From NCBI GenBank assembly GCA_963930775.1, contig OZ005689.1, positions 930,001 to 994,000 on the forward strand: a stretch of DNA of 64,000 nucleotides, given 5' to 3'. Position 1 is the first letter of the stretch. Each line of letters starts with the position of its first letter. Position numbers and translations under genes: made by a program. Source of the DNA: Cliona cf. orientalis (lineage: Eukaryota > Porifera > Demospongiae > Clionaida > Clionaidae). Shown one piece after another: positions 1-64,000 of the stretch. The notes under the pieces were generated by a model that saw only the letters and a list, made by a program, of their open reading frames with translations, searched no databases and had not been told where the DNA came from.

Positions 1-88
1 TGTAATCCACGTGTTAACTTCACGTACACTTGGCTAATTATCAGGGTAACCACACTGAGAGGAAAGAACCGAAGGGCTTTGCAGTGCA

Positions 89-96
89 TATATAAG
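89..96 (+). promoter_or_regulatory. TATA box of the broken GIY-YIG gene copy
   Basis: The sequence TATATAAG lies about 110 bases before the start codon at 207. It is conserved in the duplicate copy at 11321. It is a plausible core promoter; the transcription start is inferred to be about 30 bases downstream. Confidence 0.55.
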
Positions 97-206
97 CGGA
101 CCTTGCATCTTCTCTGCTTTGGCATTCCATCCTACAAAGAGAGGACTACGTTATCAACAAACAAAACGAAAAATTTTCTCCAAACAGAAAGACTCCTACT
201 CCAACT

Positions 207-750
207 ATGAAAAAGCTGATCATATTTCTCACATTTACGATCGGTGCCCTGATGATGCTGGACTCTGCTCAAGCTTGTAAATACAAAGAAGCTGGTTATG
301 TCTATATCATTCAGAAAGGACTGCCAACCCCGCACAACAAAATTATGTATAAGATCGGAGGAACCAAAAAGGAAAAAATTTCAGGAGCGTCTGACAAATC
401 TACAAACAGGTAACCCTCGGAAGCTGACAGTGATAAAATCGTATTTGGTGACAGATTGCAAGTCGGGAGAAAACGTTGCACACGCGGCAGTTCAAGAAAA
501 GTATCCATGTCCCTTCGGTGGTGGAACAGAGTGGTTTATGGTATTGAAATGATGCTGCACACGAACAAGATTTCTATGTCTCAATTGACACAAAGCTGGC
601 GGCGAAAGAACACTTGGTAGCAGAATCATATAACGGACTCCCCCAACAGCAGCATGTAGCTAGCTAGCTGCCCGTAAGGTACAGTTGGCTAGACGTCAGG
701 GTGACAAGTCTCGTCGATTCATAAAGTTCATCACATCCCTACTTGATTGA
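207..750 (+). pseudogene. Broken copy of secreted GIY-YIG/T5orf172-like gene (copy A)
   Basis: This is a near-identical copy of the intact gene at 11436-11969. It keeps the start codon, the signal peptide and the first GIY-YIG strand. Three indels break it relative to the intact copy: one extra A in the A-run near 375, one extra base near 545 (GTATTGAAATG against GTACCAAATG), and eight extra bases (two TAGC units) near 660. Translation would stop at about residue 68. Very high identity to the intact copy implies recent inactivation. Single-base errors in the assembly could explain the first two breaks but hardly the eight-base one. Confidence 0.85.
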
Positions 751-1450
751 ACTCGCGCAATCTCCTGAATATGTCATACCAAGCATCAAAGCAATTAGCT
801 AGTTAGAGAGCAATACACTCTGTAGTTGAACACAAACGTTTTGCTTAATTTTTGTAACCATAATGCATTGCCATAAATCAGGAAATTTTTGGTGTTAAAC
901 TAATAATAATTATATTATTATTTTGGGGAGCATGGCCAATCCGAAAATTAACAAGCATGAAGTGTGTTTAATGTCACAATCATGGGATAATATGGTTAGT
1001 ATGCATGCATGATCATCTATTAACAGTAGCTACATGCTCACAAAACATAGAGACGTAGTTCATGCACAAACAGTATCCTGCTTGAGCAAGATTGCCCATT
1101 AGTTCCATGCGCATGCGCAGATGGAAGCGGTTGTAGAGGCCACACCGTGACCCCTCATAGCAACTACATGTTAAAGTGTACGTGTGCAATGGAGACGTTC
1201 TCGCTCTGCTCGAACGTTGCTACCTGAATATACTGACAGGTATGATAAAGAATAGACCTTGCCTCTCGCTTCGTTCGAGGCTCGGTGGCTAGCACCTCAG
1301 GCCCCCTTTTAAACCCGCCATTGTAGCTATAGCTAGCTATTTGCCCTTACACAGAATCTGATTGTGAAAGAACCAAGTTGAACACATGTTCATCATGGTG
1401 CCTCCACAAGTAGCTATTGATCTTTAGTTTGTTCCCATAGTATCATTGTC
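751..1450. other. Non-coding spacer of duplicated segment
   Basis: No credible gene is visible. The stretch matches the downstream flank of the intact GIY-YIG gene (11970-12250 and 13433-14527), with short indels of TAGC and TGCA type. The match shows that the inserts at 12256-13432 and about 13670-14370 are confined to copy B. Confidence 0.6.
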
Positions 1451-1454
1451 TTAA

Positions 1455-2193
1455 GGTACCATTAAATTGCGTGGGCGTGAGGTGGGGATATGACACCTAA
1501 ACCACATCAAAGTCATTAGTGAGGTGCATGTTGTGTAACCACGCCCTTTTAATTGCACAGGTCTCAGGGGTGTGGCTGCTAGAGCCGGAAGTGTTCATTT
1601 AATATCCTCCATGGACCGGAAGCCGAGCCGGAAGGGAGGGGCCAGGCCACGCCCAAAACAGCCCCACCCTGTTCCCCAAGGACCACCATTCTCAATCAAG
1701 TGCCTACTAACCACCGGATGTCCACCGGAAGCCCACAATCAATCCCAATTAAAACACACAGCTTCCTCAAGGCCAAAACACACACAAACACTTGGAGGCC
1801 GTTCTGCCACACCGCCCATGCAAGAGCTCACCTCATTTCCTGTGTGGGCGGAGTAACAACACGTCATCGCAACCACATCCGCTTCAAACCATCGTCAGCT
1901 TCCGTCCAGCCGTACAGGCCCCTCGATCGCACCGCCGTACAGTGCCTCATTAACAGACATGGCCTCACCTTTGACCTCCTGCCACGCCCCCAAAGCCTCC
2001 CCGCGGGGTTTAAAGGTCACCACCGCTTCCGGGACACGCCCACCTATCGCCGAGGCCAAGTCCCAGGCGCCGATGTCCAAGCACTGGCCCGTGAAGCCAC
2101 GCCCAATCGGAAGCAATAAAACCTGCATTAATGCACACGCACACACTCCACACAGTGCCAGGAACACGCCCACATGCTTAATTAGGCCTAATA

Positions 2194-2235
<42 letters not shown>

Positions 2236-2478
2236 TCGTTGCGGTTAATAGTTAAGAAAGAATGCTTTGATCTTGCTTTGATGTGGGCAATTACCGGCCT
2301 TTTCTTCAGGGGCCACTTCCGGTCGCTAATTACACGCGCATAATCATCCCTAGCCGATTCTGGACACGCCCACCTTCGACCAAAAGCACTCGTATGGCCT
2401 CTTCGGCCACGCCCCTTCACGATTCGCTAATTGAATTAGCCATTCCTGACGCTCACGCCCACGCAATTAAATGGTACC
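1455..2478. mobile_element. Non-autonomous TTAA-site (piggyBac-like) DNA element
   Basis: The ends are inverted repeats of about 27 bases starting GGTACCATTAAATTGCGTGG. The element is flanked on both sides by TTAA (1451-1454 and 2479-2482). The duplicate segment has a single uninterrupted TTAA at 14528-14531, which is the empty site. The 1024-bp interior is richer in GC than the surroundings, with many CCACGCCC motifs and a poly-T tract at 2198-2232. It has no transposase, so it would depend on a transposase supplied elsewhere. TTAA target choice is characteristic of the piggyBac superfamily. A related copy is at 30330-32146. Confidence 0.88.
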
Positions 2479-2505
2479 TTAACGTTGTTCCCTCCCATCT
2501 CTAAT

Positions 2506-2860
2506 TAGCGATTACGGACCTCCAAATTTCACCAGTTTTTCCGCGGAACTTCTCTCAGTGGAATATCAATGTTCGAGTATCAGAAGGTAGCTCTCCACGA
2601 GCTCTATCCAACGGCGCTTGTAACGCGATCGTAGGCAAAACCGTTACGAAGCCACGCCCACCTAAACTTTCTCCATAGAAACTTAATACAAGCAAAAATG
2701 AACCTAGCGGCGATTCCGCGCAACCGATTTGCAAGGTTAAGGCCTCGATAGATAGCTTTTTCATTGAGCTATCTACTGCAATTTGTTTCATGAGAGTACT
2801 CCTAGCCAGAGCCGAGATATTCACGATCTACTGCAGGCCCTTGGAGGTCCGTAATCGCTA
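2506..2860. mobile_element. MITE with 20-bp perfect inverted repeats and 7-bp target duplication
   Basis: The terminal repeats TAGCGATTACGGACCTCCAA and their exact reverse complement bound 355 bp. They are flanked by CTCTAAT on both sides (2499-2505, 2861-2867). The copy B segment has one CTCTAAT at 14548-14554 with no insert, confirming the boundaries. No coding capacity is seen. I do not assign a superfamily; a 7-bp duplication is uncommon. Confidence 0.87.
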
Positions 2861-3262
2861 CTCTAATGCATGCAGATGCTGATCACAAGGGCATGCCATA
2901 CATCCATGCATGTGTAAATGTCTTGGAGATCAACAGCTAAGCATAATAATATTATTATTGTGATAATTAGCTACTCTAAGGACTGACTTGCATGGGATCA
3001 TCTGGTGCTGGCTATAGCCAGGCTGACTGGGAAAAAGCATGTGACCTAATTGATAGTTTTGACTGGAATTCTTCATTGTCTCTATAATCATATCAATGAG
3101 GTATTGGTTCAGTCACTGATAGCTAATTGGTCCCAAAACTTTCTTTCAGTAATGAATGTATTGTAAGCCAGAGTATTCTTAGCTGAAAGAATCTTCTATG
3201 GCTATCAAAGAAACTAAGTAATTAGTATAATCTATTATATTAATCATAATGGGGAGCTCTGC

Positions 3263-3800
3263 TATATAAGAGGGCCAAGTTGACTGGAAACTTCAACAAG
3301 CAAAGGACAATGCAAAGTAGGAGCTCAAATCAGCGGAATGGTCTTACGTGCTGAATTTGAATCTCAAGAAATCAAAGAAGTTTTGGAGAGCAGAATAAAC
3401 AGAAATCTACCATTCGAATATATTATTAAGAAGCCACCATGCAGCAGCTTTGAGAAGGCAGATGTTACACTCATTCTTTACCGAGTGCTTCAACCCCTTG
3501 GATATAGAGTGCATTATTTGCAGCTCCATTGAATTGCTGGGCAAGACCTCCCGCAGCACTGAAGCTCTGTGGATACTGTGATGTATGTAGAGGATATTGA
3601 GAAAATATTGATACATCTAAGTCTAATGAATCAGCTGGAATTCGTGGAAAGATGCTTGAATGTGCTGCTGCTTGCATTGCATCCTTCGTGTGCTTCGTTA
3701 ATTGTGGCATCCAAGAGCCACTACCTTCCTAAAAACTACAGATCAATCTTTCTTTATACGGGAAAAAGAATACTAGTATACTTGTTGTGAGGAATACCCG
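3263..3800 (+). pseudogene. Decayed gene of unknown function with TATA box (copy A)
   Basis: A TATATAAG motif (3263-3270) precedes an open frame from 3338 (64 codons) that includes LESRINRNLPFEYIIKKPP. The same promoter and exon occur at 14953-15250 in copy B, where the frame is broken. Further downstream, an exon-like stretch ending at about 4907 has a good donor (GTAAGA), and an acceptor precedes GTGCGATCC near 4970. The two joined read through with heptad-like spacing. I recognise no domain. It may be a degenerate gene or a non-coding transcript, and it has been invaded by the tandem repeat that follows. Confidence 0.35.
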
Positions 3801-3814
3801 GCTGTACTGTCCAT

Positions 3815-4860
3815 GGTTTCTGAGGTGCATATGGGATTATGCCAGCATACACTTTCGAGAACCGTAATTATACAGCTATTATATACATCGTATCCAGTTT
3901 GGAAGAATGTACGTCTCATTGAAGAGAATTTTGTTGCAGCCAGCAGTAATGTGATTTTCTAAGGTGCATGGGATTGTATCCATACATTTTCAAGAATCCT
4001 AATACAGCTATTACTTGAAAGAATGATCTCTGTGATGAGAATTTGTTGCAGCCAGCTGTACTGTGATTTTCTAAGGTGAATGGAGTTGTGCCCATACACT
4101 TTCGAGAGCCACAATACAGCTATTACACATCGTATCCTATTTGGAAGAATTTGTCTCAGTGATGAGAATTTGTTGCAGCCTGCTGTATATACTGTGATTT
4201 TCTAAGGTGAATGGAGTTGTGCCCATACACTTTCGAGAGCCACAATACAGCTATTACACATCGTATCCTATTTGGAAGAATTTGTCTCAGTGATGAGAAT
4301 TTGTTGCAGCCTGCTGTATATACTGTGATTTTCTAAGGTGAATGGGGTCACAGTGCCCATACACTTTCGAGAGCCACAATACTAACAGCTATTACACATC
4401 GTATCCAGTTTAGAAGAATTTGTCTCTGTGATGAGAATTTGTTGCAGCCAGCTGTACTAGCTGTGATTTTCTAAGGTGAATGGAGTTGTGCCCATACACT
4501 TTCGAGAGCCGCTATTACACATCGTATCCAGTTTGGAAGAATTTGTCTCTGTGATGAAAACTTGTTGCAGCCCGCAGTACTGTGATTTTCTAAGGTGGAT
4601 GGAGTTGTGCCATACACTTTCGAGAGCCACAATACAGCTATTACATATCGTATCCAGTTTGGAAGAATTTGTCTCTGTGATAGGCATCCTGCTGTATACT
4701 GTGATTTTCTAAGGTGAATGGAGTTGTGCCCATACACTTTCGAGAACCACAATACAACTATTACATGTCGTATCCAATTTGGAAGAATGGATTCAGTGAT
4801 GAGAACTTGTTACAGCCAGCTGTACTGTGATTTTCTAAGGTGCATGGAATTGTACCCATG
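3815..4860. repeat. Tandem array of about nine ~127-bp units (copy A)
   Basis: Units recur with the shared blocks TGTGATTTTCTAAGGTGAAT, CCATACACTTTCGAGAGCC, ATTACACATCGTATCCAGTT and GATGAGAATTTGTTGCAG. Unit length varies from about 115 to 135 bp, with scattered indels. The unit is not a multiple of three, so the short open frames on both strands are by-products. Each unit contains an acceptor-like TTGTTGCAG, 24 bases, then a donor-like AAGGTGAAT. The last unit runs into an exon-like stretch, suggesting the array grew from the edge of an exon. Confidence 0.85.
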
Positions 4861-5085
4861 TGAGATTGCAGAGGAAATAGTTGAGCACATGGTCAACACA
4901 TTGAAAGTAAGAGAGCTAGCTGAATTTTTTAATTAGATAATTATTATTATACAGTTTCTTATGGCAGGTGCGATCCACAGTAGATCAGTTGAAGCAGGAA
5001 CTCCTACAGAACAGAGCTACAAGTATAACTGCAGTATACAGTCGGTGACGAGTATTTGTTGCAAGCCAGTATACATTGGCCTATA

Positions 5086-5430
5086 ACAGTTCAACCACAC
5101 CTGGAGTATGTCACAGTAGCACAAGTGTGGGACGGCTACCTTCAAAGTGACATCGACAGGCTGAAGGAAGTGCAAAATTTGTGCTCGAGCTGATCTCTAC
5201 ATCTTGTGAAGAAAGATGGGTGAAAGAAGATTGCAGCTGAAGCTAGCACAGGTTTTCAAGATTGTACATGGGTTGTGCTAACTATTATAATTATTATAAT
5301 GAAATTATTTTTATCGTACACATGCAGCCTTTCCACTCACTATAAGGCTTTGGAGATCTGACGCCTTCCCCTACTTTTTTGCCAGCTATTTCATCATGAC
5401 AAGAACAAGGACTGGACTTTACGAAGATCA
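5086..5430 (+). mobile_element. Non-LTR retrotransposon (LINE) remnant
   Basis: Reading the plus strand gives QPHLEYVTVAQVWDGYLQ followed by DIDRLKEVQN. This is the conserved C-terminal segment of LINE reverse transcriptases (pattern RPHLEYASxVWxPYxxxDIxxLExVQ). Further on, LQLKLAQVFKIVHG matches the following block. Frames are broken and no upstream polymerase domain is present. The same relic occurs at 16870-17200 in copy B, so it predates the segmental duplication. Confidence 0.7.
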
Positions 5431-6258
5431 TATCATGCAGGCTACTACAGGCATGCAGCCTTCAGTCATTCAAACATAATTATAGCTATAGTCTTCAAGT
5501 TCTGATTATTTCCTTGTCCATTCTATGTTGTTGTTTTTTCAATAATTATAAGGTGTTGGATGCAAAATAACATTAGTTATAATAGTGTGTGATTCACATG
5601 CACAGCTGAAGGCGGCTACTGAACTGCTAATGCCACTATAATACAATATGGTGCTAAAATTTAATTTTTTGATGAAGTTTTAGTGTTCTATTTTAATGTT
5701 TACCATCGTATAGTTTGCAGAATCTGGAAGATAAGCTGATACTTCTTATCCGGCCCATTGATTGTGTATCAATAATTATTATTATTATTGCTATTACGTA
5801 CATTCAGAAGCCACATGTAAAGGAAACATGCAATAATAAAAGTGATAGTGACTGTTCATGAAAGAAATTGAACTATAATAGTAAATTTGTATTATAATAA
5901 GGTCTGATTTTCCACTTGAGCTGCATTCTACTTTAATTCTAATTCTAAGTATCTAATGCTCCTCACCATACCAGCATGCAATAGCTACAGCATGCTACTC
6001 CAAAGTGCACCAATGTTTTAATTTTAATTTATGGACATTGATTGTAGTAAAATACAAACTTTGTACTTTCAAAATTAATGTTTGATACATATATGCACAA
6101 ATCCTTAATCACTATAGCTACATCGTGGCAAATTGTGCTTTAAGTAAAATGTATAACATCTACTATAATAGCTACCTGCAATTTTATTGTCACCCTAGTA
6201 AGGTAAGCAATATTATAGCTAATATGGATATTATTAAAGCTAACAAAAATTATAGATA
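5431..6258. other. AT-rich spacer, no gene seen
   Basis: The stretch contains simple ATTATT runs and matches 17200-18044 of copy B. It lies downstream of the minus-strand kinase-kelch gene and presumably includes its 3' untranslated region. No convincing gene is visible. Confidence 0.5.
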
Positions 6259-8649
6259 TTACACAAATGACATCTCTACAAAATCAGTTATGACCCCACC
6301 CTCTGCCACACCTCCCACTACCACCAGTTGGTTACCATTGACAACAGCTGCCAGGGAGAGGTATCGGGCTGCCAGAGTTTGACTGACTACTTCCCAACAA
6401 TTGGTGTTAGGATTGTATATGTGGACCAGCGAAGTGATGGCATTGTTCAAACCCTTTCCACCAACTATAAGAAGTTGACCCTGGAGAGTCACACACGTTG
6501 ATAGCATCACTGGACAGTCAGCAATCCTATTCCACACCACATTGGGTTGTTGCAATTGTGTAGTAGAGTATCGTGGATCGGTTGAGGACTTGATAAGGGC
6601 CTTCAGTGAGCATGTGTATGCCGTGTTTGTCTCCTTTCCATTCGTGTTTTGTCCGCCGATGATGTAGATGTTATCTCCGCTGATCGTTGCTGTGGCTACG
6701 CTTTTGGGTTCAGGAAGATGAGCAGCTGCACTCCACTGGCACGTTTCAGCATTCAACACTTCAACGGTTATCAAGTTTGCTCTTCCCTCCATCTCTCCTC
6801 CAGCTACAATCAGAAACGTGTCTGTACTCAGAGCTACCGTTCCTCTTCGTCTGGTTGGCATGGGTGGTAGTATCTCAGTCCACTTACCGGAGCTTCCTTT
6901 CTCGATAAAGCTGATCAACTTATTGGTATAAGATACACTTCCAATAGCTGGGAGACCAAAGATCTTCATACTATCGTTTCCTCCTCCAATTGTGGTGATC
7001 ATGCCATTGACAAATGCCATCGAAAAATTCCCGTATTGACACTCAGGAAGCTGGTACCATTTCTTGTCGGTTGCATTGAAAAGGTAGATTCTTTTGAGAT
7101 TGAAGTGCCTGCAATACATTACAACACCACGTGCAATTGCGTCACACCCCCTATTCATGATACAAGGTGCTCTTTCCTCTACGAATCTCCAAGTGAGGGA
7201 GGGATTGCTACTAGCGACACCAACTCTGGTGCTCGGTTTGGGCACATTGTCATTGCTTGGCAAGTACTGTGCACCAGTATGTTGCGTACTAAGCGGGTGT
7301 GGATGATCATAATATACTGGTGGTAACTGAGATTTCTGACGTACTAATCCATGTGGATCTACCTGTAACTGGTGCTCAAGCTCGTGGATTCGTTTTTCAA
7401 ACTGGACTATGATTTCTTCACTGACTTTCAACTGCTGGCTGAGGTTTCCAAGCTGGTTCTCTTTGTCTTGAATGCATAGATCCTTCTCTCTGATTTGTTG
7501 ATCCTTTTCGATGACTTGTTGCCTGAGCAGTTGATTTCTCTGCTGTTCAGCCGCTATGATTCGTTCCCTTTCTTCAATTATTCCATCTTTCTCCCGAAGT
7601 CGACTCGTTTGTGATTCAATAATCTGCTGGAGACCTTGAATCTGTTGACATGATTGATATTGAGTGCTCACTGGTACAGGTATAGCGTTCATCCTCCGCT
7701 CCAAATTATAACCTCTTTCTTGGGAAGATGCACTATATCTGGAACTTTGCTTCAGAGCTGCTACCCTATAACAAAGCTCCTGAGCTGAGGGACGATCATC
7801 AGCATTATCCTTTAGACAGTCGAGAGAGATCAGTAGGAGTGGGTGGCTGGGGTCAATTTCTCTGATGTGATTCTGTCGCCGATCCACCTCCGGTACATTT
7901 GCTTGCACGGTCCCTCCAGGAAACCGAGGATGATTGATTTTCACTGTTTCTTTTCGATTCCCAGGCTGAGGGAACTTCCGTGTCAGGGTCTGAACTACTA
8001 TGACACCAAATGAGAAGCAGTCGATTTTTTCGGTGTACATTGCAGTGTTGTCAACAGCTTCTGGTGGCATGTAGACATCAGTGCCAGGGCATGTGGTGAT
8101 TGTGAGACGAGTGTTAACATTACGAGTTAACTGAGCCATACCAAAATCTGTGACCTTTGCCCTGATGTTACTAATCAGTAGCACATTGTTGCTGGAGAGA
8201 TCTCTATGGATGATATTGTTGGTATGGAGAAATGAAAGCGCAAGTGATACATCGTGACAGATGTTGACTTGGATATGGTATGGAGTCAGCTCTGAGGATT
8301 CTTCAAGGAAGTGGGTCAAACTCTCATCCATGAGCTCCATCAGCAGTATTGGTGTACCAGTGTCAGGATCTTGGTGTACACCAAGATACTGTATGATATT
8401 TGGATGTCTAAGTGTGCTCAAGAACTCGCATTCTTGTTCAAATCTTCTGATGGGCAGCCTGTGCTCTCTTTGAGGGGGAATATCATACTGTGCTATAGGA
8501 TCAAAGAGAGTTTCGTGTATGAGTTTAGCAGCACAGAGGAGGTCATCACATTTTGCTCTACAAACTTTTCCATAAGCTCCAATGCCAAGCGTCTGGTCTT
8601 TTAGAACTTGAACTGTTTTAAAATTGTGTTTCTTTTCTTGTTGAGCCAT
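6259..8649 (-). CDS. Kinase-coiled-coil-kelch protein, type 1 (intact copy)
   Basis: This single open frame encodes 796 residues. Residues 10-300 form a protein kinase domain of the tyrosine-kinase-like group. It has a glycine loop (LGIGAYGKV, 21-29), lysine 42, catalytic HRDLSSNN (148-155), DFG (168-170) and a PPEA motif near 195. A glutamine/glutamate-rich coiled coil spans about 335-440. Kelch repeats fill about 490-796, with recurring GG and W pairs such as IIGGQN, VVGGVAEGG and NTNCWEVVS. No signal peptide or membrane segment is seen, so it is probably cytoplasmic. The architecture suggests a kinase that dimerises through the coil and binds a target through its propeller; the target is unknown. 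The start is the first ATG in the conserved frame, shared with copy B. Confidence 0.9.
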   Translation of the reverse strand: MAQQEKKHNFKTVQVLKDQTLGIGAYGKVCRAKCDDLLCAAKLIHETLFDPIAQYDIPPQREHRLPIRRFEQECEFLSTLRHPNIIQYLGVHQDPDTGTPILLMELMDESLTHFLEESSELTPYHIQVNICHDVSLALSFLHTNNIIHRDLSSNNVLLISNIRAKVTDFGMAQLTRNVNTRLTITTCPGTDVYMPPEAVDNTAMYTEKIDCFSFGVIVVQTLTRKFPQPGNRKETVKINHPRFPGGTVQANVPEVDRRQNHIREIDPSHPLLLISLDCLKDNADDRPSAQELCYRVAALKQSSRYSASSQERGYNLERRMNAIPVPVSTQYQSCQQIQGLQQIIESQTSRLREKDGIIEERERIIAAEQQRNQLLRQQVIEKDQQIREKDLCIQDKENQLGNLSQQLKVSEEIIVQFEKRIHELEHQLQVDPHGLVRQKSQLPPVYYDHPHPLSTQHTGAQYLPSNDNVPKPSTRVGVASSNPSLTWRFVEERAPCIMNRGCDAIARGVVMYCRHFNLKRIYLFNATDKKWYQLPECQYGNFSMAFVNGMITTIGGGNDSMKIFGLPAIGSVSYTNKLISFIEKGSSGKWTEILPPMPTRRRGTVALSTDTFLIVAGGEMEGRANLITVEVLNAETCQWSAAAHLPEPKSVATATISGDNIYIIGGQNTNGKETNTAYTCSLKALIKSSTDPRYSTTQLQQPNVVWNRIADCPVMLSTCVTLQGQLLIVGGKGLNNAITSLVHIYNPNTNCWEVVSQTLAARYLSLAAVVNGNQLVVVGGVAEGGVITDFVEMSFV

Positions 8650-9357
8650 GTCTGAAAATGTTCCATGAAGTATAAAATTATACGTCTGATAGCTATAATA
8701 ATATTATTTTAATTAAGGCTTTTAATTATTACAGTTTTTGTACTAGACTCATTATGTATGCGTTGGTGATAGAATTAACAATCCCATTGATAAAAACATT
8801 ACTCCACATGAGATCTTTTGTGTTTGCATTTGAGTTCAATTATCACACATTTTATCATAATAATCTTTTAGCTTTATCTTTCAGTTTTACTTAATTAAAA
8901 CAACTAATCGGGTTGATCTGAGTCTCACGGTCAATGGTGATAAATTAACAGCTATACTGTAAACTTAAAAATACATGTATTTATATCAGGTGTACACTTA
9001 AAGTTAACGTTGATGGTATATGCACTAATTATTGTTTGGCAGCTTGCATGTCATGGTTATTGTCATTATCATTACACTCAAGTGTAATATGCATAGCTTG
9101 TATCTTACACTAAATCTTCTGTTCAAAAGCTGTATGATCAATAATAGCATGAGTAATAAACACAAGTGCTGTTTCACTAAACAAGGCTAGTATCGTTAGT
9201 ACCATTAACGTTGCTCCAAGGTAAAGAAATAATATTATTATGCAGAACATGCCCTATAATAGCCTATGGCAGAATTGTAAAGTAAAACTAACACACGATA
9301 ATATATAATAATTATTATAGTTATTATTAAGTAGTCATTTTCTGTCCATAGTTGCAA
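8650..9357. other. Spacer upstream of type-1 kinase gene
   Basis: AT-rich, with no gene seen. It should contain the promoter of the kinase-kelch gene. The homologous stretch in copy B is split by a Helitron at the junction near 8713. A third, diverged copy lies at 51580-52230. Confidence 0.5.
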
Positions 9358-9681
9358 TTAGAGCACAGTGCAGCACAAAGGGAGGAGCTGAATAGTGAAA
9401 TCTTCTCCATCCTTCAGAAGATCTGCAGCCACGTAGTTACCAAGCTCCCCTCGTAGTATTATCCTTCCTCTTACTGTTAACTTTCCAACCCTGATTCCAA
9501 TATTGCTTTCAATTATGCTAGCAACTTCTGCCATCGTCATAGCACAGTTGTTTTGAGGAGTGTACCAGAAAGAGATAGAGAATAGCTGTCCATTTTGAGC
9601 CGAGGTCTTGGTTGCCCATGAGTTTGGGGCATCTTCAACAAAATGAGTGGTGCAGTTCAAAGTTGGAAGCGAAGTTCCCAT
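9358..9681 (-). CDS. Small protein of unknown family (copy A, intact)
   Basis: The open frame encodes 107 residues. I recognise no domain. Features include VEDAPNSWAT, SFWYTPQ, AMTMAEVASIIES and a C-terminal LLPLCC. There is no signal peptide. Three copies sit at the same place in three segmental duplicates: this one intact, 28990-29304 broken, and 52234-52545 intact but diverged. In the diverged copy the frame survives with many substitutions and compensated indels, which argues for real coding and some selection. It lies about 700 bp upstream of, and on the same strand as, the kinase-kelch gene. Confidence 0.65.
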   Translation of the reverse strand: MGTSLPTLNCTTHFVEDAPNSWATKTSAQNGQLFSISFWYTPQNNCAMTMAEVASIIESNIGIRVGKLTVRGRIILRGELGNYVAADLLKDGEDFTIQLLPLCCTVL

Positions 9682-11233
9682 GATAAGCTATAGCTAGCTA
9701 GTTTACACAATTGCACTGACAAACTCATGCAGATAACAGTAAATTATGACCTAGCTACTTTTATTATTGCTGTGATGATGACCACATCCTGTTTGGGAAT
9801 TGATTACGCAATCCAGACCAAGGTTAAAATTTAATAGACTATGGATAGCAATTATATGATAGCATGACTATATTATTTTAAATCATATTGGGCATATTAT
9901 TGTTACTGTTACTGCTCATGCATGATTTATGTTAAATGATTACCACATCCCTAGTAGCTTCATTATATATGGTAAAGGGTCACTATGCATATAAGTAGCA
10001 TACTTAAGTTATGCAATGTTACGTATTCATCAAATACTTTGAAGTGGAATAACTTGAAGATGAAAACAGATGACAAACTTCAAAGTGTTTACAGAATCAT
10101 TTCCATAATTATTACTAAGTACATCTAGCTATACTATTATCAGCACTGCACACACTGAAATTAAAGCTACGTACATCAGAAGTAGCTAGTGCTCCATAAC
10201 TGTTGTGACTTTGGCAAACACTATGCTAAACACGGGTGTACAGTGAATTCTTTTGCCTGTGGGTATTCCTTTGATACTTAAAAGGTCTTCATGCACCTAT
10301 ATCTGTGCCAAATTTCACGATTCGATACCTTTACTGGGCAAATATTGCTTGTTCCAGAAAAATAAATTGCTACTAGGGATGTAATTAATGTACATGTACT
10401 CATTGAATGCGTGTACAAATTCAGACCTTAAACGTAGTAATAATATTATCATATACACACTATCCTGTAATCAGCTACTATCAAGAGAAATATGCATGGC
10501 AATTGATGCAGCACAGATTCAGAAATCACTGCACAGTGGGCCACTCCAACCATTAGTAGTACCAGGTCCAGTGGAGCTGGTCCGGTTGGTCAGGCCAAAA
10601 CCGGACCATCATTTGGATTGGTAATGGTCATTAACACTATCAATCGTGTGGTAAAGGTCGTCAAAGACCTCGCATGCCAGGCTCTATTATTTTGAACGGA
10701 CAGTTCTCCTGACCTAGCTAGTTTCTCCTGACTTCATCAGTATCTTCTGGCCCTAGTGCCAAAGTATTTCAAACTGACTTTTAAACTCATGTGCTGGTAT
10801 TAAAAGCGTAAATGTTTCGTGGGCAACATAGAAGTTGGGGTTAGTGGGGTTAGCAGTTAGGGTAACCCCTAACCCCTCTAATTTGCTTTATTCTTTACCA
10901 GATCTGGCCACAAGTGTATTGTATCATGAGAAAGTTTACTTGTTTTGCTGATTGTGTGATTTGGTGTATGTTGATGAGGGAGTAGGAGGATCCTGTTTAG
11001 CTGCACCCACTTGATACCGGCATGCTAATAGCTATATGATAGGATTAACTTGACTCATCAACAGTCGCTTCCAGCAACTAAATATGCAGAATCCTTCTAC
11101 TCCCTCAATCAAGCCACCTGGATGATCTTTGAAATCAGCACGCTAGAAGCAGTTCATTATAAGTAGACTACAGATCAGGGTAGCCACTAACTTGTGGACA
11201 CTTGAATCACCAGCAAAGAGGTTATGTATGAAT
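9682..11233. other. Intergenic segment, repeated family flank
   Basis: No gene is seen. Blocks such as CATGCATGATT, ACATGTACTCATTGCATG and CAGATTCAGA recur in the same order at about 29370-29780, 39410-39560, 45530-45960 and 52600-52990. This marks one ancestral intergenic flank copied with each segment. Positions 10625-11220 have no match elsewhere in the window and end at the start of copy B. Confidence 0.55.
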
Positions 11234-11320
11234 GTAATCCACGTGTTAACTTCACGTACACTTGGCTAATTATCAGGGTAACCACACTGAGAGGAAAGAA
11301 CCGAAGGGCTTTGCAGTGCA

Positions 11321-11439
11321 TATATAAGACCTTGCATCTTCTCTGCTTTGGCATTCCATCCTACAAAGAGAGGACTACATTATCAACAAACAAAATGAAA
11401 AAATTTCTCCAAACAGAGAGACTCCTACTCCAACCATGA
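11321..11439 (+). promoter_or_regulatory. TATA box, leader and overlapping upstream ORF of GIY-YIG gene
   Basis: TATATAAG (11321-11328) is followed by a short leader. An upstream ATG at 11395 opens a 14-codon frame (MKKFLQTERLLLQP) whose TGA stop overlaps the main start as ATGA. Translation could therefore be coupled or repressed through re-initiation. In copy A the upstream ATG is ACG, so this upstream frame is absent there. The function is inferred from layout only. Confidence 0.5.
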
Positions 11440-11969
11440 AGAAGCTGGTCATATTTCTCACATTCACGATCGGTGCCCTGATGATGCTGGACTCTGCTCA
11501 AGCTTGTAAATACAAAGAAGCTGGTTATGTCTATATCATTCAGGAAGGACTGCCAACCCTGCACAACAAAATTTTGTATAAGGTCGGAGGAACCAAAAAG
11601 GAAGAATTTCAGGAGCGTCTGACAAATCTACAAACAGGTAACCCTCGGAAGCTGACAGTGATGAAATCATATCTGGTGACTGATTGCAAGTCGGGAGAAA
11701 ACGTTGCACACGCGGCAGTTCAAGAAAAGTATCCATGTCCCTTCGGTGGTGGAACAGAGTGGTTTATGGTACCAAATGATGCTGCACACGAACAAGATTT
11801 CTATGTCTCAATTGACACAAAGCTGGCGGCGAAAGAACACTTGGTAGCAGAATCATATAACGGACTCCCCCAACAGCAGCATGTAGCTGCCCGTAAGGTA
11901 CAGTTGGCTAGACGTCAGGGTGACAAGTCTCGTCGATTCATAAAGTTCATCACATCCCTACTTGATTGA
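11436..11969 (+). CDS. Secreted GIY-YIG/T5orf172-like protein (intact copy B)
   Basis: This single exon encodes 177 residues. Residues 1-23 form a clear signal peptide ending at DSAQA before Cys24. The mature part matches the GIY-YIG superfamily, T5orf172 branch. It has GYVYII (30-35), YKVG (48-51), Arg61 in QERL, GNPRKL (68-73), Glu88 with His92, and EWF (108-110). These correspond to the active-site tyrosines, arginine and glutamate of GIY-YIG nucleases, so catalysis is possible. A basic tail (about 150-177) could bind nucleic acid. Such domains are usually intracellular and common in phages and bacteria, so the secretion signal is unusual. The role is unknown; an extracellular or lumenal nuclease is one inference. 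The start is chosen because it gives the signal peptide. Confidence 0.8.
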   Translation: MKKLVIFLTFTIGALMMLDSAQACKYKEAGYVYIIQEGLPTLHNKILYKVGGTKKEEFQERLTNLQTGNPRKLTVMKSYLVTDCKSGENVAHAAVQEKYPCPFGGGTEWFMVPNDAAHEQDFYVSIDTKLAAKEHLVAESYNGLPQQQHVAARKVQLARRQGDKSRRFIKFITSLLD

Positions 11970-12255
11970 ACTCGCGCAATCTCCTGAATATGTCATACCA
12001 AGCATCAAAGCAATTGCAAATATCTATAGCTAGTTAGAGAGTAATACACTCTGTAGTTGAACACAAACGTTTTGCTTAATTTTTGTAACCATAATGCAAT
12101 GTTATGCCATAAATCAGGAAATTTTTGGTATTAAACTAATAATAATTATATTATTATTTTGGGGAGCATGGCCAATCTGAAAATTAACAAGCATGAAGTG
12201 TGTTTAATGTCACAATCATGGGATAATATGGTTCAGAGTATGCATGCATGATCTG

Positions 12256-13432
12256 CAGGGGCGTAGAGTAGGGTTGGCATATTTCGGACAGCTAAGAAAA
12301 GACAGCGTTATATCACAGACAAACGAGCAGCACTAGATCGCGAGTATGCAACCACAGATAGGCCCAAACACCACCTACTAAACGAGCCCTTAACCGTGGC
12401 CCCACCTACTCCCGTTCGTGCAGGGCGTGCGCACAAAGTACCGCTGGTTCCGGAGGTAGAGAGCGGACAGTGTCGACCATTACCGGACGAAGGTGAAAGA
12501 AAATACATAAAAAATCGCGGCTGCGGTTATCAATATATGACACATAAATGGCATCAAATGCATCACGAACAACATCCATCTTACATCCTACCTTTAGATT
12601 TGAAGATTCATCCAAAAATTCTGAAATAATACATGAATACATAAAGTAATGCAATATATGCATTGTCCAGAAACTACCTCTGAAAGTTCTTTACAAAAAA
12701 AATCTGGTTTATGCTTATAATAAGGTCAAAAAATTCCGGAAAAAATTCTAAAAATTCTCCATACATTCTAGTATGCACATACCAAATGAAAAAATAATTC
12801 ATTAATAATTGTTGCCGCTGTGCCATGGTAATAATATTTATAAATCTTAGCTACCATGAAAAAACAGCTTTTTGAAAAAAATACGAAAAAGTTGCAACTG
12901 TTTAGAGCAGTGTTATGCAGCTTCTGTGTGGATGCACACCACAAGAAATGAGATATAGGTAGTACTTACATGGCCCCTACCTCATGGCAATTGGTGAAAG
13001 ATTACGTAATACCGTTGGCCGTATAAACGCAATTATGTGCGAGGCTTCCAGTAACTGCCTCCGTCCGATAATACCCTACCCTACTCTACCTTAGTTGTTT
13101 CCTCGTTGCTCGGAAACCCCCCTTGGCAGTCAGATTCAGCATTATCTTAGTATGACTTAGCTGCTATAGGAAACCCCCTTGGTTTCCAGATTCCATCTGC
13201 AGGCACTAAAATCTCTTAAAATTTAGCTTAGAACTCTTCTCTGGTGTTTTTCCTTGTGTTTCTTTGCTAAAATCTTCGAGAATCTGGCAAACTGTTATTA
13301 AAACATGCTAAACGGCGATTGTTAATTAGAGGGCGTGGCCCCAAAAGTGGGCGTGGTCGCTAAATTTTTCGCGCGCGCTTTGCGCGCAACTACTTAGAAA
13401 CCCCCCTGTATTAAATCCTGGGTACGCCCCTG
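12256..13432. mobile_element. Non-autonomous element with CAGGGGCGTA ends
   Basis: The ends CAGGGGCGTA and TACGCCCCTG are inverted. Copy A is uninterrupted at the corresponding GATCATC (about 1012). The right flank reads GATCA and the left reads GATCTG, so the target duplication is imperfect. The right subterminal part has the same GTGGGCGTGGTCGC plus GCGCGC hairpin as the element at 13744. No transposase frame is seen in its 1177 bp; the short frames around 12308-12663 look random. Confidence 0.72.
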
Positions 13433-13743
13433 GATCATCTATTAACAGTACATGCTCACAAACAGCATCCTGCCTGGGCAAGATTGCACATCGGTACCGT
13501 GCGCATGCGCAGATGGGAAAGCGGTTGTATAGGCCACCCTCATAGCAACTAAGTGTACGTGTGCAATGGCGACGTTCTTGCTCTGCTCAAACGTTGCTAC
13601 CTGACTACTGACAGGTATGATAAAGAATAGACCTCGCCTCTCGCCTCGTTCGAGGCTCGGTGGCTAGCACCAGCGCCTGCATAGCAGGCCTCTCGAAACG
13701 TGCGGCGCTTTCGTGCCGATCGTTCGACAATGCATCTCTAGCT

Positions 13744-14183
13744 CAGGGGCGGATCTAGGGGGGGGGGGTTCAGGGGGTTGCAACCCCCCCAAACGATTTT
13801 GAGCAGCCCCTCCCACTTATATACAAGGCTTACTATAGCTTGGCACAGTAGTTGCCACTGTATGGTTAGCAGCAGACAAGCTGTGTAGTACATAATTGGC
13901 CTCAAACCAACAGGTGGTGCACGGTGGTTAGTGGTACACCCTGAACATGGCTTCAGCTATGAATAATCTACTATAGACCACAAGAGTCAGCTGTGGTGCT
14001 AGGCATGGTAAAGCTCTATACCTACAGTGTTACAGTACCTTACTAGGCACTCTGGGGCGCGAGAAGATGATTAAAAGTGGGCGTGGCTCATTAAAAGTGG
14101 GCGTGGTCGCAAAAATTTTCGCGCGCTTCGCGCGCAATTATATCTGCAACCCCACCATACTAAAAATCCTAGATCCGCCCCTG
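13744..14183. mobile_element. MITE with CAGGGGCGGATCTAGG ends and 5-bp duplication
   Basis: Inverted ends CAGGGGCGGATCTAGG and CCTAGATCCGCCCCTG bound 440 bp. The direct repeat TAGCT lies on both sides (13739-13743, 14184-14188). It lies inside a larger stretch (about 13670-14370) absent from copy A. It has a C-run/G-run near the left end and a GCGCGC palindrome near the right end. Ends of this kind suggest a hAT-like group with 5-bp duplications, but I cannot confirm the superfamily. Confidence 0.8.
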
Positions 14184-14952
14184 TAGCTGTAGCTATGACC
14201 GGTCCGAGGCACTCTACTTTGTAGCTACACGCGGCCCTTCAGTTCTGACCAATTCTGAGCCTTATAGTGCGGACTTTCACTCACACTAATTTTATTTCGC
14301 TAGGAGACTCATGCAAACATTGTGGATTTTGTAACCATAATAGTCAATAACAGGTCATGCAGGCCTGTGCCCCTTCAGGCCCCCTTTAAACCCGCCACTG
14401 TAGCTATAGCTATTTGCCCTTACACAGAATCTGATTGTGAAAGAACCAAGTTGAACACATGTTCATCATCATGGGTGCCTCCACAAGTAGCTATTGATCT
14501 TTAGTTTGTTCCCGTAGTATCACTGTCTTAACGTTGTTCCCTCCCATCTCTAATGCATGCAGATGCTGATCACAAGGGCATGCCATACATCCAAGCACGT
14601 GTAGATGTCTTAGAGACCAACAGCTAAGCATAATAATATTATTATTGTGATAAAATTACTCTAAGGGCTGACTTGCATGGGATCGTCTGGTGCTAGCTAT
14701 AGCCAGGCTGACTGGGAGAAAGCATGTGACCTAATTGATAGTTTTGACTGGAATCATTGTCTTCATTGTCTCTATAATCATGTCAATGAGGTATGGGTTC
14801 AGTCACTGATAACTGGTCCCAAAACTTTCTTTCAGTAATGAATGTAGCTATTCTAAGCCAGAGTATTCTTAGCTGTAAGAATCTTCTTTGGCTATCAAAG
14901 AAACTAAGTAATTAGTATAATCTATTATATTAATCATAATGGAGAGCTCTGC

Positions 14953-15250
14953 TATATAAGAGGGCCAAATTGACTGGAAACTTCGACAAGCAAAGGACAA
15001 TGCAAAGTAGGAGCTCAAATCAGCTGAATGGTCTTACGTTCTGAACTTGAATCTCAAGAAATCAAAGAAGTTTTAGAGAGCAGAATAAACAGAAATTTAC
15101 CCTTCCAATAATATATTAAGAAGCCACCATGCAGCAGCTTTGAGAAGGCAGATGTTACACTCATTCTTTACTGAGTGCAGAGTCAACGCCTTTGATATAA
15201 AGTGCATTATTTACAGCTCCGTTGAATTGCTGGGCAAGACCTCCCTGCAC
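14953..15250 (+). pseudogene. Decayed unknown gene, copy B
   Basis: This is the homologue of 3263-3530, with the same TATATAAG (14953-14960) and first exon. A frame break occurs near 15110 (CCAATAATATATT against CGAATATATTATT). Nothing recognisable is encoded. Confidence 0.35.
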
Positions 15251-15309
15251 TGAAGCTCTGTGGATACTGTGATGTATGTAGAGGATATTGAGGAAATGTT
15301 CATACATCT

Positions 15310-16665
15310 AAGTCTAATGGAATTCGTGCATGGGATTGTACCCATACACTTTCGAGAATCCGAATACTTTGGGAGAATAGTCTCTGTGATGAGAATTACA
15401 GCCAGCTTCCAGTTAGGGAGAATGATTGATCTCGGTGATGTGAATTTGTTGCAGCCAGCTGTACTGTGATTTTCTAAGGTGCATGGGATGTATCCATACA
15501 CTTTGAAATTCGAAAATCCCGAAACAACTATTATTTGGAAGAATGGTCTCAGTGATGACAATTTGTTGCAGTCAGCTGTACTATTACACATCATATCCAG
15601 TTTGGAAGAATTTGTCTCGCATGAGAATTTGTTGCAGCCAGCTGTACTGTGATTTTCTAAGGTGAATGGAATTGTGCCAATACATGCACTTTTGAGAGCC
15701 ATAATACAGCTATTACGTATCGTATCCAGTTTGGAAGAATTTGTCTCGGTGATGAGAATTTCTTGCAGCCTGTTGTACTATGATTTTCTAAGGTGAATGA
15801 GGTTGTGCCCATACACTTTCGAGAGCCATTATAGTAACAGCTATTACACATCGTATCCAGTTTGGAAGAATTTGTCTCGGTGATGAGAATTTGTTGCAGC
15901 CAACTTAACTGTACTGTGATTTTCTATGGTGAATGGAGTTGTGCCCATACATTTTGGAGAGCCACAATTATACAGCTATTACACATCGTATCAAGTTTGG
16001 AAGAATTTGTCTCGGTGATGAGAATTTGTTGCAGCCAGCTGTACTGTGATTTTCTAAGGTGAATGGAGTTGTACCCATACACTAATGCAGCTATTACACA
16101 TTGTATCCAGTTTGGAAGAATTTTGTTTCGGTGATGAGAATTTGTTGCAGCCAGCTGTACTGTGATTTTCTAAGGTGAATGGAATTACTTTCGAGAACCA
16201 TAATACAGCTATTACACATCGTATCCAGTTTGGAAGAATTTGTCTCGGTGATGAGAATTTATTGCAGCCAGCTGTACTGTGATTTTCTAAGGTGAATGGA
16301 GTTGTGCCCATACACTTTCGAGGGCCACAATACAGCTTTTACACATCGTATCCAGTTTGGAAGAATTTGTCTTGGTGATGAAAATTTGTTGCAGCCAGCT
16401 GTACTGTGATTTTTTAAGGTGAATGGGATTGTGCCTATAAACTTTCGAGAGCCAAATACAGCTATTACACATCGTATCCAGTTAATTTGGAAGAATTTGT
16501 CTTGGCGATAAGAAGTTGTTGCAGCCAGCTGTAACTGTGATTTTCTAAGGTGAATGGGGTTGTGCCCATACACTTTCGAGAGCCACAATACAGCTATTAC
16601 ACATCGTATCCAGTTTGAAAGAATTTGTCTCGGTGATGACAATTTGTTGCAGCCAGCTGCATGGG
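15310..16665. repeat. Tandem array of about ten ~127-bp units (copy B)
   Basis: These are the same units as at 3815-4860, with more copies and better conserved spacing near 16040-16640. Copy number and length differ between the two segments, so the array has expanded or contracted since the duplication. The long minus-strand frames here (for example 16259-16705) merely read through the repeats and change frame between units. The last unit joins the exon-like stretch ending near 16722. Confidence 0.85.
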
Positions 16666-16869
16666 ATTGTACCCATGTGAGATTGCAGAGGAGATAGTTG
16701 AGCACACGGTCAACACATTGAAAGTAAGAAACCTAGCTGAATTTTTATATCTATACACATTTTCCTATGGCAGGTGCGATCCACAGTAGATCAGTTGAAG
16801 CAGGAACTCCTACAAAACAGTGCTACAAGTATAACTGCAGTATACATGCAAGCCAGTATACATTGGCCT

Positions 16870-17200
16870 ATATAACAGTTCAACCACACCTGGAGTATGT
16901 CACAGTAGCACAAGTGTGGGACGGCTACCTTCAAAGTGACATCGATAGGCTAAAGGAAGTGCAAAATTTGCGCTTGAGCTAATCTCTAGATCTTGTGAAG
17001 ATCTCTTGTGAAGAAAGATGGGTGAAAGAAGATTGCAGCTGAAGCTATAATTATAGCACAGGTTTTCAAGATTGTACATTGGTTGTGCTAACTATTATAA
17101 TTATTATAATGAAATTATTTTTATCGTACACATGCAGCCTTTCCACTCACTATAGGCATTGGAGATCTGACACCTTCCCCTACTTTTTGCCAGCTATTTC
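16870..17200 (+). mobile_element. LINE remnant (copy B)
   Basis: This is the counterpart of 5086-5430, reading VQPHLEYVTVAQVWDGYLQ and DIDRLKEVQN. It is a fragment of a reverse transcriptase C-terminus with stops and shifts. Confidence 0.7.
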
Positions 17201-18044
17201 ATCACAACAAGAACAAGAATTGGACTTTATGAAGATCATGTAGGCTACTACAGACATGCAGCCTGAATTCAGTCATTCAAACATAATTATTGCTATATTA
17301 TTATTATAGTCTTCAAGTTTTGATTATGTCCTTGTCCATTCTATGTTGTTGTTTTTTCAATTATAAGGTGTTGGATGCAAATAACATTAGTTATAATAGT
17401 GCGCGATTCACATGCACAGCTGCGGGCGGCTACTGAACTACTAATGCCACTATTATTATGGTGCTAAAATTAAATTTTTGATCAATTTTTATTAATATAA
17501 TATAATTTGTAGGATCTGGAAGATAAACTGATATACTTCTTATCCAGCCCATTGATTGTGAATCAATATTATTCTTGCTATATATCACGTACATGCAGAA
17601 GCCACATGTATAGGAAACATGCAATAATAAAAGTGAAGGTGACCGTTCATGAAAGAAAATTGAACTATAGTAAATTTGTATTATATAGGCCTGATTTTCC
17701 ATTTGAATTACATTCTACAATTATCATAATTCTAATTCTAATTAACACTTAGACTAGTACATACTGCATGCAATGCAGCACGCTACTCCAAGGTGCACCA
17801 ATGTTTGATATAATAATTTATGGACATCGATTCTAGTAAATGCAAACTTTGTACTTTCAAAATTAATGTTAGATACACACACACAAATCCTTAATCATAG
17901 CTACACTGTGGCAAAAATTGTGCTTTTAGCTAATGTATAATACCTACTAGCTACCTATCTGCAGATGGATTATGCACCCTATAGTAAGGTAAGCAATATA
18001 GCTAATATTATGGACAAAGCTCACAAAAAATTTAATTATAGATA
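17201..18044. other. AT-rich spacer, no gene seen
   Basis: It matches 5431-6258 of copy A with small indels. It probably holds the 3' flank of the minus-strand pseudogene that follows. Confidence 0.5.
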
Positions 18045-20809
18045 TTACACGAATGCCATCTCTATATAGTCAGTTATGACCCCACCTTCTGCCACACCTC
18101 CCACTACCACCAGTTGGTTACCATTGACAACAGCTGCCAGGGAGAGGTATCGGGCTGCCAGAGTTTGACTGACTATTTCCCAACAATTGGTATTAGGATT
18201 GTACATGTGGACCAGCGAAGTGATGGCGTTGTTCAAAGCCTTTCCACCAACTATAAGAAGTCGTCCCTGGAGAGTCACACATGTTGACAGCATCACTGGA
18301 CAGTCAGCAATCCGATTCCATACCACATAGGCTTGTTGTGTGTTAGAGTATCGTGGATCGGTAGATGACTTGATGAGGGTCTTCAGTGAGCAAGTGTACG
18401 CTGAGTTTGTCTCCTTTCCGTTCTTGTTTTGTCTGCCGATGATGTAGATGTTGTCTCCGCTGATCGTTGCTGTGGCTACGCTTTTGGGTTCAGGAAGATG
18501 AGCAGCTGCACTCCACTGGCACGTTTCAGCATTCAACACTTCAACGGTTATCAAGTTTCCTCTTCCCTCCATCTCTCCCCCAGCTACGATCAGATATGTG
18601 TCTGTACTCAGAGCTACCGTTCCTCTACGTCTGGTTGGCATGGGTGGTAGTATCTCAGTCCACTTACCGGAGCTTCCTTTCTCGACAAAGCTGATCAACT
18701 TATTGGTGTAAGACACACTTCCAATAGCTGGGAGACCAAATATCTTCATACTATCATTTCCTCCTCCAATTGTGGTGATCATGCCATTGACAAATGCCAT
18801 CGAAAAATTCCCGTATTGACACTCAGGAAGCTGGTACCACTTCTTGTCGGTTGCATTGAAAAGGTAGATTCTTTTGAGATTGAAGTGCCTGCAATACATT
18901 ACAACACCACGTGCAATTGCGTCACACCCCCTGTTCATGATACAAGGTGCTCCTTCCTCTACGAATCTCCAAGTGAGGGAGGGATTGCTACTAGCGACAC
19001 CAACTCTGGTGCTCGGTTTGGGCACATTGTCATTGCTTGGCAAGTACTGTGCACCAGTATGTTGCGTACTAAGCGGGTGTGGATGATCATAATATACTGG
19101 TGATAACTGAGATTTCTGACGTACTAATCCATGTGGATCTACCTGTAACTGGTGCTCAAGCTCGTGGATTCGTTTTTCAAACTGGACTATGATTTCTTCA
19201 CTGACTTTCAACTGCTGGCTGAGATTTCCGAGCTGGTTCTCTTTGTCTTGAATGCATAGATCCTTCTCTCTGATTTGTTGATCCTTTTTGATGACTTGTT
19301 GCCTGAGCAGTTGATTTCTCTGCTGTTCAGCCGCTATGATTCGTTCCCTTTCTTCAATTATTCCATCTTTCCCCCGAAGTTGACTCGTTTGTGATTCAAT
19401 AATCTGCTGGAGATCTTGAATCTGTTGACGTGATTGATATTGAGTGCTCACTAGTACAGGTATAGCGTTCATCCTCCGCTCCAAATTATAACCTCTTTCT
19501 TGGGAAGATGCGCTATATCTGGAACTTTGCTTCAGAGCTGCTACCCTATAACAAAGCTCTTGAGTTCAGGGACGATCATCAGCATTATCTTTAGACAGTC
19601 GAGAGAGATCAGTAGGAGTGGGTGGCTGGGGTCAATTTCTCTGATGTGATTCTCTCGCCGATCCACCTCCGGTACATTTGCTTGCACGGTCCCTCCGGGA
19701 AACCGAGGATGATTGATTTGCACTGTTTCTTTTCGATTCCCAGGCTGAGGGAACTTCCGTGTCAGGGTCTGAACTACTATGACACCAAATGAGAAGCAGT
19801 CAATTTTCTCGGTGTACATTGCAGTGTTGTCAACAGCTTCTGGTGGCATGTAGACATCAGTGCCGGGACATGTGGTGATTGTGAGACGAGTGTTAACATT
19901 ACGAGTTAACTGAGCCATACCGAAATCTGTGACCTTTGCCCTGACGTTACTAATCAGTAGCACATTGTTGCTGGAGAGATCTCTATGGATGATATTGTAC
20001 GTTGGCATGGAGAAATGAAAGAGCAAGTGATACATCGTGACAAAGGTTGACTTGGATGTGGTATGGAGTCAGCTCTGAGGATTCTTCAAGGAAGTGGGTC
20101 AAGCTCTCGTCCATGAGCTCCATCAGCAGTATTGGTATACCAGTGTCAGGATCTTGGTGTACACCAAGATACTGTATGATATTTGGATGTCTAAGTGTGC
20201 TCAAGAACTCGCATTCTTGTTCAAATCTTCTTTTTTTTTTTTTTTTTTTGTCTATAAGAATTCTTGCTTCAATAGCAAGGGATACACAATAGCCAAAAAT
20301 AAAAGGCTAATCGGGTGTGCACCCGGTGACATAACTAATTACTTACAGTGAGAATACAATAATATTATGCTAGATAATAGTTAAGGAGAGTTAATGTTGG
20401 TTAAGTAAATGCTTAAATGAGTGCAGACTGGGAGAGTTAACAAGGGTTTCATTAAGCGAGTTCCAGGCTCTGACACTGCTGGGAACAAACGAGTGATAAT
20501 AGTAGTTGGTGCGGGCAAACGGACAGTGTAATGTCAGGTCTCTTGCTAGTCTGGTAGAATGTGCTATTTGACTCTGGATAACATCTTCGGGGAAGTCACA
20601 CAGCTTCTGATGGGCAGCCTGTGCTCTCTTTGAGGGGAAATATCATACTGTGCTGTAGGATCAAAAAGGGTTTCATGTATGAGTTTAGCAGCACAGAGGA
20701 GGTCATCACATTTTGCTCTACAAGCTTTTCCATAAGCTCCAATGCCAAGCGTCTGGTCTTTTAGAACTCGAACTGTTTTAAAATTGTGTTTCTTTTCTTG
20801 TTGAGCCAT
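18045..20809 (-). pseudogene. Type-1 kinase-coiled-coil-kelch gene, broken copy B
   Basis: It is nearly identical to the intact gene at 6259-8649. The coiled coil and all kelch repeats remain open from 19484 to 18045, and the start codon at 20807-20809 is kept. The kinase part is broken three times: a LINE insertion at 20231-20603 between the N-lobe and the catalytic loop, four extra bases near 19998 next to the HRD motif, and one missing base near 19590 at the end of the C-lobe. No functional kinase can be made. A downstream start (19484) could still give a coiled-coil-kelch protein, but nothing shows it is expressed. Confidence 0.88.
20231..20603 (-). mobile_element. 5'-truncated LINE insertion with poly-A tail
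   Basis: Copy A is uninterrupted at CAAATCTTCTGATGGG (about 8442). Copy B has 373 bp inserted there, beginning on the plus strand with 19 T, which is the poly-A tail of a minus-strand element. CTTCT is present at both junctions. The minus strand encodes the C-terminal end of a LINE polyprotein, including RTNYYYHSFVPSSVRAWNSL and then SLHSFKHLLN, which is typical of CR1/Jockey-like elements. It destroys the kinase domain of the host gene. Confidence 0.85.
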
Positions 20810-20835
20810 GTCTGAAAATGTTCCATGAAGTCTAA

Positions 20836-21242
20836 AATGAATGCACAGGAGTGCAGAACCCTCACCGCTACATGCATGCATATAGCATGGCTCACACCAG
20901 GCTATGCCACTATGTACACTGTGACAACTTCAATTGAATTATGCACTTGAGAGCCACCGCCTGTTTACACTGTCACTGCATTGACAACTGACCAGCAAAG
21001 CACAGAATGGCAATCAGTCATGTAGTTGAGGTAGGTGCCATGTAAACACAGACTGGCAACAGCTGCACACACTACTCCACTGGGCAGGACTGCCACGTAT
21101 ATCTAGAATGCGTACTTTCTCTATGACGACCCTTACCATTTAGCAAAAGAGGGTTGCGACGGACGGACGGACGGACGGACGGACAGACAAAAATCGCCAA
21201 ACGATTGCAGTAACCCTCCGCCTACGCTTTGCGGCGAGGGTT
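20836..21242. mobile_element. Insertion with (GACG)n tract and AACCCTC inverted ends
   Basis: About 405 bp are present in copy B but absent from copy A (about 8676, TAAAATTATACG). AACCCTCACCGC near 20859 is the inverted counterpart of GCGGCGAGGGTT at the right end. A GGAC/GACG tetranucleotide run lies at about 21158-21184, and CCCTCCGC...GCGGCGAGGG can fold at the right end. No coding is seen. It is probably a non-autonomous element of unknown class. Confidence 0.6.
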
Positions 21243-21276
21243 AATTATACGTCTGATAGCTATAATATTGTTTTAA

Positions 21277-22411
21277 CTAGAGATATGCATGGCATATTCG
21301 GGGCGAGCCTGAGCTTTGCACATTGAATTTGAATATCTGTAGAGTAGATGTTGCAGTTACGAGTCACTTAAACAGTGATAGATCACATATAGGTAATTAG
21401 GGGGTTATTATTGTGGTTGCATTTTTTAAGGACTTCCCAAGGTGTCTATTGCATGGGTTGCGAACGATGTCTCATGTAGAAAAAGTCATGATTTTTTAAA
21501 AATTATTTTGTCAGCCATATTACTGAATGTATTATGGGTCGCCTGCTGGTATTATGAGTCACCACCTTAACTGGCATGTAAATCAGTAGTCACAAGGTTC
21601 TTTCAAGTGATGGTATGTCCATAGCAGCCATCTAGATGTGAGGCATGGTGTAAACACAAACTAATGACACTTGGATGGGCTAAGAATGACACATTTTACT
21701 TAGGTAGGGCAGCAAAAATGGAAATTTCTTCTTTATATAAATTCAACACAAAGCATGTGTAAAGTCACATAAAAATACATCAGGTAGCAGAGACAATTTA
21801 TCAGATGATAGATCTTGTAAGGTACAGTTTAGTGACCCAACAATTGGACACGTCTTCATTTGTTAGTATGGATGACCCATAATACATGCTGACTCATAAT
21901 AGAAGCATCCACTCTATAGTATAGTATGAAGTACTGTTTTGATTTGATTTGAAACAAAAAAAAGGAAATTGGGAACACTTTGCATCTGCTAGCTACTTTA
22001 ATATGTGGAGTCTTTGTAAGTATAAAAATAATATTACAATAATTAATTTTGAAATGAAAGACTAGTAGAGTAGTAATGATTTTAGTTAAATTAGCCAGCA
22101 GATCCCAGTGTGGACCACGTGTAGGTGGTTCCCAACCCACACCACCTAATGTGTGTATGCATACACATACATGTACATAAAGCATGCCTATCTAAGTCTT
22201 CTCTTTGGACTTCAATCTTCTCTTGGCAGGACTTCACTCTTCTCTTGGCAGGATTTCACTCTTCTTTCTTCTCTTTGGACTTCACTCTTCTCTTTGCAGG
22301 ACTTCATTCTTCTCTTCATGATCATCAAAATATTGGGAGGATTAGCTGGGGATGTAGTAATAATACTTAGAGAAGAAGGGATTCAATATTATAAACTATA
22401 CAGGGGGGGAT
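21277..22411 (-). other. Helitron 3' non-coding region and terminal hairpin
   Basis: No gene is seen here. It contains the terminal hairpin (21282-21296) and the inverted copy of the 5' end (21299-21313). Near 22195-22320 it holds short repeats of TTCTCTTGGCAGGACTTCACTC type on the plus strand. A poly-purine tract (AAAAAAAGG) is at 21955. Confidence 0.6.
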
Positions 22412-24430
22412 TTAATAAATATTGGGAGAGCTGGGGTTGATATAATGCGTACTGGCCATGGGAGGGGTTGGTGTATTTGAGTGAATGACATTAGGGCTTG
22501 GGGTAACAGAATAAATATTGGGAGGGCTAGGAGTGGAGGTAACAGATTGCATATTAGGAGGAGTTGGTGTATTTGAATAAATGATGGGAGGGCTTGGGGT
22601 AATACAATAAATATTAGGAGGGCTGGGGGTAATAGACTGCATCTGGGGAGGGCTGGGGGTATTAGACTGCATCTTGGGAGAGCTTGAGGTTGTGGAATAA
22701 ATGGTGGGAGGGCTGGGGGTATTAGACTGCATCTCGGCAGAGGTGGAGATTGTAGAATCAATGGTGGGAGGGCTGGGGGTTGACTCAGAATTCATCAATG
22801 GAGAACTGGAAGGTGAAGGAAGACCTGGTACTGTGTTGCCATCGAGGAGAAGGAGCTTTGTATCTTCTAAGAGCCTCTCCTGCAAGCGTTGGCTGTTAGC
22901 CAGGTTTGCTATCCGTTGGAAGGGAAATGGAGGATCGAAGAGGAGATCCTTCAGTCGACGAACACTTGAGCAGGCAACAAATGTTAATCCAGCTGAGAAT
23001 TCCTTCTTTCCAACATCTATAACCACCTTGTCCAAAGTGAGGCCTTGAGATTTATGGATGGTGACGGCCCAGGCTAGCTTGAGAGGGAGTTGTAGACGTG
23101 AACATGAACCTCCTGATGCAGACCAGGTGCGGCGAAGTGGAGTGATGGGAACAGTTCCATCAGACAGAGTAGGTCCTCTATACGAGTCAAATCTTACTGT
23201 GACTGCGATTGGCAAGTTGGGAGGTGATTCTCCACTACGATAACAGATGGCCATGACAGTTCCCATGGCACCATTGACAAGTCCCATATCCACCCAGAGG
23301 TTTGAAGTGAGCATGACACGAGCATTGTGTGCAAGACAGATGATGGACTCCAAACCACCAGCATCTTCTGATGAGGCTTTAGAAGCATTTGGTCCGCTGT
23401 GGACGGCTTTGATGATAGCTACTGGGTGGCCACTAGCACGGAGTCTTGTGATGTTATGCTCTACAACAGCTTCAATTGTTGGGTGGAGATGAAGAGCATT
23501 GGTGAATGGTGCCAAGTCTGATACTTCTGTGGGTGTCTGTTTCATTAGCTGTTCCCAGTCACTGATGGTGAGCTTAGCATCTCTCAGACGGAGCAGGATG
23601 TCACGGAATAACACCTGGTCAGAATCTTGTCCAGACTGACGCATTACTTGCTTCAGGACAATGGCACGGTCAAAGAGTTGGTATGCAGCACTGCCTTGGT
23701 CAGATAAAGGAGAACGTGACACGGTGGTGTAGAGGGGTAGATCCATCACAGGAGGAAGCTGTCCAAAATCTCCAAAGAGTAAGCATGAACAGCCTCCAAA
23801 CGGTGTATCAGCTTGACGAGGAAACACCTGACGAAGACGCTGGTCAACTTGTCCTAGAAACTTCCTTCCAACCATGGACATTTCATCAATGATCAGGTAT
23901 TCCATATCTGCCAGTGACTGCTGCATGTCATGTAGCCGTTCTCCTTGTAAATCTTTGAAGTCTCCCTTGACTGGGAAGCTGAGGAGTGAGTGGAGTGTGT
24001 GGCCTTCGATGTTGAAGGCGGCAACGCCAGTGGGTGCTGCTACACGTACACGATGGTCAAGGAGAAGTCTCAAGCAGTGGATCAAGTACGACTTCCCTGT
24101 GCCGGCTGTCCCGGAGACTATTAGTCTCAGCGGTGGTGAGTGATGAGCCTCAGCATGTTCCTGTATGAGGGTGTAGGCTTGGAGCTGCTTTCCTTGTAGA
24201 TTGCGAGGGTCAGCTGAGGTGGTGGACGACTGTTGTCCAGCTGCCTCGCGGTGCCGAGAGATGAATGTTGGCATCTCCTCCACGTTGGGATATGCTTGTG
24301 ATCCTGCTGACCAGTCAGCATCATCTTGAGTCTCTGTGCTTGGCTGTAGGTCAGCGTTGCTTTGACAGATGAGCATCCATTCTTCCACGGCCCTGGTAGG
24401 CTGCTGGTTGGGTTGTTGATCTCTCTGATC
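22412..24430 (-). CDS. Helitron protein, exon 3: PIF1-family helicase
   Basis: The exon opens after acceptor ATATTAG at 24431 in phase 0 and ends at the stop at 22412. It encodes a superfamily 1B helicase. Visible motifs are Walker A GTAGTGKS, Walker B IIDEMSMV, FGDFGQLPPV, and near the end HKSQGLTLDKVVIDVG, all typical of PIF1 helicases in Helitrons. These unwind DNA during rolling-circle transposition. The last ~110 residues are a low-complexity proline/serine/threonine repeat (TPSPPxIYS, TPSPPxMQS units) not normally part of the helicase. Its plus-strand shadows are not genes. Confidence 0.9.
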   Translation of the reverse strand, partial: DQRDQQPNQQPTRAVEEWMLICQSNADLQPSTETQDDADWSAGSQAYPNVEEMPTFISRHREAAGQQSSTTSADPRNLQGKQLQAYTLIQEHAEAHHSPPLRLIVSGTAGTGKSYLIHCLRLLLDHRVRVAAPTGVAAFNIEGHTLHSLLSFPVKGDFKDLQGERLHDMQQSLADMEYLIIDEMSMVGRKFLGQVDQRLRQVFPRQADTPFGGCSCLLFGDFGQLPPVMDLPLYTTVSRSPLSDQGSAAYQLFDRAIVLKQVMRQSGQDSDQVLFRDILLRLRDAKLTISDWEQLMKQTPTEVSDLAPFTNALHLHPTIEAVVEHNITRLRASGHPVAIIKAVHSGPNASKASSEDAGGLESIICLAHNARVMLTSNLWVDMGLVNGAMGTVMAICYRSGESPPNLPIAVTVRFDSYRGPTLSDGTVPITPLRRTWSASGGSCSRLQLPLKLAWAVTIHKSQGLTLDKVVIDVGKKEFSAGLTFVACSSVRRLKDLLFDPPFPFQRIANLANSQRLQERLLEDTKLLLLDGNTVPGLPSPSSSPLMNSESTPSPPTIDSTISTSAEMQSNTPSPPTIYSTTSSSPKMQSNTPSPPQMQSITPSPPNIYCITPSPPIIYSNTPTPPNMQSVTSTPSPPNIYSVTPSPNVIHSNTPTPPMASTHYINPSSPNIY

Positions 24431-24519
24431 CTAATATTTAGAAAAGTTATATTTAATTATATGTACAAAGAGTGCATGGTTCTGTGTTGAGGAGTGCATG
24501 ATATTTTAAGTCAACTTAC

Positions 24520-26890
24520 TTCAGAGTCATCATCCTCTGAAGGTTCTTGAGATAACTCTTGAAGTCGGTGGATGTCATCTTCCAGAGATGAAGGAATTTT
24601 GCCAGATTGGAGGAAGTTGGCATAGGCAGCAGTGAAGGTGGTGTTGCTACTGAGTAATTCATTCTGATGGCGAAATGGCACATGAAGCATGAGTTTCTGC
24701 TGACAGTACTGCTCATAGTTGGGACCATGTGGATCGGGTGAATAGTATGGCCTGACTATGACAACCACATTCTTTCTTCTCTTGGATGGCTCAGAGGTGG
24801 ACTCCCTGGGTGTAGTGTACTGCTGGACAAAGCAGAGCAGAGTCATGCTCTGAAACTGAGCAGTGGCTGGCCGAGAGACATAGTGGTCAAGCGCTGACAG
24901 TACTGTGGCTGGTTGATCTTCATCCAAGTGCTCATCAACAGCACGAGATCCATCGAGGCTGAGCACTACGAAGTCACGAGAAGCCTTGAACATTGGTAGC
25001 TGGAGCAGTAGGTGACATGTTTCTTGTGCTGAGAAATCTCTCTCACCGACACTGTTGATAAGAAGCTTCTGCACGGCCTTGAGGGATGAGCTGTCCTCCT
25101 TAAGAGTCCTCACAATAGTGGCAAAGATCTCTTTCAGTGGCTGGGAGCGTGGTTCACTCTTTGTCGCATACTTTGCACAGTATTCGATGACCTTGCGTCG
25201 TGATACACAGTACTGCATGTCCACATTGGCACGCCATGCAGACAGCTGGACTGGGTTGAAGCTGTTGACAAGACCGTCGTTTCGAGCAGTCAGCAGAACT
25301 GGATCGTCATCTTCTGTGACAAGAGCTGTTTCAGGCTGTAGAGGTTTGGGATATCCAAATCTGCACTTTTGTTGGCCATTGCGAGTGCGTAGGCAGTAGG
25401 CTGCAGAGCAACGGGTGTGTCGCTGGCATGTGGCGATGAGGTCAGCCAGGTCCTGGTCAAAGTCCTCCACTTCTGAGTAAGGCAGGTTACAGATGTGGGG
25501 GTTGGTCTTCGGTGGTGGAGCTTCATCGATGTTGCTCCCATCTGGCAGGACTGCTGGGTTGACTGCTGTTACAATTTTGTCAACGTATTGAAGAAGAGCT
25601 TCCTTTGCTGCTGTAGAGATGACATCTGAATTTGACAGCACTTCCTCCACATTTGGAGCATCAGGAAGCCAGGCAAGACCATGAACGTGAGGGCTGCCAC
25701 GATGTTGCCACTCGAAGCGGAACCAGTAATCACTGGCACCAAGGACTCCAATATAGAAGGCATCAATGAACTTGACGATGCGTTGGTAGAAAAACCAGTC
25801 TGCGATGGCAGGATTCTCTTGGACAGCCTTGTTGCGAGCTGAGCTGGAGTCAGGATTGTCACAACAAATGAGGCGGGCAAGTTCTGGCCACTGGAGGTCA
25901 GCTGCACTGTGGGTGAAGAAGACTGTGGGCAGACCAAGAGTATCCACCATGGCAATGAGACGACTTCGCTGCTTGAACCAGTACTGCCTTGTTCCCCGTA
26001 GGCTGGTGGCATAGTGCAGGACACGGTTGGAGAACGTTTCCCCTTCACGACCGACCATTCCTCGAAGCTCCTCAACTGACAGCTGAGCATCATGTGGATG
26101 CTGACGAACGTAGATACGTCCAGCTTGTAAGGCCCTCCAGCGCATCTCAGTGTTGAGTGCAAAATAGCGAAACCGAGGGTGTCTTGCAAATCTCCCGTCT
26201 TCATACATCATCAAGTGCTTGAGGTAGCTACCAATCGTGACACCAACAGGTCGAGGGGCTAAGAAGTCTGCAGCACCAGTTGGAAACAATGTGGGGAAGG
26301 CACACGACATATATCCTTCGGTGTTGAACTCATTGATGGGAGTCGAACTACTGGGAGGCCAAGAAACTGTGGGTGGAGCATCAGGTCGCTGATGAGATTG
26401 CCGTTGCTGCACAGACTGTCTAACTGTCTCTTGCTCTGTCATTCGCTGAGTAGTGCTGGGGATAAAAGAACCGGAAAGGTGGGTGTCATATGGGTCTTCA
26501 TCTTCATGCTGTGTCTCTGTGTCATCTTCCATGGAGTCAAGGGATACAGAGTGTAGGCCACTCAGATCTCCATCCTCTGGTAGAATTGCCAAGACTTCTG
26601 GGTTGATGCGAATATTGCGATAGTACTTGTTATTTGCAACCAACCATTGAAGTGCACGAAGAACTACAGCTCTCCTGACACGAAAATCACGATGGGAGTT
26701 GGAAGTTCCTTCTTTTCTAACGATGATGACATCTAGCTCACTGGGTAGTCTTGGAGTTGGCAAAGGAGGCTACATCCTGTGGCAGGTTAATCACATGTCC
26801 ACTATATGCATACTGTCCATGAGGTAGCTTGTACAGAGACATGATGGGCAATACAGCAGAAATCAACATCTCTTCCACTTGAGTCAAATC
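24520..26890 (-). CDS. Helitron protein, exon 2: DUF6570-like region and HUH Rep nuclease
   Basis: The exon begins after acceptor ACACAG at 26891 and ends at donor GAA/GTAAGT (24520/24519). The first ~70 codons ([19 protein letters not shown]) resemble the DUF6570 region found beside Helitron Rep domains. A Helitron_like_N region follows ([14 protein letters not shown]). The rolling-circle nuclease motif is [16 protein letters not shown] (HxH). The two-tyrosine motif is YCAKYATK, with tyrosines four apart. Rep nicks and joins DNA during transposition. One frame break lies near 26760: the phase-0 frame stops in KTTQ, while the next frame continues [11 protein letters not shown], as the family requires. 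The copy is therefore broken, or the assembly has an error there. Confidence 0.85.
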
Positions 26891-27009
26891 CTGTGTACAT
26901 GTAAGTATAATTATCAGTATTTGCATAGGTTTAATACTTCTAAGAGAATGTGTCAACTATATTGAATTTATATATTATTGCTAAGAATAATGAATTTTAA
27001 GTTACTGAC

Positions 27010-28017
27010 CTGTAGCTGGGAAGGTAATGGGCCTGGATCCATACCGTTAGCAGAGGAGTATAACTTTGGCATATGCTTGTCTCGATAACATCGCGTACAC
27101 TCGGTGGTTGGAGAACGAAGCTGAATACCAGGGAAAGATTCTGAGCATGTCGAACACTTTGGAGAATTGAGAGTGGCAAAATAATCATGAAATTTTCTCA
27201 TCTTCATTTGTACAGAGCGTTGTTTGAATGGTTGTTCTCTGTTAGCACGAGTTTCTCTTTCGTTGACATGTTGCCGTCTATCTTCTCTTTCTTCAACTGA
27301 CTCAGCAGCCAGTCTTTCACTCTGGTTAATCCTCATTTGCTGTAGCCTAGCTTCTCTCTCTCCAGGTGACTCGGCAGCTAGTCTGTCTTGCATCCGCTGT
27401 AGCCTGGCCTCTCTCTCTCCAGCTGATTCGGCAGCTAGTCTCTCTTGCATCCGCTGTAGCCTGGCCTCTCTTTCTTCAGTTGACTCAGCAGCCAGTCTTT
27501 CACTCTGGTTAATTCTCATTCGCTGTAGCCTAGCTTCTCTCTCTACAGCTGATTCGGCAGCTAGTCTGGCTTGCATCTGCTGTAGCCTAGCCTCTCTCTC
27601 TCCGGCTGACTCGGCAGCTAGTCTGTCTCGCATCTGCTGTAGCCTGGCCTCTCTCTCTTCCGCTGACTCGGCAGCTAGTCTGTCTCGCATCCGCTGTAGC
27701 CTACCCTCTCTCTTTCCAGCTGACTCGGCAGCTAGTCTCTCTTGCATCCGCTGTAGCCTGGCCTCTCTTTCTTCAGCTGACTCAACACTTAGCCTATCGC
27801 GTCTACGTTGCAGACATGCTTGCCTTTGTTCTACTGTTTGAGCAGCTCGTCTGGCCCTGTCTTTGACTCGCCTCTTCGCCAATCTTTCTTCTCTTTGTTC
27901 GGCTGACTCTGATGCGCGGCGAGCTCTGTCTCGCTCTCGCCTCCTCTGAAGCTTTCTTTCTCTTTCATCTTGGGCTGATTCAGAGAACAATTGACTTTCG
28001 TTTCTTGATGAAGCCAT
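27010..28017 (-). CDS. Helitron protein, exon 1: STPR-repeat DNA-binding region and zinc-binding motif
   Basis: The frame starts with ATG at 28017 (MASSRNESQLFSESAQDERE) and reads to donor CAG/GTCAGT at 27010/27009, phase 0. About eleven repeats of ~23 residues (core RLAAESAEEREARLQRMR) match the STPR repeat of FMBP-1-type DNA-binding proteins. A CxxC...CxxC motif (CSTCSES and CTRCYRD) follows, probably zinc-binding. I infer that it gives the Helitron protein DNA affinity. The antisense frame 27224-27841 is a shadow of this repeat. Confidence 0.85.
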
Positions 28018-28316
28018 GGGACGTAAAGAACAGGAATGTTATACTCGAAAAACAGACTGTTTGCTTGGTACACGTGTTTGCTTATCGCTTGTGTAACTTT
28101 GCAATTCGCTAAATTAGAACGGCGTTTTTTACGGCCCGTAGCCCAAGGCACGAGAATGCGCAATAGAATATTCTGCGTTTATGTCCATAGAGCATCGCTG
28201 GGTAGCTATATAATTTCGCGTGACGGACGTACCATAATAATAATAATAATATATGATAATATAAAATTCGCGCACAGCTGTACCGTTTATGTGGGGCTCG
28301 CTCAGGCTCGCCCCAA
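28018..28316 (-). promoter_or_regulatory. Helitron 5' region
   Basis: This 299-bp leader between the element's 5' terminus and its start codon presumably contains the promoter. It has an ATA-rich stretch at 28230-28262 and a GGGGC/GCCCC hairpin at the very end (28293-28314). Confidence 0.5.
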
Positions 28317-28989
28317 TTAAGGCTTTTAATTATTATAGTTTTCGTACTAGACTCATTATGTATACATCGATGATAGAATTAACAATCCCATTGATAAAAA
28401 CATTAGTCCACATGAGATCTTTTGTGTTTGCATTTGAGTCCAATTATCACACATTTTATCATAATAATCTTTTAGCTTTATCTTTCAGTTTTACTTAATT
28501 AAAACAACTAATCGGGTTGATCTGAGTCTCACGGTCAATGGTGATAAATTAACAGCTACTGTAAACTTAAAAATACATGTATTTATATCAGGCGTGCACT
28601 TAAAGTTAATGTTGATGGTATATGCACTAATTATTGTTTGGCAGCTTGCATGACATGATTGTCATGGTTATTGTCATTATCATTACACTCAAGTGTAATA
28701 TGCATAGCTTGTATTTTACACTAAATCTTCTATTCAAAAGCTGTATGATCAATAATAGCATGAGTAATAATCACAAGTGCTGTTTCACTAAACAAGGCTA
28801 GAATCATTAGTACCGTTAACGTTGCTCCAAGGTAAAGAAATAATAATTATTATATATAATAATAATAATAATATTATTATTATGCAGAACATGCCCTATA
28901 ATAGCCTATGGCAGAATTATAAAGTAAAACTAACACACGATAATAATAATTATTATTAAGTAGTCATTTTCTATCCATAGTTGCAATTA
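28317..28989. other. Continuation of duplicated spacer after Helitron
   Basis: It is homologous to 8713-9370 of copy A, with ATTATT length changes near 28843-28882. No gene is seen. Confidence 0.5.
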
Positions 28990-29304
28990 GAGCACAGTGC
29001 AGCACAAAATGAATAGTGAAATCTTCTCCGTCCTTCAGAAGATCTGCAGTCACGTAGTTACCAAGCTCCCCTCGTAGTATTATCCTTCCTCTTCGACTGT
29101 TAACTTTCCAACCCTGATTCCAATATTGCTTTCGATTATGCTAGCAACTTCTGCCATTGTCATAGCACAGTTGTTTTGAGGAGTGTACCAGAAAGAGATA
29201 GAGAATAGCTGTCCATTTTGAGCCGAGGTCTTGGTTGCCCATGAGTTTGGGGCATCTTCAACAAAATGAGTGGTGCAGTTCAAAGTTGGAAGTGAAGTTC
29301 CCAT
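28990..29304 (-). pseudogene. Small unknown protein gene, broken copy B
   Basis: The copy is intact from the start codon (29304) for about 67 residues. Two extra bases near 29095 (CTTCGACTG against CTTACTG) then shift the frame to a stop, and eight bases are missing near 29008. Otherwise it is nearly identical to 9358-9681. Confidence 0.7.
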
Positions 29305-29964
29305 GATAAGCTATATAGCTATATAGCTAGTTTACACAACTGCACAAAATCTAAGACTTGCAGATAGCTGTGATCTAGCTAATTTTATTATTGCGTGACC
29401 ATATCCTGTTGGGGAATTTAATACCCAATCCGCCATGTGACAAGGTTATAAAATTTACATGACAATATTATATCTATGGCTATTACATACGTAGCACATG
29501 CACATTGCTCTTAAGTACTATGGATATCGATAGCGATTATGACTATAACAATCCATGTTGGGTATCGTTATAACATTACTACTCATGCATGATTGTAATA
29601 CACGACATGTACTTATTGCATGCATGTACAAATTCAGACCTCATATAATTGTACATGCACACTATCATGAATAATTGCTTTAATATTAGCTATACTATCA
29701 ACGGGATATGCATATAGCACTTGATGCAGCACAGATTCAGAAACCATAGTGGGCCACGTACACCAACCATCATGAACGGTATAATATACACTGTAGAGTA
29801 GTTCCATAGCATAGTGCTAGCTACTATAGTAATGTACTAGGTCTTCTTGAAGTATGCAGGCATTGGCTTGATTCATACATGGTTCTGCATCAATATCCCC
29901 ATATTAAATATTAATTTTGTGCATATTTAAAAATATTGCCACAATAATGATAACGGCCATATCC
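29305..29964. other. Intergenic, end of duplicated segment B
   Basis: It matches parts of 9690-10560 up to about 29790 and then diverges. The block CATTGGCTTGATTCATACATG (29862) recurs at 46050 and 62275, beside type-2 kelch exons. No gene is seen. Confidence 0.45.
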
Positions 29965-30329
29965 TACGGTGGCCCAGAAGGGCCATCCATCTTTGCAATT
30001 TTTCAAAGTTACATTTTATAAACTTGCAGTTTTTCAATTTTGCACTTTTGTAAACATGCAAATTGTCAATTAGGCACTTTTGCAAACTTCTGTTTTATCA
30101 ATTTGCGTTCAGTAGCTACCCCAACAGTAGCTAGGGACGTGCAGTAAGATCTAGGTAAACCATACCCAACATCGCAGCCTTGACTATACGGTCATCCAGA
30201 AGGGCCATATTCCATACCATAACATAGGTGGCAGAACCGGGGGAGGGGGGGGGTGAGGGGGCCATGATCATGATCCCCCCCGCCCCCACACTTTTTAAGG
30301 CTGACACACCCACTTTTGCCTTGTATTAA

Positions 30330-32146
30330 GGTACCATTAAATTGCGTGGGCATGAGGTGGGGGATATGACACCTAAACCACATCAAAGTCATTAGTGAGG
30401 TGCATGTTGTGTAACCACGCCCTTTTAATTGCACAGGTCTCAGGGGTGTGGCTGCTAGAGCCGGAAGTGTTCATTTAATATCCTCCATGGACCGGAAGCC
30501 GAGCCGGAAGGGAGGGGCCAGGCCACGCCCAAAACAGCCCCACCCTGTTCCCCAAGGACCACCATTCTCAATCAAGTGCCTACTAACCACCGGATGTCCA
30601 CCGGAAGCCCACAATCAATCCCAATTAAAACACACAGCTTCCTCAAGGCCAAAACACACACAAACACTTGGAGGCCGTTCTGCCACACCGCCCATGCAAG
30701 AGCTCACCTCATTTCCTGTGTGGGCGGAGTAACAACACGTCATCGCAACCACATCCGCTTCAAACCATCGTCAGCTTCCGTCCAGCCGTACAGGCCCCTC
30801 GATCGCACCGCCGTACAGTGCCTCATTAACAGACATGGCCTCACCTTTGACCTCCTGCCACGCCCCCAAAGCCTCCTGGACGGGTTCAAAGGTCACCACC
30901 GCATCCGGGACACGCCCACCTATCGCCGCAGCCAAGTCCCCGGCCCCGATGTCCAAGCACTGGCCTGTGAAGCCACGCCCAATCGGAAGCAATAAAACCT
31001 GCATTAACGCACACGCACACACTCCACACAGTGCCAGGAACACGCCCACATGCTTAATTAGGCCCAATTAGCTTTTTTTTTTTTTTTTTTTTTCAAGGAG
31101 ACCACACAACAAGCAGAAAAAAAATTGTCCGGAAACCATGATATAGTTGAGCTGGATGCTTAGTAGAGCCATACAATGCAAGCAGGCAGCCTATACTCCA
31201 ATTTTGGCCAAATTGGGTAAAGGTCGACACGTCTATGTGCGCGCGTAGCCCCGCCCCTCACGTAGCGCGTGGGCGGAAACATTGCAAATGCATGGCTTCC
31301 TATACAAACATATGGGGAAACTTCAAAGGGCCATAACTTTAATTGTAAGGTGTGAATCAAAATTTCCCGCCATCAAAATTCTAGTTTTGACCCATTCTGC
31401 GTGCCCATGTAAAAATTATCCCCCCAAGTGCTCCCAAACCCCCCATGAATTAGATTATTTAATTATTTAATTATTTAAATTTGCTTTTTTTTCTACTTGT
31501 TGTGTAACAAGCTAGCGTGCACACTAAGCAGTAAAAAATTGTCCAGAAAACCACATAATACACCTAGGATGCATAGTAGAGCCATACAAAGCAAGGAAAC
31601 AACCTATACTCAAATTTTGAGAAAGTTTCTAAATAACGCACACCACGGGTATTCCCCGTTTTTCACGTAGCGCGTGGGCGGAAAACATTGCAAACGCTTG
31701 GCTTCCCTATACAAACATATGGGAAAACTTTAAAGGCTAAGGCATGAATCAAAATTTCCCAGGATCAAATCTCTAGTTTCGATCCATTCTGCGTACCCAT
31801 GTAAAAATTATCCCCCCAAGTGCTCCCAAACCCCCCATGAATTAGATTATTTATTTAATTATTTAAATTTGCTTTTTTTTTCTACTTAGTGTGTAATTTT
31901 AAGTCGTTGCGGTTAATAGTTAAGCAAGAATGCTTTGATCTTGCTTTGATGTGGGCAATTACCGGCCTTTTCTTCAGGGGCCACTTCCGGTCGCTAATTA
32001 CATGCGCATAATCATCCCTGGCCGATTCTGGACACGCCCACCTTCGACCAAAAGCACTCGTATGGCCTCTTCGGCCACGCCCCTTCACGATTCGCTAATT
32101 GAATTAGCCATTCCTGACGCTCACGCCCACGCAATTAAATGGTACC
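30330..32146. mobile_element. Longer TTAA-site (piggyBac-like) element
   Basis: Same inverted ends as 1455-2478 (GGTACC...), flanked by TTAA at 30326-30329 and 32147-32150. The outer parts are nearly identical to the shorter copy. About 800 bp extra (31094-31895) follow the poly-T tract. That stretch may be an insertion here or a deletion in the short copy. No transposase is present. Confidence 0.88.
31105..31893. repeat. Two direct ~390-bp repeats inside the TTAA element
   Basis: Both halves share AAAAAATTGTCCGGAAA-type starts, CACGTAGCGCGTGGGCGGAA, CCCATGTAAAAATTATCCCC and a TTTAATTATTTAAATTTGC tail. They are diverged by substitutions. No coding is seen. Confidence 0.75.
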
Positions 32147-32366
32147 TTAAGCAAAATATAATAACCTTGTCAATTTTACCAGTCTGTAATAGCCTTTTAT
32201 CATTTCTGAGTCAAAAATATGCTAGTTTCATTGTTGCTCTCCTTGAAATCGACTGGTTTTTGCCTGTTGTCCATCGTTGTTTCTTCATTTTCACGGACAC
32301 GTTATCGCTAACTAGTGGGTGAGGCTTAAAATTTTGCGCGCGCGCGCAAAGCGCGTGGATCTTGGC

Positions 32367-33379
32367 CCTACGGTGGCCGAGAAGGGCCATTCCAAACTTC
32401 AAATTTCTCGATTTCCATTTCTGAATTGGTCATTTCCAATCTCGTATTTCTAAAATTGTCATTTCCAAAAAGCCTTTATTTTAGCCAGCAGCTAGACTAC
32501 TCTATTTAATGGCAGCTTCCGCGAACTGCGTGTCTTTGAGCATAGATAGAGCGAGCACTCAAACCAGATACCGGCACACTGCGTCATACGCCAATGCTGG
32601 CGCGCAGGCTGGGGCAAAGGTCAACACCAATGTGTTCTCGATATTATCTGTTTCTAAAAGAGCGATTTCCAAGTCCTCGCTGCGCTGCATAAGCTATTTC
32701 TAAAATCTTCATTTCTGAAGTTGTGCTATATCGTAGCCTCGTTCTCAGGCCACTCCCAGTCAGCGTGCAATTGGGTGTGGCCTGGGAACGAGGCTTGATA
32801 CATCCCCGATAGCCCTAGCCAAGCCCGTTCCCATTAATATTTAATTAATTTTTTGTATTAAAAACTATCTGCAGTTTGCACTCTGATATTCATATTAATT
32901 TTCTTTCACCACCATTACATGACCATCAGCGATATTCTACCGTGTGCTTCAGATAGGGGCGGCGCTTGGACACACAAAAGTTCGCATTCCTGTGCGCATG
33001 CGCCCTGTTATATATAACTCCCTGAGAGTTCGTGAAATAGGAAATCTACTAAATTAGAAATGTTCAGGATTGGAAGTCGTCAATTCAGAAATAGAAATAG
33101 AGAACCACTTAGTGTTGATCTTTGACCCCATAGTCCGCGCACAGACATAATTTGGAGTATAACGCAGTGTGCTCTCTGGTTTGAGTGCTCACTCTATCTA
33201 TGTTCAAAGATACACAGTTCGCAGAAGCCATTAAACATAATAATCTAGTTGCTGGCTAAAATAAACGTTTCAGTAAAAATTTGAAATGACAACTTTAGAA
33301 ATGCTTTTTTGGAAATGACCAATTCAGAAATGGAAATCGAGAAATTGGAAGTTTGGAATGGCCCTTCTCGGCCACCGTA
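32367..33379. mobile_element. Foldback element with ~220-bp inverted arms
   Basis: The left arm begins TACGGTGGCCGAGAAGGGCC, and the right arm ends with its reverse complement at 33379. Pairing continues for about 220 bp with small differences, through CTCGATTTCCATTTCTGAAT and on to the ACTCAAACCAGA region. The middle (about 32590-33160) is unique and holds a hairpin (32735-32795). No transposase is seen; it is probably mobilised in trans. A flanking TA fits a TA duplication, but this is weak evidence. Confidence 0.8.
32735..32795. repeat. Hairpin: 19-bp stem within foldback element
   Basis: AGCCTCGTTCTCAGGCCAC pairs with GTGGCCTGGGAACGAGGCT with a single G-T type mismatch around a ~23-base loop. 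It may be a tiny MITE nested in the larger element or a structured RNA. Confidence 0.65.
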
Positions 33380-33394
33380 CTAGCCTGCTCTTGC

Positions 33395-34445
33395 GCCACT
33401 AGCCACCGTACATACGCACATTCTACTTTCAATTTAAAAATTCCAAACATGATCATTTTCTATTGTAGTTATTGCCGATTATGAGCATTTCTCATTACCA
33501 AAAAAGTGCTCAGCGCTGCGCCCAGCAAAAAGAGGCGGGGCTGTCTTGCAGATAGGGTTCGAGACGTGCGCAAACCTTCTCTTGCGCCGTCATAATTATT
33601 ATTCTAGTATCCGAGCCGTATTAGCAAGTCTTGCTTCAAGTATTAAACACCGAGATTTCTTGTTACATGTAGGCTGTAGCACCCGGAAAAGGGCTGCGCA
33701 TTCTACTTTCAAAACTTCCAATAGAGGCCATTTCCCATCGTAGCTAGTTGTTTCCGATTATGAGTATTTCTCATATACTAAAATTTTTTGATACGGATTT
33801 TTCTCATCATGCTATGAAACTGCTCGGCTGCTAGCTCATACGCAGCAAGTGAGCATAAACAATCGCATGCGTGTACGTGATGGGTTCAAAGGTCATAGAC
33901 TCTGCATGCGGCCATATAAAAAAATTTGATAGCACGAAATCAGCTTTACTGGAAGCGCCTTATGTATGGCTTGCGAATGAGACCCGGACACAAGAAAGAT
34001 CCATGGCGTAGCTACGTGGAGGATAGCCGTACGTCTACAACAAGAGAGCCCCGCCTCTTCTTGCTTGGCGCAGCGCTGAGTGCTTTCATGCCAGAATGAG
34101 AAAAATCCGTATCGAGAAATTTCGGTAATGAGAAATACTCATAATCGGAAATAACCATTGTAGGAAACGACCATTTTTGGAAGTTATGAAAGTAGAATGC
34201 GCGGCCCCTCTCGGCCACCGTAGGCTAGCGAATCCGATCCGCGCAAACAGCCCCGCCTCTTTCAATTCTTGCCTGCTGGCGCAGCGCTGAGCGTTTTTAT
34301 GATTTGCCACTATTAGATAGAAAAATCCGTATCGAGAAATTTCGGTAATGAGAAATACTCATAATTGGAAATAACCATTGTAGGAAACGACTATTTTTCG
34401 AAGTTATGAAAGTAGAATGCGCGGCCCCTCTCTGCCACCGTAGAA
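33395..34445. repeat. Clustered inverted and direct arms of a third foldback family
   Basis: Segments containing GCATTCTACTTTC, CCGATTATGAGTATTTCTCAT and GCTCAGCGCTGCGCC appear on the plus strand at 33417-33535 and 33690-33830. They appear inverted at 34045-34217 and 34250-34442, the latter two ending in CTCTCGGCCACCGTA-like sequence. At least two overlapping copies are needed to explain this; exact boundaries are unclear. No gene is seen. Confidence 0.6.
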
Positions 34446-34625
34446 GCCAGAGGGGCCATCCATCTTGTAATTTTTCAAAGTTGCATTTTGCAAAATGGAT
34501 TTTTTCAAACTTGGATTTTTGCAAAGTTGTTACAGTATATTTTTTCAATCTTGTACTTTTGAAAACATGCAGTTTGCCAAACTATAAATCTAAGAGCAGG
34601 TAAAAATTGTGAAGTGTATGCCATG

Positions 34626-35673
34626 TACGGTGGCCCAGAAGGGCCATGTCCATTAGCTACCCGATACAATATTTCTCATTACCAATTTCGACTTTTCTCA
34701 TTACCAGCTTCCAATTTGATTATTTCTCGTTTCCAATTTTTAGTTTTCTCATTACTAACTTCCAATTTGGGTGTTTCTTATTTCCAATTTCCAATTTCAA
34801 ATTTTCTCGTTTTATAACTAACTTGGCTAATTATTTCAATTTGGGTAGGTACTCTTTGCGGGGTTAGTGAAGTATCATAGCTAGTATTGATAGGCGTGTA
34901 CACATGGAAAGCAAGAGGGTGGACAGAAACTGGTCATTAAATACTATTTATACGGCATAGCTACCCTATGGCTGAGGTCACACAGTGCTGGCTATGTTAA
35001 AGACCCTTTCTTCTGACAATCTTCTGAATTACCCAAATCTTGGACCCTCCCCTCTCCCCCTTTAAGTTAGCGTCATGGCAGTCATAGAGCCACACACCTG
35101 TAATGCAATTTAAGCATAGAGGGTGTGGGTGGCTCCAAAGGCCAGGCTGTTGTCATACCTGACAGGCCCTGACTATCAACCTCTTCCCCCTTAACATCAT
35201 AATTAATGACGCTAAACAGTCATTGTATAAAAGAGGTCTACGGAGGTTTAGCTAGACATATCACTAGTCTTGTGCCCAGCCCCCTTCACTGTTTCATGCA
35301 CGAAGGGGGCTGGGCACAAGACTAACATGTAGCTTCCATGTTGCACAGATGTGGATCAGAGCACATTGGCACATGCATACAACTGGCGCCTACGATAGTT
35401 AACTATACTTGCAAAGAGAATCCACATTGAAGTATCCCAGTTAATAAACCAGTAAATAACAGAAATATTGAGAAATACCCAAATTGGAAGTTGGCTAGTA
35501 TAATAAAACTCAAAATCGGAAATAAGAAATAACCAAATTGGAAGTTGGTAATGAGAAAACTCAAAATTGGAAACGAGAAATAACCAAATTGGAAGCTGGT
35601 AATGAGAAAAGTCGAAATTGGTAATGGGAAATATTGTACCGGGTAATGGACATGGCCCTTCTGGGCCACCGTA
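34626..35673. mobile_element. Foldback element flanked by GCCATG
   Basis: The ends TACGGTGGCCCAGAAGGGCC and inverted copy bound 1048 bp. GCCATG flanks both sides (34620-34625, 35674-35679), a possible 6-bp target duplication. Arms of about 190 bp consist of repeated TTTCTCATTACCAATTT-type motifs. The centre carries a perfect 22-bp hairpin (35266-35323). Apparent peptide frames in the arms are repeat artefacts. Confidence 0.78.
35266..35323. repeat. Perfect 22-bp hairpin with 14-base loop
   Basis: AGTCTTGTGCCCAGCCCCCT plus TC pairs perfectly with its reverse complement across a 14-base loop. The 58-base size resembles a small-RNA precursor, but perfect pairing also suits a transposon-derived palindrome. 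No expression evidence is available. Confidence 0.75.
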
Positions 35674-36103
35674 GCCATGACTCGGATTCCCCACTCACGT
35701 ACACAAACACACACACACACACAAGTTGGCTATAATATTCATAACCTTATTGTGATGACATAAGCTCATACCCCCTGTCATCAAGGCTGCATCAACATCG
35801 AGGCCAACTTGCACTATTAGTCTTGTATCAATAATTATTATGGCATCATTCCCATTTCAAGCTGATAAACCGATAATGGATTTCTTTGCTTCTATGCAGA
35901 CTGATAGCGTCAGTTACTCAAACAGCAAGTGTGCAAAAGTGCCTGATTGACAAACTGCATGTTTGCAAAGGTGCAAAATTGAAAAACTGCAAGTTTACAA
36001 AATGTAACTTTGAAAAATTGCAAAGATGGATGGCCCTTCTGGGCCACCGTACTACATATCAGATATCATAATAAATGTGTAGAGGCTTGACTGGCATTCG
36101 TGG

Positions 36104-39013
36104 TTATAGATGCAGGGTGCCCTTATATACAGTGTTTATTCTGCCAAAATCCCAGCCTCCAATCACTTGGATCTCTGTTGATGTTAAAATAGCAACAGTA
36201 GTACAAGATCGTGGAGCAGGTAAATCACTGATGTAGATCCAGGAGTTAGTGGACGGAGAGTACATGTAGACTTCCTTCATGTCAGCTCCTCCTTCAGATG
36301 TTTCATCCCCTCCTATAGCAAAAAGGTTGCCAGCTAGCACGGCTGTAGCTGGTCGATAGGTTGGAGTGTTTGGTAGCGTCTTCCAAGCTGACTGAGTGTC
36401 ACTGCTACCACTGTGGGTGGTCTGGTTGGCTGATTCAGCATTTCCAAGGAGATCATCAACTGAGGCATAGAGTACTTGGCTGAGACGTGAGCCATCGTAT
36501 CCTCCTAGTGCATAGCATGTGTTGCCAATAGCAACCAGTGATATACCTTGACAAGCTGTTGGTAGTGGATCAGTCCTGTACCACTGTGATGTGTCTGGTT
36601 TAAAGATTTCAACTGCAGCTGTACACGCATGTGATGATGAGTCTCCACCTGCCACTACAAGTGCTGACTGGAGGCTCAAGACACCTGGGACCCATCTAGC
36701 TGTTGGCATGAGAGGAATGGTCTGCTTCCACTTTCGTGATCTCTCATCATACGTGTGCACCTGATTGGTCCTTTGAAATTTGTTATCAATCTTTTTCCTT
36801 CCCCCAACAACTACTAGCTTGCCACTGACTTGACCCAGACCAAAGTATCTGACAGAAAGTGGTGGTAGAGTGGTCCATTTGTCTTGTGATGGATCATAGC
36901 AGTAGACAACGTAATCATCATTATCAGCAGAAGAGTCTCCTCCTCCACAGTAGACCTTGCCATTGATGACTGTAGTTACTCCACCATAATATCCAATTGG
37001 TAGATTGGTACACTGTTTCCAGGTGATACTAGCCTGTAGAACCTGCAGTGCGTCATACAAGAGGTATGGAGCATTATTACAGTCATGCAGGGGTAGGTAA
37101 TTTTTATGTATTCTCAAAAAATTTAATCCCTAATAATGCTCAAGAAGTGTACCTATAATTCCTAATACCGGTACTGTAACATTGCCTTTATGCTCAAGTT
37201 GAACCAATTAAAGTGTTAATTTTGGTGTCACGTGCGATCTGACTAGCTAATGTACATTAATTAAAGGAAAGAGTTTTCACTAATGCAGACTAATAGCAGT
37301 GAATTATAATTATTATAGTTCACCAGTGAGAGCTGGTGAGGACCAATGATTATCGACATCATTGACCATAATTGATAATTACTGCATGCAGTGCATGCTC
37401 ACATCATTGCATTAATTACTCACTTGTTGTTTAGTAGCCAGGTAGTCCCTTGCTTTGGTGATCTGCTCACTCATTGCTGAGATAACAACCTCTTTTTCGT
37501 CTAGAGCTCTGCTCTTGGTTTCAAGCTCAGAATCCTTTCTTCTGACTAAAGCATCTTTCATTTGAATAATACCATCTTTATCTACAGCAGCAGTGTGCAG
37601 CTCTAAGATGGTGTGTTGAAGAGTGGCATTTTCTGACCTCAATTTTGACAAAATGGATTCTAGATCATGATTACCAGCTATCAAGCTTTTAATTATATCT
37701 CCTTTTTGAGCTAGTTGTAGATCTAATTGCTCTCTCTCCCTTGCTATTATTTGTTTGGATTGTTCTTTTTCCTGAATCAGGGCTTTGGACTTGGTTTCGA
37801 TCTGAGATTCATAGTTTGTAGCTTTCAATTTCAATTCTGCTATTTCTGCTTCCATTTTAGATGTAACTAGTTGCTTTTGGGTATTCAAATTTCTAATTTG
37901 TAGATGGAACTGTTCCACTTCACTAGAATGGGCTAACTTTAGTCGATCAATTTCTTCAGATTTTTGTTCCTTCTCAGCTTGAATATCATGTCTGAGTGAT
38001 GAGATTTGGCTCTCTTTTTGCTGAACAGCCCTGTCCTTTCTCTCTCCCTCTTCAGTCAAGGCTCTTTTCTCCGCTCCATCTGCTTCAATTTGTCTCAGCA
38101 TTTCCAATCGATTGGCAAAATATGCAGGAAACTGCAACACCATCTCTGCTAGTCGCTCCACAATCTCACTGGTATGAGCCCTTGCTCGGGGATGGTTATT
38201 GATGCATTTAAGAATAAGATCCATCAAATGATGATCATTTCCAATGGTTCGAAGGAATACCTCACGTCGTTCGGCTTCTGTGACTGGAATCAGTCTACCA
38301 TCAGGCTCTGTACGATTTGGACCAACCTGTGGCTCTGGCCACCTACCACTGAACATGTGGATCATCATAATGCCGTAGGAGAATTCATCAACACTTGTGT
38401 CGTATTTAGGGTTGGCCACCATCACCTCTGGTGGCATGTAGGCAGGGGTACCAGGAGTCTGGGTCATGCGACTGACCTGTAGAGGGGTCAGGTTGAGGAT
38501 CCTGGCCACACCCAGATCAGAGATCTTGGCCGCCATGTTGGGGGTGAGGAGGACATTATTGGAAGAGAGATCTCGGTGAATGATGGGAGGAGTTTGGCTA
38601 TGGAGGTAGCACAAGCCCAGAGCCACATCGTAAAGGATGGAGTAGCTGATCTCCCTTGGGAGAATGCCATATCGCTCAATGCAGGAGGTGAGGTTGGTGG
38701 GGAGGAACTCTATGACTAGGATGGGTGCTCGCACTCCTTGCTGGAAATAGACTCCCAGAAACTGGACAATATTGGGGTGGCGTACTTGACTGAGTAGATG
38801 ACATTCTTCCTCAAATCTGCGAACAGTGTAGCTGGCATCTCCCTGCCTCAGTAGCAGTTCATGGATCTTCTTGCCAGCACATTTCAGTCCCATGTACTCC
38901 AGTTCTAGCACAGTAGCATAAGAGCCATGTCCCAGCTCTCGATCTGTAACTCTAACACCAGTCAGCTTGTAGGGATCAAACCCAGTGAATGTTGCTGGTC
39001 TCACAGCACTCAT
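36104..39013 (-). CDS. Kinase-coiled-coil-kelch protein, type 2 (intact, two exons)
   Basis: Exon 1 (39013-37424) encodes a tyrosine-kinase-like kinase domain and a long coiled coil. It ends at donor CAACAA/GTGAGT. Exon 2 (37042-36104) starts after CTGCAG and encodes about five to six kelch repeats; both sides are phase 0. The kinase has LGHGSYATV (28-36), CAGKK (lysine 48/49) and HRDLSSNN (146-153). Its metal-binding motif is DLG (166-168) instead of DFG, and it has PGTPAYMPPE. Residues about 320-530 are heptad-rich. The total is about 840 residues with no signal peptide or membrane span. DLG occurs in some active kinases. It shares domain order with the type-1 gene, but sequence similarity is modest and the intron position is type-specific. 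Substrates are unknown. Confidence 0.9.
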
Positions 39014-39582
39014 TATTAGTCAGCACCAACAGTAGGCATACAGAGTTAGTCAGCTATAGCTACTTCAGCCTCACAAAATACAATAAAAGGGGTGTATAAA
39101 CCAGTATCATGTGATAGCCACAAAATTCCATCATGATTGTATAATATAGCTGTATTATATTCATAAAGAGGGTATAGTAACCACAACAAACCATAATAAT
39201 ATTATTATTGTATTCATAAAGTGGAGTGACCCAAGCACAGTAACTGTTATTGTAATAGCTTATCCGATGGCATAAGGTCCTGTTGTAAGACTTAGTATCC
39301 TCTGGCATTTGGCCAAGACTTCATAGCTACATCTTAATGATAATATAGGTCACATGAAAACCATCAGCTATCTGATGATAATCAATGTTCGGTTTGTTAT
39401 TTTGTTAGAGTATAGTAATTGCTCATGCATGACAAGACATGTACTCATTGCATCCACATACAGAGATTCACACCTTAATTATTGTACACACTATGATCAT
39501 GAATAATAATTGTTTAGTATAGCACAATGTCGTATGATAAAGTCAGATGGTATTGATGCATTTCTCAGTATTTATTATGACC
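39014..39582. other. Spacer between kinase genes
   Basis: It contains the presumed promoter of the type-2 gene. Its left part is repeated at 49360-49600 with the same layout, and a short block at 39410-39500 matches the shared intergenic flank. No gene is seen. Confidence 0.45.
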
Positions 39583-42500
39583 TTAGACTTCACTCTCGAG
39601 CTCCTTGGACATATCCTTACAAAGGGGTACATACCCTGCCATAGTCTCCATGGTAGCTGACAGAGACTGAACTAGCTCAGAGAAAGGTGGACGCCTCTTG
39701 GCCTCGAGTTTCCAGCACTGTGACATAAACAAATACCTATAATAGTAGACAAACATATTATCAATTAAATACACATTGTCAATTGAATCTCATGAAGTAT
39801 TATATGTCATCGCTGCAGGCAGAATTTTCTGGTTCGTCCAAACTTTGTCCATTTTTGAGTAACCAGAGGAGATCAGACACGTTGATACCAGGATAAGGGA
39901 CTTTCCCTCCACTGAAGATTTCCCAACAGGTCACTCCATATGCCCACTTCATTAAAATTAATTATGTATAATAATATCATAGTTAATAGTATAATGGTTG
40001 ATCTTACCACATCAGATTTTTCTGAGAAGACACAATCTTCCAAGCTTTCCGGAGCTAACCATCTCAGTGGGAGCTTGACAGCCACTGTTTTATCCTGTCG
40101 AAAGTATTCTTTATTCCCTAACATTTCAGCAAGTCCAAAGTCTGCCACTTTGATGACCAAATTCATCCCTATCCTTTGGTAATAATATGTGCATGTGTAA
40201 GAACAAAATACATGCAGGTTTTAAATTAACTGAGTATGACTAATATTATCATGGTAGAGTTACATGCAGTTCCTTGCTGCTAGATCTCTGTGAACTATCT
40301 TCATGGATGCTAAATATTCCATTCCTTTAGCAACTTGAAGACACATATCCATCAGCTTTTTGAGGACTGGTTTCATCTGGAGTAAAATTTTTAAAGTAGT
40401 CACATTAGCTATAATCATAAAATTTCTGGCCGTTACATTATCTTCTGTCGGCGGTAAAAATGTATTCCTGTTCTTTCTAAGATATGACAGAAGGCTGCCA
40501 TTTTCCATAAATGGTGTGATAATGAAAGGAGCGGGACCTCCATCAATACAAATGCCTATTAGTCTGAGGATGTTGGGATGGTTTAAGTCCTTCATTTTAA
40601 TGCACTCCCTCATAAGATCTTCGCTGGTGGAATGATCATAGAATCCTATTGTTCATGGTATATCCAATCTGAATGTTACGCAGCTAAAGCTATACTTATA
40701 TACTATAACCTTTTAGTGTTTTGATGGCCACAATATCAGAAGTGTCTTCAGCAATATACCCTTTGTAGACAATTCCAAATTCACCTGATCAAATGAAGAA
40801 AGTTGAAGAAACATGCATGTACTTAAATTCCAACAATTGCATGCTTTTACCTTGTCCAATACTTTCTGCAAGTTGGATATTAGAGGCAGAGATAACAAGA
40901 AGACCAGGAATGCTTGAGCTTTGTGTGGCAAATGCCATTGGGTAAGTGTGATCATCTGTGACACAATTGACTGCATGCATGCAGCTCAAAACTGTTCATA
41001 ACTAACTTGCATCACGTACATGCAGATCTAGCCATAACTTACACTCTTTTTTTGACAACAACCTATACGAAATAATGACACACTATAATAATAATAATAA
41101 TTATAGTGTAAAACCCTCGGTTCATGCATACATGTCATGTCCCCAAACAAAATATTTTTAGTGAAGTCCACGCATGACTTAAATCTTTACAAACCCATAA
41201 AATGTATGCAAGAACCTCTAATAATTTGGGTCATAATATACTGTGTAGCTATAGTGGCTGCTGGCATGGTAATAATATTCGAAATCGTTATGTACAGATA
41301 TCCTAATTAGATTATCGGCGCGTGATTATGACGCAATCATGCGCGTGTATAATGTATACTAATATACGCATAATATACGTATACACAGTATGGATGGGAG
41401 GGGCTGGGGGGTTTGGGGATGGGTTGCCAATGGTTACGTATCAGGGTTAGTCTCTAGGGTTTGTCTATATATGAAAGGGGGGAAATAATGATTGGCAGCA
41501 GGGACACTGTGACAGCGGTAGTGTAGTGGTTGGGGCTCTTGCGTATGGATAGAATGTAGCGGGTTCAAATCTCGCTTTATGCTTTTGATTTTTTTTACTT
41601 GTCGAAATATTTCTAAGTTCTCGTAGGATATCTGTACATAACGAGATGGACTAAGTATAATAGAATCTGATCTAGATTGATACATGGATATGCACACTAA
41701 CCAATGCCCTGTGTGTGCCGAGGGTTAGTAAGAACTTACAAGTTTTTAGTGACTACATTGGCTTGTAACTTCCTCTTTCTGTAGGTCAATATCCCCCCTA
41801 TAGCTGCCACTGCCATGATGATGAATGATCCACCAAGGATACCACCAACTAGAGCTTCATTAGGAACTAATAATGAAATACAGTATTATAATACAGAATG
41901 AACAGCATACAATGTCATAACAATATTATGGTATATAGCTCAGAATGCACTGGGTCAGTACTGCTGTCGCTGCATGACAATAATTACTGTGCTACTTACT
42001 AGGCCTTGTTAGTTGATATACTTGTAGAAGTACTGAGTGAAGAGCACTGCCATAATTGTTACTGATAGTGACTTGATATAAGCCAGAGTCTGATGGTAGA
42101 GTGTCCTTGATTGTCAATGAACCATCAAAACTGACTTCAAACCGTCCTTCAGATCTTATGTTCACCACCTCTCCATTTTCCTTTCTCACTCTCCATCGAA
42201 ACTGAAGCTCTGATGGATGCACAGTTGATGTTAGATCACAGTATCCCAATACAACAGTGGATCCTTCATCTTGGCCTATCATTGACTTAGAACAAGTAGT
42301 AGGAAGAGGTGGTGGCACTGTGAGTAAGAAAAGAGTGAAATCATTGTCATTATGCAATAATTTAACACATATTATAATATAGCCCTTCAGAGTTCTGTAC
42401 ACCAATCACTAACTTAACCATCCTTTACTTTAACAGTTGTTTGTTTTTTTTTTGCTGTCATCTGTCATTGTGTTATTCTATTATTGGGTATGTATACTTT

Positions 42501-43080
42501 AACTATAGTACTTTGCACTGTCGACGTATGTATCCCTGGTATTTCAAGCATAAAGTTAATGTTTTATAGAGAAACTTACAAACGACATCCAGTGTTATGG
42601 ATACAGTATCAAAACCAGTGAAAGAGCAACTATATCGACCCTCGTCACTTCGACGTACACCGGCAATGGTTAGTGTGGACACTGTGTCTGATGAATTGAT
42701 AACTGCTCTATCAATAGTAACAGCGGGTCCCGTCCATGAAAAATATCCACCATGAGTGGAGTCACCTCCCAGAATACACTGCAAGACTGCATTATTTCCA
42801 CTGTCCACCCTGATTTCAGATATGCTGGGCTCAAAATGCAACAATCGACCTGCATAAGTATAATACATGTAATTATATGCAAGTATGCATGACATTGTAC
42901 ATTTGCAAGGTGCACAAATAATATGCATTCTGCAAATCGTGCGCCTTGACTCAGCATTGAAGCATTGAAGTAGCTAACTTTAAGACATTCACACACACAA
43001 TCTTACTCACCAGAGCAACTGTCAGCCAGTAATAATACCATCAGGGCACACTGAAGCACTTCTATAGGAAAATTATTCAT
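39583..43080 (-). CDS. Receptor tyrosine kinase with two Ig-like domains (12 exons)
   Basis: Exons by splice sites and phase: 43080-43011, 42849-42580, 42317-42000, 41866-41740, 41062-41043, 40970-40852, 40784-40710, 40645-40437, 40376-40264, 40173-40008, 39949-39804, about 39743-39583. Exon 1 starts MNNFPIEVLQCALMVLLLAD, a signal peptide. Exons 2 and 3 each encode an Ig-like domain; the second has YQV where a cysteine is usual. Exon 4 has a membrane helix (GGILGGSFIIMAVAAIGGIL) and then RKRK. The kinase has IGQGEFGIVYKG, VAIKTLK, HRDLAARN, DFGLAE, PLRWLAPES and a final CWKLEAKRRPPF. HRDLAARN marks a true tyrosine kinase. Two Ig domains plus a kinase is known from sponge receptor tyrosine kinases. 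The donor after exon 11 reads AT where a decayed paralogue has GT; without splicing, a stop (TAA) follows after SDDI, losing the last kinase helices. Confidence 0.85.
41285..41644. mobile_element. Short element with 21-bp perfect inverted ends in a receptor-kinase intron
   Basis: TCGTTATGTACAGATATCCTA at 41285 is exactly reverse-complemented at 41624-41644. It lies in the intron between the membrane exon and the 20-base exon. No clear target duplication is found. It contains a tRNA-like segment (41511-41577). Confidence 0.75.
41511..41577 (+). ncRNA. tRNA-like pol III promoter segment (SINE-type head)
   Basis: AGTGTAGTGGTTGGGGC resembles an A box in a D arm, and GCGGGTTCAAATCTCGC is a T-arm with a good B box. 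A T-run follows at 41589. No full cloverleaf closes, so it is tRNA-derived and not a working tRNA. Confidence 0.5.
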
Positions 43081-44535
43081 GCATGAGTATTAGTGACATT
43101 AATATATTATGTTACTGCATGATTCTTGACATACTACATGAAAAAACAGACCTAGAAAACTTTATTGTAGAGTTTGCCTATTAAGTACAATTAATGTTCC
43201 TATATTATAGTCAGAATTAAAAATCTGCTGCTGTAGATATAGTTTAAGTTGCCGTAAAAAAGCCTATTATCTGCACACATAATGTACATGACAACCAATC
43301 ACCATGTCATTTAATATTGTCAGGCGTTAATTCCAAATGAGCTGTAAATCATCATCCACTGTATAGCTAGTTTAAATTTATAACCATGCAGGGCCAGCAA
43401 ACTTCTTCTATATAGTAGGTCAAAATTTAAATCATGAAAATGTAGTAGAACATACTCAATCTGAAAGTTGCGGTGGAACGGTGAATCAAGTCGATTATTA
43501 TCGAGACTAGATGCGGCAGCATAATAATACTATTATACATATAATTAACCATATCCCAAGGATGTGGGTAGCTACATTATAAATAATATTATTATGCATG
43601 GTTATTAGTGCGTACCACAAATCTATATATTACATGCGCTTGATGTGTCATTCACAGAGAAGATCCAGAGACCAGCACACTGGTTGGTTCTGGCAAACTA
43701 TCAACCATTTGTTTACTCAAATTTACCACCACTCTCCTACCTGTGATGCACTACAAACGGCTACATGCGACCTCATGATCATGCTTTGGGCATGCCAATA
43801 ACCACTAATTTCATATAACCAGCTTACAAGTCCATTACTATAAGTCATCACCACCCCCCAGGCTGTAACTGAATAGGCTTGTATCTGCGTACACATCTAA
43901 AGGTTGGTAATAATTATATACCACTCTCAAAATTTCTGGGGAGATCCCTGTGAGACTGACTCTCGACCTCAATGCATGATGACAAGTATCGATGCTTCAA
44001 TCGATATCACAGAGGTATGCAGAGGTATAAGCAGAGGTCCGGTACTAGGTGAACTCGAATCAACGGTCATAGTACAATACGTATACAGCTTACAAAGTTC
44101 AGATTGGTCTTGGCAGCATCTGCATATATTAGCTATACTAGCTATAGATAGTGCATGCATGCTAGCTTTGTTTACAAGTGAGATTATGCAAATCAAGGGA
44201 TATTGAGTGCAGTTCGACCAACCATACTTGATAGCTATAGAAAGTAGCTAACAAGCAGCTTTATAAGGTATTCCGCACTGGATATAAATTATATTATAGC
44301 CTCATGCGCCCTAATGCACTATTATTGGTTATACCAAGTTCGGTTAATCCATAGGCAAGCCCCTTTACCTGGCCTTCTGCATGCCATTAATCATCAACAT
44401 CGATAATAATATTATATCATATCAATATCATCAATAAATTAATTAAGGGCCATTTGAGAACCATAATATTTAATTTAATCATAGTATATCTTGAAGGATT
44501 CAAGAATAAATCCCTTGGTCAAGTATATACAATGT
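43081..44535. other. Upstream flank of receptor kinase, no gene seen
   Basis: The flank is AT-rich with TATTAT runs. Short open frames (43598-43801, 43904-44206) show no homology or codon pattern I recognise. The receptor promoter should lie at the left end. Confidence 0.5.
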
Positions 44536-44879
44536 CAGGGGAGGCGGAACAGGGGGGCAGGGGGGGGGGGGCAATCGCCCCCCCAAAGTTAAGATCAGTG
44601 GGCCTTGCACCCCCAAACTGGATGGCTAGAGTTAGACCTACATTATTATTCTGATGCATGTACACTGATTTCTAGCAACTCACCTACTATAATCAATTCA
44701 AAGTTCGTTGAACCAAAAAATTCTAAATTATGTAATAGCCATATGCATGAAGGTGGATCTAACTAGCTAGCTACAAGCTCTATTTATTGAACTGTACTAA
44801 ACTTGATATATGACATTCGTTATAAAACTTGTGGGTGCCTGACTGCCCCCCCAAACTGACCTACCCTCAGCCGCCCCTG
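44536..44879. mobile_element. MITE with CAGGGG ends and AATGT duplication
   Basis: The ends CAGGGGAGGCGGAAC and CAGCCGCCCCTG are imperfectly inverted. AATGT flanks both sides (44531-44535, 44880-44884). The left end has a long G-run followed by a C-run. It has the same 5-bp duplication style as 13744-14183 and 54527-54831. Confidence 0.78.
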
Positions 44880-45417
44880 AATGTCCCAAAAGTTTTTGGG
44901 TATAGCCATGTGCACTCTGGATTCTCCATGCACGCTCTAATAGCTATCAAGATCTATGATTCAAATGACTATATAATAGTTTTAGTAGCTATAAGTATGA
45001 TATTTATACCACCTGGCATTATGTTATACAACTGGGATAACAAACAAATTAATTTTACATAGTTACGCATATAGCACTATCTTTTCATAGTATTGTGGCT
45101 AGCTAATTGATCATTCTGTTTTACCACGAAGGAAGTTCATTGCTGCTTGTATCATCATGGGCTTATCGAGGCGCGTATCTTGGCACTCAGCTCAGTCAGG
45201 TCACAGAATCTTGTAAAACTGAGTCTCGTTCCAGGTCTTTGCAGTAGGCACTGAAGCTGTGTGCAACACCGCGTAGCGTGGGCTGAGACGACTAACGTGA
45301 CACGAACAAGGGCTAGGGGAATTTCTAGCCTCCCTTTTCATGCTTACTATAGTAAGCTTACCAGGCTCACCGCGCATGCCCATCCCACAAATACATTGGA
45401 ATGGGAATGGAATCCGA

Positions 45418-45475
45418 GTTTGGGGCATCTTAGTGGTACAGTTCATGGATCAAAGTTGGCAGAGAAGTTTCCACG
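45418..45475 (-). pseudogene. Remnant of the small unknown gene (N-terminal end)
   Basis: TTTGGGGCATCTTAGTGG and the following bases match the first ~20 codons of the gene at 9358-9681, with deletions. The flank that follows (45480-46050) is the shared intergenic block. Confidence 0.45.
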
Positions 45476-46139
45476 ATAAAGCTCTATATAGCTATATAGC
45501 TAGCTAGTTTATATAATTGCACAAACTCATGCAGATGACCTAGCTACTTTTATTATTGCATGATCATATCCTGTTGGGGAATTTTTACGCAATCCGGTTA
45601 AAATTTAATAGCTATAGCTAGCACATTATTAGCTACTCCATTGTGTGACTATGGATAGTGATTATATTATATTATAAGAGCATGACTATAACAATCCATG
45701 TTGGATGTTGTAACTGTTGTTAATGTTATTGCTCATGCATGATTGTTACACACGACATGTACGTACTCATTGCATGTAAATTAAATATGTACATCCATGC
45801 AAATCCAGACCTTATATTATATCATATGTAGCTACACACTATCATGAATAATTGTTTTAATTAGCTACTATCAAAGATAATAGCTAATATGCATGGCAAT
45901 TGATACAGCACAGATTCAGAACCACTGCACAGTGGGCCACTCCAACCGTAATTGAAAATTACGATGTACACTTGCAGAGTGGCAGCATAATGCTGCTATT
46001 ATAATAGTAATATACCGGTACTAGTCTTCTTGAAACATATTATAAGCATTGGCTTGATTCATACATGCAGTGCAACATAATGAAATCATGTAATAACAGA
46101 TTTGTGCATATTAATATTATTTAAAACAATAATAATAAT

Positions 46140-49100
46140 TATGACAGCGGAGGCTTGACATTCGTGGTTATAGATGCAGGGTGCCCTAGCTTGTATACAG
46201 TGTCAACTGCACCACCATCCCAGCCTCCAATCACTAGGATCTCTGTTGATGATAAAACAGCAGCTGCAGTATCAGATCGTGGAGTATAGGTAGTATAGGT
46301 AGATCACTAATGTAGAGCCAGGAGTTGGGTACATATCATTCGTGGCCTCTCCTCCTAGTCCAAATGCTTCTCTCCCTCGAGATCCTATAGCAAAAATTGC
46401 CAGCTAGCACAGTTGCAGTTGGTCCATAGGTTGGAGCAAGAGTATAACATTATATAGGAGTGTTGGGTAGGCTGACTGAGCGTCATGCACTAGTATACTG
46501 CTACCACTGTGGGTGGTCTGATTGGCTGATACAGCATTGCCAAGGAGATCATCAACTGAGGCATAAAATACTTGCTTGAGGTGTAAGTCCTCAAATCCTC
46601 CTAGTGTATAGCATATGGTGCCAATAGCAACCAGTGATATTTCTTGGCAAGCTTTTGGTAGTGGGTCAGTCCTGTACCACTGTGACATGTCTGGTTTAAA
46701 GATTTCAACTGCAGCTGTATAGCTACACTAAGTCTTGTGATGATAGGTCTCCATGGCCACCTGCCACTACGAGTGCTGACTGGAGACTCAAGACACCTGG
46801 AAATGATCTAGATCTGATGTTGGCACGAGAGAAATGGTCTGCTTCCACTTTTGTGATCTCCCACCATATATGTGCACCTCATTAGTCTCTTCTTCATCAA
46901 TCTTTTTCATTCCCCCAACTGCTGCTAGCTTACCATTGACTTGACCCAGACCAAAGTATCTGACAGGAAGTGGTGGTAGAGTGGTCCACTTGTCTTGTGA
47001 TGTGTCATAGCAGTAGATAATGTACTCATCATCATCATCATCATCCGTCACTCCTCCACAGCTAGTAGGCCTTGCCATTGATGACTGTAGTCACTCCATC
47101 AAAATATCCAATTAGTAGACTGAGACACTGTTTGCAGGTGATACTAGCCTGTAGAACCTGTGTATCACACAAGAGGCACTGAGCATTATTGCAGTCAATA
47201 CCAGTCATACATGCATCACATGTACTACTGTAACACTAGAGTAGGTTGAAAATATTTTGGCTGGAGACCTACTTCAGTGTATTACTTATTTAATTAGTTT
47301 TAGCAGAAAATTAATAAGTGCATATATATCACATCTCCGAAAATTTCATTGGATTAGTATTTGGTGTCACATGCGATCCAACTAGCTAAAGACTACCTTT
47401 GCGATATACAGAAACTTCAGTGGAATGCTATTAATGCAGATTAATGGCAGTAAAGAATAATATATCTTCTATGGACACTTTACCGGATAAATGTTTGCCA
47501 ATGAGAGCTGGTGAGAGTCAATAATTGATAATTGCATACAATACTCACATCATTGCATTAGTTACTCACTTGTTGTTTAGTAGCCAGGTAGTCCCTCGTT
47601 TGGTTTTCTGTTCACTCATGCTGAGATAACGTCTTTTTCTTCTAGAGCTCTGCTCTTGGTTTCAAGGTCAGAATCCTTTCTTCTAACTAAAGCATCTTTC
47701 ATTTGAATGATACTATCTTTATCTACAGCAGCTAGCTAGTTGCAGATCTAGTTGTTCTCTCTCCTTTGCTATCATTTGCTTGGACTGTCCTCATTCCTGA
47801 ATCAGGGCTTTGGACTTGGTTTCAATCTGAGATTCATACAGTGTAGCTTTCAATTTCAATTCTGCTATTTTTGCTTCCATTTTAGATGTAACTAGTTGCT
47901 TTTGGGTATAACTTGTAGACGTAGCTGTTCCACTTCACTGGAATGGGCTAACTTTAGTCGATCAATTTCGTCAGATTTTTGTTCCTCTTTATCTTGAACT
48001 TCTTCTCTGAATGATAAGATTTGGCTTTCTTTTTGCTGAACAGCCCTGTCCTTTCCCTCTCCCTCTTCAGTCAAGGCTTTTTTCTCCTCTCCATCTACTT
48101 CAATTTGTCTCAGCATTTCTCTCTGCTCTTCTAGCTGACATATTAGATCAAGGGCATCTCCATACATAACTTCAATGGCTCAACAATTCATGGAGCTAAG
48201 CTGTGCCGCTTGAGTACGTTAACGGTTATAAATCTTGAATCAACAATGCCAAATCGATTAATTGTGCATCTGTATATGCTTTCATCACCATTATGAATAT
48301 TCAAAATCGTTAGACGATCATCCTCGGGGATGAATCGCTCGTCTATGATCCCCACATTCGTATTATTATGATTCCAGACCATATTTCCCGGAGGATCACC
48401 AAAGAAAGCTGGATACGCCACAACTGCATCTGTCTCTTCACTAAATTCCTGATTCTCTGGCCATCCAAAAAATGTGGATCAACTGCAGGCCGGAAATTGT
48501 AACACCATTTCTGCTAGTCGTTCCACAATCTCACCAGTGTGAGCCCTTGCTCGGGATGGTTATTGATGCATTTAAGGATAAGGTCCATCATAGGATGATC
48601 ATTTCCAATGGCTCAAAGGAATGCCTCACGTCGTTCAGCTTCTGTGACTGGAATCAGTCTACCATCAAGCTCTGTGCGATTTGGTCCAACCTGTGGTGCT
48701 GGCCACCTACCACTGAACATGTGGACCATCATAATGCCGTAGGAGAACTCATCAACACTTGTGTCGTATTTGGGGTCGGCTACCATCATGTAGGCAGAGG
48801 TGCCAGGAGTCTGGGTCATGGGACTGACCTGTAGAGGGGTCAGGTTGAGGATTCTGGCCACACCCAGATCAGAGATCTTGGCCGATGAGGAGGAGCGATA
48901 TTGTTGGAAGAGATCTCGGTGAATTAATGATGAGAGGAGTTTGTCTCTAGCCAAGAGCCACGTCATAAAGGATGGAGTAGCTGATCTTCTTTGGAAAAAT
49001 GCCATATTGCTTAATGCAGGAGGTGAGGTTGGTGGGGAGAAACTCCATGACTAGGATGGGTGCTTGCACTCCTTGCTGTAAATAAACTCCCAGAAACTGG

Positions 49101-49354
49101 ACAATGTTTGGGATGGCGTACTTGACTGAGTAGATGACATTCTTCTTCAAATCTGCGAACAGTGTAGCTGGCATCTCCCTGCCTTGGTAGCAGTTCATGG
49201 ATCTTCTTGCCAGCACATTTCAGTCCCATGTACTCCAGTTCTAGCACAGTAGCATAGGCCTAGGAGCCATGTCCCAGCTCTCGATCTGTCACTCTAACTC
49301 CAGTCAGCTTGTAGGGATCAAACCCAGTGAATGTTGCTGGTCTCACAGCACTCA
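46140..49354 (-). pseudogene. Type-2 kinase-coiled-coil-kelch gene, decayed
   Basis: It lies in the same order as 36104-39013. The start ATG at 49354 is kept, then come the kinase (to about 48480), coiled coil (48167-47590), intron, and kelch exon (about 47152-46140). There are many frame breaks: in the N-lobe near 49110, a loss around the HRD loop (48890-48930), a missing stretch in the coiled coil near 47735, and several in the kelch part (46320, 46450, 46730, 46810). A foreign Ig-like exon interrupts it at 48188-48480. It cannot encode a full protein. Confidence 0.88.
48188..48480 (-). pseudogene. Stray Ig-like domain inserted in the kinase pseudogene
   Basis: The minus strand reads FFGWPENQEFSEETDAVVAY, then an Ig fold core (DDRLTILNIHNGDESIYRC, NRFGIVDS, FITVNV) and a stop. 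It lies between the kinase C-lobe and the coiled coil, where the intact gene has only FANRLEMLRQ. The first Ig cysteine is replaced by tyrosine (VVAYPAF). It does not closely match the two Ig domains at 42000-42849. It is probably a transposed exon. Confidence 0.72.
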
Positions 49355-49759
49355 TAATTATAGTCAGCACCAGGAGTAGATAAATGGTCAGCAAATTAAC
49401 AGAGAGTTAACAAGCAACTATAGCTACCTTAGCCTCACATAAACACAGTAAGAGGGGTAGCTATACAAACATTCTGTCATGTGATAACCACAACATTCCA
49501 TTCTTTAAACGAATGTAGTAACGGATATTGTAAGGCTGCATACTTCTTCTGTTAGTATCCTCTGGCATCTGGCCAGGACTTCGTAACATATAGACCACGT
49601 GTAAACCATAATGTTAATTAGTACAATATCATAATATTTTAACTGCATGCACCATACACACTATCATAAATTGTTCACTATCTAGTAGCATCACGATAAT
49701 ACAGTGTTGTATAATATTAATGTCATAATTATTATGGTACTGATGTAAACATTATTGTG

Positions 49760-50965
49760 ATCTTAGACTTCACTCTCTTTAGATGTTTCCTTGCACAGGG
49801 GCACGTACCCTGCCATAGTCTCCATGGAAGCTGACAGAGACTGAACTAGCTCAGAGAATGGTGGACGCCTTTTGGGCTTGAGTTCCCAGCACTGTGACAT
49901 AAACAAATGCCTATAGTAGTAGAAGATCACATTATCAATAATTAAAGTACACGATTGAAGTATTACATGTGATCACTGCAGGCAGAATTTTCTGGTTTGT
50001 CCAAACCTTGTCCATTTTTGAGTAACCAGAGGAGATCAGACACGATGACACCAGTATAAGGGACTTTCCCTCCACTGAAAATTTCCCAACAGGTCACTCC
50101 ATAGGCCCACTTTGATAAAATTATTTATGTATAATACCATAGTTAATAGCACAATGGTTGATCTTACTACATCTGATTTTTCTGAGAAGACATGATCTTC
50201 CACGCTTTCCGGAGCTAACCATCTCAGTGGGAGCTTGATAGCCACTGTTTTATCCTGTCGAAAGTATTCTTTATTCCCTAACACTTCAGCAAGTCCAAAG
50301 TCTGCCACTTTGATGATCAAATTCATCCCTATCCTTTGGTAGCTAATAATAATTATTATGACATGTACAAGCACAAGATACAAATTTCTAATATATAGCT
50401 ATTTGAGTAACTATTATTGTAAACTTACATGCGGCAGTTCCTTGCTGCCAGATCTCTGTGAACTATCTTCATGGATGCAAAATTTCCATTCCTTTAGCAA
50501 CTTGAGGACACATATCCATCGGCTGTGTGAGGACTGGTTTTATCTGAGGTGAAATGTTTAAACGGAAGTCATATTAGCTATGATCATAAAATTTCTGGCA
50601 GTTACATTATCTTCTATTGGCGGTAAAAATGTATTCCTGTTCTTTCTAAGATATGACACAAGGCTGCCATTTTCCATAAAATTAATAGTGTGATAATAAA
50701 AGGAGCGGGACCTCCATCAACACAAATGCCTATTAGTCTGAGCAAGAGTATATATGTTGGGATCGTTCAAGTCCTTCTCATTATAATGCACTCCCTCATA
50801 TTAAGCTCTTCGCTGGTGGAATGATCATAGAATCCTGTCATTCATGGTATAGCTATGCAATCTGAATGTTATGTAGCTAAAGCTATACTTTTATATACTA
50901 GCTATATTACCGTTTAGTGTCTTGATGGCCACAATATCAGTTACTGTTACAGTAGTGTCTTCGAT
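49760..50965 (-). pseudogene. Receptor tyrosine kinase, truncated and decayed copy
   Basis: It contains counterparts of exons 7 (end only, 50912-50965), 8, 9, 10, 11 and 12 of the gene at 39583-43080. DFGLAE and PLRWLAPES remain at 50170-50330. Frame breaks occur at 50485, 50690 and 50750. Nothing of the Ig, membrane or glycine-loop exons is present. The left-hand copy of the exon-11 donor is a normal GT here. At 50966 the sequence switches abruptly into the flank of a type-1 kinase-kelch gene. Confidence 0.85.
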
Positions 50966-51139
50966 AACAAATCCTTAATCATAGCTACGTCATGGCAAAA
51001 ATTGTACTTTAAGGAAAAATGTATAATATCTAGCTACTATAGCTACCTGTAAATTGATTATTATTATTATTATCACCCTAGTAAGGTACATGTATAAGCA
51101 AGATAGCTAATATGGATAAAGCTCACAAAAAATTAATTA

Positions 51140-51513
51140 TAGAATCTGATATTAGACAAATGTCATCTCTACAAAATCAGTTATGACCCCACACCTCCCA
51201 CTACCGGTACCACCAGTTGGTTGCCATTGACAACAGCTATCAGTGCCATATGGTATACATATCTGGCTACCAAAGTTTGACTGAAGAATTAGTGTTCGGA
51301 TTGTATATGTGGACCAGCAAAGTGTGCAAAGTGTTGGTGTAGTTCAAATCCAAGAAGTCGATCGTGGAGAGTCACACACTTAATACAGATAGCATGACTG
51401 GTCCAGGACAGTCAGAAAAAGGAAGCTCCAGTTAATGGACGGAGATACTGCCACCCATGCCAACCTACTCGAACTGTTTTAAAATTGTTTCAGATCTTTT
51501 CTTGTTGAGCCAT
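51140..51513 (-). pseudogene. Collapsed type-1 kinase-kelch gene
   Basis: Its right end keeps the start of the type-1 gene (MAQQEK at 51513), and its left end keeps the last kelch repeat and stop. Only about 370 bp of the 2.4 kb remain, with a small middle piece (PMPT region, 51440-51470). The flanks match 5990-6258 and 8650-9357. Confidence 0.8.
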
Positions 51514-52233
51514 ATCTGAAATAATGATCCATGAATTAAGTCTTCACATGTCCTGATGCATATCAAAATTATACGTCTGTTTTACAGTTTTCATACTAGA
51601 CTCATTATTCACACATCAATAACGATCCCGTTGACAAAAACATTACTCCACATGTGATATTTCATGTTTGCACTTGAGTTCAATAATATTATTATTTTAG
51701 TTTTATCTTTCAGTTTTACTTCATTATAATCGGGTTGATCTGAGTCTCACAGTCAATGATGATAACTGAACAGTTACTGTAAACTTAACTAGTTCAAAAG
51801 CAGCAAAAAAATACAATGTCATGCATATAATATCAGCTAGGCGTATACTTAAAGTAATAATGTTGATGGTACTCTTTAATTATTGTTTTGGCAGCTTGCA
51901 TGATAGTGATCGTCACAGATATTGTCATTAGTATTACACTCAAGTGTTACTAATACACATGCATATGGCTTATAATATTATTATACACTAAATCTTCTGC
52001 ATTACAAGGTGTATGACCAATAATAGCATGAATAATAATCACAAGCGCTATTTCACTAAACAAGACTACGTATACCATTAGTACCGTTGCTGCAAGATTA
52101 TAAAAATTAATACAGAATAATAAAAAAATTTAATTATGCTCTAGAGGCTATGGCAAGATTATAGAGTAAAACTAACACACGATAATAATATTAAAGTTAT
52201 TGTTAAGTAGTCATTTTCTGTCCATAGTTGCAA
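51514..52233. other. Diverged copy of the spacer between kinase and small gene
   Basis: It matches 8650-9357 with many indels. No gene is seen. Confidence 0.5.
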
Positions 52234-52545
52234 CTAGAGCACTGTGCAGCACAAAGGGAGGAGCTCAATAGTGAAATCTTCTCTGTCCCTTAGAAGATCT
52301 GCAGCCATGTAGTTACCAAGCTCTGATCGTGGTATTATCCTTCCTCTTACTGTCACTTTTCCAACCCTGAATCTATGAGTCGTAACATTGCTCTCGATTA
52401 TTCTAGCGACCTCGGCCATTGTCATGGCACAGTCTTTTTGAGGTGTGTACCAGAAACAGATAGACCAACTATCACCCGATTTCTGTGTTGCCCATGAATT
52501 TGGGGCATCTTCAACGAAACGAGTGGTGCAGTTTGCAGATCCCAT
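52234..52545 (-). CDS. Small protein of unknown family (diverged, intact copy)
   Basis: The open frame encodes 103 residues: MGSANCTTRFVEDAPNSWAT, a central FWYTPQKDCAMTMAEVARII, and ending LLPLCCTVL. It aligns end to end with the copy at 9358-9681. The N-terminus is shorter and three residues are inserted (VTTHRF), always in whole codons. Its kinase neighbour is gone, yet this frame survives, which favours an independent function. No domain is recognised. Confidence 0.65.
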   Translation of the reverse strand: MGSANCTTRFVEDAPNSWATQKSGDSWSICFWYTPQKDCAMTMAEVARIIESNVTTHRFRVGKVTVRGRIIPRSELGNYMAADLLRDREDFTIELLPLCCTVL

Positions 52546-53009
52546 GATAAGCTGTAGGCTAAGCTATTAATGCACAAACTCATGCAGATACATGATCTAG
52601 CTACTTTTATTATTGCACGACCATTTCCTGTTGGGGAATTGAATACAAAACTTCCAGGCCAAGGTTAAAATTACTACAATAGCAATTATAGTGACGTAAA
52701 CCATTATCCGACGTCTTGAGTCTATATATGACAATCAATGTTGGATATTGTTACAGTATTAAAACCATTTTCAGGGACACAATCCATGTTATTTTAAGAC
52801 CCCGTTCTACGGTAGTGGTATAATATAGCAATTGGTCGTGCATGATTGTAATACATGACATGTACTGCATGCACAGATTCAGACCTTACATACATACACA
52901 CTATCATGAATAGTTAATAATATTATTATTATAGCAAAACAGTAATAAAAAATTATAATACTATGGTATTGATGCAGTTTTAACCATGATAATAATTAAT
53001 ATTGTGACC
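52546..53009. other. Shared intergenic flank, no gene seen
   Basis: It contains the recurring CATGATTGTAATACATGACATGTAC block and TTATTATT runs. It joins to a receptor kinase fragment. Confidence 0.45.
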
Positions 53010-53335
53010 ATATAAGACTTCACTCTCCTTAGATATATATCTCCTTACAAAGGGGCACATACCCTGCCATATAGTCTCCATGGTAGCTGATAGAGACTGA
53101 ACTAGCTCAGAGAGAGGTGAACGCCTTTTGGGCTCGAGTTCCCAACACGGTGACAAACAAATAGCTACCTAGGTATATAATTAATCATATAAGAGTGCCA
53201 TGAAGTATTACAATGTCATGTGATCGCTGCAGGCAGAACTTTCTGATTTGTCCAAACTTTGTCCATCGTAAGTTTGAGTAACCAGAGAATATTACGCACA
53301 TTAATACAAGGATAACTTCCCTGCACTGAAAAGTT
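53010..53335 (-). pseudogene. Receptor tyrosine kinase, last exons only
   Basis: Two pieces match the last exon (53010-53160) and the exon before it (53222-53335) of the gene at 39583, with frame breaks. The donor region here reads CACATGACATTGTAATAC. Confidence 0.75.
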
Positions 53336-53621
53336 TGGGATCCTCCCACTGCTAGTAATAGCTAGTTAGACACTGGCGCCAGCCATGATTTCTATGGATG
53401 CTGAGAATATTTGTAGAAACATGCAGCCTGGATCCCAGTGCACACCCACATTTCAAGGGTATATACATCATATACGGTGATTGATTCTGAAATGGCCTGC
53501 TTCAGCAACTGCAATAGTAGCTATATATACTGCACAGAGTAATACAAATTAATAATAGATCTGTGTATAATATTATTTATTTTTATTGCTGTAATGGTAT
53601 ACCCCGGTACTGGCTTGATAT

Positions 53622-53730
53622 TCATGGTTATAGATGCACGGTGCCCTTGTGCATAGTGTTCACTGTATCACCATCAAAGCCTCCAATTACTAGGATCTCT
53701 GTTAATGATAAAACAGCAACTGTAGCCTAA
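53622..53730 (-). pseudogene. Type-2 kelch C-terminal fragment
   Basis: About 110 bp match the end of the kelch exon (stop region, GGGCACCGTGCATC, ATCCTAGTAATTGGAGGC on the minus strand). The rest of the gene is absent. Confidence 0.65.
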
Positions 53731-53836
53731 ATCCATTAAGTAGTACAGTTATAGTTATCAGTGTTCAATTTCTGTACTGTTGAGTCTTCTATGGCAGTGT
53801 AGTCCTAGCCAGAGGCCTATAGCACAGGCATCTGCA

Positions 53837-54408
53837 TAAGGGGGTCTCCCCGTCAGGAAGATTTGCAGACATCTTTTTTCTCCAATACCATAGAGGATAT
53901 GCTATAGCTATACCATTGTAATCCTCTCAATGAGTCCTTTCTGTGACACCTTTTCAAAACAAGTGGGGTAAATTTTTATTTTCAGATTTTTTCCTGTACC
54001 CCCCATAAATTAAAATTCAATGTCATATCAAAGTACTTGGAAAAATAGACATTTTGGTGCTAGTTTCACGTCCATAGGGGGTGTAGCTAGAAGCCGAGAT
54101 ATCGATGTCCTAGGACACCAAAAAATCGTCAAAAAATCGTAAAAAGTTCATTTCTAGGCATCGATATCTCGGCTTTTACACCCCCTACGGACGTGAAACT
54201 TGCACCAAAATGTCTATTTTTTCAAGTAGCTACTTTGATATGACATTGAGTTTTCATTTATGGGGGTACAGAAAAAAATCTGAAATTACCCCACTTGTTT
54301 TGAAAGGCATTGAGAGGATTACAATAGCATATTTTTCCCCATGCATATATCCTCTATGGTATTAGAGAAAAAAACGTCTGGAAATTCTCTGACAGGGAGA
54401 CTGCCTTA
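53837..54408. mobile_element. Foldback element of two ~280-bp arms
   Basis: The left arm (TAAGGGGGTCTCCCCGTCAG...) and right arm (...CTGACAGGGAGACTGCCTTA) are inverted copies that meet near 54120. Pairing runs through ATACCATAGAGGATAT, CCCCACTTGTTTTGAAA and TCGATATCTCGGCTT. No coding is seen. Confidence 0.85.
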
Positions 54409-54526
54409 AGTGCTTGTCAGCTGATTGATCATGTGATGGTGGGCACCAATAGGAAGATCAACCTGCCTTGGCAGGCTTAGTTTCACTATCTGACTTTAAT
54501 AAATATGATATAACGTTTATCTGATT

Positions 54527-54831
54527 CAGTGGCGGGTCCAGGGGGTAAGGGGGGTGCAAGTGTACCCCCCTTTTGGCTGCATCTAACACTAAGGTACTGA
54601 TGATTAACTAAATGGAACCCCCTCTTTCTGGCTGTGGAACTAAGAAAACTGCTGCTATGGCTCGATCACCTTAGAATGCTTTAGAAGAAAAAACAGATCG
54701 ATTGGACTGGTAGCTAGGGCTGGTAGTTTGTCTCAAACACGATCGAAATGGGCATGGCTTCTAAAATTTTGCACGCAAGAGTGTACTCAACCCCCCTTCT
54801 AGATCTATATAGAAATCCTGGATCCACCCTG
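54527..54831. mobile_element. MITE with CAGTGGCGGGTCCAGG ends and TGATT duplication
   Basis: The imperfect inverted ends CAGTGGCGGGTCCAGG and CCTGGATCCACCCTG bound 305 bp, flanked by TGATT (54522-54526, 54832-54836). It belongs with the CAGGGG group. Confidence 0.8.
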
Positions 54832-55014
54832 TGATTGGGTTAAATCTCAATTGCCTGGTCATCCTACAATGTATAGTAAACACATTATAGACTGAAGCAA
54901 CTCAACAGAAAAAGTTAAATCATTATTTTATTTGATGGATGAAACATGAGCAACTCAGAATGAAATATAATCTTAAACTTGCCGGGGTCTAGCTATACAG
55001 GGCTAATTAAGGAT

Positions 55015-55200
55015 ACTACAAATGTTAGGGACGGGATGCTAAATCCTTGAGGGACCCCACAGTCTCAGGAACGGGACATTTAAGATTTAAGGGACATCAA
55101 AAATCTTAGGTTCGGGACACTTAAACTTTAAGGGACAACCTTGAAACGGCAAGGGACGGGACACTCAATATGTGAGGGACAAAGGACAGGAATATCCAGG
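55015..55200. repeat. Imperfect repeats of GGGACGGGACAC type
   Basis: Short units around AGGGACGGGAC, AGGAACGGGACAT and GTTCGGGACAC recur about every 35-45 bases with varied spacing. No gene is seen. Confidence 0.5.
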
Positions 55201-55482
55201 AGCAAAAAGGACACATTTAGAGCTAAAATGTCCCTGAGGTTTAAATTGATATCCATACTTTTGAGATAGTGATGAGGTACAATTATTGTGTATGGTTTCT
55301 GTACACAACATTTGTACCATAAATCTAGAAATGTTGTGGATACAATAGTGCAGCAAATACACAAAGTTCATTTTGTGCCTTAAATCTGGAAATAATATTA
55401 CATGTGTACATGTATATTATTGTGGATATACCAATAGTTCAGCAAGTAAGGTTCAAGTAGTACGCATGTATGTTTGTTTATA

Positions 55483-56847
55483 TCATCCCTTCAACTGGGA
55501 CTTCGGTGCGACACCCATGACCTTCAGGAACCCAATATGACAGCGCAGAGCATCCCAGAAGGACGGCAATTCATTATAGTGGAGTCCAAATTCGGTGCAA
55601 GTTCTTTTGACAATGGGTGTTATTTGGGGATAGTAGGTGTGCAGGACTGCTGGGAATAGGTGATGTGCCACCTGGTGGTTCAGAGCCCCTGTGAATATGG
55701 TGAAGAACCAGCTCTCCGTGGCATAGTCAACCGTCGTAGCAATCTGCATCTCTGCCCAGTTCTGTTTGATTATTGTTTGATCCGTTTTCAATGAATCACC
55801 TGAATTCTCTGCTGTTGGAGAGGATAAAAAGGCTTTGGCATTGACATGGTTTAACATTAGTGTTGGAGCTAGCCAGAGATTATAGGTCATTTCGGCAATA
55901 AAGTTTATTAGAAGTATTGATGATAAGGGCACGAATAGGTAAGGGAGGACGAACCTGTATGAAAAAAAGATTATCTTAGAAGCAATGAAGGAGATAAGCT
56001 GATATGTGCCTAATTGATTCATTCGAATAGGTCCTTCTTTCATTATAAGGATGGAGTGGAAATCTGTAAGTCTCGCTTTTATCATCGCTATTGAGCTCAA
56101 GATTGGTACATAAATGTGTTGAAAACAGTGGTGGAAACCATCGCTGAAATGGCTTGAGCCTCCGTAAGTCAAGACCATTGTTTGTCGTCTTAATGTCAGG
56201 GTCTGACCCATCTATATTGGTGAAGACATGATGGCCATAGGTGTGTTGATATATCCAGGTGAGGGAGGATGTCGCAGTGATACTATCGCTAATGAAAGTA
56301 GATGCTCTCCAGACCCATGGCTTGTGGGTGATGGCAAAGTGATTGCCATCATGAAAAAGGGTCATGGTGACTAGCATGTTAAGCCATCCTGATGCAGCTG
56401 CCGCAAACAATGCAGTGAGTTGCCATGACGACTGGCATAAAACGATGCATAAATACCAGAATAGGATGGAGAGCACGGCAAAGGTCATGTAACGAAAGAA
56501 GGCAAATGCATCCACTTTTGGATCAAGGTTGTTTGACTTGAAGTAGTCCATTACTCTTGAGTGAAGTGTGCATGCAGAAGAATTCCCCCTCAGTTGGAGG
56601 GAAGGTGGGCATTTCATTGTCCACTAGTTCACCTAGCTACATACTTGTATTTCTCTCCAATGAGTTTGGCAGTCCCGGGTTTGTGATAGCTCTGAAACAG
56701 CTGTGTGATATCTCGCCCAGCTCCCAGCATCAACTGGTCACAGCCACCTGGATGCTTTGCCAGGAACCCACTGGCATCGTACACCTTGCCAGCGTAGGCC
56801 ACGTGTGTGTTGTGTCGCTGGTTCAGCCGGCCTAGCTCAGTCCTCAC
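55483..56847 (-). pseudogene. Front-end fatty acid desaturase with cytochrome b5 domain, frameshifted
   Basis: The N-terminal exon begins after an ATAG acceptor near 56848 and carries the cytochrome b5 haem motif HPGG (ASGFLAKHPGGCDQL). The desaturase has all three histidine boxes: HDGNH, HTYGHH and QVAHH, the last with the glutamine typical of delta-5/delta-6 enzymes. These act in the endoplasmic reticulum on long-chain polyunsaturated fatty acids. The frame breaks near 56632 (four extra bases, GCTA), near 56570 (four extra, ATGC) and near 56130 (two missing, compared with the copy at 58470). The first exon lies outside or is unclear. It is probably a pseudogene, though motif conservation suggests recent loss or assembly errors. 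Confidence 0.8.
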
Positions 56848-58106
56848 CTATGAAATGCCTGTCACTATATGTGAGCCCATCTCTGATCTATCAAACTGAC
56901 GTCTGTCTATGGTAAAATGAAGTTTATAGGAGCAGCTGTTCAACAGGTTTGAATGGATATACAAGTAATTGAGACGGTGATGAGGTGCAGCTATGGTTTC
57001 TGTTAATTGGTCATCAAACTTAATTACAAAGAGTACATGTATACATAATAATAACCAGGTGCAGTTATCAGTTAGGCAACTCCAATATGATTCACTGTTT
57101 CCCCTTTCATCAGAGAGCCTGGGGCATGCGGGCAGGCGGTTCATTATTCATTATTCATTATCACTATACGTATTAGAGCGCCATGCAGCAACATTGACGA
57201 CTCATGCCAAAGCCACTGTTAGACAACGAGATTAGAGTGGGTACACTAATACACTATAATGAATAAAATCTGGAAATATATAGTGAAAAGGATGCGGGCA
57301 GGAAATGGGAAACAACTAATCATATTGGAGTGGCCTTATGGTTTCTTCCATTAGTATATACATGTACGTATATGTACATTATGTAATATGCTGGTGCTTC
57401 CTTCATCTATTGGAGACCCTGTGGCTTCGCCGGCTGTTACATGTACAATGGACCAGCATAGGCTACGTGTGCGATGTGTTGCTGGTTCAGCCGGTCTAGC
57501 TTCTCACCTGTGAGCCCATCTCTGATCTATCAAACTGACGTTGTCTAACTAAGGTAAGGCCACACAACTTAGCTAAATTTTCTGTTTCTCATCCTATAGA
57601 GGTTTGCAAAGTGCACACGGATTTTGATATTTGATATTGCCATCAGACCCAAAAACCAAGCATAAAACGAACCTTTTACTTGTCTGCAGAGCCAAAACGA
57701 CTTATTTAATTGACAATTCTGTAGCTACCTATTATGATATTTTCTCGATATCAAAAGTAGGCACAGGTCTGCAAAAGTACACATGGGTGGGGACGAGAAG
57801 CAGATTTACTTTGCATGGCATAAAACGTAGTTTATAGGAAAATAGGATTAAATGGATATACATGCATTGTATATAATTTATGATTGAGGACAGTGATGAG
57901 GTGCAGTTATCGCATATGGTTTCGGTGCATTATAATAATATTTGTACCATAAATCTAGAAATGTTGTGGATACAATAGTACAGCAAATACATAAAGTTCA
58001 TTTTATGGCATAAATCTGGAAATAATATTTACCTGTGTACATGTATAATTATTATTGTGAATATACTGATAGTTCAGCAAGTAAAGTTCAAGTAGTACGT
58101 ATGTTA
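56848..58106. other. Intergenic with cytochrome b5 exon scrap
   Basis: Mostly no gene. At 57440-57515 a scrap of the b5 exon start (GCTGGTTCAGCCGGTCTAG) is visible. The stretch 57880-58100 repeats the desaturase 3' flank also found at 55230-55480. Confidence 0.5.
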
Positions 58107-58930
58107 TCATCCCTTCAACTGGGACTTCGGTGCGGCACCCATGACCTTCAGGAACCCAATATGACAGTGTAGAGCATCCCAGAGAGACGGCAATTCGTTA
58201 TGGTGGAGTCCAAATTCGGTGCAAGTTCCTTTGACAATGGGTGTTATTTGGGGATAGTAGGTTTGCAGGACTCCAGGGAAGAGGTGATGCGCCACCTGGT
58301 GGTTTAGAGTCCAGAAGCGATAAAGGAGATGTGCTGACATGCACTTCGTTGGTTTATTCGAATGGTTCTCTTTTTCATTATGAGAATTGTGTGAAAGTCT
58401 TATGGTGAGTAGCTAGTGAGCACAAGATTGGCACAATATTATTATAGATGTGTTGAAAACGATAATTGGGAAACCAATGCTGAAATGGCTTGATCCTCCA
58501 GAAATCGAGACCATTGTTTATCATCTTAATATCAGGATCTGATCTATCTATATTGGTGAAGATATGATGGCCATAGGTGTGTTCATATATCTCGATGAGG
58601 GAGGATATCCCGTTGATACAATCAGTAACGAAGGTGGATGCTCTCCAGACCCATGGCTTGTGTGTGATTGCAAAGTGGCTAGCTTCATGAAAATAGTCAT
58701 ATTGACTAGTATGCCAAAAAATCTTGTTGCAGCAGCTGCCAACAGTGCTGGAGTTGCCATGACAGCTGGCGTAAAATGATGCACAAACACCAGAATAGGA
58801 TGGAGAGCACGGTAAGGATCGTGTACAGGAGCCCACTGGCATTGTACACCTTGCCAGAGTAGGCTATGTGTGCGTTGTGTCGCTGGTTCAGCCGGCCTAG
58901 ATCTTTGCCTGTGAAACGCCTGTCACTATG
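58107..58930 (-). pseudogene. Desaturase, second copy, deleted
   Basis: It keeps part of the b5 exon (to about 58830) joined directly to the first membrane segment, so the HPGG region is lost. It also keeps the HTYGHH region (58560-58620) and the QVAHH C-terminus (58107-58310). About 350 bp between 58310 and 58400 are missing compared with 55483-56847. The first histidine box is altered (HEASHFAI). Confidence 0.8.
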
Positions 58931-59357
58931 TGACCCCATCTCTGATCTATCAAACTGACATTGTCTCTCTATGGTGATACAAGTTTATAGGAGCAACTGT
59001 TCAACAGGTATACATGTAATTGATGACGGTGATGAGGTACAGTTATCAGCTAAGGCTTCTGTCTATTGGCCATCCATGTGTGTAATTAATAATCTAGTGC
59101 AGTTACCAAATTATGATTTCTGTCCATTAGCACTATAGCATGCATGTATGTACAATTCCTTCGTGTATAGGTGCTGGCCCTCCCCCATTGGCTGTTACAT
59201 GTACGATGGCTACGTGTGCGTTGTGTCGCTGGTTCAGCTAGCCAGCCTAGCTCCTCGCCTATGTGAGTACATCTCTGATCTATCAAACTAAAAGTCTAAA
59301 ATTAGGTTTATATATTATAGGAACAAGTGTTCATCAGGTTTTGATAACCACTCTGTG
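58931..59357. other. Desaturase upstream flank with another b5 scrap
   Basis: 59150-59290 repeats the b5 exon edge (GCTGGTTCAGCTAGCCAGCC). No complete gene is seen. Confidence 0.45.
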
Positions 59358-59731
59358 TCTCAGTTGATGATCTCCTTGGAAATGCTGTATCAGCCAACCA
59401 GACTAACCACAGTGGTAGCAGTGACACTCAGTCAGCTTGGAAGACACTACCCAACACTCCAACCTATCGACCAGCTGCAGCTGTGCTAGCTGGCAACCTT
59501 CTTGCTGTAGGAGGAGAAGAAATATCTAAAGGAGGAGATGACATAAAGGAAATGTGTATGTACTCTCCCTCTACCAACTCCTGGCTCTATACTAGTGATC
59601 TACCTGCTCCACGATCTGCAGATACTACAGTTGCTATTTTGTCATCAACAGAGATCCTAGTGATAGGATGCTGGAACGGTGGTGCAGTGGACTCTGCCAC
59701 GGTGTACAACGGCACCTTGCATGATCTATAA
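59358..59731 (+). pseudogene. Type-2 kelch C-terminal fragment, inverted
   Basis: The plus strand reads VDDLLGNAVSANQTNHSGSS, then LPNTPTYRPAAAVLAGNLLA and a final ILVIGCWNGG up to a stop. This is the last ~120 residues of the type-2 kelch exon. It has the opposite orientation to every other copy in the window. The 5' part is missing. Confidence 0.75.
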
Positions 59732-60539
59732 CCATAAATATCCAGCCAGTGTAAATTTTGATCAAAAATTTATAAAACTTAATATGCACAGATCTGTTAT
59801 TAATTTGTATTGCTCAGTGTATAATATAGCTACTATTGCAGTTGTATTGTACTACCATTCCGTTCTGTTTTCCTCGATGCACCGCACAGTAGCTATGTGC
59901 ATTATGCGCATGCACACTCAACTTAAGCATTAAATTTTTTCCCAAGTGATATTCCTCAGCCTGATATTAATAAGCTTGAATTTGGCTATATCAAGCCTGG
60001 ACATGGACTGAAGGGTAGAAAAGAGTGGATTTTGGATGATGGTTACTTGAGTTTTTGGAGAGGTGTGAAGGCAAAAAAAACCAAGCTTATACACTTTGGT
60101 GCTATAGCTGAGAATCCTCAAAGGACAAGCAAGGCAAAAGGGGATCCAAACGATCAAGTTTAACATCAAAGTCCCCCACGGCTATAGCATCCAATAAGCC
60201 TGGTTCCTCACAGTATGATAAGCATACTGCAAAGATGGCTAGACGATACACACGGCAGTTGATATTCGTGCAGAGCAGAAGAGATCATGGACCCATAATA
60301 TGATAGAGATGGGTAAACATGATTCAATCACACAGGCTCCTCAAAAGTAGTCATCTTCAGGCTTTGAAATGATGAAGCATCTAGCTACATCTGCACCATC
60401 TTCAGCCACTTTGGTTACGTCACCTAGAGTCAGGACATAGAGTCAGCATCAGGTTAGAGTATAATATTTTAACTATAGCTTCAAAAGTGGCACGTCTTAC
60501 TCAATTGTGGTGCTATCAGCATGATGCACTGTATTCACC
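59732..60539. other. Unassigned stretch
   Basis: No gene that I recognise. 59940-60330 contains frames with some codon-like quality on the plus strand (for example around PDINKLEFGYIKPGHG) but no full frame and no family. Confidence 0.35.
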
Positions 60540-60748
60540 GAAGCTCTGAACCACCAGATGGCACATCACCTATTCCCAGCAGTCCTACAAATCTACTATC
60601 CCAAATAACGCCCACTGTCAAAAGAACTTACGCCGAATTTGGACTCCACTATTATAATGAAATTCGGTCCTGCTGGGAGGCTCTGCGCTGTCATCTTGAC
60701 TTCCTGAAGGTCATGGGTGCCGCACCCAAGTCCCAGTCGAAGGGATGA
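60540..60748 (+). pseudogene. Desaturase C-terminal fragment, inverted
   Basis: It contains the QMAHHLF histidine box and the tail ending HLDFLKVMGAAPKSQSKG before the stop. A frame break occurs near 60590. It is on the plus strand, unlike the two larger copies. Confidence 0.75.
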
Positions 60749-60989
60749 TGAAGACAGATAAACAATGTATGCATGCATAGCTACATGAACCTGAACTAGT
60801 GGTACCCACAGTATTGTATATATAGATTTATGGCACAAAATATGAACCTTATGTACTTGCTGTACTATTGTATCCACAACATTTCTAGATATATGGCACA
60901 AATATCATGTACAGAAACCATAGATGATAACTGTACCTCATCACTATCTCAATTATATGTACATCCATTCATTCTCTCTCTTGAGCTAG

Positions 60990-62150
60990 TTGTAGATCTA
61001 GTTGCTCTCTCTCCTTTGCTATTCAATGCATTAAATTTGTTTGGACTGTTCTCTTTCCTGAATCAGGGCTTTGGACTTGGTTTCAATCTGAGACTTATAC
61101 AATGTAGTTTTGGATTTTAATTCTGCTATTTCTGCTTCCATTTTAGATGCAACTAGTTGAGTTTGGGTATTCCAATCTCTAACTTGTTGATGGAGCTGTT
61201 TTACTTCACTAGAATGGGCTAACTTTAGTCGATCGATTTCTGCAGATTTTTTGTTCCTTCTCAGCTTCAATTTCTTCCCTGAATGATGAGATTTGGCTTT
61301 CTTTTTGCTGAAGAGCCCTGTCCTTTCACTCTCCCTCTTCAGTTAAGGCTCGTTTCTCCTCCCAATCTGCTGCAATTTGTCTCAGCATTTCCAATCAGTT
61401 AGCAAAGTGGCAGAAAACTGCAACACCATTTCTGCTAGTTGCTCCACAATCTCACTGGCATGAGCCCTTGCTTGGGGATGGTTGTTGATGCATTTAAGGA
61501 TAAGATCGATCAGAGGATGATCATTTCCAATGGCTCGAAGGAACACCTCACGTCGCTCAGCTTCTGTGACTGGAATCAGTCTACCATCTGATTCTGTACG
61601 ATTTGGACCAACCTGTGGCTCTGGCCACCTACCACTGAACATGTGGATCATCATAATACCATAGGAGAACCCATCAATACTTGTGTCGTATTTGGGGTTG
61701 GCAACCATCACCTCTGGTGGCATGTAGGCAGGGATGCCAGGAGACTGGGTCATGCAACTGATCTATATAGGGTCAGGATAAGGATCCTGGCCACACCCAG
61801 ATCAGAGATCTTGGCCGTCATGTTAGGGGTGAGGAGGACATTGTTGGAAGGGAGATCTCGGTGAATGATGGGAGGGGTTTGACTGTGGAGGTAGCACAAG
61901 CCCAGAGCCACGTCGTAAAGGATGGGGTAGCTGATCACCTTTGGGAGAATATCATATATTAATTGCTCAATGCAGGAGGTGAGGTTGGTGGGGAGAAACT
62001 CCATGACTAGGATGGGTGCTTGCACTCCTTGCTGGAAACAGACTCCCATGCAGGAACTGGACAATGTTGGGGTGGCGTACTTGACTGAGTAGATGACATT
62101 CTTCCTCAAATCTGCAAACAGTGCATGTAGCTGGCATCTCCCTGCCTCAG
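60990..62150 (-). pseudogene. Type-2 kinase with coiled coil, truncated
   Basis: The kinase runs from the LRQGDASY region (about 62150) to the C-lobe end near 61385, then coiled coil to about 60990. HRDLPSNN replaces HRDLSSNN, and ISDLG is kept. Frame breaks occur at 62050, 62120 (four-base inserts), 61765 and 61300. The first ~55 codons are missing; the homology stops next to the palindrome at 62166. No kelch exon follows. Confidence 0.85.
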
Positions 62151-62165
62151 TACTAGAGCAGTTAA

Positions 62166-62232
62166 TGAATCTGCTATTGTTACGTATACAGTAATATACT
62201 ATATTACTGTATACGTAACAATAGCAGATTCA
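62166..62232. repeat. Perfect 32-bp palindrome with 3-base spacer
   Basis: The sequence TGAATCTGCTATTGTTACGT and the following 12 bases is exactly reverse-complemented after ACT. A second, smaller palindrome (10-bp stem, one-base loop) follows at 62236-62256. They sit at the point where the kinase pseudogene is cut off. Confidence 0.9.
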
Positions 62233-62405
62233 TTCAGTAGATTAAGTTAATCTACTTGAAACATATTATACAAGCATTGGCTTGATTCACTGCAGCATCG
62301 ATATTGACCAACATAATATTGAAATCAATAACAAAATTAATTTAAAATTGTTGCCGATAATGATAGTGGCCACATCATAAAATTAATGTATTAATATTAA
62401 TACAT

Positions 62406-63350
62406 TCATGGTTGTAGATGCAGGGTGCCCTTGTACACAGTGTGGACCATGTCATGACCATCATCCCAGCCTCCAATCACTAGGATCTCTGTTGATGACA
62501 AAACAACAGCTGTGGTGCGAGACCGTGGAGCTGGTAGATCACTAATGTAGATCCAGGAGTTGGTGGAGAGAGAGTACATATAGATTTCCTTCTTGGCCTC
62601 TCCTGCAAGTCCAGATGTTTCCCTTCCTCCTACAGCAAGAAGTTTACCAGCTAGCACAGTTGCAGTTGGTCCATAGGTTGGAGTGTTGGGTAGCGTCTTC
62701 CAAGCTGACTGAGTGTCACTGCTACCACTGTGGGTGGTCTGGTTAATTGGTACAGCATTGCCAAGGAGATCATCAACTGAGGCATAAAAAACTTGGTTGA
62801 GGTGTGAGCCAACGAATCCTCCGAGTGCATAACATGTGTTGCCAATATCAACCAGTGATATGCTTCGATAAGCTGTAGGTAGTGGGTCAGTCCTCTGCCA
62901 CTGTGATGTGTCTGGTTTGAAGATTTCAACTGCAGAAGCGCATGCATATGTTGTTGTGCGTCCACCTGCCACTACAAGTGCTGACTGGAGGCTCAAGACA
63001 CCTGGAGACCATCTAGCTGTTGGCATGGGAGGAATGATCTGCTTCCACTTTCGTGATCTATCATCATAGTATGTGTGCACTTTATTCGTCTCTTGATTAT
63101 CAATCTTTTTCTCTCCCCCAACAGCTACTAGCTTGCCATTGACTTGACCCAGACCGAACCGTCTGACAGGAAGTGGTGATAGAGTGGTCCACTTGTCTTG
63201 TGATGGGTCATAGCAGTAGACAATGTAGTCATCATCACTATAAGTCACTCCCCCAAAATAAACCTTGTCATTGATGATTATAGTCACTCCCTCACCTAAT
63301 CCAATTGGTAGATTGGCACACTGTTTCCAGGTGATACTGGCCTGTAGAAC
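62406..63350 (-). CDS. Type-2 kelch exon of a gene extending past the right edge
   Basis: The open exon begins after acceptor ACACAG at 63351 (phase 0, as in exon 2 of the gene at 36104) and reads about 314 residues to the stop. It contains kelch signatures such as LVAVGGEKK, LLAVGGRETSG and ILVIGGWDDG, each with the usual W and Y positions. No breaks are seen. The kinase exon would lie beyond 64000, since the intron begins here. It belongs to a different gene copy from the truncated kinase on its left. Confidence 0.8.
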   Translation of the reverse strand, partial: VLQASITWKQCANLPIGLGEGVTIIINDKVYFGGVTYSDDDYIVYCYDPSQDKWTTLSPLPVRRFGLGQVNGKLVAVGGEKKIDNQETNKVHTYYDDRSRKWKQIIPPMPTARWSPGVLSLQSALVVAGGRTTTYACASAVEIFKPDTSQWQRTDPLPTAYRSISLVDIGNTCYALGGFVGSHLNQVFYASVDDLLGNAVPINQTTHSGSSDTQSAWKTLPNTPTYGPTATVLAGKLLAVGGRETSGLAGEAKKEIYMYSLSTNSWIYISDLPAPRSRTTAVVLSSTEILVIGGWDDGHDMVHTVYKGTLHLQP

Positions 63351-64000
63351 CTGTGTATCATACAAGAGCATGGAGCATTTACTTATTGCAGTCATACACT
63401 TGATTGCATTTGGTCTGGAGACCTTCTTCAGTGAAGAAGGTACTGATAATTAGTTTTTGTTTGATAATGAATTAGATTAATTTGCAGAAATAAGCATACA
63501 TACCATCTAACACAAGTATAAAAAATAAATAATTATTGAAGGATCAGTGAAGTAGGGATGGCAGTGCCAAAAAGTACACCAACAAGATTAATAATCCCAT
63601 CCAATATACATCCCTATGCTTATCCACTATTATACATTAAGGGTAGGTAAATTATGCTAATTTTTTGGCCTATAATGCTATTCTCAAATGCTCAAAAAAA
63701 TCCTTAATAATGCTCCAGAAGAGTGCACCTATAATTCCCAATACATTGCCTATTATGCTCAACTATAATGTTAACAAAAACCAATATGAGACATGAGGAG
63801 ACTCAGTCACACTATCATAGAGTGCAGCCGTTTCGAATTCAATTCTATATGTGTTCGGATTCGAACGTGGGTACCAGCTGATTGATCAACCCTTTACGAG
63901 TTTGTAATATGTAGCTATAATATTATAGTCTAGGCAAGGTCAATTAACAGCTACTTGCAATTCTGTGCCCTAAATTTCTCAAAAATATGCCAGTTGATGC
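63351..64000. other. Probable intron of the kelch-kinase gene
   Basis: No exon is recognised. It resembles 37043-37300 in its first part (shared blocks such as CAAGAAGTG/CTCCAGAAGAGTG and TTGAACC-like sequence). The right edge of the window cuts it. Confidence 0.45.

What the first reader, a model, noticed from the sequence alone, without database searches (positions are those of the whole stretch)
6259..63350. Expanding cluster of kinase-coiled-coil-kelch genes: a candidate recognition or signalling system
Two types with the same domain order but different exon structure occur here in at least eight copies or fragments, from intact to collapsed. Rapid birth and death, a sensor-like propeller, and neighbours that include a surface Ig-tyrosine kinase and a secreted GIY-YIG protein resemble loci under recognition-driven turnover. 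A role in immunity or allorecognition is a hypothesis only.
Basis: inference. Interest (0 to 1): 0.75.

Follow-up and report, generated by a model that had tools for sequence, protein, structure and literature searches.

The report
Sponge sensor-kinase family with hypervariable propellers
This sponge genome carries hundreds of copies of a gene that joins a conserved signalling kinase to a propeller-shaped sensor whose binding face changes fast under selection, which looks like an unrecognised set of internal recognition receptors, although no function has been tested.

Summary
The window contains eight kinase–coiled-coil–kelch copies or fragments: three single-exon (type A) and five two-exon (type B), one of each intact. 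Contig lengths point to the sponge Cliona cf. orientalis.

The family is very large: at least 353 kinase loci on 19 chromosomes, 262 of them clustered; 146 of 242 A/A' loci keep a stop-to-stop frame of 700 aa or more.

I tested selection in three subfamilies. The kinase is conserved: catalytic residues are intact in 42–43 of 43 genes, omega 0.25–0.33. The kelch propeller has omega 0.59–0.67 in the enlarged sets of 31 A, 20 A' and 14 B genes; in A and A', about 11% of sites have omega 3–4. Positively selected sites fall on the face that binds ligands in KEAP1/KLHL proteins (DA and BC loops): 6/90, 9/95 and 8/90, against 0/46, 0/39 and 0/51 on the opposite face. All 51 A/A' genes differ at twelve pocket positions. 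Kinase and kelch halves have discordant trees.

Best reading: a germline repertoire of cytosolic sensor kinases diversifying by ligand recognition, working like NLRs without a NACHT domain. Immunity, symbiont recognition and allorecognition cannot be separated; individual variation, expression and ligands are untested.

The parts
6262..8649 (-). Type A gene A1, intact, single exon: TKL-like kinase (aa ~20-300), coiled coil (~332-430), six-bladed kelch propeller (~485-796)
   Evidence: kelch model; 99-residue helix (low-confidence model)
18045..20838 (-). Type A copy A2, broken: pieces 18048-19655, 19589-20065, 20001-20231, 20606-20809, with ~370 bp between the last two
   Evidence: same segmental duplication as A1 (3798-8448 vs 15638-20231, 88%)
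51155..51405 (-). Type A remnant A3 (C-terminal kelch scrap in two frames)
   Evidence: 3' flank of A1 also matches at C1:980967-981131
37424..39013 (-). Type B gene B1 exon 1: kinase and coiled coil, 530 codons
   Evidence: donor GTGAGT at 37423
37043..37423 (-). Type B gene B1 intron, phase 0, GT-AG
   Evidence: read from sequence; no RNA evidence
36104..37042 (-). Type B gene B1 exon 2: kelch propeller
46190..49355 (-). Type B copy B2, broken (many frame changes)
53631..53723 (-). Type B scrap B3 (end of kelch domain)
   Evidence: E=1.3e-6, 61%
59351..59722 (+). Type B scrap B4, inverted kelch fragment
60981..63368 (-). Type B copy B5, broken; kelch frame 62406-63449 still open
40260..42973 (-). 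Neighbour: Ig-Ig-TM-tyrosine kinase gene (frames at 42503-42973, 41992-42405, TM-like ~41855, kinase 40260-40652); partial copy at 49752-50940
11328..11969 (+). Neighbour: signal-like N-terminus + T5orf172 (GIY-YIG clan); broken copy at about 1-740
4027..4859 (.). 131-bp minisatellite 3' of A1, also 3' of A2 (15581-16659); part of the local tandem unit

Best explanation
The two window genes belong to a very large family of cytosolic sensor kinases in the sponge Cliona cf. orientalis. Shown by sequence: a TKL-like (IRAK4/BRI1-like) kinase with intact catalytic residues, a long coiled coil, and a six-bladed kelch propeller; no transmembrane or signal segment by a hydropathy scan; clustered gain and loss of copies; kinase mainly under purifying selection; diversifying selection on the DA and BC loops of the propeller, the ligand face in KEAP1/KLHL proteins. 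Inferred: each copy binds a different protein or peptide in the cytosol through its propeller pocket; the coiled coil pairs or clusters the protein; clustering lets the kinase trans-autophosphorylate and signal through one shared pathway. The repertoire is thus a set of recognition receptors that work like NLRs but with a kinase instead of a NACHT switch. The likeliest ligands are microbial, viral or symbiont products; allorecognition is the next likeliest.
For: Size and clusters: 353 loci on 19 chromosomes, 262 in clusters with gaps of 30 kb or less. Catalytic residues: VAIK K, alphaC E, HRD D and N in 43 of 43 intact A/A' genes, DFG D in 42 of 43. Selection: M8a vs M8 LRT 271 (A kelch, 26 genes) and 215 (A' kelch, 17 genes), omega 3 and 4 for 12% and 11% of sites, against 29 and 15 for the kinases. 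Face: sites at posterior >0.9 in DA+BC loops vs AB+CD loops are 6/90 vs 0/46 (A, 31 genes; p=0.08), 9/95 vs 0/39 (A', 20; p=0.04), 8/90 vs 0/51 (B, 14; p=0.02); DA+BC vs all other non-terminal sites p=1.4e-2, 3.8e-3, 7.3e-5; summed over the three, 23/275 vs 0/136, p=7e-5, treating homologous sites as independent. The subfamilies agree site by site (Spearman 0.32, 0.18, 0.15; p=4e-8, 2e-3, 1e-2) and within these loops alone (0.46, 0.28, 0.24). 51 of 51 A/A' genes have distinct twelve-residue pocket signatures. Null simulations give 0-3 (A) and 0-4 (A') such sites in 20 replicates each, against 10 and 13 observed on the same data (vs 28, 35). Half-domain trees give largely the same sites. Kinase and kelch trees exclude each other. 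Fold: after designed SAKe propellers, KLHL20, KLHL3, KLHL12, KLHDC2 and KEAP1.
Against: No ligand, expression, phosphorylation or population data. The selection code is my own, not HyPhy/PAML, checked only by simulation on a fixed tree; gene conversion, for which one search is evidence, can inflate such tests. With 26 A genes only 3 of 6 DA loops were hit at posterior >0.9 (permutation p=0.23); 6 of 6 at >0.7 (p=0.0085). In A alone DA+BC vs AB+CD at >0.9 gives p=0.08. The kinases also carry a small positive class that is significant, with 1-2 sites each at >0.9. Some positive sites lie outside the two loop types: 2 (A) and 3 (A') in strands, 2 in A' termini. The full-length model is poor (pLDDT 53), so domain coupling is not modelled. 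The face assignment rests on a model of moderate confidence (pLDDT 72), with strand A of blade 1 set by me. In the one sponge study of microbial signals that I looked into, the two kelch-motif genes listed went down, and whether they bear a kinase is not stated.
Confidence: 0.6

Rival explanations
1. Target-routing kinases: the propeller recruits many different endogenous substrates (as KLHL adaptors do), and the family diversified by division of labour among paralogues, not by conflict with non-self.
For: Kelch domains are classic substrate-docking modules (recalled); natural folds nearest the model are KLHL20, KLHL3, KLHL12 and KEAP1. The kinase is conserved. Nothing shows that the ligand is foreign.
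Against: Broken copies in the local arrays, 51 of 51 distinct pocket signatures, tandem neighbours included, and recurrent positive selection in three subfamilies are unusual for stable endogenous targets.
Confidence: 0.2
2. Self/non-self (allorecognition or gamete recognition) receptors: the propellers read polymorphic self proteins.
For: Sponges show allorecognition (recalled); diversified propellers serve this role in fungal HNWD proteins, where four codons per WD40 repeat are under diversifying selection at the interaction surface (PMC12222747, passages).
Against: 353 loci spread over 19 chromosomes is far from the one or few linked polymorphic loci usual for allorecognition (recalled); proteins look cytosolic.
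Confidence: 0.1
3. Relaxed constraint: after duplication, propeller loops drift neutrally, and many copies are on the way to becoming pseudogenes.
For: 58 of 150 A and 38 of 92 A' hits lie in frames under 700 aa, many presumably broken; overall kelch omega is below 1 (0.59-0.67).
Against: omega 3-4 class with M8a rejected at p<1e-48 in A and A'; loops on the opposite face (AB, CD) show no site at >0.9; catalytic residues kept; null simulations do not reach the observed counts.
Confidence: 0.07
4. Artefact of assembly (uncollapsed haplotypes counted as copies).
For: The published assembly is very heterozygous (primary k-mer completeness 60.5%; PMC12639293, passages).
Against: Curators removed 81 haplotypic duplications; local copies differ by ~12% in DNA and are in tandem on one chromosome; A hits other than the query differ from it by 4-20% in a conserved 116-aa stretch.
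Confidence: 0.03

Closest known systems
NLR / STAND receptors (animal NLRs incl. the sponge expansions; fungal HNWD with WD40 propellers)
   Same: Large cytosolic families; conserved signalling part; sensor domain diversified at its interaction surface; in HNWD the sensor is also a beta-propeller with hypervariable codons under diversifying selection (PMC12222747, passages). Dysidea avara has 126 NACHT+LRR genes (PMC12909245, abstract).
   Different: No NACHT/NB-ARC, LRR or WD40 found; the output is a protein kinase; the sensor is a kelch propeller whose six blades are not highly alike.
IRAK / RIPK / Pto-type TKL kinases
   Same: Best sequence matches in the PDB are BRI1 and IRAK4; entries 2qkw and 3hgk, listed only as 'Protein kinase', are Pto (recalled). 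In animals and plants such kinases act in innate immunity (recalled).
   Different: No death domain found and no ectodomain; the sensor is fused on the same chain.
KLHL / KEAP1 kelch proteins
   Same: Six-bladed kelch fold; ligand face formed by DA and BC loops (recalled for KEAP1); foldseek hits KLHL20, KLHL3, KLHL12, KEAP1.
   Different: No BTB or BACK; fused to a kinase; pocket residues hypervariable between paralogues.
Tachylectin-2 of corals
   Same: Beta-propeller recognition protein with positively selected sites (PMC2880987, passages).
   Different: In that paper no selected site coincides with the sugar-binding residues; it is a lectin without kinase.

Membership tests
NLR / STAND receptors | NACHT or NB-ARC ATPase domain | tested here: not met
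   Pfam scan of A1 and B1 finds none
NLR / STAND receptors | C-terminal repeat sensor diversified at the interaction face | tested here: met
   kelch in place of LRR/WD40; (works like, not member of)
IRAK / RIPK kinases | TKL-type kinase domain with catalytic residues | tested here: met
   TKL by best matches, no kinome tree was built
IRAK / RIPK kinases | Death domain or RHIM | tested here: inconclusive
   no Death domain in the Pfam scan; RHIM not searched for
KLHL / KEAP1 proteins | BTB and BACK domains | tested here: not met
   absent
KLHL / KEAP1 proteins | Six-bladed kelch propeller | tested here: met
Germline recognition repertoire (general kind) | Many clustered paralogues with gain and loss | tested here: met
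Germline recognition repertoire (general kind) | Diversifying selection on the binding face | tested here: met
   own code, binding face by homology
Germline recognition repertoire (general kind) | Polymorphism among individuals and a known ligand class | not testable with these tools
   one haplotype held; no ligand data

The most novel reading that the evidence does not exclude
Sponges of this lineage run a separate class of intracellular innate receptors, one-chain sensor kinases with a kelch pocket that evolves like an antigen-binding site, beside their NLRs. In a sponge that houses dinoflagellates inside its cells, part of the repertoire may police or admit the symbiont. Gene conversion keeps the kinase heads uniform while pockets diversify.
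Probability: 0.4. Interest if true: 0.92.

Novelty: new variant of a known kind. Interest (0 to 1): 0.78.

Why it matters
Animal innate immunity is mostly described through TLRs, NLRs, lectins and SRCR proteins. A repertoire of hundreds of fused sensor kinases whose pockets diversify in three subfamilies would add a receptor class to one of the earliest-branching animal phyla. It would also give a further case, besides the fungal HNWD proteins, of a propeller used as a hypervariable sensor. It is directly testable: the pocket positions are named, the kinase is predicted to be active, and the host keeps intracellular algae. My searches (open-access PMC text, listings, few papers opened) showed no paper that describes it.

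Tried and rejected
Rejected readings. Neutral drift: see rivals; opposite-face loops and null simulations speak against it. Bacterial or viral origin: one scan of GTDB contigs with alignment A3 gave 47 loci, matched within query residues 17-347 (kinase and start of the linker), none over the kelch part. I opened two of the 47 (L087, L094); they are bacterial kinases without kelch. One scan of viral contigs gave 20 pattern hits, none a relative. Retro-origin of the single-exon type A from type B: not pursued, too diverged (35% in the kinase).

Led nowhere. The full-length AF2 model was too poor to show how the domains sit. A script for B kelch frames stopped on an error and was rerun. The L040 type B locus showed no kelch frame in its 1.5-kb flank, and L124 no open kelch frame of 150 aa. 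L114 and L116 (191 and 250 aa) were dropped as short; L117 was kept at 290 aa although its end looks interrupted. Three of 54 long frames (L056, L058, L129) fit neither A nor A' by motif and were left out of the tests. Columns with gaps in more than about a fifth of the rows were left out of the selection tests (in the 7-gene B set, more than three of seven), so part of the BC loops is not covered.
Full report
What is in the window. Six-frame frames and tblastn of the window's own proteins confirm two gene types with the order kinase, coiled coil, kelch. Type A is one frame: A1 (6262-8649, minus strand) is intact, A2 (18045-20838) is broken, A3 (51155-51405) is a remnant. Type B has two exons: B1 is intact, with exon 1 at 39013-37424, a phase-0 GT-AG intron and exon 2 at 37042-36104 (read, not from RNA). 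B2 (46190-49355) and B5 (60981-63368) are broken; B3 (53631-53723) and B4 (59351-59722, plus strand) are scraps. A and B kinases are about 35% and their propellers about 24% identical. A1 and A2 are two of three tandem units of about 12 kb; the third is just outside at C1:923710-926079. The two A units in the window each carry a GIY-YIG-clan gene (one broken), and the B1 and B2 units each an Ig-RTK or its kinase part.

Which organism. The window is C1:930001-994000 of a 216.8-Mb genome in 149 contigs. The 16 contig lengths that the tools showed me (C1, C2, C4-C9, C11, C13-C19; e.g. C1 37,495,003; C4 11,506,086; C5 11,455,594; C13 8,925,284) match the chromosome table of the Cliona cf. orientalis assembly odCliOrie1.1 (PMC12639293, passages). 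C3, C10 and C12 I did not see. The paper gives 217.17 Mb in 307 scaffolds, so small scaffolds seem not to be held here. The name is an inference from lengths. That sponge houses dinoflagellates inside its cells (same paper).

How many copies. The tools score only the best candidates, so these counts are lower bounds. P0001 gave 1468 first-look candidates, 55 scored; the B kinase exon 1362, 81 scored. A 116-aa kinase core was then used from each subfamily. For A (L018), 150 of 150 scored hits are at 80% identity or more. For A' (L047), I kept 92 of 150 rows; of the 58 dropped, 56 are A loci again and two are neither (recount). For B (window), I kept 111 of 150 rows; the 39 dropped are mostly below 69% identity but include one at 69% and four above it, partial matches, among them the window's own B5. 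The union is 353 loci on 19 chromosomes with no overlap between the sets. Of these, 262 lie in clusters with gaps of 30 kb or less and 91 stand alone; stop-to-stop frames of 700 aa or more are 92 of 150 A and 54 of 92 A'. I fetched and used 54 such long frames (690 aa or more): all 54 carry the kinase P-loop motif, and the 51 in A/A' align over kinase and kelch. Four of the 30 A loci L009-L038 had no frame of 700 aa. For B, a kelch frame was found beside 7 of the first 8 kinase exons, three of them cut by the end of the locus or by a stop. In the same genome 103 of 490 NACHT candidates were scored, with 104 matches listed; both families are undercounted, so their sizes cannot be ranked.

What the protein is. 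Pfam: Pkinase and kelch. The best PDB sequence matches of the kinase are BRI1 and IRAK4, i.e. TKL-like. Catalytic residues are present in 43 of 43 intact A/A' genes (K42, E73, D150, N155) and in 42 of 43 for DFG-D. The most hydrophobic 19-mers lie in the propeller, and N-termini are not signal-like (hydropathy only, 43 genes), so the proteins look cytosolic. The kelch domain folds as six blades (AF2 from four window sequences: pLDDT 72, pTM 0.78). Its nearest folds are designed SAKe propellers, then KLHL20, KLHL3, KLHL12, KLHDC2 and, further down, KEAP1. The full-length model is poor (pLDDT 53) and is used only for the 99-residue helix at 332-430.

Selection. I wrote a codon-model code (MG94 x HKY, grid posterior as in FUBAR, plus M7/M8/M8a). 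In the first sets, kinase omega is 0.33 (A, 26 genes) and 0.30 (A', 17), and kelch omega 0.60 and 0.66. Sites at posterior >0.9 are 2 of 300 and 2 of 290 in the kinases, 10 of 292 and 13 of 304 in the propellers. M8 against M8a: LRT 271 and 215 for the propellers, with omega 3 and 4 on 12% and 11% of sites; 29 and 15 for the kinases, with omega 3 and 2 on 2% and 7%, also significant. Twenty null simulations per set on the fixed tree gave 0-3 and 0-4 such propeller sites. Trees built from each half of the propeller gave largely the same sites: in A all ten plus one, in A' twelve of thirteen plus two. The B propeller gave omega 0.79 with 7 genes (B kinase 0.33 with 8, 2 of 271 sites), and 0.61 with 14 genes and 8 of 305 sites. 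Enlarged A (31) and A' (20) sets gave kinase 0.25 and 0.31 with 2 of 295 and 1 of 290 sites, kelch 0.59 and 0.67 with 8 of 293 and 15 of 294 sites.

Where the sites are. On the model, loops DA and BC lie on one face and AB and CD on the other (blade topology, not measured). In KEAP1 the DA/BC face holds the Nrf2 pocket (recalled); a review names R380, N382, R415, R483, S508, Y525, S555 and S602 in ligand contacts or docking (PMC6770765, passages). That these sit just after the P-x-R and G-G motifs is recalled, not computed. At posterior >0.9 in the enlarged sets, DA+BC against AB+CD against strands is 6/90, 0/46, 2/146 (A); 9/95, 0/39, 3/145 (A'); 8/90, 0/51, 0/147 (B). Termini and columns without a counterpart in A1 are left out of these counts; in A' two positive sites lie in termini. 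In the first sets the figures against all other sites were 8/89 vs 2/194 (A) and 9/93 vs 2/184 (A'), p=0.0019 and 0.0012, with one A site in a CD loop. The subfamilies agree in where change is fast, also within DA+BC loops alone. One DA-loop position per blade recurs (model residues 28, 69, 131/132, 179/180, 245, 293; add 471 for A1 numbering). Hitting all six loops is significant at posterior >0.7 (p=0.0085) but not at >0.9 (3 of 6 loops, p=0.23). Twelve such positions, chosen after seeing the sites, give 51 distinct signatures in 51 genes, with entropies of 1.9-3.7 bits.

Shuffling. Kinase and kelch trees reject each other in A and in A' (log-likelihood differences 117-214, KH and SH p=0; the program warns that replicates were few for AU). 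Gene conversion or domain exchange among paralogues is the simplest cause; it would keep the kinase heads alike while the sensors differ. It is also the main technical threat to the selection tests.

How it most likely works. Shown: architecture, number, clustering, intact catalytic residues, one-sided diversification. Inferred: the pocket binds a cytosolic protein or peptide, the coiled coil brings chains together, and the kinase signals by trans-phosphorylation into a common pathway. The pattern that separates this from neutral drift is that loops on the other face do not share the effect. What it cannot separate is non-self from rapidly changing self. From other sponges there are only hints: after microbial signals, kelch-motif genes changed expression in Aplysina aerophoba and Dysidea avara, both downwards, and Ser/Thr kinases changed too (PMC6208332, passages); in Mycale grandis, kelch-propeller and kinase-domain genes varied with niche and symbionts (PMC11000336, one passage). 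None of these passages says that the two domains are on one protein.

Comparison and novelty. It is not an NLR (no NACHT), not a KLHL (no BTB/BACK) and shows no Death domain. It works like the fungal HNWD receptors, whose propellers carry hypervariable codons at the interaction surface (PMC12222747, passages). I found no description of such a family in eight text searches of open-access PMC, of which I saw listings and opened a few papers; subscription papers, preprints and supplements were not seen.

Noticed in passing
window 22412-26769 (-): Helitron-like element (Helitron_like_N 2.8e-35) with a helicase-like frame (PIF1-like by eye), next to a frame of STPR-type repeats (26968-28038).
   Followed up: no
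window 1583-2234 and 30459-31093 (+): Two nearly identical (98%) repeat copies with a 178-aa frame, TE-like.
   Followed up: no
window 55483-56623 and 58378-58922 (-): Fatty-acid desaturase and a similar, apparently broken copy inside the duplicated block.
   Followed up: no
window 1-740 (+): A frame-broken second copy of the secreted GIY-YIG-clan gene, part of the type A tandem unit.
   Followed up: partly
window 4027-4859 and 15581-16659: 131-bp minisatellite at the 3' side of type A genes; among the loci tested found only in the three tandem copies (L009, L010, L011), with a diverged block at C1:4.344-4.347 Mb.
   Followed up: partly
G000 C13:6.86-6.99 Mb: A separate cluster of kinases about 60% identical to type B with short frames (182-317 aa); a different architecture may be expanding there.
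   Followed up: no
G000, mainly C6:8.97-9.78 Mb and C14:4.7-8.1 Mb: Large NACHT arrays, some in open frames of 1000-3700 aa.
   Followed up: no
L087 1718-3031: Kinase with HRDLSSNN motif in Sansalvadorimonas verongulae (sponge-associated, recalled), no kelch domain in the frame.
   Followed up: partly
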